Assembly: GCF_022267555.1 (NCBI RefSeq)
Contig: NZ_CP073586.1
Span: forward strand, 2,161,501-2,225,500
Direction: 5' to 3'
DNA from: Proteiniphilum propionicum
GTDB lineage: Bacteria; Bacteroidota; Bacteroidia; Bacteroidales; Dysgonomonadaceae
Length of the DNA stretch: 64,000 nt
This document shows positions 1 through 64,000 of the stretch, piece after piece. Every line of letters begins with the position of its first letter. Position 1 is the first letter of the stretch. The translations under genes were made by a program, and so were the position numbers. The notes beneath the pieces were generated by a model. The model worked only from the letters and a program-made list of their open reading frames with translations, was not told the DNA's origin and did no database searches.

Positions 1-276
1 CCCATTGGTCTTTCCATGGTAAACAAGCTGTCCCCAGTACGTTTTGCATCACTTTTGATGGGGGTCTGGTATCTCTCAATGGCGACAGCCAATAAGCTGG
101 CAGGCGCATTAAGTTCACTTTATCCCGAGGAGGGAAAGGTGAAATCGCTTCTCGGGATTGAGATTTCCACCCTCTTCGATTTTTTTATGGTGTTTGTAGT
201 GATGGCCGCAGTTGCTTCTTTTATCCTGCTCCTTTTGTCCAGGCAATTAAATAAACTGATGCATGGCGTACGGTAG
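1..276 (+). CDS. Proton-dependent oligopeptide (POT/PTR) transporter, C-terminal end
   Basis: This is the 3' end of a gene that begins before the window; the frame is open from base 1. The start of the visible peptide (PIGLSMVNKLSP, then LLMGVWYLSMATANKLAG) is the conserved stretch near the end of POT-family di/tripeptide-proton symporters, which lie in the inner membrane. The last hydrophobic helix (about residues 60-82 of the visible part) and the short basic tail fit the end of the protein. Family assignment rests on this one block; substrate specificity cannot be read from it. The gene converges on the minus-strand gene that ends at 288, leaving 11 bp between them. Confidence 0.75.
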   Translation, partial: PIGLSMVNKLSPVRFASLLMGVWYLSMATANKLAGALSSLYPEEGKVKSLLGIEISTLFDFFMVFVVMAAVASFILLLLSRQLNKLMHGVR

Positions 277-287
277 TTTAAATATGC

Positions 288-1118
288 TCATTTGCCTGCG
301 GTAGACGCAATAATGCCTCTGAAATAGCCGATTGATTCTGCAATACCCAGAAAAGGATCTTTCATATTACGTTCATGCTCAAGGCTGCATACTCCTGTGT
401 ATCCCACTTTGCGTAGCATCTTCACAAAAGCCGGGAAGTCGATGATGCCTCGTCCTACCTCAACTGAATAACCGGCTTTGGAAGCTCCTGTAACATCTTT
501 GATATGGATATCGAACACACGTGAGTGGTATTTCTTCAGGTCTTTTACAGGATCTTTTCCATTTCGTGTGTCATGCCCCACATCCAAGCACATGCCGATA
601 CGCTGATCCAGATTCTTTACATTTTCCCAAACATCATCGGCATCAGGATACAAAGGCATGTCCGGGCCATGCAGATGAATAGCATAGCGCATATCATACT
701 CTTTCACTTTCTTGTCGACATAAGGCAGCAGCTCATAGTTGGGAACACCAACAATCAATTTCACGCCTACACGTTTTGCATACTCGAATGCATCATCGAT
801 CTCTTTTTCTGACCTCATGTAGATAGGGCCTACGGCATAACCTGTTATTCCTTTGGAGGCAAGCTTGTTGTGAAAAGCGGCAATCTCGGGGCCCGTACTT
901 TTGAAAGGAAGGTGGAAGTCTTTTATACATAGATATTTAACATCGCACTTTTCCATTATCTCCAGTGTCTTGTCAAGATCAAAGTTTGCAAATGTATAGC
1001 CTGCCATGCCAATATTGAACTTTTCGAATGTTTCCGGTGCCGGTTGAGGGTCAGGCCGTTCTTGTGCTGAAATCACGAGTGATACCATTAATCCCGTTAT
1101 TAAAAAAGTTTTTCTCAT
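288..1118 (-). CDS. Exported sugar phosphate isomerase/epimerase-like TIM-barrel protein
   Basis: A 276-residue protein if the ATG at 1118 is used. A longer reading from 1205 would add 29 residues that cross the promoter, so 1118 is preferred. The N-terminus (MRKTFLITGLMVSLVISAQ) is a signal peptide, so the protein is secreted to the periplasm. The body matches the xylose-isomerase-like/AP endonuclease family 2 TIM barrel: conserved pieces are NIGMAGYTF, GVKLIVGVPN, MRYAIHLHGPD, IGMCLDVGHDTR and FDIHIKDV, with His/Asp/Glu metal ligands, and a final VCSLEHER with the last Glu. Such periplasmic enzymes in Bacteroidota often act on sugars or inositol-like compounds, but the substrate is unknown here. 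A 16-bp palindrome in the promoter suggests control by a DNA-binding repressor. Confidence 0.75.
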   Translation of the reverse strand: MRKTFLITGLMVSLVISAQERPDPQPAPETFEKFNIGMAGYTFANFDLDKTLEIMEKCDVKYLCIKDFHLPFKSTGPEIAAFHNKLASKGITGYAVGPIYMRSEKEIDDAFEYAKRVGVKLIVGVPNYELLPYVDKKVKEYDMRYAIHLHGPDMPLYPDADDVWENVKNLDQRIGMCLDVGHDTRNGKDPVKDLKKYHSRVFDIHIKDVTGASKAGYSVEVGRGIIDFPAFVKMLRKVGYTGVCSLEHERNMKDPFLGIAESIGYFRGIIASTAGK

Positions 1119-1134
1119 GTTTTTTACATTTTTA

Positions 1135-1155
1135 TTGTGTACGTACACAAAGATA
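1135..1155 (-). promoter_or_regulatory. Minus-strand promoter with overlapping 16-bp palindromic operator
   Basis: On the minus strand TATCTTTG (1155-1148) matches the Bacteroidota -7 box TAnnTTTG. It overlaps a perfect 16-bp palindrome, TTGTGTACGTACACAA (1135-1150), centred close to the expected transcription start. A dimeric repressor bound there would block initiation of the TIM-barrel gene at 1118. No regulator gene is visible nearby. Confidence 0.5.
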
Positions 1156-1290
1156 GTTGAAATTTTATAAATATTTGCAGCTGCACCTGTTTTTTTAATC
1201 TGCATTTATTTATTCTCTTTTTTCCCAGCAAATAACATCTCATATTTATCTTTATGAATATGAACGGGATTATTACTTCAAAAAACCTTT

Positions 1291-1298
1291 TATCTTTG
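1291..1298 (+). promoter_or_regulatory. -7 promoter element for the RNA methyltransferase gene
   Basis: TATCTTTG fits the Bacteroidota -7 consensus and sits 19 bp before the ATG at 1318, so the leader would be only about a dozen bases. It argues for the ATG at 1318 rather than the in-frame GTG at 1309. Confidence 0.45.
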
Positions 1299-1317
1299 TA
1301 GCTTAAACGTGTTTGTG

Positions 1318-2745
1318 ATGAAATTACCCAACGATTTTACCAAATCTGTCAGGCCTTTATTGGAAGATGAAACGGAATCATTCCTTACAGCGCTAACTGG
1401 CGATGCGCCGATAAGCATCCGCCTGAACCCGGTTAAAACGGAACGCAATCCTATGGCATTTGCAGAGCCGGTGCAACGTGTTCCATGGTCCCGATGGGGA
1501 TTTTATCTGGAAGAACGTCCGGCTTTCACATTCGATCCTCTATTCCACAGCGGGTATTACTATGTGCAGGAAGCCTCTTCAATGTTTATAGAGCATATTG
1601 TGCGGCAATTATTTACACATCCGGTAACCTGCCTCGATTTGTGTGCTGCTCCCGGGGGGAAATCGCTCTCCATTCTTTCCTCACTTTCCGAAGGAAGCCT
1701 GCTGGTTAGCAATGAAGTGGTCCGTCAGCGTGCCAATGTATTATCCGAGACAATTGCAAAATCAGGATATTCCAACGTAATGGTCACAAATAACGCTCCA
1801 AACGAATTTAACAGTTTCCCTCAACTTTTCGATTTTATACTTGTTGATGCACCCTGCTCCGGTGAAGGGATGTTTCGTAAAGATAAGGAGGCGATAAGTG
1901 AGTGGTCCGTAAACAGTGTGCGACTATGTGCAGCACGGCAAAAAGATATTTTGAACGATGTGTGGCCGGCTCTCAAACCCGGAGGAGTGCTTGTTTACAG
2001 CACCTGTACATATAATGTTGCAGAGAATGAAGAAAATGTTCTCAAAACAGCAGGGAAGTGGAATGCCGAATTTGTGCAGGTTGATATTGATCAAGGGTGG
2101 GGAATCTCCTCCTCGTTCGACAATCGGGTGCCCGGCTATCGTTTTTTTCCGCATAAAACAAGAGGCGAGGGGTTATTTGTAACCATTTTAAAAAAATCTG
2201 AGGAACAGGGATTTAAAAAGGTGCTTGCAACTGTAAAGAATAAAAAGAAAACATCACTGTTATTGAAGGAACGATCTTATTACTCGAATTTTTTGGTAAC
2301 CCCCGACTCTTTCTGTTTTTTAGAGTCAGGTCATTCTGTACATGCTCTGCCTGCAGAACAGCTGGAATTGTTAATTTCTTTAAACGAACGTTTAAATGTT
2401 GTCTCCATGGGAATAGAAATAGGTGAATACAAAGGTAAGGATTTCATTCCTTCGCATATTCTTGCCATGAACAGAAAACTCAACGCCAGAGTATTCCCTC
2501 GTTACAGTGTGAATTATGAAAAGGCTATCGCATATCTCCGGAGAGAAAGCATTGTTTGTCCCGATGCACCAAAAGGTTTTTTGCTGCTTACATATAATGA
2601 TGAACCTATTGGCTTTGTAAAGAACCTCGGAAGCCGGGCTAATAATCTGTATCCTCACGAGTGGCGTATCCGCAGCGGCCATTTCCCTGATAATTCACCT
2701 GAGATCTTTCATCCGAATACTTATATTAAAACGGTTCATCCCTAA
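1318..2745 (+). CDS. NOL1/NOP2/Sun (RsmF-like) RNA m5C methyltransferase
   Basis: Transfers a methyl group from SAM to C5 of a cytosine in RNA, most likely 16S rRNA or tRNA. The SAM motif DLCAAPGGKS lies in the middle of the Rossmann domain. Both catalytic cysteines are present: DAPCSGEG (Cys180, counted from the ATG at 1318) and YSTCTYN (Cys230). The N-terminal RNA-recognition part and a C-terminal PUA-like extension (about residues 300-475) match the length of RsmF-type enzymes (about 470 residues). The frame can start at a GTG at 1309, but the ATG at 1318 is preferred. The histidine kinase gene follows after 18 bp, so the two may be co-transcribed. Confidence 0.85.
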   Translation: MKLPNDFTKSVRPLLEDETESFLTALTGDAPISIRLNPVKTERNPMAFAEPVQRVPWSRWGFYLEERPAFTFDPLFHSGYYYVQEASSMFIEHIVRQLFTHPVTCLDLCAAPGGKSLSILSSLSEGSLLVSNEVVRQRANVLSETIAKSGYSNVMVTNNAPNEFNSFPQLFDFILVDAPCSGEGMFRKDKEAISEWSVNSVRLCAARQKDILNDVWPALKPGGVLVYSTCTYNVAENEENVLKTAGKWNAEFVQVDIDQGWGISSSFDNRVPGYRFFPHKTRGEGLFVTILKKSEEQGFKKVLATVKNKKKTSLLLKERSYYSNFLVTPDSFCFLESGHSVHALPAEQLELLISLNERLNVVSMGIEIGEYKGKDFIPSHILAMNRKLNARVFPRYSVNYEKAIAYLRRESIVCPDAPKGFLLLTYNDEPIGFVKNLGSRANNLYPHEWRIRSGHFPDNSPEIFHPNTYIKTVHP

Positions 2746-2763
2746 TTATAAGACTAAAGCCCT

Positions 2764-3909
2764 ATGTTCCATATTCAATTCCGGCAACCACTCATATACC
2801 TGTTTGTAACACTGGCAATCGCCGGTGCATTACTGTCGCTGCTGTTATCAAACAGGCTGGTCAATGAGCTGGCCAATGAAGAGCGGCGCAAAATGGAGAT
2901 ATGGGCGCTTGCTACCGAGTCGATGGCTTCAAATGATGAAGTTGATATGTCTTTGGTTTTGACAATTCTGGAGAGTAACAACACTATTCCTGTTATTCTT
3001 TATGATAAAGGAACGGGTAGGCTAATACCTCGCAATATAAAGCTTCCGGAAGAGGATATGGAGGTATTTCTGCAAAATAAAACTGAAGAGTTTGGCCGGA
3101 GGCATAATCCTATTGTGTTGGACGAAATGAACCAGTTGCTTTATTACGATGACTCGCATACTCTTAAACAGCTGCAGATCTATCCCTATGTGGAACTGTT
3201 GGTGATAGCCCTCTTTATTGGTTTGGCTTTTTTTGCACTGAACCGTACGCAAAGGGCAGAACAGAACAAGGTGTGGGCTGGCTTATCTAAAGAGACAGCG
3301 CATCAGTTGGGGACACCGGTATCATCGCTTATGGGCTGGGTGGAATATCTAAGGATGAAGGGAGTGGATTCCTGCCTGCTGTCTGAGATTGATAAAGATA
3401 TTACACGTCTCCAGGTGATTGCAGAGCGCTTCTCGAAAATCGGTTCAACACCAGATCTCACAAATGCCGACTTGCGTGAGGTTATTACCGGCTCGTTGTC
3501 ATATCTTGAGAAGCGCGTTTCAGGAGAAGTGATATTTCGTACGCTTTTACCAGAACAACCGGTAATTACATTGCTGAATGAATCGCTGTTCGGCTGGGTG
3601 ATCGAGAATATGGCCAAAAACGGGGTGGATGCCATGCAGGGGAAGGGAACCATGATGTTTGCAATCACCGAGAAGGGAAACAGGGTTATACTGGATGTTT
3701 CCGACACGGGCAGGGGTATCCATAAATCGAAATTCAAAACAATATTTACACCCGGGTACACCACCAAAGAGAGAGGGTGGGGATTGGGGCTCTCACTTGT
3801 GAAAAGAATAGTTGAAGTGAGCCATGGCGGGAAAATCTTTGTAAAGAGATCTGAACTGGGCAAAGGCACCACTTTTCGCATTGAATTAAGTAAAAACCTT
3901 AAAACTTGA
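2764..3909 (+). CDS. Membrane sensor histidine kinase without adjacent response regulator
   Basis: An integral membrane two-component sensor kinase of 381 residues. It has a transmembrane helix at about residues 8-28, a periplasmic loop of about 110 residues, and a second helix at about 140-160. A dimerisation/phosphoacceptor domain contains the H-box KETAHQLGTP with His180. The ATPase domain shows the N-box (ENMAKNGVDAM), the G1 box DTGRGI and the G2 box GWGLGLSLVKRIVE. No response regulator gene lies next to it, so its partner must be elsewhere. It follows the RNA methyltransferase by 18 bp on the same strand. The sensed signal is unknown. Confidence 0.85.
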   Translation: MFHIQFRQPLIYLFVTLAIAGALLSLLLSNRLVNELANEERRKMEIWALATESMASNDEVDMSLVLTILESNNTIPVILYDKGTGRLIPRNIKLPEEDMEVFLQNKTEEFGRRHNPIVLDEMNQLLYYDDSHTLKQLQIYPYVELLVIALFIGLAFFALNRTQRAEQNKVWAGLSKETAHQLGTPVSSLMGWVEYLRMKGVDSCLLSEIDKDITRLQVIAERFSKIGSTPDLTNADLREVITGSLSYLEKRVSGEVIFRTLLPEQPVITLLNESLFGWVIENMAKNGVDAMQGKGTMMFAITEKGNRVILDVSDTGRGIHKSKFKTIFTPGYTTKERGWGLGLSLVKRIVEVSHGGKIFVKRSELGKGTTFRIELSKNLKT

Positions 3910-4019
3910 TCAATAATTTTTTATCCTGAAATAAGCTAGTTAGGCGAATACTATTATTTGAGTGCAAACATTTTTTTCCATACAAAACCAAAAGAAAATC
4001 TGTTAAGCGAATATCTTTC

Positions 4020-4682
4020 TTAGAGTGTAACTGTTACTTCTGATGCCCCGGCATAATTTTTCAATAAATCCACCGAATAATCAACTGCCTCCTGCAGCCC
4101 CTCTTTACCTGAATATCCGTTGATTAGCATTAACAGGCGTGTAGTACCGGCTGTGATCTTTGTGCGCTCTTCATCACTTGTTGGGGTACCGATTCCACTA
4201 AGCTTATCACGGTAAACGGGTAATCCTTCAATATTCATTAGCCCTCTGCCAATAGCATTGAACTTCTCGCCTGCTTCACCTACACCCAGAACCAGGCCTC
4301 CCTGAATCTTATCATCATCGAACCCGCCAATTGAATAGCCGGTTTTAAGTGAAACCAGGTTGACCAGATCTACCAGTGTGCCGATCTGATAAAGTTTCTG
4401 GTCTTTCAGAATCCTTCGGCATAAAGCCTCAGCTGAAGGCCGGTAACGGTTTGGGTCTTTCCCCAGCTTTTTGTACACTTGCCGCGTGGCGAGTATTGCC
4501 GGCCTTTTTTTGATATCTTCAATATTGTGCTTTGAGGCAAACCGACTTGAAAAATACTGGATCTCCTGCCATAAACTGGCATTAAACGGGCTATTAATTA
4601 CTTCACAAGTAATCGCTGCCATGCTAAATTCAGGACATACCTCTAAAATTTCTTCGCTTATTGTAATATTCCTCACCTCCAT
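4020..4682 (-). CDS. B3/B4 tRNA-binding domain protein
   Basis: A 220-residue soluble protein made almost entirely of the B3/B4 domain otherwise found in the beta subunit of phenylalanyl-tRNA synthetase. Typical pieces are RPAILATRQVYKKLGKDPNRYRPS near residue 60-90 and the central LVDLVNLVSLKTGYSIGGFD. Free-standing B3/B4 proteins are thought to bind or edit aminoacyl-tRNA or amino acids; the exact job is not established. The gene is alone on the minus strand between the histidine kinase (convergent) and the divergent zapB/zapA unit, with a TATCTTTG -7 box about 65 bp before its ATG. Confidence 0.75.
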   Translation of the reverse strand: MEVRNITISEEILEVCPEFSMAAITCEVINSPFNASLWQEIQYFSSRFASKHNIEDIKKRPAILATRQVYKKLGKDPNRYRPSAEALCRRILKDQKLYQIGTLVDLVNLVSLKTGYSIGGFDDDKIQGGLVLGVGEAGEKFNAIGRGLMNIEGLPVYRDKLSGIGTPTSDEERTKITAGTTRLLMLINGYSGKEGLQEAVDYSVDLLKNYAGASEVTVTL

Positions 4683-5077
4683 TATTAACCTTTATCAATT
4701 TCTATAAATCTCATCTAATCTCCATTAATCCGCTTCAAACTTTACACAAAGATAAAAAATATAACACAAAAAGTTCGACAGGTGATGTTTCGCTGCCCTC
4801 TCTCGAATCTGGCCTAATGCTGCCCTTGCCCGAATCTGGCCTAATAAAGTGCAGAAAACACTTAGCGTGCTTCCATGCAACGCAAAACATCATCACACCT
4901 TATATTTAGCTATATTCACACATTATGAATGTATGAGAAAGTCTGGAAGCAAATTTAAATATCCAACCTTAGTAAAAATCAGTAGTATTAATTATTTATA
5001 TATTCTAAAAAATAAGAACCGATTAATTTGTGTAAGTCTGTAGCAATAACTATATTTGCGTGAATTTTTGTTTTCAT
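4683..5077. other. Intergenic region with divergent promoters and paired repeats
   Basis: No gene is supported here. On the minus strand TATCTTTG (4754-4747) is a promoter for the B3/B4 gene. A 15-bp direct repeat, CGAATCTGGCCTAAT, occurs at 4804-4818 and 4831-4845. It is bracketed by a near-inverted pair, GATGTTTCGC (4784-4793) and GCAAAACATC (4882-4891), so the segment could fold into one long hairpin. A good plus-strand promoter ends the region. Confidence 0.4.
5027..5058 (+). promoter_or_regulatory. Promoter of the zapB-like/zapA unit
   Basis: TTTG at 5027-5030 and TATATTTG at 5051-5058 are separated by 20 bp, an almost exact copy of the Bacteroidota sigma-ABfr promoter (TTTG-N19-TAnnTTTG). 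The ATG at 5078 follows about 14 bp after the expected start site. Confidence 0.65.
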
Positions 5078-5368
5078 ATGGCTGAGAAACATGATAAACT
5101 GCTTATCGATCTGGAGGTGCGAATAAAACAGGTGATGTTTTTATGTGACTCATTGAAAGACGAAAACGCTCGATTAAAGACAGAGATACAGTCGAAGTAT
5201 AATCAGTTGAGCGCTACGGTTGAAGAACTTGAGCAGTTGAAAACAAAATATGACAGTTTAAAAATAGCCCGGACCATTACTGCTTCATCGGTAGATGTGG
5301 ATATCGCGAAGGCCAGGCTGTCGAAATTGGTGCGAGAAGTTGATAAGTGCATAAATTTGTTGAAATAA
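5078..5368 (+). CDS. ZapB-like coiled-coil cell division protein
   Basis: A 96-residue cytoplasmic protein, almost all alpha-helical coiled coil from residue 5 to 90 (heptads around KHDKLLIDLEVRIKQVMFLCD and ENARLKTEIQSKYNQLSATVEEL). Its place 19 bp upstream of zapA and its size fit the ZapB-like partner often found before zapA in Bacteroidota; ZapB-type proteins help bundle FtsZ filaments through ZapA. The ATG at 5078 is chosen over a possible upstream start at 5060 because it follows the promoter closely and because the six extra residues (MNFCFH) are not coiled coil. The family identity is inferred from context rather than from specific motifs. Confidence 0.65.
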   Translation: MAEKHDKLLIDLEVRIKQVMFLCDSLKDENARLKTEIQSKYNQLSATVEELEQLKTKYDSLKIARTITASSVDVDIAKARLSKLVREVDKCINLLK

Positions 5369-5387
5369 CCTTTAAGAAATTTATGTG

Positions 5388-5690
5388 ATGGGCGACGAGA
5401 AATTATTATTAACATTAGAGATTGCCGGCAGGAGGTATCCGCTGAAAATTGAGCTATCGGAAGAACAGGCATTCCGTGAAGCCGCTAAAAAGATAAACAG
5501 TAAAATAAACCAATACCGTGTTGCTTACGGTGGGGGCAACTCTAACCTTACAACACAGGATTTTATGGCTATGACGGCCATTCAGGCATTGGCAGAGAAT
5601 TTTTCACTCGGTGATAAGAATAATACGAAACCCTTTGAAGATAAAATAGATTCGTTAATTAACGAGTTGGATAATTATCTGAGAAAATAA
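5388..5690 (+). CDS. zapA: Cell division protein ZapA
   Basis: A 100-residue protein that binds FtsZ and stabilises the Z-ring. The N-terminal globular part (LLLTLEIAGRRYPLKIELSE) and a following helical region with AKKINSKINQYR and the conserved DFMAMTAIQALAENF are the usual ZapA pattern. The C-terminus (KPFEDKIDSLINELDNYLRK) is the coiled-coil tail. The ATG at 5388 is preferred; a GTG one codon earlier is also in frame. It is co-directional with the ZapB-like gene, and rny follows after a structured 174-bp gap. Confidence 0.85.
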   Translation: MGDEKLLLTLEIAGRRYPLKIELSEEQAFREAAKKINSKINQYRVAYGGGNSNLTTQDFMAMTAIQALAENFSLGDKNNTKPFEDKIDSLINELDNYLRK

Positions 5691-5692
5691 TT

Positions 5693-5774
5693 CATACCTC
5701 TTATATAAAGGGGTATGTATAAACGCACCTTTTAGGCACATTAGTTGTGATAGGCTTAATTGTGTGCTTTTTTT
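5693..5774 (+). terminator. Two hairpins after zapA, the second a Rho-independent terminator
   Basis: A 10-bp stem (CATACCTCTT 5693-5702 / AAGGGGTATG 5708-5717, one G-T pair) with a 5-base loop begins two bases after the zapA stop. A second hairpin (GCACA 5736-5740 / TGTGC 5763-5767) runs straight into seven T residues (5768-5774) and should end transcription. The first stem has no T tract and may protect the mRNA end or belong to a small RNA. Confidence 0.55.
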
Positions 5775-5864
5775 ATTTATTTAAGAGATAGGACAAAGAA
5801 CTTCTTTCCGGAGTATTAATTATGAATCCGGCAAGAGAATATAAATAAATTAATAATACGAAAT

Positions 5865-7394
5865 ATGGGAATAGTTATAGGAATTATCGGATTGGTAATA
5901 GGGGCGGCTGTTGCCTGGTTTATCACCGGTAAGATGGCCAATTCGCGTGCTCAGAACATTTTGAGCGACGCAGAAAAGGATGCTGAGGTAATAAAGAAGA
6001 AATTATTGCTTGAAGCCAAAGAGGAGATCCTCGCAATGAAAACGGAAGCAGAGAAGCAGGCAAATGCACGTACGTCTAAAATTCAAATTACTGAAAACAG
6101 GCTGAAACAACGTGAAATGACGATAAACCAGAAGCAGGATGAACTGAACAAGAAATTTATTGAGCTTGATGAATCTAAAATGAATCTGGTTAATCAGCAG
6201 GAATTTCTTGATAAGAAAAGTTCAGAGCTGGATCGTTTGCACAGACAATCGGTTGAGAAGCTGGAAACCATTTCAGGGCTTTCGGCAGAGGAGGCCAAGG
6301 AGCGCTTGGTAGAGTCCTTGAAAGAAGAAGCCAAGACCGATGCGCAGTCATATGTAAACGACATTATGGAAGAGGCCAAAATGACTGCAACCAAAGAGGC
6401 TAAACGTATTGTAATACAGACTATTCAGCGAGTGGCAACAGAGACGTCAATTGAGAATGCCATTACAGTGTTCCATATAGACTCCGATGAGGTAAAAGGG
6501 CGGATCATAGGCCGTGAAGGAAGAAATATTCGCGCCTTGGAAGCAGCTACAGGAGTTGAGATTGTGGTTGATGATACCCCCGAAGCAATTGTTTTGTCGG
6601 GCTTCGATCCGGTACGACGTGAAATTGCACGCCTTTCACTGCATCAACTTGTAGCCGATGGGCGCATTCATCCTGCCCGCATAGAAGAGGTTGTTTCAAA
6701 AGTGAGGAAGCAAATAGAGGAGGAGATTGTGGAGACAGGTAAGCGTACCATTATAGATTTGGGAATTCATGGACTTCATCCCGAGCTGATCCGTATGGTG
6801 GGGAAAATGAAATATCGTTCATCTTACGGGCAAAATCTGTTGCAGCACTCGCGTGAGACAGCCAATCTTTGTGCGATAATGGCTTCTGAGCTTGGATTGA
6901 ATCCCAAAAAAGCAAAGCGTGCCGGGTTATTGCATGATATAGGTAAGGTTCCCGATGATGAGCCCGAACTTCCACACGCTGTGCTTGGTATGAAACTTGC
7001 TGAAAAATTCAAGGAAAAACCTGATATTTGTAATGCAATAGGCTCACATCACGATGAGGTAGAGATGACTACTCTGCTGGCGCCCATTGTTCAGGTGTGT
7101 GATGCTATTTCCGGAGCACGTCCCGGAGCTCGGCGTGAGATAGTGGAGGCATATATTAAACGGTTGAACGACCTTGAAAATATGGCTCTCTCTTATCCCG
7201 GTGTTTTAAAAACATATGCCATTCAGGCGGGACGTGAACTCCGTGTTATTGTTGGAGCCGATAAGATAGATGATCAGGATACAGAAAAGCTTTCAGCCGA
7301 TATCGCTCGAAAGATACAGACCGAGATGACCTATCCGGGACAGGTGAAGATTACTGTTATTCGCGAGACACGTGCAGTGAGCTACGCTAAATAG
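5865..7394 (+). CDS. rny: Ribonuclease Y
   Basis: Membrane-anchored endoribonuclease that starts mRNA decay. The protein is 509 residues, the normal length. It has an N-terminal membrane helix ([20 protein letters not shown]), a long coiled coil (about residues 25-200), and a KH domain with [15 protein letters not shown] at about 212-226. An HD phosphohydrolase domain carries LLHDIGK near residue 356 and SHHDE downstream as metal ligands, and the C-terminus shows the typical [11 protein letters not shown]. The ATG at 5865 gives exactly the expected membrane anchor. A terminator upstream suggests its own promoter in the 90 bp before the start, but no clear -7 box is visible. Confidence 0.95.
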
Positions 7395-7435
7395 GCTATA
7401 TAAAACAAACCGGCGTTTCCGACATATAAAATAAA

Positions 7436-7459
7436 AGGAGCATTAAATGCTCCTTTTTC
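7436..7459 (+). terminator. Rho-independent terminator of rny
   Basis: AGGAGCAT-TAA-ATGCTCCT followed by TTTTT forms an 8-bp stem with a U tract 42 bp after the rny stop. Confidence 0.75.
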
Positions 7460-7535
7460 TATATCATACATGATGTCTGGTGTTCACATGCCGATAGTGT
7501 TTAAACGTTGTCGGGAGTTTACATGCTACGGGTTT

Positions 7536-8873
7536 TTACTTTACAATTTTTTGTGCTTTCTTACTTTTTCCCACCAGTAATTCCTCATTTGTTCCGATCA
7601 CCTTTTTCAACTCCATCTGAAGGCGCTTTATCTCCATCTCCTGATTATGAATGGTAGTGAGTAGCGCATTCAGTTCCTCGTTATCCACTGTGTCGGGGTA
7701 CTGCGCTTTCACACGCCCGATGAAGTCGCTCAAAACGTTCATATAGTTATTGAAAGCATCATATGGTGACATGTAAGGGCTAAAGTGGCTTTCCCCGCTG
7801 CCATGATGTTTGGTGGACATATAGTAAAAGTGGTCGCTTGTCTGCAAATAAACCCAATCCTGCTTAAGCCTGCGATCTGTGCAGAGGCGTACACGTTCCC
7901 CTATCTTGTAAAGCGACTCCAATGCGCTCCGTTGAAGCTTATTGCCAGTCCATGAGCTAAGGTCACGCTCTTCATCTGCCCACGATATGGGATTTGGAAC
8001 ATCTATGGCTCCAATAGATTTGTTGTTGTCAATTGCTTCGCTGGGGGTGGCGAATCCAATTCCTCTTTCAAATGCAAACCTGGGCAGTGCTTTCATAAAT
8101 TCAAAAATTCCTGTGTGCGATGGTTGCAAGTTGCCCAGTGTCTCGTAGTTCATAAACAGGTTAATCACCTTTTCTTCTGCTGGCGTAGAAGCAATCCAGG
8201 AGATGAATTTCTCGGCAGTCAGCGGATATTCATTCCAGCTGTAATTGGAAAATCTGTAAGCTATATCGTCACTGAAACGGCTGTTTTTGAGCAAGAGTTT
8301 CAGTTTGGGTTGAGAGGCTGAATGATATACATAGTTAGGGCTCTTCCAGCCGATAATATGCTTGGCTCCCTCAGTAATCATCTTGTGATACCCCATCTTG
8401 TATACCATTTCGGCTATTTCATCGGAGTATATAAGTTCCGTGTTACGGATAACGGTAGGTTTTTGATCAAAAAGCAGTTCTATTCGTTCCGAATGATTTT
8501 TCACCTGCAGCCGGAACTCCTCCGGATCGAAGAGGCTGGCGAGCGAATGGGCATATGTCTCAGTAAGGAATTCAACGTTCCCTGTCTTGCTGAGTTCACG
8601 AAATCCGTCAATTACTTCGGGAGCATACACCTCCAGCTGCTCAAGAGCTACTCCTGAAATAGAAAAAGCAATTTTAAATTTTCCTTTATATTGGTTCACC
8701 AGATCCAGCAGCATACGGTTTGCAGGAATGAATGAACGGGCGGCTATCTGCTGCAGAATATCTTCGTTTGCGTAGTCATCAAAATAGTAGTGATCTCTGC
8801 CGATATTGAAAAAACGATATCTTTTCAATCGGAACGGTTGGTGAACCTGGAAATAAAAGCAAATTGTCTTCAT
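7536..8873 (-). CDS. GH57 alpha-amylase-like protein, putative acid/base Asp replaced by Asn
   Basis: A 445-residue cytoplasmic protein of glycoside hydrolase family 57. The family's first conserved region is FYFQVHQPFRL (residues 6-16). NVEFLTETYAHSL (99-111) and VIRNTELIYS (141-150, candidate nucleophile Glu146) follow. The fourth region, normally MDYETFG with the acid/base Asp, reads FMNYETLG here, with Asn242 (codon at 8150-8148) in place of Asp. The protein may therefore be one of the GH57 alpha-amylase-like members with altered catalysis. It is the last gene of a minus-strand unit with the GT4 transferase (41 bp gap) and the debranching enzyme, so it acts in glycogen or alpha-glucan turnover. 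Only about 25 residues at the C-terminus look like coiled coil. Confidence 0.85.
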   Translation of the reverse strand: MKTICFYFQVHQPFRLKRYRFFNIGRDHYYFDDYANEDILQQIAARSFIPANRMLLDLVNQYKGKFKIAFSISGVALEQLEVYAPEVIDGFRELSKTGNVEFLTETYAHSLASLFDPEEFRLQVKNHSERIELLFDQKPTVIRNTELIYSDEIAEMVYKMGYHKMITEGAKHIIGWKSPNYVYHSASQPKLKLLLKNSRFSDDIAYRFSNYSWNEYPLTAEKFISWIASTPAEEKVINLFMNYETLGNLQPSHTGIFEFMKALPRFAFERGIGFATPSEAIDNNKSIGAIDVPNPISWADEERDLSSWTGNKLQRSALESLYKIGERVRLCTDRRLKQDWVYLQTSDHFYYMSTKHHGSGESHFSPYMSPYDAFNNYMNVLSDFIGRVKAQYPDTVDNEELNALLTTIHNQEMEIKRLQMELKKVIGTNEELLVGKSKKAQKIVK

Positions 8874-8914
8874 CGTTTCTTATTTGATTGTTTTTGATTC
8901 TCTCATGCTGGTTC

Positions 8915-10171
8915 TCAGATAAGGCTGTTGTATATTTCACGAACTTTTAAGCCGGCGTCTTCCCATTTGATATTGTCCACTTCAATTTTCCCCTCTACCT
9001 TCAGATGCTCTGCCATTGCAGGGTAGGTGCAGATAGAGTATATGGCGTCGGCCATTGCGTCAACATCCCAGTAATCGGTCTTGATAACGTTATTCAGTAT
9101 TTCCGAACAACCCGACTGGTAAGAAATGATGCTAGGAACGTTGCACTGCATGGCTTCGAGCGGTGAAATACCGAACGGCTCCGATACTGAAGGCATCACA
9201 TATACATCACTTGATTTAAGCATTTCATATACCTGTTTGCCGCGAAGGAATCCAGTGAAATGAAATTTATGGGCAATACCCCGGTCGGCAACCAGGCGAA
9301 TCATCTGATCCATCATGTCGCCGCTGCCCGCCATCACAAAACGTATATGATCGGTTTTGCGAATGACCTGAGTGGCAGCATCAACGAAAAATTCAGGCCC
9401 CTTCTGCATTGTGATTCTCCCTAAGAATGTAACCACTTTTTCCGAGACGCCAGAGATTCTCTTAATTGCCTCTATCTCCGGGCTAAGCGGTTCTACGGCG
9501 TTATGCACGGTAGTCACCTTCCAGTGTGGCTGATGGTAATTTTCAATTACCGTACGCCTGGTCAGATTGCTCACGCAAATAATGTGATCGCAGTTATCCA
9601 TACCATCCTTTTCAATGCCATAGACAATTGGATTGGGTTTGCCACGACTGCGGTCGAATTCGGTTGCATGTACGTGAATTACCAATGGTTTACCGGTAAT
9701 GCTTTTAGAATGAAGTCCAGCGGGGTAGGTAAGCCAGTCGTGCGCATGAATAACATCGAAATCATATGAACGGGCTATGACACCTGCCACAATAGAGTAA
9801 TTGTTGGTCTCTTCCAGAATATTGTTGGGATACCTGCCCGAGAACTCAATGCATCCTAAGTCGTTTGTGTTCAAATAGCTGAAATCGGCATAGATGTGAT
9901 CCCTCATCCTGTAATATTCGGCAGGATCCATAAATTTCTCCAGTTTTGCCTGTGCCGTTTCCCACGATACATCACGCCATACGATGGGAGTATTGTTGGC
10001 ACCTATTATCTTAATAAAGCTTTGATCTTCATCGCCCCATGGTTTGGGAATAACGAAAATGGTTTCCAGATCCTCCTGCCTGGCCATCCCTTTTGTGAGC
10101 CCGTAACTTGCAGTACCAAGTCCCCCCAGTATATGTGGCGGAAATTCCCAGCCAAACATTAATGCTTTCAT
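8915..10171 (-). CDS. GT4 glycosyltransferase (glycogen synthase-like)
   Basis: A 418-residue GT-B fold transferase. The N-terminal KALMFGWEFPPHILGGLGTASYGL is the nucleotide-sugar synthase-type start with the GGLG loop. AHDWLTYPAG and VIHVHATEFDRSRG follow, and the C-terminal sugar-nucleotide site includes FLGRITMQKGPEFFVDAA and SVSEPFGISPLEAMQC with the catalytic Glu pair. It probably extends or makes alpha-glucan chains from UDP- or ADP-glucose in the cytoplasm. It sits between the debranching enzyme (83 bp upstream) and the GH57 protein (41 bp downstream) on the same strand, a three-gene set common in Bacteroidota. Confidence 0.85.
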   Translation of the reverse strand: MKALMFGWEFPPHILGGLGTASYGLTKGMARQEDLETIFVIPKPWGDEDQSFIKIIGANNTPIVWRDVSWETAQAKLEKFMDPAEYYRMRDHIYADFSYLNTNDLGCIEFSGRYPNNILEETNNYSIVAGVIARSYDFDVIHAHDWLTYPAGLHSKSITGKPLVIHVHATEFDRSRGKPNPIVYGIEKDGMDNCDHIICVSNLTRRTVIENYHQPHWKVTTVHNAVEPLSPEIEAIKRISGVSEKVVTFLGRITMQKGPEFFVDAATQVIRKTDHIRFVMAGSGDMMDQMIRLVADRGIAHKFHFTGFLRGKQVYEMLKSSDVYVMPSVSEPFGISPLEAMQCNVPSIISYQSGCSEILNNVIKTDYWDVDAMADAIYSICTYPAMAEHLKVEGKIEVDNIKWEDAGLKVREIYNSLI

Positions 10172-10254
10172 TTCTCCAATATTTGTTATTTCCTGTTCCG
10201 GTTTATCCGTTAATAACTACACACCTTCTTTTTCTTTGTTGCAATAGACACTCA

Positions 10255-12195
10255 TTATTGGTATGAATTCATAATTCGCTGTGCTCTGAGAAGCTCCGCA
10301 ACACTCATCGCGAAAGAGTATCCACCATGGGCAATGAAAGGAGGGTTGGAATCGTAGAATTCAGATATGGAACCTATACAATCATTTTGCATCTCGTTTT
10401 CCATACCCACCATAATCCTGTCTGCAAGAAACAACCCGCTTTGCCGGAAGGTTTTCAAATATGCTTCAATATACGGGCCCAGCAGCCAGGGGAAAGCCAT
10501 TCCGTTGAAATATGCTAATTTTTTCTCGTTCTCCGAACCTGTGTAATGAGGGCGGAACTTATCGCTTTTGGGTGTCAGTGAGCGTATTCCACATGTGGTC
10601 AACAACTCTTTGGTGACAAAATCTACTACCGATTTTTTTTGACTCCTTATCAGGGGGGAATATGGTAATGATACGGCAAAGATCATGTTGGGACGAACAT
10701 CCGGATCTTTATAGGTGCCGTCAACAAAATCATAGAGGTAACCTGCCTTGTTGAAAAATATCCCAGTAAAGGAGTTGCCCGACAATCGGGCTGTTTCTTC
10801 CAAAGAGGCTGCAAGTTTATCTTTGCCAGTTTCGAGTGCCACCTCTTCTCCAAACTTAAGTGTGTTGTACCAAAGTGCATTAAATTCAACAAGATACCCC
10901 GATCTGGGTACGGCAGGATGCCCGTCAATTAAAGCATTCATCCAGCTTACGGCAACTTTTCGGCCATTTGTTGAGATTAGTCCCTCGTCGTTATGAAAAA
11001 ACAGGTTTGGGTGTTTCCCGGAGATTATATAATCAATTATCTCAAACAGAAAATCACTGTATTTAGAAATAAACACCTCTTTATTTTCCAGCCAGAATTG
11101 CTGCAATGCCCAGGTTGCCCAAAGCAGCACATCAGGGTCCTCTATCTGTTTGAGAAAGCTTTTCGAAGGCTTATCCTCCATAAAATCTCTCAGATGAGGG
11201 ATGGCAGAATCCATTATCTTTTCAAAATCCTTTGGCTTTTCTGTAGCAAGTGTGCAGCCAGGGAGTGCAATGAATTGGTCGCGTGCCCGCACTTTGAACC
11301 ACGGATATCCGGCTAAAAGAAAGTATTCGTCGCTGTCGGGGATGTAATAAAATTGATGACTTGAGTTTTTAAGGCAGTTGAAAAAATTGGAACGCGGCGT
11401 ACGTTTATAAATCTCGAAATCGAACTCTTTTATCAGGCTGGATGTGTCAACAAGAATATCTCCCGCAGAGAAGATTATTGTTTCACCTTTCGAAATTGAC
11501 ATCTCGAAGTACCCCGGTACGTACAGGTCTTCCTGAAAGGTATCGCCGCTTTGCAGGTCTTGCAAATATTCAATGTCACGGTACCAGTCGGGATGATAAA
11601 TAAATTCAGGTTTTTTGTTAAACTGCATAAACAGTTCGGGGTATCCGGGATACATGCAAGTGCTGATGCCGTTTTCCACCTCGCGATACGACTTGTCCAC
11701 ACGGTCGTTTTCTCTCGTTAGCTGCGATGCGCGCCTGAATCCCAGGAACGGCCTGAAACGGATATTAGTCGGAGAGTGTGCATCAAGCAGTGTATATCTT
11801 ATCATCAGCCGGTTCTCTTTTGATGAGAACATGATCTCTTTTGAAAGGACCACACCACCTACACGGTAAATGGTTTTCGGGACACTGTCGCTGTTGAACT
11901 CACGGATATATTTATGCCCTTTAGGACTGTAGTTGTCACCTGCATAACGATGAATTCCAAGGTTAAACTCGGCTCCGTGCTGAATTACGGTCTCATCGAA
12001 AGACGACAAGATTAGGTGGTTTTCATCGTCCAGATATGGTACTGGCATCACAAGCAAGCCCTGGTACTTGGTTGTGTTACACCCTGATATCGATGTATTG
12101 TGATAAGCTCCTTTTCTGTTTGTCCTTAATACGTTTCGGTATAAAGAGTACTCCAGGTTAATCATCAGGTCTTTGTCGAATTTCAGATAACTCAT
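10255..12195 (-). CDS. Glycogen debranching enzyme (amylo-alpha-1,6-glucosidase type)
   Basis: A protein of about 646 residues. The N-terminal half (NRKGAYHNTSISGCNTTKYQ, then GLLVMPVP) is the GDE N-terminal beta-sandwich; the C-terminal half is the GH133 (alpha/alpha)6 barrel, with LLWATWALQQFWLE, a VSWMNALIDGHPAVPR motif carrying the catalytic Asp, and FNGMAFPWLLGPYIEA near the end. It removes alpha-1,6 branches from glycogen in the cytoplasm. It is the first gene of the minus-strand GDE-GT4-GH57 unit. The ATG at 12195 (MSYLKFDKD) is preferred; another ATG two codons upstream at 12201 is possible. Confidence 0.85.
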   Translation of the reverse strand: MSYLKFDKDLMINLEYSLYRNVLRTNRKGAYHNTSISGCNTTKYQGLLVMPVPYLDDENHLILSSFDETVIQHGAEFNLGIHRYAGDNYSPKGHKYIREFNSDSVPKTIYRVGGVVLSKEIMFSSKENRLMIRYTLLDAHSPTNIRFRPFLGFRRASQLTRENDRVDKSYREVENGISTCMYPGYPELFMQFNKKPEFIYHPDWYRDIEYLQDLQSGDTFQEDLYVPGYFEMSISKGETIIFSAGDILVDTSSLIKEFDFEIYKRTPRSNFFNCLKNSSHQFYYIPDSDEYFLLAGYPWFKVRARDQFIALPGCTLATEKPKDFEKIMDSAIPHLRDFMEDKPSKSFLKQIEDPDVLLWATWALQQFWLENKEVFISKYSDFLFEIIDYIISGKHPNLFFHNDEGLISTNGRKVAVSWMNALIDGHPAVPRSGYLVEFNALWYNTLKFGEEVALETGKDKLAASLEETARLSGNSFTGIFFNKAGYLYDFVDGTYKDPDVRPNMIFAVSLPYSPLIRSQKKSVVDFVTKELLTTCGIRSLTPKSDKFRPHYTGSENEKKLAYFNGMAFPWLLGPYIEAYLKTFRQSGLFLADRIMVGMENEMQNDCIGSISEFYDSNPPFIAHGGYSFAMSVAELLRAQRIMNSYQ

Positions 12196-12418
12196 CGCCA
12201 TGTTAAAAAGTAATGTATGTAAATGTTTTTCCCGTTAATTCCTGCGAAAGATAATGAAATTGGAATTATTACCCAAACAAAAAAAGAATAATTTCATCAC
12301 ATTTCACCGTTTTAAATAAGGTTCGACTCAGCAGCAGTGGCTGACTTATATGTGATATCACTGCAATGCAGTTATTTGGACTGATAACAACTGAATATGC
12401 TTTAAAAGGATTTGTTTG

Positions 12419-12426
12419 TATATTTG
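12419..12426 (+). promoter_or_regulatory. -7 promoter element of the rhomboid gene
   Basis: TATATTTG matches TAnnTTTG and lies 43 bp before the ATG at 12469. The longer open frame from 12412 would run through it, which supports the shorter start. Confidence 0.45.
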
Positions 12427-12468
12427 CGGCAAGAGAGTAATATAAACAACCTCATTGGCGGGTATCGA

Positions 12469-13161
12469 ATGCAAATGAATATGAATAATCCCGACCGGTA
12501 TTCTTTTGAAAGAAAGCGGATGCGTATCGCTTTTATACCTGCAGTTGTAGTAACTGCTATGTTGTGGCTGGCTTTTCTTATTGAACATACCGGAGCTTTG
12601 GGAGATAACATTTACAGATTTGCGATGTTGCCCAGGGAGATTAGCGGACTGAAAGGAATATTGTTTATGCCTCTCCTGCATTCATCTTTTTCTCATCTGC
12701 TCTCAAACACCCTTCCTCTTCTTATATTGATATGGTTTCTGTTCTATTTTTACAGTAATATTGCATTCGCAGCATTCGCCGTTCTATGGGTCTTAAGCGG
12801 GTCAATAACATGGGTAATCGGGCGGGAGTCATATCATGCGGGGGCTAGCGGATTGATATTCGGACTCCTTTTTTTTCTCTTTTTCAGCGGTATATTCAGA
12901 AAATATATTCCTCTTGTATCGGTCTCTCTTATTGTCGCTTTTATTTATGGTGGCATGGTATGGAGCATTTTCCCAATCACGGAAATTTTGGATGCCTCCA
13001 TCTCGTGGGAAGGCCATCTTTCGGGTGCCATTAGCGGCCTCATTCTTTCAATAGTACTTCGCGGTGAGGGGCCGCAGAAGCCTGAGGTAATTTGGGAAGA
13101 AGATGATGAAGAGCCGCCTGGCGAAGATGGTTTGTCAAATTATCCTGGCGAAACGCAATGA
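12469..13161 (+). CDS. Rhomboid-family intramembrane serine protease
   Basis: A 230-residue inner-membrane protease with about six hydrophobic helices. The family signature is complete: HSSFSHLLSNTLPLLIL in helix 2, GASGLIFG with catalytic Ser127, and GHLSGAISG with catalytic His183 (numbered from 12469). It cleaves transmembrane substrates within the membrane. The C-terminal tail after the last helix is strongly acidic (EEDDEEPPGED). ATGs at 12469, 12475 and 12481 are all possible starts. The ddh gene follows after 76 bp with its own -7 box, so the two are probably separate units. Confidence 0.85.
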   Translation: MQMNMNNPDRYSFERKRMRIAFIPAVVVTAMLWLAFLIEHTGALGDNIYRFAMLPREISGLKGILFMPLLHSSFSHLLSNTLPLLILIWFLFYFYSNIAFAAFAVLWVLSGSITWVIGRESYHAGASGLIFGLLFFLFFSGIFRKYIPLVSVSLIVAFIYGGMVWSIFPITEILDASISWEGHLSGAISGLILSIVLRGEGPQKPEVIWEEDDEEPPGEDGLSNYPGETQ

Positions 13162-13178
13162 ATTCTATTCATTTTATA

Positions 13179-13186
13179 TATTTTTG
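13179..13186 (+). promoter_or_regulatory. -7 promoter element of ddh
   Basis: TATTTTTG fits TAnnTTTG and lies about 50 bp before the ATG at 13238. Confidence 0.35.
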
Positions 13187-13237
13187 TAACCACAAATATT
13201 TATTTTAAACAGAATCTACACAAAAAAATTACCTCAA

Positions 13238-14137
13238 ATGCCAAATAAGATCAGAGCTGCAGTCGTCGGTTATGGAAACATAGGGAAATATGTAGTGGAA
13301 GCACTTGAGTGCGCTCCAGATTTTGAAATAGCAGGCATCGTGCGTCGCGATGCCACTAATATACCTTCGGAACTGAGAGATTATAACGTTGTCTCTTCTA
13401 TTGCGGAGCTGACTGATGTTAATGTTGCCATACTCTGTACCCCTACCCGGAGTGTGGTGAAATTCGCCAAAACATGTCTTGCGTTGGGAATTAATACAGT
13501 GGATAGTTTTGATATACATAGTGAGATATTGCATCTTCGTGATTCATTGCAGGAAACGGCAAAGAGCAACAACGCTGTTGCAGTTGTTTCGGCAGGATGG
13601 GACCCGGGGAGCGACTCCGTTGTGCGCACACTACTTGAAGCTCTTGCGCCAAGAGGTATCACATACACTAACTTTGGCCCGGGAATGAGCATGGGGCATA
13701 CCGTAGCCGTGAAGGCTATTGATGGTGTAAAAGCTGCAATCTCTATGACGATACCTGCGGGGACAGGTGTACATCGCAGAATGGTATATATTGAACTGCA
13801 GGAAGGGTACGATTTCAAAACAGTTGCTCAGAAAATAAAAACAGACGATTATTTTGCTCATGATGAGACCCATGTTTTTCAGGTACAGGATGTGGAAGCA
13901 CTTAAGGATATGGGCCATGGCGTATTGATGGAACGTAAAGGTGTTTCCGGAAATACACAAAACCAGCTTTTTAAGTTCGACATGCGCATTAACAATCCCG
14001 CCCTCACAGCTCAGGTACTTGTGGGGGCGGCGCGCGCCTCGCTGAGGAAACAGCCGGGAGCATATACTATGATAGAGATTCCTGTGGTTGATTTTTTACC
14101 TGGAGAAAAAGAGGCATGGATCAGTAAACTGGTTTAG
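13238..14137 (+). CDS. ddh: meso-Diaminopimelate dehydrogenase
   Basis: NADPH-dependent enzyme that converts tetrahydrodipicolinate to meso-2,6-diaminopimelate in one step, feeding lysine and peptidoglycan synthesis. The Rossmann start RAAVVGYGNIGKYVVEAL, the IVRRD loop, CTPTRSVV and the signature VSAGWDPGSDSVVRTL are those of DapDH, as is FGPGMSMGHTVAVKAIDGV. The 299-residue length is near the family norm (about 300-326). A terminator follows the gene and lgt has its own promoter. Confidence 0.9.
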   Translation: MPNKIRAAVVGYGNIGKYVVEALECAPDFEIAGIVRRDATNIPSELRDYNVVSSIAELTDVNVAILCTPTRSVVKFAKTCLALGINTVDSFDIHSEILHLRDSLQETAKSNNAVAVVSAGWDPGSDSVVRTLLEALAPRGITYTNFGPGMSMGHTVAVKAIDGVKAAISMTIPAGTGVHRRMVYIELQEGYDFKTVAQKIKTDDYFAHDETHVFQVQDVEALKDMGHGVLMERKGVSGNTQNQLFKFDMRINNPALTAQVLVGAARASLRKQPGAYTMIEIPVVDFLPGEKEAWISKLV

Positions 14138-14179
14138 AAAATAGCTTCCCCTGATTTATAGCTTCTAAAACAGTCTTTG

Positions 14180-14212
14180 TTCTCCCGGTAAACCGGAGAA
14201 TCTGCTTTTTTT
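14180..14212 (+). terminator. Terminator between ddh and lgt
   Basis: TTCTCCCGG-TAAA-CCGGAGAA forms an 8-bp stem with one bulged C, followed a few bases later by TTTTTTT (14205-14212). Confidence 0.6.
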
Positions 14213-14214
14213 AT

Positions 14215-14222
14215 TATCTTTG
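14215..14222 (+). promoter_or_regulatory. -7 promoter element of lgt
   Basis: TATCTTTG, 17 bp before the ATG at 14240. It starts right after the upstream terminator's T tract. Confidence 0.5.
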
Positions 14223-14239
14223 TCACAAATTCAATTCTG

Positions 14240-15145
14240 ATGGACACATTACTCTCTGTAACCTGGAATGCAGATCCCACACTTTTCACCTTTTTAGGAC
14301 GAGAAATAAGGTGGTACGGCCTTTTGTGGGTAATCGGCCTTATTGTAGCCGTTTATATCGTACAAAGAATATTCAAGCGAGAAGACCTTCCCGAAAAGTG
14401 GTTCGACTCGCTGTTTGTTTACATGATAGTTGGTATAATCGTTGGAGCACGACTCGGTCACTGTCTTTTCTACGAACCGAAATACTATCTTGCCAACCCC
14501 GTTGAGATGTTAAAGGTTTGGGAAGGGGGCCTGGCAAGCCACGGCGGAGTAATAGGCATTATCATTGCCGTGTGGCTCTACTCACGGAAAGTAACAAAGC
14601 TCAGTATGTTGTGGACATTCGACAGGGTGATGGTCCCCACTGGGTTTACCGCTGCGATGATTCGCATTGGAAACCTGATGAATCACGAGATTTATGGCGG
14701 ACCTACCGATCAACCTTGGGGCTTTCGCTTCATTACCAACATCTATTATTGGATGCGGGGAGCTGAACCCGTTTATTCCGATCCTTCGCATCCCACACAG
14801 ATTTACGAAGCATTGGCTTATCTTGTTGTATTCGGCATTACCATGTATTTATATTGGAATACAAGTGCCAAAGACAGGAAAGGGCTCATCACGGGTGTTG
14901 GGATCCTGTTCATTTTTCTTTTCCGCTTTTTTGTGGAATTTCTCAAGAATGTACAGGTCGATTCCGAAAATGCCATGCGTGAAAGTACAGGCCTGATCCT
15001 TGGGCAATGGTTGAGTATCCCCTTTATCATATGGGGCATATGGCTTATTTTTAGAGCCGTGAGGCGCCCGGCACAAGCGGCGGTTACTCCCAGACAGTCG
15101 GATATGGATAAACACAAACAGAAATACAAACCAAGAAAGAAATAA
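14240..15145 (+). CDS. lgt: Prolipoprotein diacylglyceryl transferase
   Basis: Inner-membrane enzyme that moves a diacylglyceryl group from phosphatidylglycerol to the lipobox Cys of prolipoproteins, the first step of lipoprotein maturation. The 301-residue protein has about seven membrane helices, the GGLASHGGVIG block and the Lgt signature IRIGNLMNHEIYGG. IREWYGL-like WYGLLWVIGL is in the first helix, and SHPTQIYEAL and FRFFVEFLKN follow. The C-terminal tail is very basic (KHKQKYKPRKK), which fits a cytoplasmic end. Confidence 0.92.
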   Translation: MDTLLSVTWNADPTLFTFLGREIRWYGLLWVIGLIVAVYIVQRIFKREDLPEKWFDSLFVYMIVGIIVGARLGHCLFYEPKYYLANPVEMLKVWEGGLASHGGVIGIIIAVWLYSRKVTKLSMLWTFDRVMVPTGFTAAMIRIGNLMNHEIYGGPTDQPWGFRFITNIYYWMRGAEPVYSDPSHPTQIYEALAYLVVFGITMYLYWNTSAKDRKGLITGVGILFIFLFRFFVEFLKNVQVDSENAMRESTGLILGQWLSIPFIIWGIWLIFRAVRRPAQAAVTPRQSDMDKHKQKYKPRKK

Positions 15146-15205
15146 AAAAGTAGAAAACATAAATAATAGATCCAACCCAAAAAATCAAATTAAGAACAAA
15201 CATTT

Positions 15206-16441
15206 ATGTACAAACCGCTCGAAATAACGGAAGATATTTTTTATGTAGGTGTAAACGACCGTACCAAGCATCTTTTTGAAAACCTGTGGCCACTGCCTCA
15301 CGGCGTGTCTTACAACTCTTATATTATTAACGATGATAAAACTGCTCTGATCGATACCGTAGATATCTGCTACTCCGATCAGTTCTTTCGTAAGATAGTA
15401 TCGGTATTGGGAGATAAACCTGTCGACTATCTTATTGTAAACCATATGGAGCCCGACCATTCAGGATCTATTGTATGGCTTTTAACAAAATATCCCGGCA
15501 TGAAGATCGTGGGAAACAAACGAACAGTAGAGATGCTCAAAGGATATTATGGAATCACCGCCAATGTTGTTACTGTGCAGGATCAGGAGAAGCTTAGCCT
15601 GGGAAAGAACACCCTACAGTTTCATCTTACACCCATGGTACACTGGCCTGAGACAATGATGACCTATGTGCCGGAAAGGAAAACATTATTCAGCGCCGAT
15701 GCCTTTGGTACATTTGGTACTCTCGATGGTGGCGTGATCGATGCACAGCTTTGTCCGGAAAGATACTGGGATGAAATGATCCGTTACTATTCCAATATAG
15801 TGGGTAAATTTGGTTCTCCTGTACAGACTGCTCTGAAAAAACTAAATGGAATAGGTCTTGATATTATCTGTTCCACACACGGTCCCGTATGGACCAAAAA
15901 AGAGAACATCTCGAAGGTTGTTGGCATCTATGATAAACTGAGCAGGTATGAAGCCGATAACGGGCTTGTGATTGCTTACGGCAGCATGTACGGAAACACC
16001 GCAGAGCTTGCCGAGATTATCGCGGAAGAGGCGGCTGTGAACGGCGTAAGAAATATTGTTATGCACAATGTGTCGAAAAGCCACCTGTCCGATATTATAC
16101 GCGATGCGTTTAAATACAGGGGACTTATTATCGGATCGCCCACCTATAACAATAAACTCTATACAGGCGTGGAGAGCCTTCTCTCAGCACTGCAGAACAG
16201 GTTTCTGAAAAACCGTTTCTTCGGTTGCTTTGGCAGCTTCACATGGGCTGATGCATCTGCTAAACAGTTTTCTTTATTTGCTGAACAGATGGAATTTGAA
16301 ATTGTCGCTGATCCTGTGGTTATGAAGCAGGCGATGCTGGCAGAGGTGGAGGAAAAAGCCCGTGGCCTGGGACGTGCCATGGCCCTGAAACTGATGTCCG
16401 GAGCAGATGTAACACCAAATATATCTACTGTTTGTCACTAA
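15206..16441 (+). CDS. Flavodiiron protein (A-type flavoprotein)
   Basis: A 411-residue cytoplasmic enzyme that reduces O2 to water or NO to N2O, protecting an anaerobe from oxidative or nitrosative stress. The N-terminal metallo-beta-lactamase-like domain has the diiron ligands H80-x-E82-x-D84-H85 (NHMEPDHSG), His146 (PMVHWPE), Asp165 (SADAFG) and the later STHGPVW His. The C-terminal flavodoxin domain binds FMN (AYGSMYGNTAELAE). There is no fused rubredoxin domain. nagB follows 16 bp downstream and may be co-transcribed, although the functions are unrelated. Confidence 0.9.
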   Translation: MYKPLEITEDIFYVGVNDRTKHLFENLWPLPHGVSYNSYIINDDKTALIDTVDICYSDQFFRKIVSVLGDKPVDYLIVNHMEPDHSGSIVWLLTKYPGMKIVGNKRTVEMLKGYYGITANVVTVQDQEKLSLGKNTLQFHLTPMVHWPETMMTYVPERKTLFSADAFGTFGTLDGGVIDAQLCPERYWDEMIRYYSNIVGKFGSPVQTALKKLNGIGLDIICSTHGPVWTKKENISKVVGIYDKLSRYEADNGLVIAYGSMYGNTAELAEIIAEEAAVNGVRNIVMHNVSKSHLSDIIRDAFKYRGLIIGSPTYNNKLYTGVESLLSALQNRFLKNRFFGCFGSFTWADASAKQFSLFAEQMEFEIVADPVVMKQAMLAEVEEKARGLGRAMALKLMSGADVTPNISTVCH

Positions 16442-16457
16442 AATTTAATATGAAAAT

Positions 16458-17267
16458 ATGAGACTTATTATTCAACCCGATGCCGGTCAAATGGCTCAAT
16501 GGACAGCAAACTACATTGCTGCAAAGATCAATAAGGCAAAGCCTACTGAAAAGAATCCTTTTAAACTGGGGTTGCCCACCGGTTCATCACCATTAGAAAC
16601 CTACAAATCGTTGATCAAACTTTATGAGGCAGGTGTAGTGTCGTTTGAGAACGTCATTACGTTCAACATGGATGAATATATCGGCTTGGCGGCTGATCAT
16701 CCGCAAAGTTACCATACGTTTATGTGGAACAATTTTTTCAGCCATATTGATATCAGAAAAGAAAATGTGCATATCCTCAATGGTATGGCAGAAGATCCGG
16801 AAGCCGAATGTGCAGCATACGAAAAGACTATTGCCGATGTTGGAGGAATTGATCTTTTTCTTGGAGGAATAGGGCCTGACGGCCACATAGCTTTTAACGA
16901 GCCGGGCTCCTCGCTCAGTTCTAGAACAAGAATAAAAACGCTTACCACCGATACGGTGATCGCCAACTCCCGCTTTTTTGATAATGATGTAAACAAGGTG
17001 CCTAAAACGGCTTTGACAGTCGGTGTGGGAACTGTATTGGATGCCAGGGAGGTGCTCATACTGGTCAATGGCCATCATAAAGCCAGGGCATTGTATCACG
17101 CTGTGGAAGGCCCTATCACCCAGATGTGGACAATAAGTGCTCTGCAGTTGCATCAGAAGGGAATTATTGTTTGCGATTATGATGCCTGCGCTGAGCTGAA
17201 AGTAGGTACCTATAAATATTTTCTTGATATAGAGCACGACAACTTGAATCCCGATTCACTGTTATAA
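16458..17267 (+). CDS. nagB: Glucosamine-6-phosphate deaminase
   Basis: Converts glucosamine-6-phosphate to fructose-6-phosphate and ammonia in amino-sugar catabolism. The 269-residue length is right for NagB. The phosphate loop [14 protein letters not shown], the NMDEYIGL block and the active-site [16 protein letters not shown] (about residues 136-151, with the catalytic Asp/His/Glu) are all present. The ATG at 16458 follows the flavodiiron gene by 16 bp. A 7-bp hairpin (CACTGTT/AACAGTG, 17257-17274) overlaps the stop codon. Confidence 0.92.
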
Positions 17268-17384
17268 AACAGTGATTGATAAACAGTCGTCGTGAAATAT
17301 CGGAAGAGTTTCGAATTGATTAAGTATAAAAGTTAATTGTTTTAAGATTATCCAAAGCGCATAATACCGATGCGTATGATCCGT

Positions 17385-17442
17385 CAGGCCAACTCCTGCA
17401 AAGAAATATTTATTGCGGCCTGCCGGATTTTTTTATTTTTTT
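17385..17442 (+). terminator. Terminator in the nagB/helicase convergent gap
   Basis: CAGGCC (17385-17390) pairs with GGCCTG (17417-17422) around an inner GCAA/TTGC stem, followed by two T-rich runs. It lies between nagB and the convergent helicase gene. Confidence 0.45.
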
Positions 17443-17454
17443 CTTGTCTGCGTA

Positions 17455-20400
17455 CTAAACCTGTTCAATTTTGCCCAGTTTAACATAGAAGATATATCCC
17501 TTTACATTACTGTACCCCATTTCTTTTATGGTTTTAACGTATTGCCTTACCTGACGGATGTATTGCGGGCTTTCAAGTTCGCCGAATTTATAGTCGGCTA
17601 CAATCACCTCGCCGTTGCCCAGCATTACCCTGTCGGGGCGCCTGAATCCGATGCGAGGATGCAGTACCTGTACCTCATTGAGCACGGTGTAACTGCCGCT
17701 GTACCAATCTGCAATATCTGGAAGTGACAAGAATTCTGTCATTTCGCGTATAGCGCTTTCCCTGTCACGTTCATTTAGCTCTCCTTCCGAGATCTTTTTT
17801 TCTACTGCAATTGGAATATCGGAAAATGTTTTTACATTGCTTATAACATCGTGCATCAGCTTGCCGTAATCGCGGCTACCATCGCCGGAGAAGAACCCTG
17901 TAGAGTTGAGGCGCATCTTTAGGCGGTTGTCGAAAGGCACAGACCGCCATTCGCCTGTAGTATATGTCATAACCGCTTTCTCTTCATCTTCTTTTATTAT
18001 AACGTCAGCTTGTCCTAACACGAAAGACGATTCGTTCTCATCTTCAGTAAAGTAATCATCAAGTAATATCTCTCCTTTTTCAGAATTATGTGGAATAGAT
18101 TTATCAGTTATGGTTCGCCAAAGCAGATCGGCAACATTGGATATGGTTCCTGGTTTTTTGGGGATGGGCGCAAAAACTATCAGGCGATGTTTTGCACGGG
18201 TAAATGCGACGTAGAGCAGGTTCAGATTGTCGATATATGACATACGTCTTTCTTCCAGATAGTCATCTCTGAAAATGGTCCCCGAGAGCCCTTTACTGTA
18301 TTGGAGAGGTGCTACTCCAAGCTTATTGAACGGTGCCACATTGGGTTTACACCATATGATATTGGTGTGATGTTGATTGTGATCCACATCCCAGTTTACA
18401 AACGGCATTATGACTGCTCCAAATCCCAATCCCTTTGATTTATGTATTGTGATCAAGCGGATTGCATCCTGTCCCTCGGGTGAAAAAAGAGCTTTTTTGT
18501 AACCTTCTTCATCCCACCAATCGAGAAAATTATTCAAGTCTGCAGGGCTGTTGGTACAGAATTTGAGGGTAATATCCAAAAATGCCTGTATGTAAGCATT
18601 TTCTTTCATGTTGAGCGAGCCGTTATTAAGCGAGAAAAAACGTTCAACCATGTTATACAAAGGAAGAGAAGCCAGCCTGTTGATATGAATTTTCAGCTCA
18701 TCGGGAAAATCTCCGGAAGCCTCTTCACTAAATTTACGTATCGCTTCGCCTGGGGTGCAGTTCATGCTGAACCGGAAATATTCATACACCGCCATCATAA
18801 GACAGCCTTTATCTTTCGTGTTTCTTAAGTAGCGCATCAGCGCGATGACCGCTTTGATACTTTGTGCGTTACCTATTATCAGCGCTTCGTTTGATATGAT
18901 ATCGTACCGGTATGGTGATTCAGGGTGCTGTTCCCTGTAAGTGAGCAATGTTTCAGCTACCTGTACAGCTTCATGATTCCGCCGTACCACAACGGCGATA
19001 TCCTTAAGTGCGAAGCCCTGATCCTGCAACGACTCAATCTCGTGCGGCAACCGTTCCAGTGCTTCAGCTTTCCAGTCAGTTTCCTTATCATCTTTCAGGA
19101 AGGTGATCTTCGCCTGTCCTTCGCCCTCAGGTTTTTGTGGAGGAATATGTTGAAATGCATCGGCATATGCATGAGTAATCATCAAATCGCCTGATGGGCC
19201 CGGGTTATTATCCTGTTCCGTTTCCACCGACATGTTAAAATCACTCTGAAGAATTAATGGTGATTTAGAGAAAAAAGCGTTGTTGAACTGTACCAGGCAA
19301 GCATCGCTGCGCCAGTTGGTATCCAATATATGTTTCTGGATATTCTCCGGATGAAAATCATCGTCTACCTGTTCCTCTAACAGCCGCCAGTCTGAATTGC
19401 GAAACCTGTAGATGCTCTGTTTCACATCGCCCACTATAAGATTAAAATTACCCGATGCAAGGCTCTCGCCAATAAGCGGCTTAAAATTCTGCCACTGCAT
19501 AACAGATGTGTCCTGAAACTCGTCTATCATATAATGGTTGATCCGCGTACCGGTTTTTTCATAGATAAATGGCGAATCAGTTCCGGCAATGATATTGTTC
19601 AGCAATTCAGTAGTGTCTGAAAGGAACAGCGTGTTAGTCTCCTGTTGATGCTTATTCAGCCGTGTTTTGATATCATTAAGTATACCAAGGGTATAGAAAT
19701 TACGCAGAAGGTGTTTTGCCGTCTGGTATTCACGGTCGTTTTCAGACAGATATATTATATCTTTCACACACTCATTCAATCCGGAATCGTAGGCCGATCT
19801 TATGTCGGCCTCTTTTTCACTGTTGCTAAACCAAAGGTCGATGTTGTCTGCAAGTGCTATTAGCCGTTTTGAAGGTTTCTCCACAATTCCGTTAGCCAGC
19901 TTCACAAACAGCATGAAGCCGGAATTTCTTTTATGTTTGAAGTCATCGTATCCCAGGCCGTATTGCTCCATGACAGAGAGCGCTTTTATGCCAATCGATC
20001 TCAACTCGTTCTCGTAGCTTTTTACAATACGGACAAGCATTTGTTTGTACACTTCGAGTTGACCTTTGTCACAGATTGTCTCCATCTCTCTGTCGGAGAG
20101 CGATTTATAAGTCTCATTAAACAGTTGTCTTGCCAGCTCCAGCACCTGTTGGCCTATTTTCCAGCTTCTTCCCTCTTCAATGCGGTTTTGCATAAACCGC
20201 AACAACCAGTCGGCAAGAGCTTTGTTTTCCGGTTTATCCAGTTCCGAGAGCATCAGGTCTACAGCCTCCATAAGGAGTGACGTTTCATTCACCTCTATAT
20301 TGTATCCGCCACCCAGTCCAATCTCACGCGTGAAAGCACGCATGGTCTGCTGAAAAAAATGGTCGATAGTACTGATTGAGAAAGCTGAGTAGTCGTGGAG

Positions 20401-20709
20401 AATTGTTTCTAAAATAACCTTTGCCTGTTTTCGAACACTAATTTCACTCATCGAAAAATCACTCATCAGCTCTTTCAGGTAGGTAGATTTTTTCCCCGAT
20501 GCCAGCCGGTGCAGTTCTTCAACGATTCGTGATTTCATCTCATCAGTCGCCTTATTAGTAAAGGTAACCGCCAGAATATGCCTGTAGTTGTTTGTCCCGG
20601 AGTAGAGCAGACGGAGGTATTCACCTGTCAGGCGGTGCGTTTTCCCCGATCCTGCTGATGCTTTGATTACATGTACCGAGGGCCGGTCAGATGATACGTG
20701 ACCCTGCAT
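17455..20709 (-). CDS. AddA-like UvrD/Rep helicase with C-terminal nuclease domain
   Basis: A 1084-residue ATP-dependent helicase-nuclease for double-strand break resection. The Walker A motif ASAGSGKT is at residues 17-24; AVTFTNKATDEMK (motif Ia), YMIDEFQDTSVMQW (motif II), VGDVKQSIYRFRNSD (motif III) and ITIHKSKGLGFGAV (motif V) follow. The C-terminal 170 residues carry a PD-(D/E)xK nuclease pattern (PDRVMLGNGEVIVADYKFG, then QYIRQVRQYVKTIKEMGY). It resembles AddA; an AddB partner is not next to it. Its start overlaps the SUI1 gene's end by 23 bp, which suggests translational coupling. Confidence 0.85.
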   Translation of the reverse strand: MQGHVSSDRPSVHVIKASAGSGKTHRLTGEYLRLLYSGTNNYRHILAVTFTNKATDEMKSRIVEELHRLASGKKSTYLKELMSDFSMSEISVRKQAKVILETILHDYSAFSISTIDHFFQQTMRAFTREIGLGGGYNIEVNETSLLMEAVDLMLSELDKPENKALADWLLRFMQNRIEEGRSWKIGQQVLELARQLFNETYKSLSDREMETICDKGQLEVYKQMLVRIVKSYENELRSIGIKALSVMEQYGLGYDDFKHKRNSGFMLFVKLANGIVEKPSKRLIALADNIDLWFSNSEKEADIRSAYDSGLNECVKDIIYLSENDREYQTAKHLLRNFYTLGILNDIKTRLNKHQQETNTLFLSDTTELLNNIIAGTDSPFIYEKTGTRINHYMIDEFQDTSVMQWQNFKPLIGESLASGNFNLIVGDVKQSIYRFRNSDWRLLEEQVDDDFHPENIQKHILDTNWRSDACLVQFNNAFFSKSPLILQSDFNMSVETEQDNNPGPSGDLMITHAYADAFQHIPPQKPEGEGQAKITFLKDDKETDWKAEALERLPHEIESLQDQGFALKDIAVVVRRNHEAVQVAETLLTYREQHPESPYRYDIISNEALIIGNAQSIKAVIALMRYLRNTKDKGCLMMAVYEYFRFSMNCTPGEAIRKFSEEASGDFPDELKIHINRLASLPLYNMVERFFSLNNGSLNMKENAYIQAFLDITLKFCTNSPADLNNFLDWWDEEGYKKALFSPEGQDAIRLITIHKSKGLGFGAVIMPFVNWDVDHNQHHTNIIWCKPNVAPFNKLGVAPLQYSKGLSGTIFRDDYLEERRMSYIDNLNLLYVAFTRAKHRLIVFAPIPKKPGTISNVADLLWRTITDKSIPHNSEKGEILLDDYFTEDENESSFVLGQADVIIKEDEEKAVMTYTTGEWRSVPFDNRLKMRLNSTGFFSGDGSRDYGKLMHDVISNVKTFSDIPIAVEKKISEGELNERDRESAIREMTEFLSLPDIADWYSGSYTVLNEVQVLHPRIGFRRPDRVMLGNGEVIVADYKFGELESPQYIRQVRQYVKTIKEMGYSNVKGYIFYVKLGKIEQV

Positions 20710-21025
20710 ATCCCTCTTTTTGCAAAATTCCCAGTACCTTCTCGCGATGATCGCCCTGGATAATGATCTCTCCCTCCTTGGCTGAACCGCCTACCCCGCA
20801 TTTTATCTTCAGCATCTTCCCAAGCTCCTGCAGGTCCTCTTCAGTTCCGGTGAATCCGGTTATAAGCGTTACAGCCTTTCCTTTGCGGTTACGCTTATCG
20901 AGGCTGACACGCAGCATCTGTTTTTCCTTTGGCAGTGTCTCTTCATACTCCTGTCCCTCCTTCATGTAGTGGTAATCGGGGTTGGTAGAATAGACAATGT
21001 CAAGTCTCTTTTTCCAGTCATTCAT
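20687..21025 (-). CDS. SUI1/eIF1-family translation factor (YciH-like)
   Basis: A 112-residue protein with the SUI1 fold: LRVSLDKRNRKGKAVTLITGF, GTEEDLQELGKMLKIKCGVGGSAK, then EGEIIIQGDHREKVLGILQKEGY, ending in a short tail. Bacterial SUI1 homologues resemble eIF1 and can discriminate initiation codons or tRNAs in vitro; their physiological role is open. Its 3' end overlaps the start of the AddA-like helicase by 23 bp on the same strand. Confidence 0.85.
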   Translation of the reverse strand: MNDWKKRLDIVYSTNPDYHYMKEGQEYEETLPKEKQMLRVSLDKRNRKGKAVTLITGFTGTEEDLQELGKMLKIKCGVGGSAKEGEIIIQGDHREKVLGILQKEGYAGSRII

Positions 21026-21140
21026 GTTGTTAAGGAATTTATCTGTTACAGCAGACTATGGCGCATACAAAATATCGCATTATAAGTCTTAGACACGAAG
21101 ATATATTTTTCCCGGTTTATGAGAAAAAAAAACATCATCT

Positions 21141-22958
21141 TTAACTATGTTTCACCTCTATCGACTCAATCACGTTTATTATATAATCGCCCATACGCTC
21201 ACATTCCGAGACTATATCCATATAGAAGACACCATTCTGATAGGAATAAATATTTTGGTTTACATTGTCCAGATTCTCACGTTTAAGATTGTTCCGTTTT
21301 TCATTTATAATTTTCTCCATCTGCTTGCTGTTTAACAGATCTGATTCAGATATTTTTTTATTCTTCAGCATTGCCTGCATATTTTCGTGAGCCTTGTCAA
21401 GCAAGTTGTACATTGAATTGATATTATCAATAATGATATCTTCAAAAACAACGTCTGCTTCCATTTTCCGTTTTAAGTGCCTGGCAATATTACAACTGGA
21501 GTCGGCTATACTTTCTATCTCAGTCACAGCGCGGAGTATTGAACGTACATGCTCCCTGCTTTGATTACTCAGCCTTCCTTCTGAAACTTTGTTCAGATAC
21601 AAGCCTATCTCAACCTCCATCTGGTCACAAATATTTTCATACTTCTCCGTGCGGTTGTAAAGTTTAAGGAACTTTTTGTCATTATGACTCATATTGGTCA
21701 TTTTTTTCACAAAACCAAACATCTTTCTTGCACGGTAAGCATAAACCTCTACCTCTTTTTCAGCCTGAATAATTGAAAGTTCGGCTGTAGAGGACATGCC
21801 AGTAGATATATATTTCAGTATGAACTCCTCATCTTCCTCCTCTCCGCTCTTCGGCTTTATAAGGGTGAGACAAATTTTTTCATACAATTTTACAAACCAG
21901 ATCATGATTGAAACATTACAAATATTGAACATCGTGTGAAACAGCGATAATCCATATGATGTAGCAGCCTGGAAGCTGAGATATTTGTCGTGGAGTGATG
22001 CAAGTTCAGGTGAAAGTTCCGATTTTGGGAGGTTAGTTACCTGTGCGTATTGTTCCGGTGTTAGCGAGGCGATAAATGATGGCAATTCAGATGGGTGGAC
22101 AGATGAAAAGTTAGCAACAATACTATCTACCATATTCACAAAAAACTTGAATATGAACAGCATCCAGATAACCCCCAGCACATTGAACATGAAATGTGCA
22201 AAAGCAGCTCTTTTAGCGGAGATGTTTGCCGGAATGGCTGCAAGGTTGGCAGTAATAGTGGTCCCAATATTTTCCCCCATAATCATTGCTGCAGCACTTG
22301 GGAAATCTATCCATCCTTTTACCGCCATAATCAGGGTAAGTGCTACTGTAGCACTGGAAGATTGAACAACGATGGTTAGTATACTTCCAACCAGCAGGAA
22401 AAATAGAGTAGAGACGATCCCCATGTCTGTGAAATTTTGCACAAACGACAAAACTTCAGGATCGTTTTGGAGGTCGGGCATGGAATCTTTCAAAAAATCC
22501 AGTCCCATAAAAAGAAAGGCAAATCCAAAAATGAATTCGCCCAGAGATTTGTTCTTGCTCTTTGAAGAAAAAATGAGAGGAAGTGCAATACCCATTAACG
22601 GAATAGACAAAGCACTTATTGAGAACTTCCCGAAACCGAAAAATGATATCATCCATGCTGTGACTGTGGTTCCTATGTTGGCTCCCATTATCACGCCAAT
22701 GGATTGAATCAGGCTCAGCAAGCCTGCATTAACAAAACTCACAACCATAACAGTTGTAGCAGATGAGGATTGGATGAGCGCTGTGATAAGCATCCCGGTA
22801 AGGACCCCCATCAGACGGTTTTTCGTCATCGCGGACAAAACATTTCTGAGCTTATTGCCTGCAAGCTTTTGCAGACCTTCGCTCATGATCTTCATCCCAT
22901 ACAGAAACAGGGCCAATGCCCCTACAAGCCTTAAAAAATCGAATAAACTGTAGTCCAT
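21141..22958 (-). CDS. Na+/Pi cotransporter family protein with PhoU-like tail
   Basis: An inner-membrane protein of 605 residues from the ATG at 22958. The first about 390 residues are hydrophobic and hold two copies of the NptA/PNaS repeat, each with the QSSSATT/QSSSAT signature (ALIQSSSATTVMVVSF and VVQSSSATVALTLIM). The C-terminal about 200 residues are a helical PhoU-like domain. It probably imports phosphate with sodium. A longer frame to 23042 crosses the TATATTTG -7 box, so the start at 22958 (MDYSLFDFLRLV) is preferred. Confidence 0.85.
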   Translation of the reverse strand: MDYSLFDFLRLVGALALFLYGMKIMSEGLQKLAGNKLRNVLSAMTKNRLMGVLTGMLITALIQSSSATTVMVVSFVNAGLLSLIQSIGVIMGANIGTTVTAWMISFFGFGKFSISALSIPLMGIALPLIFSSKSKNKSLGEFIFGFAFLFMGLDFLKDSMPDLQNDPEVLSFVQNFTDMGIVSTLFFLLVGSILTIVVQSSSATVALTLIMAVKGWIDFPSAAAMIMGENIGTTITANLAAIPANISAKRAAFAHFMFNVLGVIWMLFIFKFFVNMVDSIVANFSSVHPSELPSFIASLTPEQYAQVTNLPKSELSPELASLHDKYLSFQAATSYGLSLFHTMFNICNVSIMIWFVKLYEKICLTLIKPKSGEEEDEEFILKYISTGMSSTAELSIIQAEKEVEVYAYRARKMFGFVKKMTNMSHNDKKFLKLYNRTEKYENICDQMEVEIGLYLNKVSEGRLSNQSREHVRSILRAVTEIESIADSSCNIARHLKRKMEADVVFEDIIIDNINSMYNLLDKAHENMQAMLKNKKISESDLLNSKQMEKIINEKRNNLKRENLDNVNQNIYSYQNGVFYMDIVSECERMGDYIINVIESIEVKHS

Positions 22959-22985
22959 GTTCAGAAAATAGCGTATATTAGCGTG

Positions 22986-22993
22986 CAAATATA
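22986..22993 (-). promoter_or_regulatory. -7 promoter element of the Na/Pi cotransporter gene
   Basis: On the minus strand TATATTTG, about 28 bp upstream of the ATG at 22958. The divergent nucleoside kinase gene begins 50 bp away. Confidence 0.45.
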
Positions 22994-23043
22994 GAAAAAA
23001 TAAATCTATTTGGGAATTAATGTGAAAATTAGAAATCAACATT

Positions 23044-24711
23044 ATGAATGAAACCGTTCGTGTTCACTGTATAAACACTAATGATTACAAGAATGTGAAA
23101 ATTGGTTCATCGTTGGAAGAACTAATTGATGTTTTTGAGGTTGAATCGCCTTATTTAATTGCGAATGCAAAAGTCAACAACAAAACAGAATCTCTTTCCT
23201 ACCGTGTTTTTCGCCCTAAAACAGTAGAATTTGTCGATTTAAGTAATTCATCGGCTATGCGCACCTATGTGCGTTCACTCTGTTTTATATTGGCAAAGGC
23301 GGTTGATGATTTGTTACCCAACGCCGAAATGTATATTGAACATGCTGTTGCGAAAGGATATTATTTTCAGATAGAGGCTGGAGTGCCGGTAGGCAAACCC
23401 GAGCTTGATGCTATACGTAAAAGGATGCGGGAGATAGTGGAGGCCGATATCCCCTTTGTTCAGGTGGAGAAGGAGACGCCTGAAGTGGTACAGCTTTTCC
23501 GTGATTTGGGTATGGAGGGAAAGGCAAGATTGCTGGAAACAGCAGATATGTTGTATGCTCGTTATTCGATGCTTGATAATTACATCGACTATTTTTACGG
23601 GTGCCTTACACCATCGACCGGTTATATAACCATGTTCGATATTCAGCCCTATAACGGAGGTTATCTTTTGAGGGTGCCAAACCGTGAAAACCCTGTAGAG
23701 CTTGAGCCCGAAATTCAACAAGATAAGTTGCTGAATGTGTATCGCGAGCATCTGAAGTTTCTTAAGATAAGCCGTCTTGATAACGTGGGTGATCTGAACA
23801 TGGCAAAACGTGGCGATCGCATGTCGGAAGTTATTCAGGTGGCCGAGGCATATCAGGCGAAACAGATTGCCGGGATAGCAGAAGAGATAACAAACCGTTT
23901 CAGGGAAGGTGTGCGTGTGGTGCTGATATCTGGGCCCTCATCATCGGGAAAGACCACTTTCCGTAAAAGGCTTGAGATACAACTTCTTGTGAATCTTCTT
24001 AGGCCCGTTGGCATCTCGCTCGATGATTATTTTGTTGACAGGGACAAAACTCCCCTCGATGAGAATGGAGAGAAAGACTACGAGTCGCTTTATGCACTCG
24101 ATCTGGAACTCTTCGAAGAGCATATGCTCGCACTTATGCGGGGTGAGGAGGTTGAACTGCCTTTTTATAATTTCGTCACCGGTAAAAGGGAGTTCAGAAA
24201 GAACTATCTAAAGATGGATGAAAACAGCCTTCTTATCGTCGAGGGCATTCATGGACTTAATCCGGAACTTACGGCACACATACCAGCCGAAAAGAAATTC
24301 ATGGTGTATGTGTCGGCTCTGACAACCATCTCACTCGACGAGCACAACTGGATACCTGCTTCCGACAACCGGCTCATACGCCGTATTGTGCGTGATTACC
24401 GCTATCGCGGTTATTCAGCGGAACAAACAATATCTCGGTGGGACAGCGTACGCCGTGGTGAAGAAAAATGGATTTTCCCTTTTCAGGAGAATGCAGATGT
24501 GATGTTCAATTCCGCAATGATCTATGAACTGGCCGCCATCCGCCGCCATGTTGAACCAATTCTCATGCGTGTACCACGTACAGTACCAGAGTATTCAGAA
24601 GCTTACCGGCTGCTCAAATTTTTGAACTATTTCAATTATATCACCGATCGTGAACTACCGCCTACCTCGCTTCTAAGGGAGTTTTTAGGGGGAAGCAGCT
24701 TCCGGTATTGA
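23044..24711 (+). CDS. Uridine kinase-like nucleoside kinase with ThrRS-like N-terminus
   Basis: A 555-residue fusion. The N-terminal about 260 residues look like the TGS and second additional domains of threonyl-tRNA synthetase (RVHCINTNDYKNVKIGSSLEEL, then a region with EHAVAKGYYFQIE in place of the editing HxxxH motif). The C-terminal half is a phosphoribulokinase/uridine kinase P-loop domain with VVLISGPSSSGKTTFRKRL (about residues 293-311), a GISLDDYFVDR motif and LLIVEGIHGLNPEL. This architecture is widespread in Bacteroidales and Clostridia and is annotated as nucleoside kinase; the true substrate is not established. It is divergent from the Na/Pi transporter. Confidence 0.85.
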   Translation: MNETVRVHCINTNDYKNVKIGSSLEELIDVFEVESPYLIANAKVNNKTESLSYRVFRPKTVEFVDLSNSSAMRTYVRSLCFILAKAVDDLLPNAEMYIEHAVAKGYYFQIEAGVPVGKPELDAIRKRMREIVEADIPFVQVEKETPEVVQLFRDLGMEGKARLLETADMLYARYSMLDNYIDYFYGCLTPSTGYITMFDIQPYNGGYLLRVPNRENPVELEPEIQQDKLLNVYREHLKFLKISRLDNVGDLNMAKRGDRMSEVIQVAEAYQAKQIAGIAEEITNRFREGVRVVLISGPSSSGKTTFRKRLEIQLLVNLLRPVGISLDDYFVDRDKTPLDENGEKDYESLYALDLELFEEHMLALMRGEEVELPFYNFVTGKREFRKNYLKMDENSLLIVEGIHGLNPELTAHIPAEKKFMVYVSALTTISLDEHNWIPASDNRLIRRIVRDYRYRGYSAEQTISRWDSVRRGEEKWIFPFQENADVMFNSAMIYELAAIRRHVEPILMRVPRTVPEYSEAYRLLKFLNYFNYITDRELPPTSLLREFLGGSSFRY

Positions 24712-24794
24712 TGTTAGTTGTTTTCGTGTTGTGGTTTGTTTATCCGTAAGTTCAAAGCATAGCATCCCGCAGCATTCTTCACACTCGTTATTAT

Positions 24795-26180
24795 ATGAAT
24801 GATATCATTTGCGCTATATCCACTCCTCCCGGCATGGGAGCCATTGCCATAGTCCGTCTTTCCGGAAAGGGGAGCATTGCCCTTGCCGATACCGTTTTTA
24901 TCTCTCCCTCAGGAAACAGGCTTGCAGAGGCACCTGCCAATACAGTACATTTCGGGCGGATACAGTCTGACGGTGAAGTGCTTGATGAAGTGCTTGTAAC
25001 GGTTTTTCATGCTCCGCACTCCTTCACAGGGGAGGATAGTGTGGAGATATCCTGTCATGGCTCGATATATATTCAACAGAAGATAGTGGAGTTGCTTTTT
25101 AGCAAAGGGGCGCGAATGGCACTTGCAGGTGAGTTTACACGCCGTGCTTTTCGCAACGGGAAGTTTGATCTGAGCCAGGCTGAGGCAGTGGCTGACCTGA
25201 TTTCATCCACATCAAGGGCATCGCACAGGGTGGCCATGAACCAGATGCGTGGTGGTTTCGCTCAAAAGCTTGCCGATCTGCGAGATAAATTGCTGCAGTT
25301 TGTTTCACTGATTGAGCTGGAACTCGATTTTTCAGAGGAGGATGTTGAGTTTGCCAACCGTGATAAGCTTTATGAGCTCACCAAAGAGATTGAAAGGGAA
25401 ATCAATCGGCTGGCCGGCTCTTTCCAGCTTGGTAACGCTATCAAGAGCGGTATCCCCGTTGCAATCATCGGGGAGACCAATGCAGGCAAATCTACCCTGC
25501 TCAATTTGCTGCTTAACGAAGAGAAAGCAATCGTTAGCGATATCCATGGTACCACACGCGATGTAATTGAGGATACCATGAACATAGGAGGAGTCCTGTT
25601 CAGATTTATTGACACCGCTGGTATCCGGCAAACCTCCGACGCTATTGAAACGATGGGTATTGAACGTACGTTCCGAAAGATAGAACAGGCATCCATAGTT
25701 TTGTGGATGATAGACCTTACAACACCACATGAAAAGATCGCAGCGCTGGCAACATCCATTATACCGAAGCTGAAAGACAAGCATGTGATCCTGCTGTTTA
25801 ACAAAGCCGATTTAATTCCGGATGATCAACTTGACGAATTCGGGACTATCCTTCCTGAAGTAGAGGGCGAAAGGCTCTTTATTTCAGCGAAAGCTAACTA
25901 CAATACCGATCGTCTTCAGGAACTGCTGGTAAAAGCTTTTGCTATACCTTCTATTGGCGAAGATGATGTGATTGTCACCAATCTCCGTCATTATGAGGCC
26001 TTGAGCAAAGCACTGGAGGCTATTCGCCGTGTAAAGCATGGGCTTGAAACCGGTATTACCCACGACTTTATTTCACAGGATATCCGTGAGTGCATGTTTT
26101 TCCTTGGCGAAATTACCGGGCAGATCTCCACCGATGAAATTCTGGGCAACATCTTCTCCAAGTTTTGTATAGGCAAGTAA
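24795..26180 (+). CDS. mnmE: tRNA modification GTPase MnmE; last codons are an integration site
   Basis: With MnmG it forms cmnm5U34 in tRNA wobble positions. The 461-residue protein has the N-terminal formyl-THF-binding domain (IVRLSGKGSIALAD, HGSIYIQQKIVELL) and the central GTPase with G1 GETNAGKST (about residue 226), G3 DTAG and G4 NKAD. The C-terminal FCIGK carries the essential Cys of the CxGK motif. The final codons TTT TGT ATA GGC AAG TAA (26163-26180) recur at 44508 and 48036. This marks the 3' end of mnmE as the attachment site of integrative elements; the last five codons may now be supplied by element DNA. A terminator follows at 26222. Confidence 0.95.
   Translation: MNDIICAISTPPGMGAIAIVRLSGKGSIALADTVFISPSGNRLAEAPANTVHFGRIQSDGEVLDEVLVTVFHAPHSFTGEDSVEISCHGSIYIQQKIVELLFSKGARMALAGEFTRRAFRNGKFDLSQAEAVADLISSTSRASHRVAMNQMRGGFAQKLADLRDKLLQFVSLIELELDFSEEDVEFANRDKLYELTKEIEREINRLAGSFQLGNAIKSGIPVAIIGETNAGKSTLLNLLLNEEKAIVSDIHGTTRDVIEDTMNIGGVLFRFIDTAGIRQTSDAIETMGIERTFRKIEQASIVLWMIDLTTPHEKIAALATSIIPKLKDKHVILLFNKADLIPDDQLDEFGTILPEVEGERLFISAKANYNTDRLQELLVKAFAIPSIGEDDVIVTNLRHYEALSKALEAIRRVKHGLETGITHDFISQDIRECMFFLGEITGQISTDEILGNIFSKFCIGK
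26163..26180 (+). repeat. attL: mnmE 3' end, first copy
   Basis: The 18-bp end of mnmE (TTTTGTATAGGCAAGTAA, encoding FCIGK-stop). It matches the copy at 44508 at 15 of 18 bases; the copy at 48036 encodes the same peptide. SGI1 of Salmonella is known to integrate at the same place in trmE/mnmE, which makes the site credible as an attachment core. Confidence 0.75.
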
Positions 26181-26221
26181 ATGCCTTATAATCAATGCTA
26201 TATAAGACTACAAATAATTAC

Positions 26222-26244
26222 AACCCGCTATAATTTAGCGGGTT
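26222..26244 (+). terminator. Rho-independent terminator after mnmE
   Basis: AACCCGCTA (26222-26230) and TAGCGGGTT (26236-26244) form a perfect 9-bp stem with a 5-base loop, followed by TATTGTTTT. It is on the element side of the attachment core, so the element supplies the terminator of mnmE. Confidence 0.7.
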
Positions 26245-26298
26245 TATTGTTTTAAATATTATCGTTACTGCTTGTTAATATGATATGTTATACATACT

Positions 26299-26317
26299 TT
26301 TGTACCGTATTTGTATC
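26299..26317 (+). repeat. Paired TTTGTACC/TTTGTATC arm-type motif, left end
   Basis: Two copies starting 11 bp apart (26299-26306 and 26310-26317), about 120 bp inside the left attachment repeat. The same pair occurs inverted near the right end (44337-44355). These are good candidates for integrase arm-binding sites. Confidence 0.5.
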
Positions 26318-26369
26318 GTGTTCCAAAAAACAACTCAAAAAATAAATATGTTGACCTAAGTGGTATATA

Positions 26370-26409
26370 ATGGAACACTATGAAACACTATGAAACATGA
26401 TGAAACAAA
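26370..26409 (+). repeat. Four tandem 10-bp repeats before the HTH gene
   Basis: ATGGAACACT, ATGAAACACT, ATGAAACATG and ATGAAACAAA follow head to tail, 14 bp before the ATG at 26424. The 10-bp period places all copies on one face of the helix, as expected for a protein-binding array. Confidence 0.55.
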
Positions 26410-26423
26410 AACAGAGATAAATT

Positions 26424-27362
26424 ATGAGCTCAAAATTAGAAGTTCAGAAAAAATGTGAATGGTGCAATAAAATATTTATAGCAAAAACCATGACTACTCG
26501 TTATTGCTCTCATAGATGTAATTCTCAGTCTTATAAACACTCTAAAAGAGAAGAACGGAAGAGGAAATTTAAAGTTTCAGCAATAGATTATAAGACCATG
26601 CAGGAAATCGAACAAAAAGCTGAAAAATATGAAGAAATTAAGAATAAGGACTATCTTACGGTTTCTGAAACTGCTGTTCTTTTAAGTGTTGGGCGAACTA
26701 CTATTTATCGTTATTTACATAAAGGTCTGTTGCTGGCATTTCAAACTAAAGGTAAAACTTTTATTCGTCGTAAGGATATAGATGCATTATTTGAAAACCC
26801 AGAACCATATAAAGCTCGTCCTTTAAATAATAGTAAACCTATATCAGATTTATATACGGTTTCAGAAATAAAAGGCAAGTTTAACGTTACGGATTCTTGG
26901 ATATTTAAAATTGCAAAAGAGAATAACATCCCTAAAACATTGATAAGAGGAAAATCTCATTTTAGTAAAAAGCATATAGAACGTTATTTTGAAAGTAAGG
27001 TTGATAAACTAGTACATGAAATCGATAGCTGGTATAGTGTAAAAGATATTCAGGAAAAGTATAATCTTACAAAAGCTGCAATTTATTCTTTTGTTTCTGA
27101 AAACAATATTCCTCGTAAAAAAATTGGACGTAATGTGTTTTACTCGAAAAATCATTTTGATACAGCAAAAGGATACGAAACATCTGAGTTTTATAGTGTT
27201 AAAGAAGCAATGCAAAAATATAATCTAACTCGTGATGCGCTTTATCATTACATTAAATATCACAAAGTAACAAAAATAAAGGAGGGAAGATATATAAAGA
27301 TTTCAAAACCCGAATTAGATAAATTATTTGAAAAATCAATTGATTATGGCACGAATTCCTAA
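26424..27362 (+). CDS. Zinc-finger protein with four excisionase-type HTH domains
   Basis: A 312-residue DNA-binding protein next to the integrase. The N-terminus has a Cys cluster (CEWCNKIF, then TRYCSHRCN) that looks like a small zinc finger. Four excisionase/MerR-type winged-helix units follow: about residues 75-130 (YLTVSETAVLLSVGRTTIYR), 140-190 (YTVSEIKGKFNVTDSWIF), 205-250 (YSVKDIQEKYNLTKAAIY) and 258-305 (YSVKEAMQKYNLTRDALY). Proteins of this sort upstream of Bacteroidota integrases probably act as recombination directionality factors or regulators. Its last 17 bp overlap the integrase start. Strong A/T bias in codon use contrasts with the chromosome. Confidence 0.75.
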   Translation: MSSKLEVQKKCEWCNKIFIAKTMTTRYCSHRCNSQSYKHSKREERKRKFKVSAIDYKTMQEIEQKAEKYEEIKNKDYLTVSETAVLLSVGRTTIYRYLHKGLLLAFQTKGKTFIRRKDIDALFENPEPYKARPLNNSKPISDLYTVSEIKGKFNVTDSWIFKIAKENNIPKTLIRGKSHFSKKHIERYFESKVDKLVHEIDSWYSVKDIQEKYNLTKAAIYSFVSENNIPRKKIGRNVFYSKNHFDTAKGYETSEFYSVKEAMQKYNLTRDALYHYIKYHKVTKIKEGRYIKISKPELDKLFEKSIDYGTNS

Positions 27363-28449
27363 AGTTACATTGAGAAAACGAGCAGTGGCAAATGGTAAAG
27401 AGAGTCTCTATTTGGACTTTTATCCACCCATTCGAGACCCTTTTTCTATGCGAATGACTCGTAGAGAATCCTTGGGTATCTATATTTATGTGAAACCAAA
27501 AAATGAAACGGAACGCGAATTCAATCAAGATATGTGGATGAAAGCAGAAGTTATTCGTGGGTTAAGGGCGCAATCGATTATAAATGAGGAGTATGATTTT
27601 CTAGATAAAAGTAAGAAACAAGCCGATTTTCTGGCTTATTTTAAAGAAGTTGCTCAAAAGAAAGACCAAAAGTGGATGAAAGTCTATCTTCATTTCAGTA
27701 ATTTTGTCAAAGGGAAATGCACTTTTGGTGAGGTAAATGTGGATTTGTGTAATAAATTCCGGAACTATTTATTGGATGGAAAACAACTGAAACGCCCTAA
27801 AATGAAGATTTCCCAAAATTCTGCAGCAGGCTACTTTTCTACTTTTAGAGCATTGCTGAAAATTGCATATAAGGATAAAATGTTTCGTGAAAACTTAAAT
27901 GATTATTTAGAAAGCATTGAACTTACGGATGTGAAAAAGGAATACCTCACACTGGATGAATTAAAAAAACTGGCAAATACGCCTTGCGATATTCCGGTTC
28001 TCAAATCGGCATCCTTATTTTCCTGCCTTACCGGATTACGGATTAGCGATATTCTTAACTTACATTGGCGGGATATTCTTCCGGCTTCCGAGGGCGGTTA
28101 TTGTATGCGGATACGTACTGAAAAGACCGAAACCGAAACTACTTTACCGATTAGCGACGAAGCTTTGGAGCTTTGTGGCGAGCGACAGGATGGAAAAGTT
28201 TTTGAGGGATTGCGTAGGTCAATGATTTATGAACCGCTGAGAAAGTGGGTGGCAAGCGCAGGAATTACTAAGCATATTACCTATCATTGCTTCCGGCACA
28301 CTTTCGCAACCTTACAAATAGCACTGGGTACGGATATTTACACCGTAAGTAAAATGCTGACCCATAAAAACGTCTCAACCACACAGATTTACGCTGATTT
28401 GGTGAATGAAAAAAAACGGGCGTCTGCAAATAAAATCAGTTTAAAATAA
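27346..28449 (+). CDS. Tyrosine recombinase (integrase) of element 1
   Basis: A site-specific recombinase of 367 residues from the ATG at 27346; a TTG at 27328 is a less likely start. The N-terminal arm-binding part (ARIPKVTLRKRAVANGKESLYLDFYPP) and a SAM-like core-binding domain precede the catalytic domain. All catalytic residues are visible: Arg in LTGLRISDILNLHW (about 229), Lys in TEKTETETTLPI, His-x-x-Arg in YHCFRHTFATL (about 313-316), His in LTHKNVSTTQ, and the Tyr nucleophile in TQIYADL (about 347). It presumably integrates the element at the mnmE 3' end. It starts inside the HTH gene and is followed after 5 bp by a membrane protein gene. Confidence 0.9.
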   Translation: MARIPKVTLRKRAVANGKESLYLDFYPPIRDPFSMRMTRRESLGIYIYVKPKNETEREFNQDMWMKAEVIRGLRAQSIINEEYDFLDKSKKQADFLAYFKEVAQKKDQKWMKVYLHFSNFVKGKCTFGEVNVDLCNKFRNYLLDGKQLKRPKMKISQNSAAGYFSTFRALLKIAYKDKMFRENLNDYLESIELTDVKKEYLTLDELKKLANTPCDIPVLKSASLFSCLTGLRISDILNLHWRDILPASEGGYCMRIRTEKTETETTLPISDEALELCGERQDGKVFEGLRRSMIYEPLRKWVASAGITKHITYHCFRHTFATLQIALGTDIYTVSKMLTHKNVSTTQIYADLVNEKKRASANKISLK

Positions 28450-28454
28450 ACCCT

Positions 28455-29126
28455 ATGAAATCGAATTATTTTGAACATGTCGTAGTTTACCTGTCTGTTT
28501 TGGTAGTTTGCGTGCTTATCGGAGCGGGAGTGAGATTGGTTGTCATTGGCGCAGGTGTGGATGAATTTACGGCGAACACCGTATTTTGGGTAGTTACGGC
28601 GTTTGGCGTGATTGTATATGCCATACTTACGATATTTATTGATGGACTTTTCACGGCTACGCTCAGGAAGTTTTTCCCTAAAATGGCTCAAACTAAAACA
28701 TCTGAAACGCCACCTCTTATTGTGGAAAGTTTAGAAGAAATCCGTGCCGAACAAAAACGACAAATGGAGAATAAAAAGCGAGTAAAGCTTAATTATGTTG
28801 TTCAATATACTCGAAAGGAATTTGCACCCTATGTTTCGGATGCGGATATGGAACTGCTTTGTCGGTACGTGGAGCTGTATGCCGACCAAGTTCCGCTGAC
28901 TGACATTCGGCCCATCAAAGTAAAAGACTTATCCGCTTTGGACTTGTACCACTTCGGCTGGAATATCTGGAAATACCTGAACGTGAGTAAACAGGACGAT
29001 ATTGCTCTGTTTCTTAAAAAAGTTTTTGCTTACAACCTAAACGATATTGAAGTTGATAGCATCAAAAGTCATTTAAAAGATGACCCGAAGAAGGGGAAGA
29101 TTTTGGTGTGGGAGCGATTGTGTTAG
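28455..29126 (+). CDS. Two-helix membrane protein of unknown function, integrase-linked
   Basis: A 223-residue protein not recognised as a known family. Two hydrophobic helices lie at about residues 8-31 (VVVYLSVLVVCVLIGAGVRLVV) and 40-62 (NTVFWVVTAFGVIVYAILTIFI). The remaining 160 residues are a charged cytoplasmic domain with many Lys/Glu and conserved-looking LSALDLYHFGWNIWKYL. It begins 5 bp after the integrase stop, so it is almost certainly in the same transcript. It may help integration, entry control or maintenance of the element, but nothing in the sequence proves a role. Confidence 0.6.
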   Translation: MKSNYFEHVVVYLSVLVVCVLIGAGVRLVVIGAGVDEFTANTVFWVVTAFGVIVYAILTIFIDGLFTATLRKFFPKMAQTKTSETPPLIVESLEEIRAEQKRQMENKKRVKLNYVVQYTRKEFAPYVSDADMELLCRYVELYADQVPLTDIRPIKVKDLSALDLYHFGWNIWKYLNVSKQDDIALFLKKVFAYNLNDIEVDSIKSHLKDDPKKGKILVWERLC

Positions 29127-29235
29127 AATTGGTAGCAGCATCAATTTACATGTAACGGACATAATAGGTTAAGGCACGTAAATACTAAGTCAGATTAAAT
29201 CAGAACTAATTCACCTTAATGTTTCGGCATTAATT

Positions 29236-30750
29236 TTACGCTTTGTTGAGTTTTTTATTTAGCTCATTCTCTAATTCTTTTAGTTCATTTAATTCGCTTA
29301 AATCTACAGTAAATTCTCGATATACATTTTTTTTAATCTGCTCTTTTAATTCTACAAAGTATTTTTCAGGGTTTAAACTTTTACCAAAAACTGCTAAGTA
29401 TAAATATGTTAATCCAATTATTAGTGCTGAAACTATCCAAGTTATTTTCTCCATCACGTCCCATGGAAAAATGAGAACACAGATAAAAAGAACGAGTGAC
29501 ATTATCACAGGAAATGTCCATATATAAAATTTTTTCTTTTTATAAACTTCTTCTAATCTTTCTTCTGCATTTCTTTTTAATGTTGTGATACGTTTAATTT
29601 CTCGAATTACGTCACCGTATTTATCTTGAAGTCCACTTTTTGCCTTCTCTGCCAAAACTTCATCAATGTATTTTTTATTTCTTTCTAGTAATTTTTCTTT
29701 TTCTTGTTCGTTCAGTTTTTTAACACTTTCCAATTGTTGCTTATACGAAATATGAGTTTCTTCAAGTTCCTTTTCTAATAAATCTTTTGTGAAAGATTTG
29801 GCATTTTCTTTTATGATAGATGGATTTTTTGAATCAATAACTCCTGTAAATTTTCGCTCTACTAAAACTTCCATTGCTTTATTTTGACGTGAAAAGTCTT
29901 CTGTAATCTCACTTATCCCTGATAATACTGCTTGTAACTCGTGTTCATTAATTGAATTATCATGTTGTTTCAATTTCAAAAAGCTGACAAAACTTTTATA
30001 ATCATCATCAGTTCGAGAGTAATACTTTAACAAAAGTCCCATCCAATGACTTGGTAGTAGTGTTATAGGTTGGTTTGCAGAGTGTTCATTATCCCATTTT
30101 TTTAACTTTTGGTCAGTCGTAATTAAGTAGTACTTTGTGTCTTGAATATTCTTATTGTTTTTGGCACGTTTTTTTTCAATAAAAAAATAATTTTGTGCGT
30201 CAAATCTATGCGACTGTTCAAATCCATATATCTTAGTGGTTTCTATTTCATCTTTATATTTTTCAATGATATTGAAAATTTCATTATCCGATTCATCGTA
30301 GGGGATTTTGTAATCTTCCAGTATGTTAAATCTTTTACATAGAGATTCGTACTCTCCGATTATATAAGCATAAAAAGAATCAAAACCATATGTAATTCTG
30401 CCATTTCTCCAAAAATGGTAGTACTCATATAGACTTGGGTTAGAGCAGTATTTGCTGAATATTTTAGGATCTATTCTCCCAAATGGAAGTTTTTTAAGAT
30501 TATTAATATGATACTCAATAGTATCTATAAACTCTTTTTTTGAAAACTTAGAGATAAGTAATTCTTGTCCACTGTCGATGCATTTTTTGAAAAAAACCAA
30601 AGTTCGTTCTTTACGAGTATTCCCATTAATCCCTAGAGCTCTATACAATAAGTTGTTGTCTAGATAGAATTGTTTGTTTCTAAGCGAAGCCAGATATGTA
30701 TTGTCCCCATTGGAATTATTAACGACAAGAGCATACTCAATGCAATAACT
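29236..30750 (-). pseudogene. PIN-domain/coiled-coil/membrane protein, C-terminal part cut off by IS
   Basis: The frame is open from the IS target duplication (30751-30755) to 29236 but has no proper start. It encodes SYCIEYALVVNNS followed by a PIN-like nuclease pattern: FYLDNNLLYRALG (first Asp), SKKEFIDTIEYH, and YYLITTDQKLKKWDN (last Asp). Then come a long coiled coil (about 130 residues) and two membrane helices (FYIWTFPVIMSLVLFICVLIF and IVSALIIGLTYLYLAVFGKSL). Joined to the piece at 32424-33011 across one copy of TATTA, the frame is continuous and gives a 700-residue protein. The intact protein would be a membrane-tethered nuclease-like effector; its role, possibly defensive, is inference. 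Confidence 0.75.
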
Positions 30751-30755
30751 TATTA
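30751..30755 (+). repeat. Target site duplication TATTA, left copy
   Basis: TATTA flanks the IS at 30751-30755 and again at 32424-32428. Removing the IS and one copy restores one open frame. Confidence 0.8.
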
Positions 30756-32423
30756 CTTAAAAATCTCATTTAAAATTCCCAACTCAAATTAATAGTTTTC
30801 AAAGCGGAATTTCTCTTTTTTTCGAGAGATACCGTTTTATTTTCTTTTCATCTTCACTGTTTCTTGCACGTTTAACGTGTTGATTTACTTTTTATGGTGG
30901 CATTTTTATATATATTAACATTATCACTCTTCCAAGGCATGGCAATTCCTTGTCATAAACCCTTTTACGACACGAAAGATGGCGATGGACGATTAAGTGA
31001 AAATCCGTCATCCGGTCATCGTTGTCGTTATTCGCTGCTCAAAATCACGCCACCCCGCTTTTCGGTAATACTCCTTAGGCATTTTTACCGTGACCTGCCT
31101 GCCGGATTTCACCACTTTACCCGGCACTCGGATAAACCATTCTCGGAAGGTAGAGTGCTCTTGGCGCCAAACCCAAAAGTCGCCCCGGTATCGCATGAGC
31201 ACCGATAAACTGTAGGCAAATGACGAAAGTTGCCAAAGAATATCGTTTACCCAAAAAATCATGCGTGATGGTTTTTCCCGCACAAAGCGAGTTTTTGGTT
31301 TGCTCGATCCAATTCTCACTCTCTGATCGGGATCCATAAAGGGTATGGAGCTGCAAGGCATCCAATCCTTTCAGGTTCGAGCAATAGCAAAAGTACTCAT
31401 ACTCGGGTACAAATTGTTTTTCGCCAAAATAATCGACTTCAACCATTTGCTTTATGATGCGCACGGCATAAAACATGCGGGGATTCCTCCAACCGCTACA
31501 TTGATGTATAAACCGGCAGGTCGCCGTCCGTGGGTCAACCGGTTGCCATGTCTGCCCGGCAAGCAAATCTTTCAGGTTTTTCAGCTTTACTTTCACCAAA
31601 TATTCATGTTTGCCCTCTTCCAGCAAATCAAACAATCCACCATTGAAAAAGCCGCTGTCTGCCCTGAAAAAAACCTTCTCCACCTTTTGGGGAAGAGCGG
31701 CCAAGGTTTCTTTGACAAATTCACAAACGCCGTTTGAGGTGTAGCTTGAACCCGGGCGGAGCCACGAATTGACAAGCAGTTTCATCTCCGTGACGAAACA
31801 TAAGATGGGGTGATAGCTTTTCGCGCCCTTTTTATGCGAGTTGTAACCCACTTCAGCTCCTTGTTGGTTGCCGTAAACGGTAAATGTGCTTGAGTCGCAA
31901 TCAAGCGTCACGCGTTTTAACCCGCAACGGGAAACTTGCAAGCCGGTAAAATCCAATAACAACTCGTGAAGCGAACGGGCGCCCCTTTCACCCAAACCTG
32001 TCAAATGGCGGCGTATGGTGTCCTCGTCAATGTTCTTGGGTAACTTCAACAAGCGGGAAACCAAGGCGTCAAAGGTGAAATTTTCAATCCGCTTCAAACG
32101 GTGAACACCGCACAACGAAGCCAACAGGACACTTGAGAGTATTTGGGCTGTACTGAAACGGCTTGCATTGTGCCGGGTGGTTGGGAAAAGATGTTCCAAC
32201 CGACGATAAATGCCGCAATGGTTGATAAAATCAGAGGTTACGCTTAACCCTGAATATGACGTTAATTGTTCTGAACTGAACTCTTTCTTTACTGAACTGG
32301 CAGTAAATGAGATTTTTTTACTATTTTTGTATTGCATGTGTCGGGTGAGTGTTATTTTTTATTTAACACCTTAAAGATAAATACTTTATCTGACACATGC
32401 AACTTTTATTTGAGACTTTTAGG
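30756..32423 (-). mobile_element. IS1380-family insertion sequence (1668 bp)
   Basis: Bounded by imperfect terminal inverted repeats: CTTAAAAATCTCATTTAAAA at the low end and, read on the minus strand, CCTAAAAGTCTCAAATAAAA at the high end (16 of 20 identical), with a 5-bp TATTA duplication outside. Size and single transposase gene fit IS1380-type elements of Bacteroides such as IS612-IS614. It interrupts the PIN-domain gene. The 250 bp at its low end (30756-31007) are non-coding. Confidence 0.85.
31008..32337 (-). pseudogene. IS1380-family transposase, frameshifted
   Basis: The first 362 codons are a DDE transposase: LDCDSSTFTVYGNQQGAEVGY (first Asp), VFFRADSGFFNGGLF (second Asp) and SRSESENWIEQTK (Glu). 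The expected C-terminus (FWVNDILWQLSSFAYSLSVLMR and on to about residue 443) is in the +1 frame. The switch falls in a run of six A on the plus strand (31253-31258): five would give HDFWVND, six give HDFLGKR, and the frame then ends early at 31117. This is most simply a one-base insertion that disables the transposase, though a sequencing error in the homopolymer cannot be excluded. Confidence 0.75.
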
Positions 32424-33011
32424 TATTATTTTAAAAAGAGCTTTGTTTTTTTCTGTATCTTCCCATGTCAAGAAATCATTTATTATTTGAATCTCGTCTC
32501 GATCAAAAATAGTTGAATCGATAGTAATCTCATTTTTTTCAGGTGTCGGTTTAATAATCTTTGAATATAACTTTATGTTAGTGTTTAATAATTCATATAA
32601 ATACTTTTGGATTATATTTTCAACATTCTTTTTTGTTGTTGTGTAATTAAACCTTTCAATGAAAATTTGAATAAAATTGTCAAAATTATTTTCAACCTTT
32701 TTGTTTTTTAGGAATTGAAATCTTTCGTTAGACAACGAAATTAATGCTTGTTCAGCATTATTTCCAGTCATTTGTACATGAAAGGATTTTGTTTTTTGAT
32801 TGTTAATTAAACTATGTATTTCTTCGTAAGAAAATGATAAACTAAATATTCGTTCTGTCTCAGAAATAATTTCATACACAGTCAATTGTTTATTTTCATT
32901 TTCAACAAAAACAGATTCAATTATTTTTCTTTGAATGGTTTTACTTGAAATTGATTTTGCTTCTTCTGCATAAATTATAGCTGAAGTTCTAATTATCGTT
33001 TTTACATCCAT
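32424..33011 (-). pseudogene. N-terminal part of the IS-interrupted PIN-domain gene
   Basis: From the ATG at 33011 the frame runs 196 codons to the IS junction (…KNKALFKII) and then 5 codons into the IS (PKSLK-stop). The fragment is helical with no recognised domain: MDVKTIIRTSAIIYAEEAKS at the start and TIFDRDEIQIINDFLTWEDTEK near the break. Read on into 30750 after removal of the IS, it continues as FKIISYCIEYAL in frame. It is the amino-terminal partner domain of the membrane PIN protein. Whether this 201-residue fragment is still made is unknown. Confidence 0.7.
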
Positions 33012-33281
33012 AACCCATAAAGGTAAAATTTATGATTTCACAATAGTTTGACGGCTAACTGTTCCCCAAAAAATCGCATAAGCTCATCTAATTTTTGCAA
33101 ATTCAAAGATACAACATCCCCCCAACTCAGTCAATACTTATAGGCAAATTTTATCAACACAAATCACAAACAATCAGAATTTTCACTACTTCCGGTGTTT
33201 TTCTTTGTGTTTTTGTAAGTGTTGCTAATCACAGGCCAATCACTCATTTCATTTGCACCGTAATCATCAAAATCAATTATT

Positions 33282-33638
33282 ATGGATACAAATGAAATTT
33301 CCTTTAACAACCTGCCGAACGCCGTGGCACATCTGATTGGCGAAGTGGCAGAAATCAAGCAATTAGTAGAAAAAACGCACTTGCCAACAGTTAGTCCAAA
33401 ACGAGTGCCGATTGGGATTGACGATGCGTGTAAACTGATCGGCAAAGCTAAGTCCACCGTGTACGCACTCGTACGAAAACGGTTAATACCTTGCTATAAG
33501 AATGGCAAGAAGCTGTACTTTTTCGAGGATGAACTCCTCGCATGGATTGAAAACGGACGGAAGAAAACCGTAGAAGAAATAGCCCGTGATGCCACAGACT
33601 TTGTAAATGGTAAACGGCGAGCAAATGCCCGTTATTAA
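33282..33638 (+). CDS. Excisionase-type HTH protein
   Basis: A 118-residue protein with a coiled-coil-like N-terminus (AVAHLIGEVAEIKQLVEKT) and a helix-turn-helix of the excisionase/MerR type at about residues 46-92 (IGIDDACKLIGKAKSTVYALVRKRLIPCYKNGKKLYFFEDELLAW). Genes of this form precede the VapE/primase genes in Bacteroidales mobilizable elements, where they probably regulate excision or replication. It ends 2 bp before the VapE-like gene, so they are translationally linked. The ATG at 33282 is the only good start. Confidence 0.75.
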   Translation: MDTNEISFNNLPNAVAHLIGEVAEIKQLVEKTHLPTVSPKRVPIGIDDACKLIGKAKSTVYALVRKRLIPCYKNGKKLYFFEDELLAWIENGRKKTVEEIARDATDFVNGKRRANARY

Positions 33639-33640
33639 GA

Positions 33641-34864
33641 ATGGTGTCGATGAAAGCAAAAGAAACCGACCGCAATGTGGGCAAGCGCTCCAAAAACGAA
33701 CGCATCGAATCCTTTCTGCGTGAAAAATACCAATTTCGTTTTAATACGGTAAAAAGTCGTACCGAGTTTCGTCCATCGGCAACGGACGAAATGTATTCTC
33801 CACTCACCAAGTTCGACATCAACTCGATGCGCCGTTTGCTGGATGCTTCGCAAGGAATTACTACTTCCGCAGAGAATATCCGAGCCATTTTGGAAAGCGA
33901 TTTTTGCCTCAAAGTAAATCCCGTGCAGGAATATTTTCATTCACTGCTGGAATGGGACGAAAACAAACCTTCGGAAATTGTCCGTTTGGCGGAATGCGTA
34001 ACCGTTCGTAATTCCGAGAAATGGCGACAGTATCTCTTGAAGTGGCTTATAGCAGTTGTGGCAAACGCAATGGATGATTTTCAATGCCGCAATCACACCT
34101 GCTTGGTGCTTACGGGCGAACAAGGCAAATTCAAAACCACTTTTTTGGATTTGCTTTGTCCTTCGAGTTTGAAAAACTATTTGTTTACCGGAAAAATAGA
34201 TCCGCAAAGCAAAGACATCCAAACCCTCATTGCCGAATATCTTTTCATCAACATCGACGACCAGCTGAAAGCATTGAACAAGCGAGACGAAAACGAACTG
34301 AAAAACCTCATTACCACGCCACGTGTCAAGTATCGCCGACCCTATGACGTGTATATTGAAGAATATCCCCATTTGGCAAGTTTTATGGCATCGGTCAACG
34401 GCAACGATTTTCTGACAGATCCGACCGGCAGTCGCCGTTTTCTACCCTTTGAAGTGGAACATATCGACATCGAAACCGCCAAACGGATTGATATGGACAA
34501 CGTTTTTTCCGAAACCGTGTGGTTTTGGAAACAAGGATACCGGTATTGGTTCGATGAAGCAGAAATCGCCGAGCTGCACCGCGAGAGCGAAACTTTTCAC
34601 GTGCAGACAGTGGAATATGAAATGTTGTTGAAAGGGTTCGAGAAACCCGAAGAATCATCGGAGTCGTATATGACCACATCTGAAATCCTCAACTATTTAC
34701 GAGCACACACCACGCTCAACCTTCAAGAAAAGCGAATGGGAGAAGCATTGCGAAAAGCAGGATTTGAACGAAAGTCAAAGCGCATAAACGGAAATCCGAT
34801 GTACGTCTATCATATCCGCAAAATAATGCCCAATCCATTTATTCCTACTTATTACAATGAATGA
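33641..34864 (+). CDS. VapE-like SF3 helicase/ATPase
   Basis: A 407-residue virulence-associated E family protein, a P-loop ATPase related to superfamily 3 replicative helicases. The Walker A motif TGEQGKFKTTF is at about residues 157-167; FINIDDQL is the Walker B segment; FMASVNGNDFLTDPTGSRRFLPFEV holds the arginine-finger and sensor residues typical of the family. Together with the Toprim primase downstream it should provide initiation and unwinding for element replication. The start may be 33641 or 33650; both ATGs are in frame. A TACTAC-rich gap follows. Confidence 0.8.
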   Translation: MVSMKAKETDRNVGKRSKNERIESFLREKYQFRFNTVKSRTEFRPSATDEMYSPLTKFDINSMRRLLDASQGITTSAENIRAILESDFCLKVNPVQEYFHSLLEWDENKPSEIVRLAECVTVRNSEKWRQYLLKWLIAVVANAMDDFQCRNHTCLVLTGEQGKFKTTFLDLLCPSSLKNYLFTGKIDPQSKDIQTLIAEYLFINIDDQLKALNKRDENELKNLITTPRVKYRRPYDVYIEEYPHLASFMASVNGNDFLTDPTGSRRFLPFEVEHIDIETAKRIDMDNVFSETVWFWKQGYRYWFDEAEIAELHRESETFHVQTVEYEMLLKGFEKPEESSESYMTTSEILNYLRAHTTLNLQEKRMGEALRKAGFERKSKRINGNPMYVYHIRKIMPNPFIPTYYNE

Positions 34865-35106
34865 AGATACTACCTTACTACAAAAGGATATAATACAATG
34901 AAAGAAAAAAGATTACACCGTAGTAACTCCAAAAAAATGACGTTACGACCATTTTACTACCTACTACTTTTTAAGAGTGTAGTAGTTACTACCATAAAGG
35001 GTGTTTCTACTCTTTTTTCTTTCACTGTCAACTACTTACAAAACTACAAAGCTGTAGTAAGATAAATCCCGAAAACTTAGAAAAATAAATAAAAACAAAA
35101 AAGATT
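34865..35106. other. TACTAC-rich gap, candidate replication origin
   Basis: No gene. Many copies of TACTAC or its complement GTAGTA fall in 200 bp (for example 34868, 34877, 34919, 34955, 34962, 34979, 34987, 35054). Several are arranged as inverted pairs: CTTACTACA 34874-34882 with TGTAGTAAG 35053-35061; CTACTAC 34961-34967 with GTAGTAG 34979-34985. It lies between a helicase and a primase gene, where iteron-like origins are expected. Confidence 0.4.
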
Positions 35107-36009
35107 ATGGAAGCAAACAACGTAAAAGAGATATCCATCAAAGGCTATTTAGCCGAACAAGGAATTTATCCAATAAAAGAATACCCGGCTTATGGAATGT
35201 ACCTTAGTCCGTATCGTAACGAAGGGCATCCGAGCTTTAAAGTAAACTACCGTAAGAACCTCTGGAGAGACTTCGGAGCCGGAGAAGGAGGAAGCATCAT
35301 TGATTTGGTCATGAAGATGCGAAACTGCTCCGATATAGAGGCTATTAAACTGTTGGAAGAAAAAGCCGACTTGCCTTTAATTGTCAAGACCGCTTTTCCT
35401 TCCGAATCGGAATCGGTCGGACGGATGAAATTGATCCGAGTAGAACAATTTCTTCCGCCCCACCTCGAAAACTACCTGGTACGAGAAAGAGCCATCCCTC
35501 TCGAACAGGCGAAAAGACATCTTTCAACGGTATATTACAGTGTAAAAGAAAGAGTTTACTACGCCATTGGGTTTAAAAACGACAAGGCAGGTTATGAACT
35601 ACGCAACTCTCAGTTCAAAGGCTGCTTTCCTCCTAAAACAATCACTACGATTGACCGTGGTACACCAACGTGTAATCTGTTTGAAGGATTTATGGACTTT
35701 TTGAGTTATCTCACACTCTATCCGATGAAAGAAAAAGATCATCCAACGGAATCTGCGGTGGTACTTAACGGCACCGGAAACCTTGAAAAAGTCATTCCTT
35801 TTTTATCAAAACATACACAAGTCTATGCCTATCTGGATAACGATGAAGCAGGAAAAGAAGCATTGCAAAAACTCATTCAATTAAAACTACCGATAACCGA
35901 CTGCTCAAAAATGTATGTAAACCATAAAGATTTGAACGAATTCTTAAAGCAAATGAAAGGGCAAAAAGTCACTCAAATTATCCCAAAATCCAGACGGATG
36001 AAATTATAA
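35107..36009 (+). CDS. Toprim-domain DNA primase of the element
   Basis: A 300-residue DnaG-like primase. The N-terminal 85 residues resemble the CHC2 zinc-finger domain in form (SPYRNEGHPSFKVNYRKNLWRDFGAGEGGSIIDLV with DIEAIKLL) but lack the full set of Cys ligands. The C-terminal Toprim domain has FEGFMDFLSYL (catalytic Glu), VVLNGTGNLEKVIPFL and VYAYLDNDEAGKEAL (acidic pair, about residues 240-249). It probably makes primers for replication of the excised or transferred element. VapE lies upstream and the mobilization genes downstream. Confidence 0.8.
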   Translation: MEANNVKEISIKGYLAEQGIYPIKEYPAYGMYLSPYRNEGHPSFKVNYRKNLWRDFGAGEGGSIIDLVMKMRNCSDIEAIKLLEEKADLPLIVKTAFPSESESVGRMKLIRVEQFLPPHLENYLVRERAIPLEQAKRHLSTVYYSVKERVYYAIGFKNDKAGYELRNSQFKGCFPPKTITTIDRGTPTCNLFEGFMDFLSYLTLYPMKEKDHPTESAVVLNGTGNLEKVIPFLSKHTQVYAYLDNDEAGKEALQKLIQLKLPITDCSKMYVNHKDLNEFLKQMKGQKVTQIIPKSRRMKL

Positions 36010-36046
36010 AATCAGATACTCTGAGACATAAAAAAAACAACCAACT

Positions 36047-36181
36047 CGGGATGGAAAAGAGCCTGAAAAATAGCAAAAGAAGCAGGAAAATCGCATTGCA
36101 TCGGTAACGATGTGAGCAGCATAAAGATTGTAAGAAGCAAGTTTGTGTTTCGGGCTGCCCGAAACTGTGTTTTCCATCCCG
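36047..36181 (+). other. Structured region upstream of mobC/relaxase, candidate oriT
   Basis: A perfect 12-bp inverted repeat, CGGGATGGAAAA (36047-36058) and TTTTCCATCCCG (36170-36181), encloses two further hairpins: CATCG-gtaa-CGATG (36099-36112) and GTTTCGGGC-T-GCCCGAAAC (36147-36165, 9-bp arms). It lies just before the MobC/relaxase genes, the usual place for oriT in Bacteroides mobilizable elements. A structured small RNA is the alternative. The nic site is not identified. Confidence 0.5.
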
Positions 36182-36216
36182 CTGGTCTAACAAATTACCT
36201 ATAAACAGACATCAAA

Positions 36217-36573
36217 ATGCTACAAAATAACTCTTCTAAAAAAGGCGGACGTCCTGCCAAAAGTTTAGCTGAAAAACGCAAGTACCGGCTCTCCTTAAAA
36301 CTGAACACAAACGAATATTTGCAGCTCAAAAGCAAGTCGAAAACGGCAGGTAAAAACCGATGCGATTTACTTCGGGAGCTCATCCTTTCCGGTGAAGTCA
36401 GTCAACGGTTTTCAGCGGAACAAAACGACGTCTTTCGCAAAATAGCCGGAATGGCAAATAATCTGAACCAGCTTGTAAAATTAGCACATATACAAGGTGT
36501 ATGGTACATTGAACTTACAGCAAAGAAATTGTTAGACGATTTGGATGAACTTTTAAAACGGATAAAGCTATGA
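36217..36573 (+). CDS. MobC-like relaxosome accessory protein
   Basis: A 118-residue basic DNA-binding protein. GGRPAKSLAEKRKYRLSLKLNTNEYLQLKSKSKTAG is the ribbon-helix-helix region of MobC-type proteins; RKIAGMANNLNQLVKLAH is the conserved C-terminal helix (family motif around GxNLNQ). It helps the relaxase melt and nick oriT. Its stop overlaps the relaxase ATG by 4 bp (ATGA), so the two are translationally coupled. Confidence 0.85.
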   Translation: MLQNNSSKKGGRPAKSLAEKRKYRLSLKLNTNEYLQLKSKSKTAGKNRCDLLRELILSGEVSQRFSAEQNDVFRKIAGMANNLNQLVKLAHIQGVWYIELTAKKLLDDLDELLKRIKL

Positions 36574-37511
36574 CGGCAAAAATTGTAAAAGGGAGTAGCT
36601 TTTCAGGTGCTGTCGGCTATATGTTAAGCAAAGAAGAGAAGGCTGAAATCCTGAAAGCTGAAGGTGTGCGCATAGAACCCAAAGAACTCACGGCAAAAAG
36701 CTTCGAGTTGCAGGCATCCATGAATCCAAACATAAAGAAACCCGTTTGGCATATTTCACTCAATTTCCCCAGACAAGACAAAGATAAATTAACCAATGAT
36801 AAGATGATAAAAATAGCTGAAGCATATCTGCAGAAAATGGATATCCGAAATACACAGTATTTGATAGTGCGACATCACGACCGCAGTCATCCGCACATTC
36901 ATCTTTGCATCAACCGTATTGATAACGAAGGAAAACTTATTTCGGATAAAAACGAGAAATACAGGAGCACCAAGATATGCAGGGAACTGACCGAAAAGCA
37001 CGGTTTATATATTGCACCAGGGAAAGAGAATGTGAACAGGGAGCGACTTATCGGCTACGACAAAACCAAATATGAGATTTACGATGCCGTGAAGCAAGCC
37101 ATCCCGAAAAGTAAAACGTGGAGTGAACTGGAAAAGCAGTTAAAGAAAGATGAGGTCACCTTTCAATTTAAGATGAATGGAAATACCAATAAAATTCAAG
37201 GAATTATTTTCGAGAAAGATGATATTAAAATCAACGGCTCCAAAGTGGACAGAAATTGCAGTTTCTCGAAAATCGACCGAGAAATCAAAGATAATGCCTA
37301 TCAAGCTTTGCAAGAAGCTGAACGGCAAGCACAGCAAACCGGCTTGGCAGAGAGTGCGGTGGAAACACTCTCATCACTCATTGCACAACTCAGCATATTT
37401 ACAACACCCAACAGTTCGCATTACGATGCCACACTTGCCGAATACATCCAAGCGTTAAAAGCAAGAAAATGGGCGGCTAAAAACAGAATCAAAATTCACA
37501 GAATACGATAA
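36570..37511 (+). CDS. Relaxase (MobA/VirD2-type mobilization nuclease)
   Basis: A 313-residue relaxase that nicks oriT and pilots the strand during transfer. The N-terminal AKIVKGSSFSGAVGYML carries the start of the relaxase domain. WHISLNFPRQD and the three-histidine metal motif HPHIHLCINRI (about residues 107-117) follow, then SDKNEKYRSTKICRELTEKHGL. The C-terminal 100 residues are helical and of unknown function. With MobC upstream and a coiled-coil membrane protein 25 bp downstream it forms the mobilization operon. No type IV secretion genes are present. Confidence 0.88.
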   Translation: MTAKIVKGSSFSGAVGYMLSKEEKAEILKAEGVRIEPKELTAKSFELQASMNPNIKKPVWHISLNFPRQDKDKLTNDKMIKIAEAYLQKMDIRNTQYLIVRHHDRSHPHIHLCINRIDNEGKLISDKNEKYRSTKICRELTEKHGLYIAPGKENVNRERLIGYDKTKYEIYDAVKQAIPKSKTWSELEKQLKKDEVTFQFKMNGNTNKIQGIIFEKDDIKINGSKVDRNCSFSKIDREIKDNAYQALQEAERQAQQTGLAESAVETLSSLIAQLSIFTTPNSSHYDATLAEYIQALKARKWAAKNRIKIHRIR

Positions 37512-37536
37512 AACCAACACAAAAAAACAAACTATT

Positions 37537-38133
37537 ATGGCAACAACTGACAACGACAACATCCTGATGATGTTTGAAGAAATCAATCAGAAATTAGACA
37601 AAACTAATTTGCAGATTGAAAAAATTGGGAAAGAACAATCAAAGGGAATTATTGAAATTAACAACGATGAACTAATTGACGAAATCCGGCAAGTGAAGAC
37701 CTTTATTGAAGGTTCGAATAACAAACAATCTGAACTACTGAATGAAATGGAGATTATTATCCGAAATGAGAAGCGACGAATCGATTTTTCGCCTACTTCC
37801 ATCAATACAATGCTTATTGTTCTGGGATTTATGGCAATTATTCTCGGATTAACACTATGGGCTACCTCTTTAAAAGCCGAGAAAGAATTGTATTCCGATA
37901 ACGATATAAAGTACCGTTATATCCAAATGATTGGACACGCTACCAAGGAAGAAATGGCAACGATGGATACCATTTTTTATTTTCATCGAAACAACAGAAA
38001 AATCAAGGAGCTACGTAAGCAAGTAGAGATTTTTGAAGAAAATGTAAAACAACGGGCAAGGATTTTGGAGCAGGAGGAGATGTTGAAAAGGGAGATAGAA
38101 GAATTGGATGAAAAACTTCACTCCAAAAAATGA
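37537..38133 (+). CDS. Coiled-coil membrane protein, mobilization-linked
   Basis: A 198-residue protein of unknown family. An N-terminal helical stretch (MMFEEINQKLDKTNLQIEKIGKE) precedes one membrane helix at about residues 87-108 (SINTMLIVLGFMAIILGLTLWA). A C-terminal coiled coil (about residues 148-198, rich in Glu/Lys) follows. Its position 25 bp after the relaxase resembles small MobB-like or accessory proteins in Bacteroides elements that link the relaxosome to the membrane. The function is inference from place and topology only. Confidence 0.6.
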   Translation: MATTDNDNILMMFEEINQKLDKTNLQIEKIGKEQSKGIIEINNDELIDEIRQVKTFIEGSNNKQSELLNEMEIIIRNEKRRIDFSPTSINTMLIVLGFMAIILGLTLWATSLKAEKELYSDNDIKYRYIQMIGHATKEEMATMDTIFYFHRNNRKIKELRKQVEIFEENVKQRARILEQEEMLKREIEELDEKLHSKK

Positions 38134-38210
38134 AGTATGAAATTAATATCCGATTTTTAGAAAGTTCTTATATCAGTTAAATTTTGTAGATTTGCAAAAA
38201 GAATAAATTT

Positions 38211-39866
38211 ATGGCAAAAAAATCAAAATACAGTCATTTGTCACGCGAACAACTTGAAGCAAAATTGGAAAAATTAGAGCGAGAACGATACGGCTTAGTT
38301 TGGGAAGATAAAGAAGAACACGTTGCGAAACAGTGCGAAACCGAACTACCCGTTTTGAAAGAAGACGTGTCTCGTGAGATTGTAAAAGATGCAACTCAAC
38401 CATATAATTTCATTATCGAAGGCGATAATTTCCATTCGCTTTATACGCTTAACTTTACGCATAAAAAGAAAATTGATGTGATTTATATTGATCCACCGTA
38501 TAATACAGGAAATAATGATTTTGTTTATAATGATAAGTTTGTAGATAAAACTGATCAATTTCGTCATTCTAAATGGCTTTCTTTTATGAGTAAACGATTG
38601 AGATTAGCTAAGAATTTATTAAAAAATGATGGGGCTATTTTCATTTCAATAGACAACAACGAATGTGCTCAATTGAAGCTTTTGTGTGATAATATTTTTG
38701 GAGAAAAGAACTTTTGTGGACAGATTATCTGGAGAAAGAAATCAGGTGGAGGTCAAACTGATGATTTTTTTGTTACAGAACATGAGTATGTTTTGTGTTA
38801 TAGGCGAACAGATAAGTTTGTCTGGATTGATGAATTTATTCCAAATTCAGAAAAGGGTTATAATTTAGAAGATGAAAGAGGAAAATACAAACTAATCAAG
38901 TTGGCTAAATGGGGAACAGCTGCACGACAAAAAGACAGACCTACAATGCATTACCCCATAAACGCACCCAACAAAAAGAAAATATACCCAGTAGCACCAG
39001 ATGGGAATCCGGGTCGCTGGAGAGTTGGTAAAAAAAGCATGAAATCACTTTTAAATAACAACTTAATTGAATGGGTAGAGATTGAAAACGAATGGGTACC
39101 TTATGAGAAAGTTTACTATGATAATGAAGATGTGAAATATCTAAAAAACAGAAGCATTTATTATGAAATTGGAGAGACAGGAGATGCCACTAAAATGTTA
39201 ACTGAAATTTTTGGAGAAAAAGACAAATTTGAAAATCCTAAGCCAATAACTTTAATTCAAGAACTTCTATCTCATACTAATAATTCAATTGTTTTGGATT
39301 TCTTTGCAGGAAGTGCATCAACTGGACACGCTGTTTTGGAATTAAACAAAGAAGATGGTGGAAATCGTCAATTTATACTTTGTACGAACAATGAAAACAA
39401 TATATGCGAGGAAGTAACTTACCCCCGCATAAAAAAAGTGATAGATGGCTATGCCGACAAGGATGGAATACTCGCCAATGTGAAATATTTTAAGCAAAGT
39501 TTTGTGCCAAATGTTAAATCCGACAAAGATAAGCGGGAATTGGTAAACCGAAGTACAGAACTGCTCTGTATGGCGGAAAATACATTTGAAAATGTCGTGA
39601 AACGAAGTTCAAAAAGTGAATTTGCAATTTTCAAAAATGCTGCAAAGCAAACAGCTATTATTTACGACGAGGAAAGCATTGAGAAATGTGTAAAGAAATT
39701 AAATGAAAAACAAGGTGATTTAGATACGGTAATATATGTTTTCAGCTATGATCACACATACGAGGCTGATGATTTTGGAAATCTTGATATTAAGTTTACT
39801 GTAAAACCTATCCCTGAAGCAATACTAAATACTTACCGTAAAATCTCAAAAATGCGTAAAAAATGA
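38211..39866 (+). CDS. Type III restriction-modification methyltransferase Mod (system 1)
   Basis: A 551-residue adenine-N6 DNA methyltransferase. The catalytic motif DPPYNTGN is at residues 94-101, and the SAM-binding FFAGSASTGHAV at about 364-375, in the order expected for beta-class type III Mod subunits. The target-recognition region lies between them (about residues 170-340). It modifies a short asymmetric sequence and, with Res, specifies restriction. The N-terminus is a charged helix (LSREQLEAKLEKLERERYG). It overlaps the res gene by 4 bp (ATGA). The recognition site cannot be read from the sequence. Confidence 0.9.
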   Translation: MAKKSKYSHLSREQLEAKLEKLERERYGLVWEDKEEHVAKQCETELPVLKEDVSREIVKDATQPYNFIIEGDNFHSLYTLNFTHKKKIDVIYIDPPYNTGNNDFVYNDKFVDKTDQFRHSKWLSFMSKRLRLAKNLLKNDGAIFISIDNNECAQLKLLCDNIFGEKNFCGQIIWRKKSGGGQTDDFFVTEHEYVLCYRRTDKFVWIDEFIPNSEKGYNLEDERGKYKLIKLAKWGTAARQKDRPTMHYPINAPNKKKIYPVAPDGNPGRWRVGKKSMKSLLNNNLIEWVEIENEWVPYEKVYYDNEDVKYLKNRSIYYEIGETGDATKMLTEIFGEKDKFENPKPITLIQELLSHTNNSIVLDFFAGSASTGHAVLELNKEDGGNRQFILCTNNENNICEEVTYPRIKKVIDGYADKDGILANVKYFKQSFVPNVKSDKDKRELVNRSTELLCMAENTFENVVKRSSKSEFAIFKNAAKQTAIIYDEESIEKCVKKLNEKQGDLDTVIYVFSYDHTYEADDFGNLDIKFTVKPIPEAILNTYRKISKMRKK

Positions 39867-42718
39867 AAGAAATAGAATATCAGAAGAAATATGTCCGACG
39901 ATTAGTTGATACGGCAACCGAAATTTTGACAGATGAAGACAGAGATACCGGTACGATTGTATTTAAAGCTCCCACCGGCTCCGGCAAAACCTATATGGTT
40001 TCGCAAGCTATGACACACATTGTTAAAGAAAATCCCAACGTTGCTTTTGCTTTTATTTGGATTTCGGTAAACAAATTGCATGAACAAAGTTTAAATAGTT
40101 TGTCTCGTTACTTTGAAGATGAACGTTTGCTTGAATGTCTGACAAACTCAGAACTGAACAATAATACCATTGAGCAAAACGAAATAATGTTTGTAAATTG
40201 GGAAAGTATAAATAAAGAAAATTCTTTATTTCGGGTGGATAATGAACTGAATTGGAATTTACAGACAGTGGTGGAAAACACCAAAGACGAGGACAAAACC
40301 ATCGTATTGCTTATTGATGAAAGCCATCGAAATGCTAAAACAGACAAGTCACAAGAGTTAATTGATATTATTTCTCCCCGTTTGGTAATAGAAATTACTG
40401 CAACTCCAAAACCATCAACAGGCACTTTAATTGACATTCCTTTGCAAGCCGTAATTCGCGAAGGAATGATAAAAAAAGAGATACAGATAAATGCAGCCAA
40501 GCAAGAGCAGGTAAAAAGCAATAAAGATTTGCTTTTGTTTGCCTTACGCAAACGCAAACAACTACAAACAGCATATCAAAGCTTGGGTACAAATATTAAT
40601 CCACTATTACTTATCCAAATCCCCAACAAGAAAGCAAATGACATAATACAGCCCGAAGATGAAATTATAGAGATATTAAGTAATCAAGGTATTAGTGTTC
40701 AAAGTGGGAAATTAGCACTTTGGCTTTCAGAAGACAAACGAAATAAAGAAGATGTTGAAAGTAATATAAGTCCGGTAGAAGTGTTGATTTTTAAGGAAGC
40801 TATAGCATTGGGATGGGATTGTCCACGAGCAAGTATTCTATTTCTGCAACGAGAGTGGAATAACGAACGATTTGAATTTAACATTCAAACGCTTGGGCGA
40901 ATTATGCGTATGCCTGAACAAATGCATTATGAAGACAAGCCAGAATTAAATGTTGGCTATGTATATTCTGCTTCAAATGCTTTTACCATAGTAGAAGAAC
41001 TTGCAAAAGACTATGTTAGTGAACAAAAACTTATTATTGATAATGAAATTTATAATAAAAGACCACAACTTTTTAATGAACATATCCGTAGAAAAAGAGA
41101 ACTAACAAGACTTTCGGGTGATTTTAAAACTGTATTTAATGAGGCTGCGAAAGCAAACAATCTGAAAGAAAAGATAAATACAAATGTTACTCAAATATCA
41201 AAACAGATAAAACTTTCAGGAAAAATCGAAGAATTGGATAAAGAACAGGATGTCGCTTTTGACAATTCTAGAACAATAGAAAAGAGCAAGGCTGAAATTC
41301 AAAATAGTTATGACACATTCATACGACAGATTGTGGCACCTTATGAAGTGGCACGCTCCCAAAATATTTTAAAAACCACTATTAGATCTTGGTTTAAAAA
41401 TGAATTTGGAATTGGCGATGAAGACATTATCCAACTTATTGTGATGAGCCAAAGTAAGGGGAATTATGGTAATTTTAAGACAACAATAGAAGAAGCGAAG
41501 GATTTATATAAAAATTTGCCAACAAAAACAGATGAGACAATAACTAATCCAAATTGGGAAGTTCCAACGTTTGTGAATATCTTTTCAAATTTTGAAGAAG
41601 TGAAACCTTCTACAAAATCAATATTAAAACAGGAAGATACGAATTGTTTTTTAGCAAAAACAAATAAAAACGGTAATTCGGAATTATCCAAACCTGAAAA
41701 AGATTTCATTGCAAGGATGGAGGCTTCTGATGATTATTTGCAATGGTGGTTTAAGAATGGAAAGGGCGAAGCAAAATATTTTAGCATTGCCTACAAGAAG
41801 GAAGATGGTTTTTTGTATGGTTTTTATCCTGATTTCATTCTGAAAACAAAAAAAGAAACAATCATTGTTGAAATAAAGGATGATAAGGATTTCAAGGCGG
41901 ACAACTACTATAAATTATTAGCCGGAAGAGATTATTTAACACGTCTGGATACAAATTCAGAAGAAAAAACACGGTTTTATATCCTGTCCCCAGTTGATTA
42001 TTTTGATTTTTTCAAACACCTGAATGATATGAATTTAGATAGCTTTGAAGCTATCTATGAAAGACGTTTAACAAAATTCATCAAGAGCCAACAACTTCAA
42101 ATTTCGGCAAAAATAGAAAGTAAAGAGAAACTGTCTAAAAGTGAGGAGGAATACAAAGAATTGTTTGCAGAGTACGAAAACTCCTTGTCCAAATTGGAGG
42201 ACGAGGCTTTTAAACGTGAGTTAGCAGAGTTGGAACTGGAAGAAGCAAGAAAAATAAATGAACAATACAAGTCAAATATCGAAATTTTGTTCAAACATTC
42301 TGACAGTATCAAGAAAACAGAAGATGATGCTGTTGAAATCTCTGTGCCAACTCCTTTTAATATTTGTATTTTGGGAGAGGTTTCTGATGAAGCTTTAATT
42401 AGAAATCAACTGAATAGACATTTTCAGAAACTTGGAGTTGATACAATTGATTGGTCCGTTGATTTTTATGACAATGCAAAACTGCAAAACAGCAAAATAC
42501 TTCGTTCTTTGCAGAAAGGACAAAGCAAATATTCATTAATTGTTACCGGACAAATTTTTCATCATTCTGGAAAAGGAAATGAGAAAGCTAATATTATTGC
42601 CGAATTGAAAAATGGCAAATACATTCCGCATATAATAGGATGTAGCCCAAAGGAATTACTAACCCCCGATACTCTGACGGAAGTAATTCATAAATATCTA
42701 ACTCAAATAGGTAATTAA
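39863..42718 (+). CDS. Type III restriction endonuclease Res (system 1) with extra C-terminal domain
   Basis: A 951-residue SF2 translocase-nuclease. Walker A APTGSGKT is at residues 36-43, the DExH box LLIDESHRN at about 150, and motif VI-like NIQTLGRIMRMPE follows. The PD-(D/E)xK nuclease is GFYPDFILKTKKETIIVEIKDDKDF at about 650-675. A coiled coil then spans about 745-810. The final about 130 residues (from FNICILGEVSDE to the end, with IVTGQIFHHSGKGNEKANI) form an extra alpha/beta domain not usual in Res subunits. It pairs with mod upstream (4-bp overlap), and the AlbA_2 gene starts 5 bp after it. Confidence 0.88.
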   Translation: MKEIEYQKKYVRRLVDTATEILTDEDRDTGTIVFKAPTGSGKTYMVSQAMTHIVKENPNVAFAFIWISVNKLHEQSLNSLSRYFEDERLLECLTNSELNNNTIEQNEIMFVNWESINKENSLFRVDNELNWNLQTVVENTKDEDKTIVLLIDESHRNAKTDKSQELIDIISPRLVIEITATPKPSTGTLIDIPLQAVIREGMIKKEIQINAAKQEQVKSNKDLLLFALRKRKQLQTAYQSLGTNINPLLLIQIPNKKANDIIQPEDEIIEILSNQGISVQSGKLALWLSEDKRNKEDVESNISPVEVLIFKEAIALGWDCPRASILFLQREWNNERFEFNIQTLGRIMRMPEQMHYEDKPELNVGYVYSASNAFTIVEELAKDYVSEQKLIIDNEIYNKRPQLFNEHIRRKRELTRLSGDFKTVFNEAAKANNLKEKINTNVTQISKQIKLSGKIEELDKEQDVAFDNSRTIEKSKAEIQNSYDTFIRQIVAPYEVARSQNILKTTIRSWFKNEFGIGDEDIIQLIVMSQSKGNYGNFKTTIEEAKDLYKNLPTKTDETITNPNWEVPTFVNIFSNFEEVKPSTKSILKQEDTNCFLAKTNKNGNSELSKPEKDFIARMEASDDYLQWWFKNGKGEAKYFSIAYKKEDGFLYGFYPDFILKTKKETIIVEIKDDKDFKADNYYKLLAGRDYLTRLDTNSEEKTRFYILSPVDYFDFFKHLNDMNLDSFEAIYERRLTKFIKSQQLQISAKIESKEKLSKSEEEYKELFAEYENSLSKLEDEAFKRELAELELEEARKINEQYKSNIEILFKHSDSIKKTEDDAVEISVPTPFNICILGEVSDEALIRNQLNRHFQKLGVDTIDWSVDFYDNAKLQNSKILRSLQKGQSKYSLIVTGQIFHHSGKGNEKANIIAELKNGKYIPHIIGCSPKELLTPDTLTEVIHKYLTQIGN

Positions 42719-42723
42719 TAACT

Positions 42724-44196
42724 ATGCTTACCCACTCCCAGCTTAAATATATTCTTTCCAACACCGAAAGTGCTCACATTGAACGGACAACTTCCACGGA
42801 CAATATGGACAAGTTCTGTCAAGCTATCTGTGCCTTTTCCAATGATGTTTCGGGAAGTGGGAAGAACGGTTATTTGATAATAGGCGCACACGATAATGGA
42901 AAACTGTCCGGATTAAAAGTAGATGATAAGCTGTTGCTGAAAATATCAAATATCCGTACAGACGGTAATATCCTGCCGCAACCCGTGATGACAGTCGAGA
43001 AGTTCTCTTTCAACGATGGCGATGTTTTAGTTGCCGAAGTTCAGCCTTCAGAATTTCCACCCGTTCGCTATCGTGGGCGTATTTGGGTGCGTGTTGGTCC
43101 ACGTAAAAGCATCGCCACTGAAGCGGAAGAAAAAATATTGACCGAACGTCGGTTGTCCAACGTACACACGTTTGACGCAATGCCCTGTTTGGGTACAACA
43201 CTTGATGATTTGGATATAGCCATCATCAAAAAAGAGTACCTGCCCAAAGCAGTTGCCGAAGAGGTGCTTTCTGAAGATAAACGTACTATTGATAAGCAAC
43301 TGGCTTCACTCGGACTGTATGATTTGCGTTATAATTGCCCGACTAATGGAGCTATTGTTCTCTTTGGAATAAATCCGGAGCGTTATTTACACGGCTCCTA
43401 TATTCAGTATGTTCGTTTCAAAGGAAAAGATCGTGCCGGAGACATTATTAATGAACATAAGTTTAGTGGAAATCTTTGTCGTGAGTTGCCTAAGATTGAC
43501 ACTTTCATAGAAACAAGTATTGCACAGAAACGCCCCATTCCCGTTAGCGTACTGCGTGAAGAAACTTTTTCGAAGTATCCCTATTGGGCAACTCGTGAGC
43601 TTTTAATGAATTCCATCATGCACCGTGATTATGAAACCAATGCTCCCGTGCAGTTTTATGAATATGATGATCGAATAGAGGTGCAAAATCCTGGCGGATT
43701 GTACGGAAAGGTAACGCCGGATAACTTCCCGAATGTCAGTGACTACCGCAATCCGTTTATTGCTGAAGCAATGAAGGTATTGGGTTATGTCAATCGTTTC
43801 AGTCGTGGTGTGTATCGAGTGCAAAAGGAATTAATGGAAAACGGAAATGGGAAGGCTGTTTTTGACTTCTCATTAGTAACGGCATTTAGGGTAACAGAGA
43901 ATATTTCTGAGAAATATTTAGATGAAGGGTTTGGAGCGGAAATCACCCAAGAAAAGCCCAAGAAAAGCCCAAGAAACGTCCAAGAAACGTCCAAGAAACG
44001 TCCAAGAAACGTCCAAGAAGAAATTGTCGAAGCGATAAAAATAAACCCCACAATTACACGTAAAGAGTTGGAAAATCAATTGGGATATTCTCATGGAAAA
44101 ATTAAATACCATATTTCTCAACTAGTCAAACAGGGTGTTATCAAACACGAAGGAGCTACAAAATCAGGGAAATGGATAATTATAAATAAGGATTAG
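42724..44196 (+). CDS. AlbA_2/HATPase regulator with phase-variable repeat, linked to RM system 1
   Basis: A 490-residue protein of the Schlafen-like ATP-binding transcriptional regulator type. The N-terminal AlbA_2 domain is at about residues 14-135 (ESAHIERTTSTDN, GYLIIGAHDNG, RGRIWVRVGPRKSIAT). A GHKL-like HATPase_c_4 domain spans about 285-400 (TRELLMNSIMHRDYE, YDDRIEVQNPGGLYG). A winged HTH forms the end (about 432-490, ITRKELENQLGYSHGKIKYHISQL). Between the last two lies an 11-bp tandem repeat (43946-44022), so copy-number change would alter the frame and remove the wHTH. The gene starts 5 bp after res, so it belongs to the RM operon and may regulate it. Confidence 0.8.
   Translation: MLTHSQLKYILSNTESAHIERTTSTDNMDKFCQAICAFSNDVSGSGKNGYLIIGAHDNGKLSGLKVDDKLLLKISNIRTDGNILPQPVMTVEKFSFNDGDVLVAEVQPSEFPPVRYRGRIWVRVGPRKSIATEAEEKILTERRLSNVHTFDAMPCLGTTLDDLDIAIIKKEYLPKAVAEEVLSEDKRTIDKQLASLGLYDLRYNCPTNGAIVLFGINPERYLHGSYIQYVRFKGKDRAGDIINEHKFSGNLCRELPKIDTFIETSIAQKRPIPVSVLREETFSKYPYWATRELLMNSIMHRDYETNAPVQFYEYDDRIEVQNPGGLYGKVTPDNFPNVSDYRNPFIAEAMKVLGYVNRFSRGVYRVQKELMENGNGKAVFDFSLVTAFRVTENISEKYLDEGFGAEITQEKPKKSPRNVQETSKKRPRNVQEEIVEAIKINPTITRKELENQLGYSHGKIKYHISQLVKQGVIKHEGATKSGKWIIINKD
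43946..44022 (+). repeat. 11-bp tandem repeat inside the AlbA_2 gene (6 copies plus a partial)
   Basis: Units are CCCAAGAAAAG (twice), CCCAAGAAACG, TCCAAGAAACG (three times) and a degenerate TCCAAGAAGAA. The unit length is not a multiple of three, so gain or loss of one copy shifts the frame; the two other frames stop at 44036-44038 and 44061-44063. The repeat reads as the same 11-residue peptide in each frame. Confidence 0.85.
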
Positions 44197-44336
44197 TTCT
44201 TATGCTGGAAAAGGCAAAGAAAACAATAAAGAAAAGAAAAACTGTAAAAAGGTGTTTTTTGAACTTAAGATAGGAAATGCAATATGTTTATCTATAGTGT
44301 TTTACAGTGGTTTATGGTTAAAACTCAAGGAAATGC

Positions 44337-44355
44337 GGTACAAACTCGGTACAAA
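44337..44355 (-). repeat. Paired GGTACAAA arm-type motif, right end of element 1
   Basis: GGTACAAA at 44337-44344 and 44348-44355, 11 bp apart, is the reverse complement of the left-end pair at 26299. It lies about 155 bp inside the right attachment repeat. Confidence 0.5.
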
Positions 44356-44507
44356 TTAGGAAATGTAATTGTCTGATATACATCGAATAAGCCTAAAAAA
44401 CGGAGTTTCTTTTGTAACTATCTGATAATCAAAAACAAGTAAATAGAATGTGAACGTTAATTTGTATCGGTAAAAGAATAAATATCTAATATTCAATTAT
44501 TTGCACT

Positions 44508-44525
44508 TTCTGTATAGGAAAATAA
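44508..44525 (+). repeat. Second copy of the mnmE 3' end (att junction between elements)
   Basis: TTCTGTATAGGAAAATAA encodes FCIGK-stop, like the end of mnmE, with 15 of 18 bases identical to the copy at 26163. It has no coding context of its own: upstream codons do not match MnmE. It marks the right end of element 1 and the left end of element 2. Confidence 0.75.
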
Positions 44526-45243
44526 GATTAATTGTTTGATTATTAGCTAATTAAGTAGATATATAACGCAAATTATTATCCACAAATCAATTAGAGTATT
44601 TTCTCTTGTTTTCGTTTGTTATCAGCATTTTCCGTGCATTTGCATAAATTTTACTGAATTTTGTCCCCTCATTTGTCCCCGAAAGTAGATGCGAGGGACA
44701 AATTCTTGTCCACCAAGCCGATTCAGCCATTGATTCCTATAAACTAAAATTAACTAAAATAAAATTATAGTAAACATCATTTCATAAAACAGTTTGGAAT
44801 ATTTATCTGCGTTTGCAGATGAATACTATAACATTGACATACAATGGTATACAATAAGCATATATTATGGCTAAAGTTACAACAGATGGTACTTTGGTTA
44901 GAATGTTCTAAAAATCGGTATGCTCGTTCTTGCGCCATGCCTCCATATTCATGAAAGCTGATACGCGGTTGGTTTCCTCGCCGTTCTTCTCCTGACGGCC
45001 TACTGCTTACAAAGGTGACGTGTCGCTTACAATGGCGAAGGTATCTAACGACGTGTCGATATACAAGAGTGGAAGCATCATTTCTATAACAGGACTGGAG
45101 CAAGTGAGCATACTGCGCAACTTGCTTTCGCAGTGTTTTTGGTAAAACAGCTATGGCAACGTCTGAAAGCTGAGCGTAAATGAGTTTTTGCAGTCAAAGG
45201 AGAAAAGAGTCTGCAAGCCCATAGCCAACAGACTCTCTCTTGT
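44526..45243. other. Left part of element 2: att arms and a decayed coding remnant
   Basis: TTTGTCCCC pairs at 44660-44668 and 44672-44680, then GGGACAAA at 44695. A 6-bp hairpin ATCTGC-gttt-GCAGAT lies at 44804-44819. On the minus strand about 45082-44905 reads as a broken coding fragment (MLPLLYIDTSLDTFAIVSD, one stop, then EETNRVSAFMNMEAWRKNEH), probably the end of a lost accessory gene of unknown family. No intact gene is visible. Confidence 0.4.
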
Positions 45244-45734
45244 TTATTCACAGATGACAACGTCATCCTTGTACTCTGTCACTTCCTTGCCGTTGATGAG
45301 TTGGATAATGACCTCACTGCCCAAGTCCTCGACAATCGTTTCCTCTGTCTGACCTCTTTGGGGAAGAAGTCGCTCTCGTCATGCACATAGAATATGCCGC
45401 AACCTGGTTCAATCTCTCGCCAACTGATGGAAAGTTTGTTGCCAAGTTCCTTGTTCACCTCTTCAAAGAACAAGTCGCAGGAAGACCACGCACTTTCGGT
45501 GTCAAAGGACAATAGTGCACAATCGTATTCCACGCTCTTGTCATAATCTGCTCAATAGATATTTCCCCTTACCGAGATGCCTTTCTTCTCGTAGTCGATA
45601 CGATAGTGTTCTGCCAAGCGATACAGATACACATCCTTACTATTCACCTCCAAATCTTGGAGTGTCTTCCAAAGATCTGCCACGGCTCTTCGTTAGCCTG
45701 TCACCTTGTACTGAGTGTCGCAAATGTTAGCCAT
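45244..45734 (-). pseudogene. Decayed gene of a Bacteroides conjugative-element accessory type
   Basis: The minus-strand frame from the ATG at 45734 reads MANICDTQYKVTG, a stop, then VADLWKTLQDLEVNSKDVYLY, a second stop at about 45555, and SVEYDCALLSFDTESAWSSCDLF. After FYVHDESDFFPKE a frameshift near 45355 is needed to reach TEETIVEDLGSEVIIQLI and a final TEYKDDVVICE-stop. So there are two in-frame stops and one shift. The peptide resembles small uncharacterised proteins carried by Bacteroides conjugative transposons; I do not know a function. It shows that element 2 is decaying. Confidence 0.6.
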
Positions 45735-46125
45735 AAGATAAAATTTTTATTTTCTTCCCTTATGTAGAACCAACTACCATCGGGATTGATTAAAGAATTA
45801 GTTGCCCCAAAAGCTGTTATGGCTCATCATGGCAAGGTTTTGCCGTCAAATACTACCTCTGACACAGTCAGAGCGTGGAGATTTTGCGGACAAACCACAG
45901 GCACCGACCTTGCAGGATGAATGCCACAACAGGTACCTTTGCAACACAATTCTTATCAAAGCCCGATAGGTTGTGTGATTAATCTACAAAACAGGGAGTA
46001 AAGCGTATAAATTGCCTTCAAAATAAAGGAATACTATATAAACTAGAAAAATTATCAACTAAAACATGGTGGTTTCGAGAAAAGATTATACCTTTGCAGT
46101 TGATATTTACTCTATAATATAAATT
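45735..46125. other. Intergenic region with abiE promoter
   Basis: No gene is supported. TACCTTTG at 46089-46096 fits the -7 consensus and lies 30 bp before the abiEi ATG. The rest holds no clear repeat or coding signal. Confidence 0.4.
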
Positions 46126-46896
46126 ATGAATTTAGTTACAGGTTCAAAGATAAACCAATTATTGATGAATACTGACCAAAATGGACTGATATTCTCTGCG
46201 TGGCTCAAGACACAGGGATATTCAGACCAGTTGCAAAAACAGTATCGCGACTCGGGATGGCTCACATCGCTATCTCAAGGTGTGATGTATAGAACTGGCA
46301 GCAAATTATCAGCTTACTCTGCGTTGGCAACCTGTAACCTGCAAACCGGTGCAAAATATCGTATAGCAGCTCACTCTGCACTGGAGTATGCGGGATTCAA
46401 TCACTATGTGCCTATGGGGAAGCCAACGTTGTCAGTAGCACTCAGTCCTACGAAGAAACGTCCTATGTGGATGAAGGACGAAATGTTTGATGTGATATTC
46501 CGTCCTTTCTATACAGAGGTATTCCCCACTCCAGAAGTCATACTTAAAGAGGAGGAGCATGGCGTACTGTATGTATCTGCTCCCGAACAGGCTTTCTTGG
46601 AATGTCTGCTGCTTGCCCCAAAATTCTATGATTATATGGATTTGTATTATATCATGGAGCAGCTTACAACATTGAGAAGTGACGTAATTCAGCGATTGCT
46701 TGAAAGCGTAAAGAACTTCAGCATCAAGAGAATGTTCCTATACATGGCGGAGAAAGCAGGTCACTACTGGTTTGAAGAGCTTGACCTTGAAAAGATAAAT
46801 ATAGGAACATCAAAGATACAACTGGTTCCCGATGGTACCTATAGTTCAAAGTATATGATAACCATACCTAAAGCATTGAACAGCTATGAAGGATAG
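46126..46896 (+). CDS. AbiEi-type antitoxin (type IV toxin-antitoxin / abortive infection)
   Basis: A 256-residue protein with an N-terminal winged-HTH-like domain (WLKTQGYSDQLQKQYRDSGW, followed by LSQGVMYRTGSKLSAYSALATC) and the AbiEi antitoxin domain behind it (AAHSALEYAGFNHYV, VSAPEQAFLECLLL). AbiEi proteins repress their own operon and neutralise the AbiEii nucleotidyltransferase without direct contact. Its stop overlaps the next start by 11 bp, so the pair is coupled. The pair is intact in the otherwise decayed element 2, as addiction modules often are. Confidence 0.82.
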   Translation: MNLVTGSKINQLLMNTDQNGLIFSAWLKTQGYSDQLQKQYRDSGWLTSLSQGVMYRTGSKLSAYSALATCNLQTGAKYRIAAHSALEYAGFNHYVPMGKPTLSVALSPTKKRPMWMKDEMFDVIFRPFYTEVFPTPEVILKEEEHGVLYVSAPEQAFLECLLLAPKFYDYMDLYYIMEQLTTLRSDVIQRLLESVKNFSIKRMFLYMAEKAGHYWFEELDLEKINIGTSKIQLVPDGTYSSKYMITIPKALNSYEG

Positions 46897-47788
46897 ATAC
46901 AAGAAACAAGTGTTATTGCTCATACGCATTATGCCATCGGTTTATAAGATTAAAGAGTTTGCTGTGCATGGAGGAACTGCTATTAACCTGTTCCACAAAA
47001 ACATGCCTCGTTACAGCGTTGATATTGACCTCACATATATCTCTTTAGCAGACAGAGAATCGAGTCTGAAGTCTATCAATCAGAGATTGCTTGAGGTAAA
47101 GAACAGCATAGAAAAGAGTATTCCCGGCATTATGGTGAAGCATAAACCTGAAGTCTGGAAATTGCTCTGTACGCTCGGTGATGCCACGGTCAAGATAGAA
47201 GTCAATGGAACAAAACGAGGTGTCATAGGCAACCCTGTGGATTTACCCCTTTGCGAGAAAGCGCGAAATGAGTTCAACATGGGATGTAAGGCTCGCACAG
47301 TATCATTCAGCCAATTATATGGTGGCAAGATAACAGCTGCACTCAGCCGTCAGCATCCTCGTGATTTGTTCGACTGCAAATATATGGAGATAGACACCTT
47401 TGAAGAGGTGAAGGACGGCTTCCTTTTGTGCTTGCTTGGAAGCGACAAACCGATAGTTGAATCGCTTCAGCCAAATGCTGTTGATCAGACAGAAGCACTG
47501 GAGAACCAATTTGAGGGCATGACCGACATCCCTTTCAGTTATATCGACTACAAGGAAGCCAGAGAAAATCTACTTGAATTAGTAAACGGCAATCTGTGTA
47601 ATACAGATAAAGAGTTCCTTCTATCCTTTGAGTCTGGTTTGCCGGATTGGGGTAAGTGCTCAGCAGGAGACTTATCAGCATATCCTTCCGTGCAATGGAA
47701 ACTGCTTAACATCGGAAAACTAAAAAAGAGCAATCCGAAGAAATTTGAAGATGGTATAGCAAAACTGAAAGAGTGTTTAAGGCTATAA
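46886..47788 (+). CDS. AbiEii/AbiGii-type nucleotidyltransferase toxin
   Basis: A 300-residue toxin of the DNA polymerase beta-like nucleotidyltransferase superfamily. FAVHGGTAINLFHKNMPRYS holds the GG(S/T) motif, and SVDIDLTYI the metal-binding DxD. Later blocks (VKIEVNGTKRG, LPLCEKARNEF, QLYGGKITAALSRQHPRDLFD with KYMEID) match AbiEii. AbiEii toxins modify tRNA or other targets and stop growth on phage infection. The gene overlaps the AbiEi gene by 11 bp. Its last residues run to 47788, 248 bp before the third mnmE-end copy. Confidence 0.85.
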   Translation: MKDRYKKQVLLLIRIMPSVYKIKEFAVHGGTAINLFHKNMPRYSVDIDLTYISLADRESSLKSINQRLLEVKNSIEKSIPGIMVKHKPEVWKLLCTLGDATVKIEVNGTKRGVIGNPVDLPLCEKARNEFNMGCKARTVSFSQLYGGKITAALSRQHPRDLFDCKYMEIDTFEEVKDGFLLCLLGSDKPIVESLQPNAVDQTEALENQFEGMTDIPFSYIDYKEARENLLELVNGNLCNTDKEFLLSFESGLPDWGKCSAGDLSAYPSVQWKLLNIGKLKKSNPKKFEDGIAKLKECLRL

Positions 47789-47933
47789 CGATATATGCCG
47801 ACAAAAGAAAAAATGATGTTCATTGCCATAGAGCAGAGTTTTTCTCTTTTGAAGTCAAAAGCAGTTTACGTCACTCAAAAAACGGAGTTTCCTGACTCTT
47901 GTTTGTAGATAGTAGGCTTATCTTTATAAGATT

Positions 47934-47954
47934 TTTGTCCCCCATTTGTCCCCC
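47934..47954 (+). repeat. TTTGTCCCCC arm-type pair, right end of element 2
   Basis: TTTGTCCCCC at 47934-47943 and 47945-47954, starts 11 bp apart, similar to the pair at 44660-44680. Both are in the same orientation, unlike the inverted pairs of element 1. Confidence 0.45.
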
Positions 47955-48035
47955 GCATATTTGAGACAGTTTTATAATAACTGATATTCAAAAACTTACG
48001 AGCAAGAAATAAGTATTGCTTGGGGTAAATAGATG

Positions 48036-48053
48036 TTCTGCATCGGAAAGTAA
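48036..48053 (+). repeat. Third copy of the mnmE 3' end (outer attR)
   Basis: TTCTGCATCGGAAAGTAA again encodes FCIGK-stop, but with different synonymous codons from the other two copies, so it did not arise by simple duplication. It is the right boundary of element 2 and perhaps the original chromosomal end of mnmE. Confidence 0.72.
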
Positions 48054-48134
48054 CCAGGATACAAGATTTTTTGAGAATAAATAGTCAAATTGAGTTATAA
48101 TTCGTATCATTGTAGTCAGGTTTAGGCTGACAAT

Positions 48135-48962
48135 TTGCTTATGCAGGAAAAGAATATATCTTCACAATCAGGTAAACTCTTGAGTTATTTTCATAACCGG
48201 GGAATTCGATGTTTTAACTTCACCGATGCTTACCAAGCCATGTCCGAGATGAAGCAGGGTACGGCAAGAGAATTGTTGAGTGATATGACAAGAAGAGGGT
48301 TGTTGATGCGCTTGAAACAGGGTGTATATTACATCATACCCTACGAAGCCGATTCAAACACCTTTATGCCTGAATGGCATGTAATTGCACAATACCTTGT
48401 GAACGACGCCGATTATTACATTGGCTATTATTCCGCCTTACACATTCACAACCTGATTACCCAGCCTTCGCTGAAAGAACAAATCGTGGTATCCAGGCAA
48501 ATACGCCCTTCGGTACTAATGATAAAAGATATTCCCTTTCAGTTTATCTACCATAACACCATGCATTTTTTTGGAACAAAAAAAGTGTGGATCGACAGTT
48601 TTCACAAAGTAAATTGTTCAGATGTCGAAAAAACGATTATAGACTGTTTGTACAGACCCGATTATGCCGGAGGGATTGTAGAAATAGCCAGAGCTATACA
48701 TCAGTCAAAAGATTCACTTCGGTTTGATACGCTTCTGGATTACTCAAAACGATTCAATAGCCCGGCTGTCATCAAACGACTGGGCTTTTTATTGGAAATA
48801 CTCAACATAGAACATCCCATCATTAATGATTTGCTACAATTAAGAACCACAGCTTATGTTTTGCTGGATCCCGAATTACCGTCAAATGGAAAATATACAG
48901 ATCGTTGGCGGATACGCATAAATATTGATGTTGAAACCCTTATATCCGCCATTTATCAATGA
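48135..48962 (+). CDS. AbiEi-type antitoxin/regulator whose toxin gene is lost
   Basis: A 275-residue AbiEi_4-type protein: an N-terminal wHTH (FHNRGIRCFNFTDAYQAM, then TARELLSDMTRRGLLMRLKQGVYYII) and a C-terminal antitoxin domain (YYIGYYSALHIHNLITQP, VEKTIIDCLYRPDYAGGI). It is of a different subfamily from the AbiEi at 46126. It ends in an ATGA overlap with a second frame, the normal link to an AbiEii toxin, but only 24 codons of that toxin remain. So it is now an orphan regulator 86 bp upstream of a type III mod gene. The ATG at 48141 (MQEKN) is also possible. Confidence 0.8.
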   Translation: MLMQEKNISSQSGKLLSYFHNRGIRCFNFTDAYQAMSEMKQGTARELLSDMTRRGLLMRLKQGVYYIIPYEADSNTFMPEWHVIAQYLVNDADYYIGYYSALHIHNLITQPSLKEQIVVSRQIRPSVLMIKDIPFQFIYHNTMHFFGTKKVWIDSFHKVNCSDVEKTIIDCLYRPDYAGGIVEIARAIHQSKDSLRFDTLLDYSKRFNSPAVIKRLGFLLEILNIEHPIINDLLQLRTTAYVLLDPELPSNGKYTDRWRIRINIDVETLISAIYQ

Positions 48963-49033
48963 TTCTGCCTGACGAAATACAAAGAAAAGCCTCTTCTGCA
49001 GGAGTCAGAGACCAGCAGATTGAAAAATATTGA
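48959..49033 (+). pseudogene. 24-codon remnant of an AbiEii toxin gene
   Basis: Starts at the ATG overlapping the AbiEi stop (ATGA) and reads MILPDEIQRKASSAGVRDQQ, then IEKY and a TGA. This is the standard start of AbiEii proteins (short helix, then an IEKDYW-like motif), cut where the conserved Trp should come. Fifteen bp later the mod gene of the second type III system begins, so the toxin was replaced by the RM genes. Confidence 0.6.
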
Positions 49034-49048
49034 AATAACATACGCACA

Positions 49049-50980
49049 ATGGAAAAATTAACACAGGAAACCGTGAACTTCACGGAGAAAAATATCGACA
49101 GGATAGCCGCTCTTTTCCCGAGTGCCATAACTGAGACCAAAGATGCCGACGGCAAACTGAAACGCGTCGTGAACTTCCATCAGTTAAGGCAGTTGCTCTC
49201 CGATGAGGTGGTCGATGGTGAAGAATGCTACGAGTTCACCTGGGTGGGGAAGAAGCAATCCATCATTGAGGGGAACCGTCCCATCCGGAAGACGTTGCGC
49301 CCATCAAAAGAGGAAAGCAAGAACTGGGACAGTACCGAGAATCTTTATATCGAAGGCGATAACCTCGATGTGTTAAAGCTTCTGCAAAACTCCTACCTGA
49401 ACAAGGTGAAGATGATCTATATCGATCCCCCCTACAATACCGGGAACGATTTTATATACCGCGACAACTTCAAGGTCTCGAAAGAGGATTACGACGAAGA
49501 GTTGGGGCTGTTCGATGAGGAAGAAAACCGGCTGTTCAAAAACACCGAGACCAACGGACGCTATCATTCCGATTGGTGCAGCATGATGTATCCCCGTCTG
49601 CAATTAGCCCGTAACCTGCTCACCGATGACGGTGTGATTTTTATCTCGATTGATGATAATGAAGTGCACAATCTTCGGAAGATATGTGATGAAGTGTTTG
49701 GGGAAGAGCATTTTGTAGCCACATTTCCTTGGAGAAAAAGAACTGCAAAGTCTGATGTTCCTTTTGGTGTGTCACAGGATCATGAGTGGATTTTATGTTT
49801 TGGAAAGAGTGGCTTTATTGCCAATATTGAGGGAGGAACAAGAAAATATTATCATACAAATGATTTACCTAATAGACCTTGGCGAATACACGATTTAACG
49901 ACCCAAAGAAGTGCTTCAGAAAGACCAAATAGTTTTTTCACTATTGTAAATCCAAAAACAGGAGAAGAATTTCCTGCGAGTCCCATAAGGACATGGGCTA
50001 TGACAAAGGATACATTTAAGGATTATTACGACGAAAATCGTATTGTTTTTCCAGGTGACTATGATTTTCTAAACATATCAAAACCAGCCTTTAGATATTT
50101 CAAGGATGATGATATAAAGAAAGTCGGAGAAATGTTTGGGTATGTTCCAGTAAGTACGTTTTTACCTCAGGAGGTTGGAATGAGTCAAGATGGTACTAAA
50201 GATTTTGGCGATCTATTTAATAGTAAAATTTTCTCATATCCAAAACCAGTATTGCTTCTGAGTTATTTGATTAAAGTTACAACAAATTTCACAAAAAATG
50301 CAATTATCCTTGATTTCTTCTCCGGCTCCGCCACTACCGCCCATGCTGTCATGCAACTCAATGCGGAAGATGGTGGTAACCGAAAGTTCATCATGGTGCA
50401 GCTGCCGGAAGAGACCGATCCCAAGTCAGAGGCTTACAAGGCGGGGTACAAGAACATTTGCGAGATCGGGAAAGAGCGTATCCGCAGGGCAGGAAAGAAA
50501 ATTGAAGAAGAACTTAAGGCAAAATCAACCAAAAGTGATTTATTTGAAGGCGATAAAGAAGTAAAAATGGTTGACACCGGTTTCCGGGTACTGAAAGTGG
50601 ACAGCACCAATATGAAGGATGTCTATTTCAGTCCCTCTCAATATAACCAGCAGATGCTTCTGGACCTGGAAAGCAACATCAAGGATGACCGTACCGATAT
50701 CGACCTGCTGTATGGGGTTCTTCTCGAATGGGGTGTGCCGCTATCATTGCCACACATCACTGAAAAAATCGATGGGAAGGATGTACACTTTGTAAACGAC
50801 ACCGATCTGGTGGCCTGCTTTGAAGAGCATGTGCCGGAAGAGGTGATCCGGGAGATTGCCAGACGGAAACCGTTGCGGGTGGTGTTCCGCGACAGCTCGT
50901 TCCGCAACAGTCCGGACAAGATCAACGTGACTGAGATATTCAAGACACTTTCTCCTGAAACAACCATTAAGGTGATTTAG
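49049..50980 (+). CDS. Type III restriction-modification methyltransferase Mod (system 2)
   Basis: A 643-residue adenine-N6 methyltransferase of the larger type III Mod kind, unlike Mod 1. The N-terminal domain (NIDRIAALFPSAITE, YEFTWVGKKQSI) precedes the catalytic DPPYNTGNDF at residues 126-135 and the SAM-binding FFSGSATTAHAV at about 427. The C-terminal helical region carries VDTGFRVLKVDSTNMKDVYF. The target-recognition segment (about 49740-50300) is distinctly richer in A/T than the flanking conserved parts, a sign of domain exchange. The mod and res genes of this system are separated by a broken DUF3800 gene. Confidence 0.9.
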   Translation: MEKLTQETVNFTEKNIDRIAALFPSAITETKDADGKLKRVVNFHQLRQLLSDEVVDGEECYEFTWVGKKQSIIEGNRPIRKTLRPSKEESKNWDSTENLYIEGDNLDVLKLLQNSYLNKVKMIYIDPPYNTGNDFIYRDNFKVSKEDYDEELGLFDEEENRLFKNTETNGRYHSDWCSMMYPRLQLARNLLTDDGVIFISIDDNEVHNLRKICDEVFGEEHFVATFPWRKRTAKSDVPFGVSQDHEWILCFGKSGFIANIEGGTRKYYHTNDLPNRPWRIHDLTTQRSASERPNSFFTIVNPKTGEEFPASPIRTWAMTKDTFKDYYDENRIVFPGDYDFLNISKPAFRYFKDDDIKKVGEMFGYVPVSTFLPQEVGMSQDGTKDFGDLFNSKIFSYPKPVLLLSYLIKVTTNFTKNAIILDFFSGSATTAHAVMQLNAEDGGNRKFIMVQLPEETDPKSEAYKAGYKNICEIGKERIRRAGKKIEEELKAKSTKSDLFEGDKEVKMVDTGFRVLKVDSTNMKDVYFSPSQYNQQMLLDLESNIKDDRTDIDLLYGVLLEWGVPLSLPHITEKIDGKDVHFVNDTDLVACFEEHVPEEVIREIARRKPLRVVFRDSSFRNSPDKINVTEIFKTLSPETTIKVI

Positions 50981-51004
50981 GTCAATAATTTAATTCGATC
51001 TGTT

Positions 51005-51476
51005 ATGGACTTTGAAGTGTATTGCGATGAAAGTGGTTTAGAGGCACTGACCAACAAGAAAGCGCACCTCTATACGGCCATTGGGGGTATATGGATCAAT
51101 GCTTCTGATAGGAACAGGTTGAAAACTGATCTGTCTGCTGTTAAATCGAAACACAAAATTAATGGTGAATTCAAATGGAATAAGGTGTCACCTGCTTATG
51201 AGCCTTTCATACAACCGATTAGAAAAGATTTACTGGATTAAGGCGACATTACTGGATGAAAAAGCAATTCTGAAGAAAGGATGGGATAATCAGGGTAAAG
51301 CCTATTTTAAAGACCGAAGAGTTGCTATTGTCAAAGGCAATTATGTGGTGATCATCCGTTTTACAGGTCTATTAAAAGCAAAGTTTGTTACTGCGTTTGA
51401 AAAAGAGGACATTGGTAACATATTGTCCGGACCTGATTTTGAAAGGAGTGGGGAGTACTTTGGAGAGGCTAAATAA
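51005..51476 (+). pseudogene. Broken DUF3800-type gene between mod and res
   Basis: The first 78 codons (MDFEVYCDESGLEALTNKK, AIGGIWINASDRNRLKTDL) match the start of DUF3800 proteins, with the conserved DESG. The frame ends at 51241. A 9-bp direct repeat, TTACTGGAT, occurs at both ends of a 19-bp interval at the break; removing one copy plus the interval joins the frame to DEKAILKKGWDNQGKAYF, then GNYVVIIRFTGLLKAKFVTAF, which ends at 51476. The second half looks more like a small phage/toxin nuclease domain than like DUF3800, so the locus may be two truncated genes. No functional product is expected. Confidence 0.55.
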
Positions 51477-51478
51477 AA

Positions 51479-51503
51479 AAACGTTGATTCGGGTTCAACG
51501 TTT
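51479..51503 (+). terminator. Hairpin after the DUF3800 remnant
   Basis: AAACGTTGA (51479-51487) pairs with TCAACGTTT (51495-51503), a 9-bp stem with a 7-base loop. It is followed by AAAACC rather than a T tract, so termination is uncertain; the 140 bp beyond it to the res start contain nothing else clear. Confidence 0.4.
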
Positions 51504-51643
51504 AAAACCTTTGTAGGTTCCCTACCAAGGGTAGAGAATGATGCAAATATAATATATAAAAGTTGATATGCAAAATTTTAATGAGAAAATATATCCAATT
51601 TGCATGTCATTGAGCTATAATTAACATAGAAAAGACATAGAAG

Positions 51644-54600
51644 GTGAAGTTAAAGTTTAAGCACCAGAAGTTCCAGGAGGAGGCAGCCAAGGCGGTATGC
51701 GATGTGTTTGCGGGGCAGCCCTGTTTATCGGAAATCAATTACCTGATCGACCGGGGCGACACCCTGGGACAGGGCGAGATATACGATTTTACTGGTTTCA
51801 AGAACCATAAGATCGTTCCGCAACTGACGGACGAGATGATCCTGGATAACATCCGTAAGATTCAACGGATGCACCAGATCCCGCCATCGTCTGCGCTGGA
51901 AGGACGATACAACCTGACCATCGAGATGGAGACGGGTACGGGAAAGACCTATACATACATCAAGACGATGTACGAGCTTAACATGCGGTATGGCTGGAGC
52001 AAGTTCATTATCGTGGTGCCAAGCATTGCCATCCGCGAGGGGGTATATAAGTCGTTCCAGATCACGCAGGAACACTTCACCGAGGACTACGGAAAAAAGA
52101 TCCGGTTCTTTATCTATAACTCGTCCCAGCTGACCGAGATCGACCGTTTTGCCAGCGACAACTCGCTCAACGTGATGATCATCAATGCCCAGGCGTTCAA
52201 CGCCCGGGGAAAGGATGCCAGGCGTATCTACATGAAACTGGATAGCTTCCGCAGCCGCAGGCCGATTGATGTGATTGCCAAAACCAATCCCATCCTGATT
52301 ATCGACGAGCCGCAATCGGTGGAGGGGAAACAGACCAAAGAGAACCTGAAGGGGTTCAACCCGCTGTTCACGTTGCGTTATTCGGCTACGCATAAGAAGG
52401 ACAGTCTTTACAACCTGATCTACCGGCTGGATGCCATGGAGGCCTACAACAAGAAGCTGGTGAAGAAGATCGCGGTGAAAGGGATTGCCCAGACCGGAAC
52501 TACCGGGACGGAGGGGTATCTTTACCTGGAGGGGATCAATCTCTTCAAGGAGAAGAGTCCCACCGCAAACCTGGGATTTGAGGTGAAGCAAGCCGGTGGT
52601 GTGAAGGCGGTGGTCCGGAAAATTGAAATAGGGCATAATCTGTACGACCGATCGGGGTCGCTTGAACAGTACCGGGATGGATTCACCGTGACAAATATCG
52701 ACGGCAGAGATAATTCTGTCACTTTTCAGAACGGAACAAAACTCTATGCCGGCGATGTGAAAGGGGCGGTGAACGAGCAGCAGCTTCGCCGGATCCAGAT
52801 CCGGGAGACCATCTTGTCGCATATCGAACGTGAACGAATGCTTTACTTCAGGGGCATTAAGGTGTTGAGTCTCTTTTTTATCGACGAAGTGGCCAAATAC
52901 AAGCAGTACGATGCTTCCGGCAATGCGTTCAACGGTTCCTATGCGGATATGTTCGAGGAGGAGTACGACGATGTGGTGAACAGCCTGCAACTGAAAATTG
53001 GCGAAGATGCCTATATCAGTTACCTGCAATCGATCGCGGCAGATAAAACGCATGCGGGATATTTCTCCATCGACAAAAGGAAGAATCAGTTCGTGGACGG
53101 GAAAGTGGAACGAAAAACAAAAGAGAGCGTGGATACCGATGCCTACTACCTGATCATGAAGGACAAGGAGCGGCTGCTCTCTTTCAGTGAATCGGTACGC
53201 TTTATCTTTTCTCACTCTGCACTACGCGAGGGTTGGGACAATCCCAACGTGTTCCAGATCTGTACGCTGAAACAGAGCGAAGCGGAGACTCGCAAACGCC
53301 AGGAGGTGGGGCGCGGACTCCGCCTGTGCGTGAACCAGGAGGGGGAGCGTATGGACACCAATTTCCTGGGGAGTGAGGTGCATCATATCAACCAGCTGAC
53401 GGTAATCGCGAGCGAGAGCTACGACCGCTTTGCAAAGGCGCTCCAGACTGAACTGGTCGAAGTGATTGCCGTCCGTCCACAGAAAGTTTCTCCCTCGTTG
53501 TTCAAGGATAAGGTGCTGGCAGATAAACAAGGCAGGCCATACCCAGTGGGTGAGGAGGCGGCCCTGGTCCTCTACGAGAGCCTGGCAGGTTATGGTTACG
53601 TGAAGGCGGGGACCCTGACCGATAAGTACTACGAGGACAAAGAGAGCGGCAGCTTCCAACTGCCGGGAGAGGTGGAAGCCAGCAGGGAGTCGGTGATGCA
53701 TATCCTCGATTCGGTCTACAACCCGAAGATGCTTGCTCCCGATAATGCACGGGGCAACAACGTGGAACTGCATCTTGATGAACAGAAGTTCAACCGCGAG
53801 GAGTTTAAAAAACTTTGGAAGAGCATCAACACCAAGACGGCTTACGTGGTGGATTTCGAGACAGAGGAGTTGGTCCGCAAGGCGATTCAGCGACTGAACA
53901 CCCATTTGAACGTGTCGAAGATCTTTTTCACCGTCACCTCTGGAGCTTTGGAAATGATTGAGTCAAAAGAATCATTAGAAGTAGGAGAGGGGTTCAAGCA
54001 GCAATCGTCGAAACACATCGATGTGCACTCTGCGGTAAACGGCAACGTAAAATACGACCTGGTGGGAAAGGTGGTAGCTGAAACGGGACTGACTCGCAAT
54101 ACGGTGGTAAGAATCCTGACCGGTATCGAGAGACCGGTGTTCGACCAGTTCATGCTCAACCCCGAGGAGTTTATCCTTAAGTGCTCCAACCTGATCAACG
54201 AGGAGAAAGCTACGGTGATCATTCAGCATATTGCTTACAACAAACTGAACGACAGCTTCGGCACGGAGATCTTCACCGAACCAACCTTGAAAGGCAAACT
54301 CGGTGTGAACGCGATTGCAGCAAACAAGCACCTGTACGATTACGTGATCTTCGATTCAGTAAAGACGGAAAAACCATTTGCCGAACAATTGGATATTAGC
54401 AGTGAGGTGAGCGTATATGTGAAGCTTCCCAAGGGCTTTTATATCAGTACTCCGGTGGGGAAATACAATCCCGACTGGGCCATCGCGTTTAACGAAGGAG
54501 CGGTCAAGCATGTCTATTTCGTGGCAGAGACCAAGGGGAATATCTCCACCATGGAACTCAGGGAAGTGGAGTCAGCAAAAATATCCTGTGCCCGGAAACA

Positions 54601-54679
54601 CTTCCAGGCAATCAGCAGCGACAAGATAATATTCGACGCGGTAGAAAACTATCAGGAGTTAATGAGTTTGGTGAAATGA
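51644..54679 (+). CDS. Type III restriction endonuclease Res (system 2)
   Basis: A 1011-residue SF2 helicase-like translocase with nuclease. Walker A METGTGKT is at about residues 94-101; the DExx box is LIIDEPQSVEG at about 220; LREGWDNPNVFQICTLK and RKRQEVGRGLRLCVNQ are motifs V-VI. The C-terminal nuclease is KYNPDWAIAFNE…HVYFVAETKGN (about 940-965). It needs Mod 2 (upstream, beyond the broken DUF3800 gene) to cut DNA. The start is a GTG at 51644; no ATG lies near the conserved N-terminus (LKFKHQKFQEEAAKAV). Codon use is GC-richer than in element 1. Confidence 0.9.
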   Translation: MKLKFKHQKFQEEAAKAVCDVFAGQPCLSEINYLIDRGDTLGQGEIYDFTGFKNHKIVPQLTDEMILDNIRKIQRMHQIPPSSALEGRYNLTIEMETGTGKTYTYIKTMYELNMRYGWSKFIIVVPSIAIREGVYKSFQITQEHFTEDYGKKIRFFIYNSSQLTEIDRFASDNSLNVMIINAQAFNARGKDARRIYMKLDSFRSRRPIDVIAKTNPILIIDEPQSVEGKQTKENLKGFNPLFTLRYSATHKKDSLYNLIYRLDAMEAYNKKLVKKIAVKGIAQTGTTGTEGYLYLEGINLFKEKSPTANLGFEVKQAGGVKAVVRKIEIGHNLYDRSGSLEQYRDGFTVTNIDGRDNSVTFQNGTKLYAGDVKGAVNEQQLRRIQIRETILSHIERERMLYFRGIKVLSLFFIDEVAKYKQYDASGNAFNGSYADMFEEEYDDVVNSLQLKIGEDAYISYLQSIAADKTHAGYFSIDKRKNQFVDGKVERKTKESVDTDAYYLIMKDKERLLSFSESVRFIFSHSALREGWDNPNVFQICTLKQSEAETRKRQEVGRGLRLCVNQEGERMDTNFLGSEVHHINQLTVIASESYDRFAKALQTELVEVIAVRPQKVSPSLFKDKVLADKQGRPYPVGEEAALVLYESLAGYGYVKAGTLTDKYYEDKESGSFQLPGEVEASRESVMHILDSVYNPKMLAPDNARGNNVELHLDEQKFNREEFKKLWKSINTKTAYVVDFETEELVRKAIQRLNTHLNVSKIFFTVTSGALEMIESKESLEVGEGFKQQSSKHIDVHSAVNGNVKYDLVGKVVAETGLTRNTVVRILTGIERPVFDQFMLNPEEFILKCSNLINEEKATVIIQHIAYNKLNDSFGTEIFTEPTLKGKLGVNAIAANKHLYDYVIFDSVKTEKPFAEQLDISSEVSVYVKLPKGFYISTPVGKYNPDWAIAFNEGAVKHVYFVAETKGNISTMELREVESAKISCARKHFQAISSDKIIFDAVENYQELMSLVK

Positions 54680-54781
54680 AAAAGCGGAATTGCGAAATTT
54701 CAAGCAATGCATCATTTTTTAAAATTACGTGATCTTTATAAAATGGGTCTCAAACTGAATGATGAAAAATATTTTTAGGTT

Positions 54782-55531
54782 TCAATAAAGATTGAGGACT
54801 TTGAAAATAGTTTTAAAATATTGAACAGAATGCTCTTCTATGCTGATTTTGTCCACCTTGCTCATGGCCGTATAATCTGGGCGGCCGGCATATATGAAGA
54901 GCAATGAACCTCCTTTTATGGTGTTGATGACAGGTTTTGTCAGCTCTTTGGGAAGCGCCGGGCAACCGAAGCTACGGCCCAGCCTTCCGGTAGATTTAAT
55001 AACCTTCTCACTGCAATAATCGGCTCCGTGGATTACGATGGCCCGAGATCTTGCCTTGTCGTTAATGCCCTCTTCCAAACCGTCCAGCTGAAGCGAATAT
55101 CCATTGCTTCCGTTATATGTGCCGGCTGTACGGTAAAAACCCAATGAACTTTTGTGTGAACCGCTCAGGTTTGAGAATGATGTAGCAAAGTTTTCTCCAC
55201 TGTTGCGCCCGTGTGAAACATAAGAAACAAAGAGTACCTTTCTCTTTTCCAAATCAAGTACGTACATCCTTTTTTCGGATGATGGGAGACTGAAATCGAT
55301 CACCGTAAGCAGAGGATTGTTATTGATATTTAACTTTGTATAACCGGTGTATGCAGATTTGAAGGCGTCGAAATGCATTAATTCGCAAAGATTCATCTGT
55401 TCATAGAGTAACTCGCAACCATTTGAAGAGAGTGTTGCTGGTGAAGCGTTTTCCTTTTGATACTTTTTCCCAATGGGGAAAGAGAGGGAAGAGAATACAA
55501 GAAATATGAAAGAGAATATTATTATACGCAT
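54782..55531 (-). CDS. Murein L,D-transpeptidase catalytic-domain protein (YkuD_2 type)
   Basis: A 249-residue exported protein with a signal peptide (MRIIIFSFIFLVFSSLSFP). The catalytic region has SHGRNSGENFATSFSN, IVIHGADYCSE and RSFGCPALP, giving the His and the nucleophile Cys of the HxxG…SxGCP pattern. It probably crosslinks or modifies peptidoglycan peptides in the periplasm. It faces the end of the res 2 gene (convergent, 102 bp apart) and is the first chromosomal gene after the accessory region. A second L,D-transpeptidase lies upstream on the same strand. Confidence 0.82.
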   Translation of the reverse strand: MRIIIFSFIFLVFSSLSFPIGKKYQKENASPATLSSNGCELLYEQMNLCELMHFDAFKSAYTGYTKLNINNNPLLTVIDFSLPSSEKRMYVLDLEKRKVLFVSYVSHGRNSGENFATSFSNLSGSHKSSLGFYRTAGTYNGSNGYSLQLDGLEEGINDKARSRAIVIHGADYCSEKVIKSTGRLGRSFGCPALPKELTKPVINTIKGGSLLFIYAGRPDYTAMSKVDKISIEEHSVQYFKTIFKVLNLY

Positions 55532-55554
55532 AGCCTGTTCAGGAAAAATATTGC

Positions 55555-55562
55555 CAAATATA
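55555..55562 (-). promoter_or_regulatory. -7 promoter element of the YkuD_2 gene
   Basis: On the minus strand TATATTTG, 23 bp upstream of the ATG at 55531, so the leader is short. Confidence 0.45.
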
Positions 55563-55699
55563 CTCTATTTTTTTGAATATAATTGTGAGTCCCTACAAAA
55601 AGCCTTTGTAATTGTAAACAGGCCAAAATACATATTGATATTCAGCGGATTAATTTAATTAATTTTGATATTTAGGGCCTTTAGGAGCAGACTCATTTG

Positions 55700-56725
55700 T
55701 TAATCAATAACAATAACAACCGACTCTTTAACAGTTGCCCAGTCATATACGAATTGAGAGTGAGACGATGCGTTTCTGACACACATATGAGACCTGGGTG
55801 TGGTACCCAGGGATGGACTGTATTCAATTACATTTCTATTGGGATATTGTACCGGAACGCCGTGGATGTAAGCTCCATTAGTAAAACGGGAAGCATAGGG
55901 GGCGAATCCGGCAATCTCGCTTGTACCGTCTTTTACGTAGTACATTTTCTCTTTCTTCTCCTGAACAGCGAAAATTCCCGTAGGTGTTTCATGTGCATGC
56001 GGCGGCCTGTGCGTACCTGTGGTTGCGGGATTCATACTCAATATATGCCAGCCACCGTTTTCTCTCGTCAATGTTGAAATATTCTGATTGGTGACATCTA
56101 CCGCTACAACTTTATCAAAACAGATGCTGTCACCCCATACTTTCAGATAACGGTTAGGAACCAGATATTCACCCTCCATAGAAACTCCGGTCACCCTGAC
56201 CATCTCAATGGTGTCGTTTCCAGTAACTTTCACTATCCACCCATCTCTCCCGTAGCGTACCAATACTGTGTCGCCATATGCACTATAGAGAGGAACCGAC
56301 TGGTAACGCTCAACACCGAATTGATCGGAAACCCTTCTATAGTCGTTTCTCACGAAACCTTCAATGGTGGGGGCTTCACCGTTCATGTTCTTGTAATTGC
56401 TCAAAACACCCCAGCTGCCTCCACGGGAGACTTCATTTTCAATATGGGCAATTCCTTCTTTAATCTTTTCCCATTGAAAACGCCGGACAGTGTCCTTATA
56501 AGGGTATTCATCATCAAGCAAATACTTATCGTATTGAATATCTTTTAGCAACCGGATGTCTGTTCCTGTCAGCTTTCTCCTCTCTTCGCTGAGATGGGGT
56601 ATGGAATCATTATATGTAACGGCTATCTCTTCATTGCCATTCTCCACCGGAGTGCCTGAGCTGCACCCGGTAGGGATAAATGATATAACAGAGAAGAGAA
56701 GAAAACAGGCTGTACATCTTTTCAT
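55700..56725 (-). CDS. Lipoprotein L,D-transpeptidase (YkuD domain)
   Basis: A 341-residue lipoprotein: the N-terminus MKRCTACFLLFSVISF ends in the lipobox IPTGC, so it is anchored by acylation. The C-terminal YkuD catalytic domain has HAHETPTGIFAV, NGAYIHGVPVQYPN and TPRSHMCVRN with the catalytic His and Cys. The middle 200 residues are an uncharacterised extension. It likely forms 3-3 crosslinks or attaches proteins to peptidoglycan. It is separated by about 170 bp from the smaller L,D-transpeptidase downstream on the same strand. Confidence 0.85.
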   Translation of the reverse strand: MKRCTACFLLFSVISFIPTGCSSGTPVENGNEEIAVTYNDSIPHLSEERRKLTGTDIRLLKDIQYDKYLLDDEYPYKDTVRRFQWEKIKEGIAHIENEVSRGGSWGVLSNYKNMNGEAPTIEGFVRNDYRRVSDQFGVERYQSVPLYSAYGDTVLVRYGRDGWIVKVTGNDTIEMVRVTGVSMEGEYLVPNRYLKVWGDSICFDKVVAVDVTNQNISTLTRENGGWHILSMNPATTGTHRPPHAHETPTGIFAVQEKKEKMYYVKDGTSEIAGFAPYASRFTNGAYIHGVPVQYPNRNVIEYSPSLGTTPRSHMCVRNASSHSQFVYDWATVKESVVIVID

Positions 56726-57101
56726 TTGTCGTTATTTTTGCATAGTTGGTATTTGGTTTGACGGATTTGCAAGAATCGATATTTGTAAATATTTATGTAT
56801 TTTAGAACGTGGTTTAGGGAATAATGTTCATGCAGCCTGCCTCTATCCCCAATGCAGCCTGCCGATTTCCCGTATCTAGTAAGAGAAATAGTTGATGTTT
56901 TGCAATAAAGCTATCCGGATATACTGCATAAAACGGAAAAAGATGCAACCGTAGCTAAAAAATAGGGATGTAAGATATTGTTTGTCAATCTATGCAACAA
57001 TTTGTTCCAGGTTTGCATCAAACATCATCAAACTATTTATTTATCGGAATGTTATATACACAGCTAATTACTATTTAAATTCGTTCTAAATAAACAGATA
57101 G
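56726..57101. other. Divergent intergenic region before the 2-oxo-acid dehydrogenase operon
   Basis: No gene. It lies between divergent genes and must hold both promoters, but no full TTTG-N19-TAnnTTTG pair is clear. A GTTTGCATCAAACATCATCAAAC stretch near 57012-57034 contains short CATCAAA repeats. Nothing else stands out. Confidence 0.35.
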
Positions 57102-58211
57102 ATGGCCCAAAACGATTTACCTTCGATTTTTCGTGATTTTGACCCATTAGAAGATAAGATGCTGCGTATTATTGATAATGATGGTAATATTGTCAGTAAA
57201 GATCTGATGCCAGTATTGGATGATAGAACTATTACAGATGCCTATAAACAGATGCTGTATGAACGGATAGCCGATGAGATGGCTATCTCATTCCAACGTC
57301 AGGGGAGAATGTACACTTATACGCCTAACCTTGGACAGGAGGCTATCCATATTGCAGCCGGAATGAATATCCGTGATGAAGACTGGTTGGTACCAGCTTT
57401 TCGTGAAATGGGTACCCTGTTGGCGAAAGGGGTAACAATGAAAGAGATATTCCTCTTTTATAGTGGTAATGAGCATGGCGGAAGTTTCAAGAATGCTAAG
57501 CATGTTTTGCCTATTGCCATCTCAATAGGCACCCAGCTTCATCATGCTACCGGCATTGGGTATTCCGTTAAATACCGGAAAAGAGATGAGGTGGTCTTTA
57601 CTTTTATCGGCGATGGAGGCACTTCGGAAGGAGATTTCAGTGAGGCACTGAACTTTGCAGGTGTATGGAAGGTGCCGGTCGTATTTACCATTCAGAATAA
57701 TCAGTATGCCATCTCTGTTCCCGTAAGTTCCCAGACCAATTCAATCAACCTGGCTGTTAAGTCGGTCGCGTTCGGTATCCCGGGCATCAAGGTGGACGGA
57801 AACGACTTTTTTGCCATGTACCTTGCCTATAAAACGGCATCAGAGTATGCACGCTCTGGCAGGGGAGCCCTGCTAATAGAGGCTTTTACATATCGACTTG
57901 GGGCTCATACCACTTCTGACGATCCCACAAAGTACAGGGAGAAGGTGGAGGAAAAGAGATGGAGGCTGGCAGATCCGCTGATCCGATTGAAGCGATATAT
58001 GGAAAACCAGGGTATATGGAATATAGACGAAGAGAGGCTAAAGGAAGAATACAAGCTACAGATCGACAAGGAGTTTATTGAGGCGGAAAACAATAAATCA
58101 TACCCGCTGGGCGATCTGTTTCAATACATGTACACTGATATACCGGACGAGTTAAAGAGACAAAAGCAGAAGTATGAACAATTCTTAAGCTGGAAGGAGA
58201 AGAGAAAATGA
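57102..58211 (+). CDS. 2-Oxo-acid dehydrogenase E1 component, alpha subunit
   Basis: A 369-residue thiamine-diphosphate enzyme of the branched-chain 2-oxo-acid (or pyruvate/acetoin) dehydrogenase complex. GQEAIHIAAGMNIRDEDWLVPAFREMG is the conserved entry region. GDGGTSEGDFSEALNFAGVWK through QNNQYAISVP is the ThDP/Mg motif (GDG…NN), and AHTTSDDPTKYR is the phosphorylation-loop region. The start is the ATG at 57102. Its stop overlaps the E1 beta start by 4 bp (ATGA). With E1 beta and E2 it forms an operon; no E3 is seen in the window. Sequence alone does not settle which 2-oxo acid is used, but the long N-terminal extension favours the branched-chain type. Confidence 0.85.
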   Translation: MAQNDLPSIFRDFDPLEDKMLRIIDNDGNIVSKDLMPVLDDRTITDAYKQMLYERIADEMAISFQRQGRMYTYTPNLGQEAIHIAAGMNIRDEDWLVPAFREMGTLLAKGVTMKEIFLFYSGNEHGGSFKNAKHVLPIAISIGTQLHHATGIGYSVKYRKRDEVVFTFIGDGGTSEGDFSEALNFAGVWKVPVVFTIQNNQYAISVPVSSQTNSINLAVKSVAFGIPGIKVDGNDFFAMYLAYKTASEYARSGRGALLIEAFTYRLGAHTTSDDPTKYREKVEEKRWRLADPLIRLKRYMENQGIWNIDEERLKEEYKLQIDKEFIEAENNKSYPLGDLFQYMYTDIPDELKRQKQKYEQFLSWKEKRK

Positions 58212-59185
58212 GTATAATGACAATGGTGCAGGCTATCAACAATGCACTGGATATTAAATTGAGTGAAGATGGGAGTATTGTTGTTTATGGAGAAGATGTG
58301 GGGTTTGGGGGAGGTGTTTTTCGCGTGACGGAGGGACTGCAGAGAAAATATGGTGTTGAGCGTGTATTCGATTCTCCGCTGGCTGAGTCCGGAATTGCAG
58401 GAACTGCCTTGGGAATGGCCGTTTCGGGACTCAGGCCTGTTGTGGAATTACAATTTGAGGGGTTCACCTTTCCGGCCTTCAACCAGATTATCTCAAATGT
58501 CTCGCGTTTGCAGAACCGTTCACGGGGAAAGTTCAATGTGCCTGTAGTTATTCGTTTCCCTTACGGAGGAGGTATAAATGCGCTCGAACATCATTCCGAT
58601 AGCCCGGAGGCACTCTTTGCTCATATACCGGGACTGAAGGTGGTGATACCTTCTACTCCGTACGATGCAAAAGGCATGCTGATTTCTGCCATCGAAAGCA
58701 ATGACCCTGTCATCTTTATGGAGCCGAAACGGATCTATCGTGCTATAAGGCAGGAAGTTTCAGATGAAAAGTTTACCCTCCCCCTGGGAAAGGCGAAGGT
58801 GGTTCAAGAAGGGACAGATATAACTCTCGTGGCTTTCGGTGCCATGATTCGTGAGTGCCGGAAGGCAGTTGCAATGGCTGAGGAGGCAGGCATATCTGTA
58901 GAACTGATTGATCTGCGCTCTGTTTACCCTATCGACAGGGAGACTGTAGGTAGATCAATAAGAAAAACAGGCCGGATGGTTATCGTCGCCGAAGCACACG
59001 AATCGTTCAGCGTCGGATCGGAGTTAATCGCTGTTGCCAATGAGGAGGCTTTTCTTTATCTGGAAGCGCCGCCGGTGAGGGTGATGGGGTTCGATACTGT
59101 TGTTCCCCTGGCACAGGGCGAAAGATACTATGTTATTTCGCCAGACCGTATTTACTATGAGATCGAAAAGAGTATCCATTTTTAA
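58208..59185 (+). CDS. 2-Oxo-acid dehydrogenase E1 component, beta subunit
   Basis: A 325-residue E1 beta subunit. VVYGEDVGFGGGVFRVTEGL with the catalytic Glu is at residues 27-46; LAESGIAGTALGMA and VIRFPYGGGINALEHHSDSPEALF follow; the C-terminal half holds the transketolase C-terminal domain (VAFGAMIRECRKAVAMAEEAG, IDLRSVYPIDRE). It pairs with the alpha subunit to form the heterotetramer that decarboxylates the 2-oxo acid and transfers the acyl group to E2. It overlaps E1 alpha by 4 bp and precedes E2 by 11 bp. Confidence 0.9.
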   Translation: MSIMTMVQAINNALDIKLSEDGSIVVYGEDVGFGGGVFRVTEGLQRKYGVERVFDSPLAESGIAGTALGMAVSGLRPVVELQFEGFTFPAFNQIISNVSRLQNRSRGKFNVPVVIRFPYGGGINALEHHSDSPEALFAHIPGLKVVIPSTPYDAKGMLISAIESNDPVIFMEPKRIYRAIRQEVSDEKFTLPLGKAKVVQEGTDITLVAFGAMIRECRKAVAMAEEAGISVELIDLRSVYPIDRETVGRSIRKTGRMVIVAEAHESFSVGSELIAVANEEAFLYLEAPPVRVMGFDTVVPLAQGERYYVISPDRIYYEIEKSIHF

Positions 59186-59196
59186 CTTTTCGCAGC

Positions 59197-60480
59197 ATGA
59201 AGTATGTATTTAACTTTCCCGATCTGGGTGAAGGGCTTGAGGAGGGAACTATCCTGGAGTGGTATGTAAAAGAAGGGGATAGAGTGAAGGTGGGTGATCT
59301 GGTTGTTCAGATGGAGACCGACAAGGTGGTGGCGGATATCCCTTCTCCGAAAAGCGGAATTATTACAGCTTGCTATGGAGCTGCAGGTGATGTGATACCT
59401 GTTGGATCACCCCTTGTGGATATTGAACTGGAAGGGGTTGAAAACGAGCAAGGCTCTGTAAAAGTAGAACAGCCTTATCAGACAATCACCGAACAAGAAG
59501 ATGTAGCTGCAGTTGTCGGCACCATGGAACTGGCCGATAAGAATATCATTCAGGCGCCAAGCGATGAAGGATCTCTTGAAATAGTGAACCACAAAGGCGG
59601 ATCGCGAAAAGTACTTGCAACACCTGCAACACGTGCCATGGCGAAGAAGATGAATATTGATATCAGCAATATAAAAGGAAGCGGCCCTTTAGGAAGGGTA
59701 ATGGATAAGGATATTGTGAGCTTTAAAGAAAGTAGGGAGCAGAAAGCCGATAGAAAAGAACAGCTCAATGGTATTCCCGATGATGTGACCTACCAGCCGC
59801 TGACACAAATAAGAAAAACTATTGCCAGGAACATGCTGAAATCTAAACAGAACGCAGCTCATATGTCAATATTCGAAGAGGTGGAAATATCAGGATTGAT
59901 ACAGCTGAAAGATAAGCTCATGCACAAGCTTGCCGATAAAGGAGTCAAGCTTACTTATCTTCCTTTTATCGTTAAAGCGGTAGCCCTGGCATTAAAGCAA
60001 CATTCGCAGCTCAATTCGCAGATTGATTTTGAAAACAACCGGATGATTATCAGCAATAGATATAATATTGCTATCGCTGTAGATGCACCGGATGGATTGG
60101 TCGTTCCTGTGATTCGTGACGCAGATAAGCTTTCAATCTTTCAAATAGCGATGCGCACCGGTGAGCTGGCCACAAAGGCGAGGTCAAGAAAACTGACGCT
60201 GGATGATTTGAAAGGGGGTTCTTTTTCAATAACCAGCTTTGGTTCCATCGGCGGTATCTTCGCCACACCGGTGCTTAATTATCCACAGGCAGGCATACTT
60301 GGGATAGGGCGTATTCTAAAAACACCCATTGTAAAGAATAATGAAATAGTTATCGGAAATATTATGCCTCTTTCGCTCACGGTAGACCATCGCATAGTGG
60401 ATGGTGGAGAGACTGCCCGGTTTATCCGTAAGGTGATGGAGTTTCTCTCCGAACCGGTTTCATTATTGCTGGATCTGTAG
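59197..60480 (+). CDS. Dihydrolipoamide acyltransferase (E2) of the 2-oxo-acid dehydrogenase
   Basis: A 427-residue E2. The N-terminal lipoyl domain carries METDKVVADIPSP with the lipoylated Lys43. A linker and the peripheral E3/E1-binding domain (VLATPATRAMAKKMNIDIS, about residues 132-170) follow, then the CAT-fold catalytic domain (from about 200) with SITSFGSIGG and the active-site HRIVDGGE. It carries the acyl group from E1 and passes it to CoA. It is the last gene of the E1 alpha-E1 beta-E2 operon; the dihydrolipoamide dehydrogenase must be elsewhere. Confidence 0.9.
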   Translation: MKYVFNFPDLGEGLEEGTILEWYVKEGDRVKVGDLVVQMETDKVVADIPSPKSGIITACYGAAGDVIPVGSPLVDIELEGVENEQGSVKVEQPYQTITEQEDVAAVVGTMELADKNIIQAPSDEGSLEIVNHKGGSRKVLATPATRAMAKKMNIDISNIKGSGPLGRVMDKDIVSFKESREQKADRKEQLNGIPDDVTYQPLTQIRKTIARNMLKSKQNAAHMSIFEEVEISGLIQLKDKLMHKLADKGVKLTYLPFIVKAVALALKQHSQLNSQIDFENNRMIISNRYNIAIAVDAPDGLVVPVIRDADKLSIFQIAMRTGELATKARSRKLTLDDLKGGSFSITSFGSIGGIFATPVLNYPQAGILGIGRILKTPIVKNNEIVIGNIMPLSLTVDHRIVDGGETARFIRKVMEFLSEPVSLLLDL

Positions 60481-60799
60481 ATAATGGAAGGAGCTGTTTG
60501 CCAAATATATTTAAAGCAGATTCTTTCTCTTATCAATGAAAAATCATCATATCAAAATAATTGAAAATAATCTTTACCGGCATTTGTCAGTTATCAGCAA
60601 ATTGCGACTTATCTGGTCTATTAACGTCTCGCATTGATCATTAGGAGTTTAGGTGATCACTTGGTGGAGTATTTCCAAATAGCCATGACGAGAAAAGAGA
60701 AGCATGTTTTGTTTTCTTTATGAACTAATCAATGCATTTATGCGGTTTTTACTTGAGAAACTGAAAATAAAAATTTAATTTTGCTACAAATCGCATTCA
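60481..60799. other. Intergenic region with promoter of the His-rich gene
   Basis: No gene. TAATTTTG at 60776-60783 matches the -7 consensus and lies 16 bp before the TTG at 60800. No convincing terminator for the E2 operon is visible. Nothing else is clear in the remaining 290 bp. Confidence 0.4.
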
Positions 60800-61234
60800 T
60801 TGAAAAAGAGGTTTTCCATATCATTCATTCTATTGGCTGCATTATTGCTGCTGATGTCTGGGATTATACCACATCACCATCACGACGGCTTACCCTGTGT
60901 GATGATGGAATGTTGCGAAACGGACAACATACCTGGCGATATACACAGACATGCTGCCGGCAGCGGAAAAAACGGACAATCATGTGTTGCTGATGCCGAC
61001 TACTTTGTCCCCGGTTCCGAGAATAAGATTAAATACAAGGTATCTATCTGTGGTGGTTGCGATAATCTGAATCATATACACCTGTTCCCCCTCTTTTTTC
61101 TTGTGGCGGACTATGTTGCAGTTCCCGGCGAAAACACGTTAAACAAAACCGGTTACTGGGAATATACAGCGTTTTACATATCTCCTGGAAATACACAAAT
61201 CCATGGCCTACGTGCCCCTCCCTTTCTATACTGA
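60800..61234 (+). CDS. Small exported His/Cys-rich protein before a metal efflux system
   Basis: A 144-residue protein beginning with a signal peptide (KKRFSISFILLAALLLLMSGI) directly followed by HHHHDG, MMECCETD and DIHRHAAG, all likely metal ligands. CGGCDNLNHIH adds a CxxC and more His. It is of unknown family (similar small proteins sit next to CusBA-like operons in Bacteroidales) and probably binds Cu, Zn or Ag in the periplasm. The start is a TTG at 60800; no ATG is available before the signal peptide. About 250 bp separate it from the efflux adaptor gene. Confidence 0.6.
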   Translation: MKKRFSISFILLAALLLLMSGIIPHHHHDGLPCVMMECCETDNIPGDIHRHAAGSGKNGQSCVADADYFVPGSENKIKYKVSICGGCDNLNHIHLFPLFFLVADYVAVPGENTLNKTGYWEYTAFYISPGNTQIHGLRAPPFLY

Positions 61235-61484
61235 TCGACCTGTAAGTACATTGATGTAAGAGATAACTTCCTGCCCTTTGAATTTTCATGATTCAATGAG
61301 ATGCCCCGTTTATTTACCTCTTATTGTAAGCCTGTTCTGACCGGGACATGAGATATCCTCATTATTCAAGTATATTATTTTATGTACTCTGCGACTTACC
61401 GTGTTGATCCTTTTTTTTACATTCAGATTTTTTAGTCAGTTAAATAATTACAGCCTTTTGTAGAGGCTATTCTTTTAAAAACAG
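61235..61484. other. Gap before the efflux adaptor gene
   Basis: A 250-bp stretch without a gene. A T-rich run (TTGATCCTTTTTTTTAC region near 61410) could mark the end of the upstream transcript; no clear hairpin or -7 box was found. Confidence 0.3.
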
Positions 61485-62669
61485 ATGAAATCTATTATAG
61501 TACTACATTTATTCATTATTTCCGTGCTCTCTGTTGCCGGCTGCAGCCCGGAGAAAAACAATAAATACTCTTCAACAGATGAGGCACACAAACAGATAAA
61601 AAACGTGGATTCACATTGTCACGATGATGAAGAAGATCATGATCATATTGATGAGATCACTTTTACCACTCAACAGGCTGAAGCGGCCGGACTGCAGCTG
61701 GAAACTATTGTGCCGGCCACTTTTACCGATGTTATCAGGACGAGCGGCCATATCATGCCGGCTTTGGGAGATGAGGCTATTATTGCTGCCACTTCCAGCG
61801 GAACAGTATCGTTTGCGGGAGCCACATTCACTGATGGTGTGGCCGTGAGGGCTGGTGAGGCCATAGTAGTCATCTCATCGAAAAACATTCAGGATGGTGA
61901 CCCTGTCATAAAAACCCGGGTAGAGTTTGAGACAGCAGAAAAAGAGTACCGACGTGCCGGGGAGCTGGTGAAAGAGCAAGTTATTTCAACCAGGGAGTAT
62001 GAACAGAGGCGTCTGGAATACGAAATGGCAAAAAACAGCTTTGAGGCTCTGGCTGCCCATGCCACACCTGGTGGTGTGAAGGTTACATCGCCCATTGGCG
62101 GATATATCAAAAACCTGATGGTCAGACAGGGAGAATATGTTTCGGTAGGGCAGACAATTGCAACCGTTTCACAGAACCGTCGGCTGCAACTGCGTGCAGA
62201 GGTCCCGGAAAATCATTTTAAAAGCCTCGGCAACATTGAGAGCGCCAATTTTCAGACATCGTATGACAATAGGGTCTATAAACTTTCGGAACTGAACGGG
62301 CGGCTATTGTCGTTTGGAAAAGGATCCATTGAAGAGTCGTCCTGCATTCCCGTCAACTTCGAATTCGATAATATCGGAGACATAATCTCCGGTTCTTATG
62401 TGACAGTATATCTGCTATCAGGTAAGATGGAAAATGTGATTTCCGTCCCGGTTTCAGCTTTAACCGAGGAACAGGGACTTTATTTTGTTTATCTGCAGCT
62501 GGATGAAGAGGGCTACAAGAAGCAGGAGGTGAAGCTTGGACAGAGTAATGGTGACAGGATCAGGGTACTCTCAGGACTAAGGCCGGGGGACCGGGTTGTA
62601 ATAAGAGGTGTTTATCAGGTAAAGCTGGCTGCAACATCATCTGTCTTACCCGAAGGGCATACTCATTAA
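61485..62669 (+). CDS. RND efflux periplasmic adaptor lipoprotein (CusB/CzcB-like)
   Basis: A 394-residue membrane fusion protein. The N-terminus (MKSIIVLHLFIISVLSVAGC) ends in a lipobox, so it is lipid-anchored. A His/Asp-rich stretch follows (VDSHCHDDEEDHDHIDEI, about residues 41-58), which suits a divalent metal sensor or binder. The barrel-sandwich/lipoyl halves (GTVSFAGATFTDGVAVRAGEAI and VTSPIGGYIKNLMVRQGEYV) and an alpha-hairpin (about 137-185) are typical. It joins the inner-membrane pump to an outer-membrane factor. The pump gene starts 19 bp later. Confidence 0.87.
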   Translation: MKSIIVLHLFIISVLSVAGCSPEKNNKYSSTDEAHKQIKNVDSHCHDDEEDHDHIDEITFTTQQAEAAGLQLETIVPATFTDVIRTSGHIMPALGDEAIIAATSSGTVSFAGATFTDGVAVRAGEAIVVISSKNIQDGDPVIKTRVEFETAEKEYRRAGELVKEQVISTREYEQRRLEYEMAKNSFEALAAHATPGGVKVTSPIGGYIKNLMVRQGEYVSVGQTIATVSQNRRLQLRAEVPENHFKSLGNIESANFQTSYDNRVYKLSELNGRLLSFGKGSIEESSCIPVNFEFDNIGDIISGSYVTVYLLSGKMENVISVPVSALTEEQGLYFVYLQLDEEGYKKQEVKLGQSNGDRIRVLSGLRPGDRVVIRGVYQVKLAATSSVLPEGHTH

Positions 62670-62688
62670 CTTTGAAAGGCGAAACAGA

Positions 62689-64000
62689 ATGTTAAACAAG
62701 ATCATAAAATTTTCGCTGAACAACCGTATGGTTGTGTTGGTGGCATCTGTATTGTTAATTATTGCGGGAACATACATTGCTGCCAATATGGAGGTGGATG
62801 TGTTTCCCGACCTGAATGCACCTACGGTTGTAGTGATGACAGAAGCTAAAGGAATGGCTCCCGAAGAGGTGGAGAGGCTGGTCACTTTTCCCGTTGAGAC
62901 AGCCGTGAATGGAGCCACCGGTGTGCGCCGTGTCCGCTCCTCTTCCACCACCGGATTCTCCATAGTGTGGGTAGAGTTTGATTGGGGAACGGATATCTAC
63001 CGTGCCCGACAGATTGTATCGGAAAAACTTGCTCTGGTAGGTGAGTCTTTGCCTTCCAACGTGGGTAATCCTACATTAGGGCCTCAATCGTCTATCCTGG
63101 GTGAAGTGATGATTATTGGGCTCACGGCAGACAGCACATCGATGCAGGAGCTGCGTACGATAGCTGACTGGACTGTTCGTCCTCGTCTGCTTTCTACTGG
63201 TGGTGTGGCTCAGGTAACAGTGATAGGTGGTGAAATCAGGGAATACCAGATACTGCTCAATCCCGGGAAGATGAAACATTATGGTGTTGGCCTTAACGAG
63301 ATAATGAGCGTGGTGAGACAAATGAACCGTAATGCTTCGGGAGGGGTCCTTTATGAGTATGGAAACGAATATATTATCCGTGGCATACTCTCTTCAAATG
63401 ATCCGTTGGTACTTGGTAAGACTGTTGTGAAGAGTGTGAACGATGTTCCTGTATATCTTGAGAACGTGGCTGAGGTAACAATCGGCAACAAAACTCCAAA
63501 GCTTGGTGTTGCATCGGAACGGGGAAAACCGGCGGTGCTGATTACTGTGACCAAGCAACCGGCTACAAGCACGCTGAAGCTGACCGATCAGCTGGACCGG
63601 TCGCTGGCAGAGCTTCAGGAGACACTCCCGGCGGATGTGAAACTCTCGACTGATATTTTCCGTCAGTCCCGTTTCATCGAAAATTCCATAAATAACGTTC
63701 AAAAGGCACTTTTAGAGGGAGGAATATTTGTTGTTTTCGTGCTCTTTATATTCCTGATGAATGCCAGGACAACCCTGATTTCGCTGGTTACTATCCCGAT
63801 TTCATTGTTGACCTCGGTTCTCGCGCTTAAAATGATGGGACTGACAATAAATACAATGAGCCTGGGAGGTATGGCTATAGCTATAGGTTCGCTTGTGGAC
63901 GATGCAATTGTGGATGTGGAGAATGTGTTCAAACGATTACGCCAAAACAGAGAGAAACCTATAGAAGAGCAGAAAAAAAAATTGACGGTTATCTTCGAAG
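62689..64000 (+). CDS. Heavy-metal RND efflux pump (CusA/CzcA family), N-terminal part
   Basis: The frame from the ATG at 62689 stays open to the window end (437 codons), so the gene is cut off. The start MLNKIIKFSLNNRMVVLVAS is the first helix of the HME-RND family. MEVDVFPDLNAPTVVVMTEA and EVERLVTFPVETAVNGATGV are the porter-domain signatures. A second set of helices begins near residue 346 (GGIFVVFVLFIFLMNARTTLI) with SLVDDAIVDVENVFKRLRQ close to the end. It expels metal ions such as Cu, Ag, Zn or Co from the periplasm with proton energy. It is co-transcribed with the adaptor gene upstream (19 bp). Confidence 0.9.
   Translation, partial: MLNKIIKFSLNNRMVVLVASVLLIIAGTYIAANMEVDVFPDLNAPTVVVMTEAKGMAPEEVERLVTFPVETAVNGATGVRRVRSSSTTGFSIVWVEFDWGTDIYRARQIVSEKLALVGESLPSNVGNPTLGPQSSILGEVMIIGLTADSTSMQELRTIADWTVRPRLLSTGGVAQVTVIGGEIREYQILLNPGKMKHYGVGLNEIMSVVRQMNRNASGGVLYEYGNEYIIRGILSSNDPLVLGKTVVKSVNDVPVYLENVAEVTIGNKTPKLGVASERGKPAVLITVTKQPATSTLKLTDQLDRSLAELQETLPADVKLSTDIFRQSRFIENSINNVQKALLEGGIFVVFVLFIFLMNARTTLISLVTIPISLLTSVLALKMMGLTINTMSLGGMAIAIGSLVDDAIVDVENVFKRLRQNREKPIEEQKKKLTVIFE

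Follow-up and report, generated by a model that had tools for sequence, protein, structure and literature searches.

The 3' end of mnmE in Proteiniphilum propionicum very probably received two mobile elements of separate integrase lineages in turn, the one farther from the gene (element 2) first and the one that now adjoins it (element 1) second. We analyzed a 64,000-nucleotide stretch of this genome (the window), in which the last 18 bases of mnmE, encoding FCIGK and a stop, occur three times (Table 1). It was originally predicted from the sequence that these copies mark an element with an integrase and, behind it, a decayed second element, both at one site. This is supported by a homology breakpoint at 44525, by matches of element 2 to an element in another assembly of the genus (G032), by the terminal repeats, and by doubled cores in relatives: counting the window's own genome, 7 of the 39 genomes of the genus have at least two cores sharing contig and strand. 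The mnmE 3' end is documented here as an attachment site in Bacteroidota.

Table 1. Features of the mnmE locus, in window coordinates
Feature	Start	End	Strand	Basis
mnmE, intact target gene	24795	26180	+	461 aa, MnmE_helical and TrmE_N
Core copy 1 (attL of element 1; mnmE end)	26163	26180	+	Pattern search of window and genome
Element 1, putative integrative mobilizable element	26181	44507	+	Gene content; ends set by homology; TTTGTACC terminal repeats
HTH/excisionase-family protein, 312 aa	26424	27362	+	HTH_17; TIGR01764 above its cut-off
Tyrosine integrase, 373 aa	27328	28449	+	Phage_integrase, Phage_int_SAM_5, Arm-DNA-bind_5
DDE transposase gene within element 1	31117	32337	-	DDE_Tnp_1_4
VapE-like helicase	33641	34864	+	PF05272
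Toprim primase	35107	36009	+	Toprim_2, Zn_ribbon_DnaG
MobC/NikA-like accessory protein and MobA/VirD2-type relaxase	36217	37511	+	PF21983, PF05713; PF03432
Cargo: type III methyltransferase, ResIII subunit, Schlafen-type protein	38211	44196	+	Domain scans
Core copy 2 (element 1 right end; element 2 left end)	44508	44525	+	Pattern search and homology breakpoint
Element 2, remnant with both ends	44526	48035	+	G032 homology; TTTGTCCC terminal repeats
AbiEi/AbiEii pair, element 2 cargo	46126	47788	+	Domain scans
Core copy 3 (element 2 right end)	48036	48053	+	Pattern search; independent homology breakpoint at 48059
Segment 3: AbiEi-like gene, type III methyltransferase, restriction subunit	48054	54853 (approximate)	+	Homology and absence at other loci

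The three FCIGK-stop sites were found where they had been predicted, and a six-frame search of the window gave no others. Across the 3,906,720-base genome, the pattern TTYTGYATHGGNAARTAR matches exactly three times, at the window copies, and the reversed control pattern never; the genome count remains three if TGA is also permitted as the stop (TTYTGYATHGGNAARTRR). Assuming equal base frequencies, the chance expectation is 0.0005 per window and 0.03 per genome. Copies 1 and 2 are identical at 15 of 18 bases, as first counted, copies 1 and 3 at 14 of 18, and copies 2 and 3 at 15 of 18. It should be noted that the differences fall at third codon positions partly by construction, because the peptide was demanded in the search. 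Of the 11 left/right core pairs compared, 10 have the same bases at core positions 4-11; exceptions inside these positions are both window pairs with copy 3, and also G268. Full-length mnmE is present once in the genome.

Element 1 spans 18.3 kb and is flanked by copies 1 and 2 as direct-repeat att sites, whose positions 4-11 are identical. Its own integrase gene lies beside the attachment site, starting 1.15 kb past copy 1, and has the Arm-DNA-bind_5/SAM_5 make-up that is usual in Bacteroidota. The element carries a relaxase (PF03432) and a MobC/NikA protein, and no T4SS family was detected among the 15 larger ORFs scanned. By its integrase, its relaxase without conjugation apparatus, and its att repeats, it is a candidate integrative and mobilizable element, with mobilization predicted from gene content. 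Homology to other genomes breaks at copy 1 on the left. At the right end, homology (G010, 85%; G013, 68%) stops at the final base of copy 2, and both of these assemblies share element 1 up to that base without element 2 beyond it. All element 1 genes that were scanned are open. Near-identical integrases (98%-100%) are present in other assemblies, which suggests recent movement, and the element may still be capable of excision and transfer. Neither an excised circle nor an empty site of element 1 was seen. Two plasmids were considered as possible excised circles and rejected: in pBUN2, a relative occupies a plasmid site whose cores are imperfect, and pFunn3_1 has no good core.

Element 2, at 3.5 kb, is bounded by copies 2 and 3. 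The sequence at its left end (44639-44711) has a counterpart in the G032 element, about equally far from the core, and pieces of its decayed genes (44911-45983) match the right part of that element. The G032 element is 82 kb long, conjugative (it encodes a TraG ATPase and a coupling protein), and located at the end of an mnmE gene in an assembly from the genus, although the contig may belong to a species other than that of its bin (MnmE end 95% vs. 80% to the window). The right end of element 2 shares with it only a 21-base stretch (E 0.006) and the terminal repeat. No integrase or transfer gene was matched among the scanned genes of 44526-48035. Element 2 has kept its att ends (copies 2 and 3, with repeats at both ends) and lost integrase and transfer genes, as a CIME does. 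Because both its left end and its decayed genes are matched in a conjugative element, two integrase lineages probably used the one site.

The terminal repeats were noticed first and counted afterwards. The two elements carry differing repeats (TTTGTACC vs. TTTGTCCC), each common to both ends of its unit: TTTGTACC occurs in element 1 at 26299 (+) and at 44337 and 44348 (-), and TTTGTCCC in element 2 at 44660, 44672, 44695 (-), 47934, and 47945. Both ends of element 2 bear the terminal repeat of the G032 element. Elsewhere the repeats are irregular, with none at the left end in G013, two kinds in Bacteroides finegoldii and G204, and TTTGTTACC at the right end only in G002 and G031. Where terminal repeats differ, they may make it possible to assign each layer to its integrase.

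Use of the site recurs in relatives. Integrases with at least 50% identity to that of element 1 were counted at 37 loci (the matches for which a locus is given, some of which may be one genome under two names, such as L066 and L098, with identical integrases), and 27 of these integrases lie 3' of mnmE. Outside this count, the integrases of G204, G296, and G297 proved to be at mnmE; G330:C1:2785868 and G327:C9 are also outside it. In G204, two related integrases lie head to tail behind a single mnmE and are separated by a core copy. In B. finegoldii (NZ_OY725936.1), the order mnmE, HTH gene, integrase (71%), helicase, primase, MobC, and relaxase is that of element 1, and the right core is found 31.0 kb on (15/18 identical). 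In no relative examined is mnmE joined directly to the DNA past copy 2 or copy 3, an arrangement that the original prediction had proposed looking for.

Several general accounts of the site were tried and rejected. That mnmE targeting arose only once does not fit the integrase tree (58 rows, i.e., 66 minus 9 duplicates, partials, and near-copies, plus the window integrase), which needs nine label changes, seven of them forced by starred branches, although nine is an overstatement because several of the rows without the label come from contig ends or second elements. A hotspot for defense genes only is not indicated: PADLOC matches (1e-10) were obtained for just 2 of 10 proteins from other islands at the site, and Pfam matches there include DnaB helicases, a terminase, and an ArsA-type ATPase, so the window is not typical in its defense cargo. 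Regarding viral origin, an integrase scan of viral_contigs, which detects close relatives only, gave six pattern matches and no relatives.

The history that we propose would begin with a conjugative element of the G032 kind, with its own integrase lineage and TTTGTCCC repeats, entering the mnmE end and restoring the gene end. This ancestor, which presumably used an integrase of the G032 type, would then have lost its interior, including the integrase and transfer genes, leaving the remnant with both ends and the AbiE pair. Next, a mobilizable element belonging to another integrase lineage, with TTTGTACC repeats, would have entered that gene end by site-specific recombination, resulting in the order mnmE, element 1, core, element 2, core. 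The proposed order of arrival is taken from decay only. On integration, mnmE would have the right half of its core replaced, possibly with the exchange point at positions 4-11. An incoming element would thus have to supply a right half from which the end of the protein is still encoded, which would explain why the copies differ at synonymous positions.

The stack was first thought to end at 48053. It does extend to that point, but foreign DNA runs on to about 54.85 kb and includes a second type III RM locus (segment 3). We consider it somewhat unlikely, though worth weighing, that this is a third element in a stack from 26181 to about 54.85 kb, one that lost its right core. Such a reading is favored by the left edge, given that 48059-49026 is 94.6% identical to G012:C90 with the breakpoint 5-6 bases from copy 3, by the right edge, which clips the end of the YkuD2 gene, and by the lack of any match to the three large genes of the segment in 20 mnmE loci of the genus. 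A remnant at 54676-54815 matches G007. Against a third element, no core with three or fewer mismatches was found on the + strand of 48054-54853 (the - strand has one 3-mismatch match, at 48148), there is no integrase, neither main terminal repeat occurs in the first 300 bases, and the G012 counterpart has no adjoining core. A third element would add to the two-element reading rather than replace it.

The order of arrival could also be the reverse, with element 1 entering first and the ancestor of element 2 inserting later at its right core, then decaying. The final order of parts would be identical; nevertheless, element 2 is decayed whereas the scanned genes of element 1 are open, and the near-identical integrase copies elsewhere point to recent movement of element 1. 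Both arguments are indirect, and they lead us to regard the reverse order as unlikely. Less likely still is that 26181-48035 came as one composite unit, copy 2 being an internal relic of accretion that took place earlier in a different host. IME-CIME composites are described as potentially transferable (PMC5704250), and copy 3 is unlike the other two within core positions 4-11. However, the terminal repeats pair up within each unit and not across the outer ends, and G010 and G013 have element 1 without element 2. Finally, because the core is just 18 bases, copies 2 and 3 might be chance matches or duplicated scraps of mnmE, but this is scarcely credible: the expectation at window composition is 0.0002 for one strand of 22 kb, MnmE codons precede copy 1 only (as the original prediction held), homology breaks at the copies, and doubled cores occur in relatives.

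More tentatively, the codon-constrained MnmE C-terminus (FC[IV]GK-stop) may be a convergent landing site of at least two Bacteroidota integrase lineages (perhaps three) along with that of SGI1, at which each element re-encodes the protein end and elements queue as a layered record of earlier hosts. Because the right core half of each element would re-encode the protein end, recombination across synonymous differences would be harmless. If so, elements could pass between hosts with differing mnmE ends. Within one genus, the mnmE end hosts mobilizable, conjugative, and terminase-bearing elements, and element 1 has a close relative in B. finegoldii. With its 18 bp, the core offers a simple key for searching out such islands and their true ends.

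The island in B. finegoldii differs from element 1 in cargo, which by annotation comprises type I RM-like genes, a kinase, and HipA-type proteins. We also compared element 1 with record CP103138.1, which we take from its gene content, the name not being in the record, to be a Tn4555-like Bacteroides mobilizable element. The two are alike in their integrases (48.9% identical), an HTH protein before the integrase, a mobilization protein, and a primase-type protein, but the gene set is another one, and a close integrase together with the same target was not found. No mnmE core with two or fewer mismatches occurs on either strand of that record, and with three mismatches permitted the + strand has a single match, inside the resistance gene region. 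For Tn4555, two preferred sites are listed in PMC5704250.

The parallel drawn originally with SGI1 applies to the target: SGI1 integrates in the last 18 bp of thdF/trmE (PMC2297512), so that the SGI1-related islands of Gammaproteobacteria and the elements described here have a common gene end and an equal core length (PMC2297512, PMC9035990). At trmE, SGI1-type islands are reported in tandem, including unlike islands, with the right half of attR derived from the host gene (PMC2297512, PMC9035990). The parallel does not extend to the element itself. The host is a member of the Bacteroidota, and TraG, TraH, TraN, and Rep_3, named for the SGI1 backbone in PMC5704250, are absent from the Pfam matches of the 15 ORFs, which places element 1 outside the SGI1 family on gene content. 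The locus also corresponds to the IME-CIME accretion model, in which a decayed element with kept att sites lies beside a later element at one site, as described in PMC5704250. Relative to that description, the host phylum is another one and two integrase lineages can be separated by their terminal repeats. We found no Bacteroidota case of such accretion at mnmE in the literature searched, which is weak evidence of absence. The event is of a known kind, IME-CIME accretion, here in Bacteroidota.

The three 18-bp sequences encoding FCIGK and a stop codon lie exactly where the original prediction placed them, and they are the only matches to this pattern in the 3.9-Mb genome, all on the forward strand; the reversed control pattern has no match there. 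The chance expectation of such a core is 0.0002 for 22 kb of one strand. Mismatches separate copies 1 and 2 at core positions 3, 12, and 15, copies 1 and 3 at positions 3, 6, 9, and 12, and copies 2 and 3 at positions 6, 9, and 15. That the copies differ at third codon positions only is partly by construction, because the search required the peptide.

Features of the mnmE stack and the adjoining DNA (positions within the window)
Feature	Position	Description
Copy 1	26163-26180	Core; end of mnmE
Element 1, whole	26181-44507	Integrative mobilizable element
Element 1, integration end		Excisionase-family HTH protein, tyrosine integrase, then proteins without family
Element 1, middle		DDE transposase, second HTH protein, VapE-like helicase, Toprim primase
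Element 1, mobilization		MobC/NikA, MobA/VirD2 relaxase, then 198-aa protein
Element 1, cargo		Type III methyltransferase, ResIII subunit, Schlafen-type protein
Copy 2	44508-44525	Core
Element 2	44526-48035	Remnant; AbiEi/AbiEii pair, remainder decayed sequence
Stop-to-stop pieces	44911-45983	Similar to genes in right part of G032 element
Copy 3	48036-48053	Core
Segment 3	48054 to ~54853	
G012 RM locus homology (94.6%)	from 48059	Begins five bases past copy 3
AbiEi-like gene	48135-49029	Without partner in window
Remnant common to G007	54676-54815	Extends into YkuD2
YkuD2 C-terminal extension	54782-54853	~23 residues beyond relatives' stop
YkuD and E1/E2 dehydrogenase genes	54.8-60.5 kb	

Among the 15 element 1 ORFs scanned for protein families, none matched a conjugation-apparatus family. 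Both ends of the element can be recognized in other assemblies (G numbers, with contigs after the colon; L numbers are individual loci). From the core onward, the left end is similar to L094 (75%), L095 (70%), and G013 (82%). The right end is similar to G010:C78 (85% identity) and G013 (68%), with both matches terminating at 44525, the final base of copy 2, and a 65-base match in G268 reaches 44524. In G013, two cores flank a decayed 3.2-kb cousin of element 1. The G010 sequence (C78:1-333; L122) ends at a core the same as copy 2 and adjoins DNA without mnmE; the mnmE of G010, on a different contig, has no such neighbor across the 20 kb surveyed. A further relative (integrase 71%) occupies a secondary site, with imperfect cores, on the Bacteroides uniformis plasmid pBUN2 (NZ_AP019726.1; L159).

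The likely source of element 2 is an element of the type found on G032:C175, which measures 81.7 kb from the mnmE end to the second core and carries genes for a TraG-type ATPase and a coupling protein. The two have similar left-end blocks, each ~130 bases away from its core (the block is also found past the second core of G406), and the right ends share a weak match (21 bases, E 0.006). Over 42 residues, the MnmE end on this contig shares 95% identity with that of the window, and the complete MnmE of the G032 bin shares 80%, so the contig may come from a species other than its bin's.

Terminal repeats also bear on the boundaries. TTTGTCCC occurs nine times in the window, five of them within the terminal 300 bases at either end of element 2, and at both ends of the G032 element (three and five occurrences). 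TTTGTACC occurs five times, three of them within the two ends of element 1; it is present at both ends in G037, G268, and G406, and at the right end in G010 (where the comparison covers that end only) and G013, whose left end has no terminal repeats. TTTGTTACC is confined to the right end in G002 and G031, the Bacteroides finegoldii element has TTTGTACC on the left and TTTGTCCC on the right, and G204 has mixed kinds. An octamer occurring at least twice in each member, as in the ends of element 2, was found in four of ~2000 random pairs of 300-base stretches, the repeat having been spotted first and counted afterwards. We read copies 2 and 3 as the limits of a single element that was inserted by an integrase other than that of element 1.

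Core positions 4-11 are the same in 10 of 11 left/right pairs (copies 1 and 2, G002, G013, G021, G031, G032, G037, G406, G204, and B. finegoldii); both window pairs involving copy 3 have mismatches there. Passages on SGI1 state that a substitution at position 9 or 12 remained in the right repeat every time, and that the host gene was the source of the last 9 bases of attR (PMC2297512, PMC9035990). If the element supplies the right half of the core at mnmE, that half would have to encode the protein end, and the element's left half would be free, as suggested by the right cores of B. finegoldii and G204, which start with TGC. The exceptional pair belongs to an mnmE element in G268 (C11; L152/L167), with 16.4 kb between its cores and an ArsA-type ATPase; its mismatches within positions 4-11 perhaps reflect recombination across mismatches.

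The interpretation of two elements at one site stands, subject to corrections of host, family, and extent. The remnant shared with G007 runs into YkuD2, and foreign DNA thus continues to ~54.85 kb. The last residues of YkuD2 differ from those of relatives, and its extension is apparently due to segment 3 fusing to the gene end. At the homologous RM locus in G012 the core is absent, and ~0.73 kb of G012:C90 (L156), a stretch that contains an AbiEii-like gene judged by eye, is missing from the window after 49026. Segment 3 may be a third stacked element. YkuD or E1/E2 dehydrogenase homologs are present downstream of mnmE in 11 of 20 genus loci (surveyed as far as 20 kb), and the mnmE-to-YkuD2 stretch is therefore an insertion zone. 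In no relative examined does mnmE directly abut the DNA just past copy 2 or copy 3.

At least two cores on a single contig and strand occur in 7 of the 39 genomes of the genus. Behind mnmE and integrase A (53-54%), G204 has a near-core (one mismatch) at a distance of 24.8 kb, together with a partial integrase B (65%) in the same orientation; G297 resembles this arrangement, with a poor core (five mismatches).

Our search for the element 1 integrase covered 393 genomes from the order, 56 of which gave a match at 1e-65, and a named genome collection, which gave 30 loci. At 37 loci the identity is at least 50% (L063-L085, L092-L104, L120), and in 27 of these the integrase lies 3' of mnmE, with an HTH gene match in between in all except L082 (26/27) and MnmE ending FCVGK in three (L073, L083, L085). 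Of the remaining ten loci, two (L070, L078) represent second elements where mnmE is already occupied, L079 shows a near-core (one mismatch) but no mnmE in the visible DNA, L084 shows neither of these, and six reach a contig end (L071, L092, L093, L094, L099, L120), L094 beginning 12 bases ahead of a core and L092 within its core. Below 50% identity, mnmE was found in none of 22 loci (L086-L091, L105-L119, L121) within the available flanking DNA. Within the window's genus, four integrases of 34-42% identity lie at mnmE ends (G002, G031, G032, G037), three of them forming a separate supported clade in the integrase tree; therefore, more than one integrase lineage uses the site. The mnmE islands of G031:C4 (L123) and G002:C1 (L056) encode DnaB-type helicases, the former also having a terminase large-subunit match, so phage-satellite-like elements may use it too. 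The named organisms with relatives of the integrase belong to Bacteroidota, save two bins and one weak Hutsoniella match (25%); the bins labeled Firmicutes UBA4845 and Paceibacterota (L092 and L093; integrases 100% and 98% identical) we take as mis-binned or mobile DNA. On this basis the host is inferred to be a member of Bacteroidota, probably of Bacteroidales.

Among the matches listed in a literature search, whose scope left out most subscription journals, there were no mnmE/trmE islands in Bacteroidota, and the trmE passage of an IME review table names SGI1 and MGIVchHai6 (PMC5704250). The SGI1 site is described as the last 18 bp of thdF/trmE (PMC2297512), tandems, including tandems of unlike islands, are described at this site (PMC2297512, PMC9035990), and so is accretion of an IME onto a decayed CIME (PMC5704250). 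The mnmE stack here is a fresh case of this already known process.
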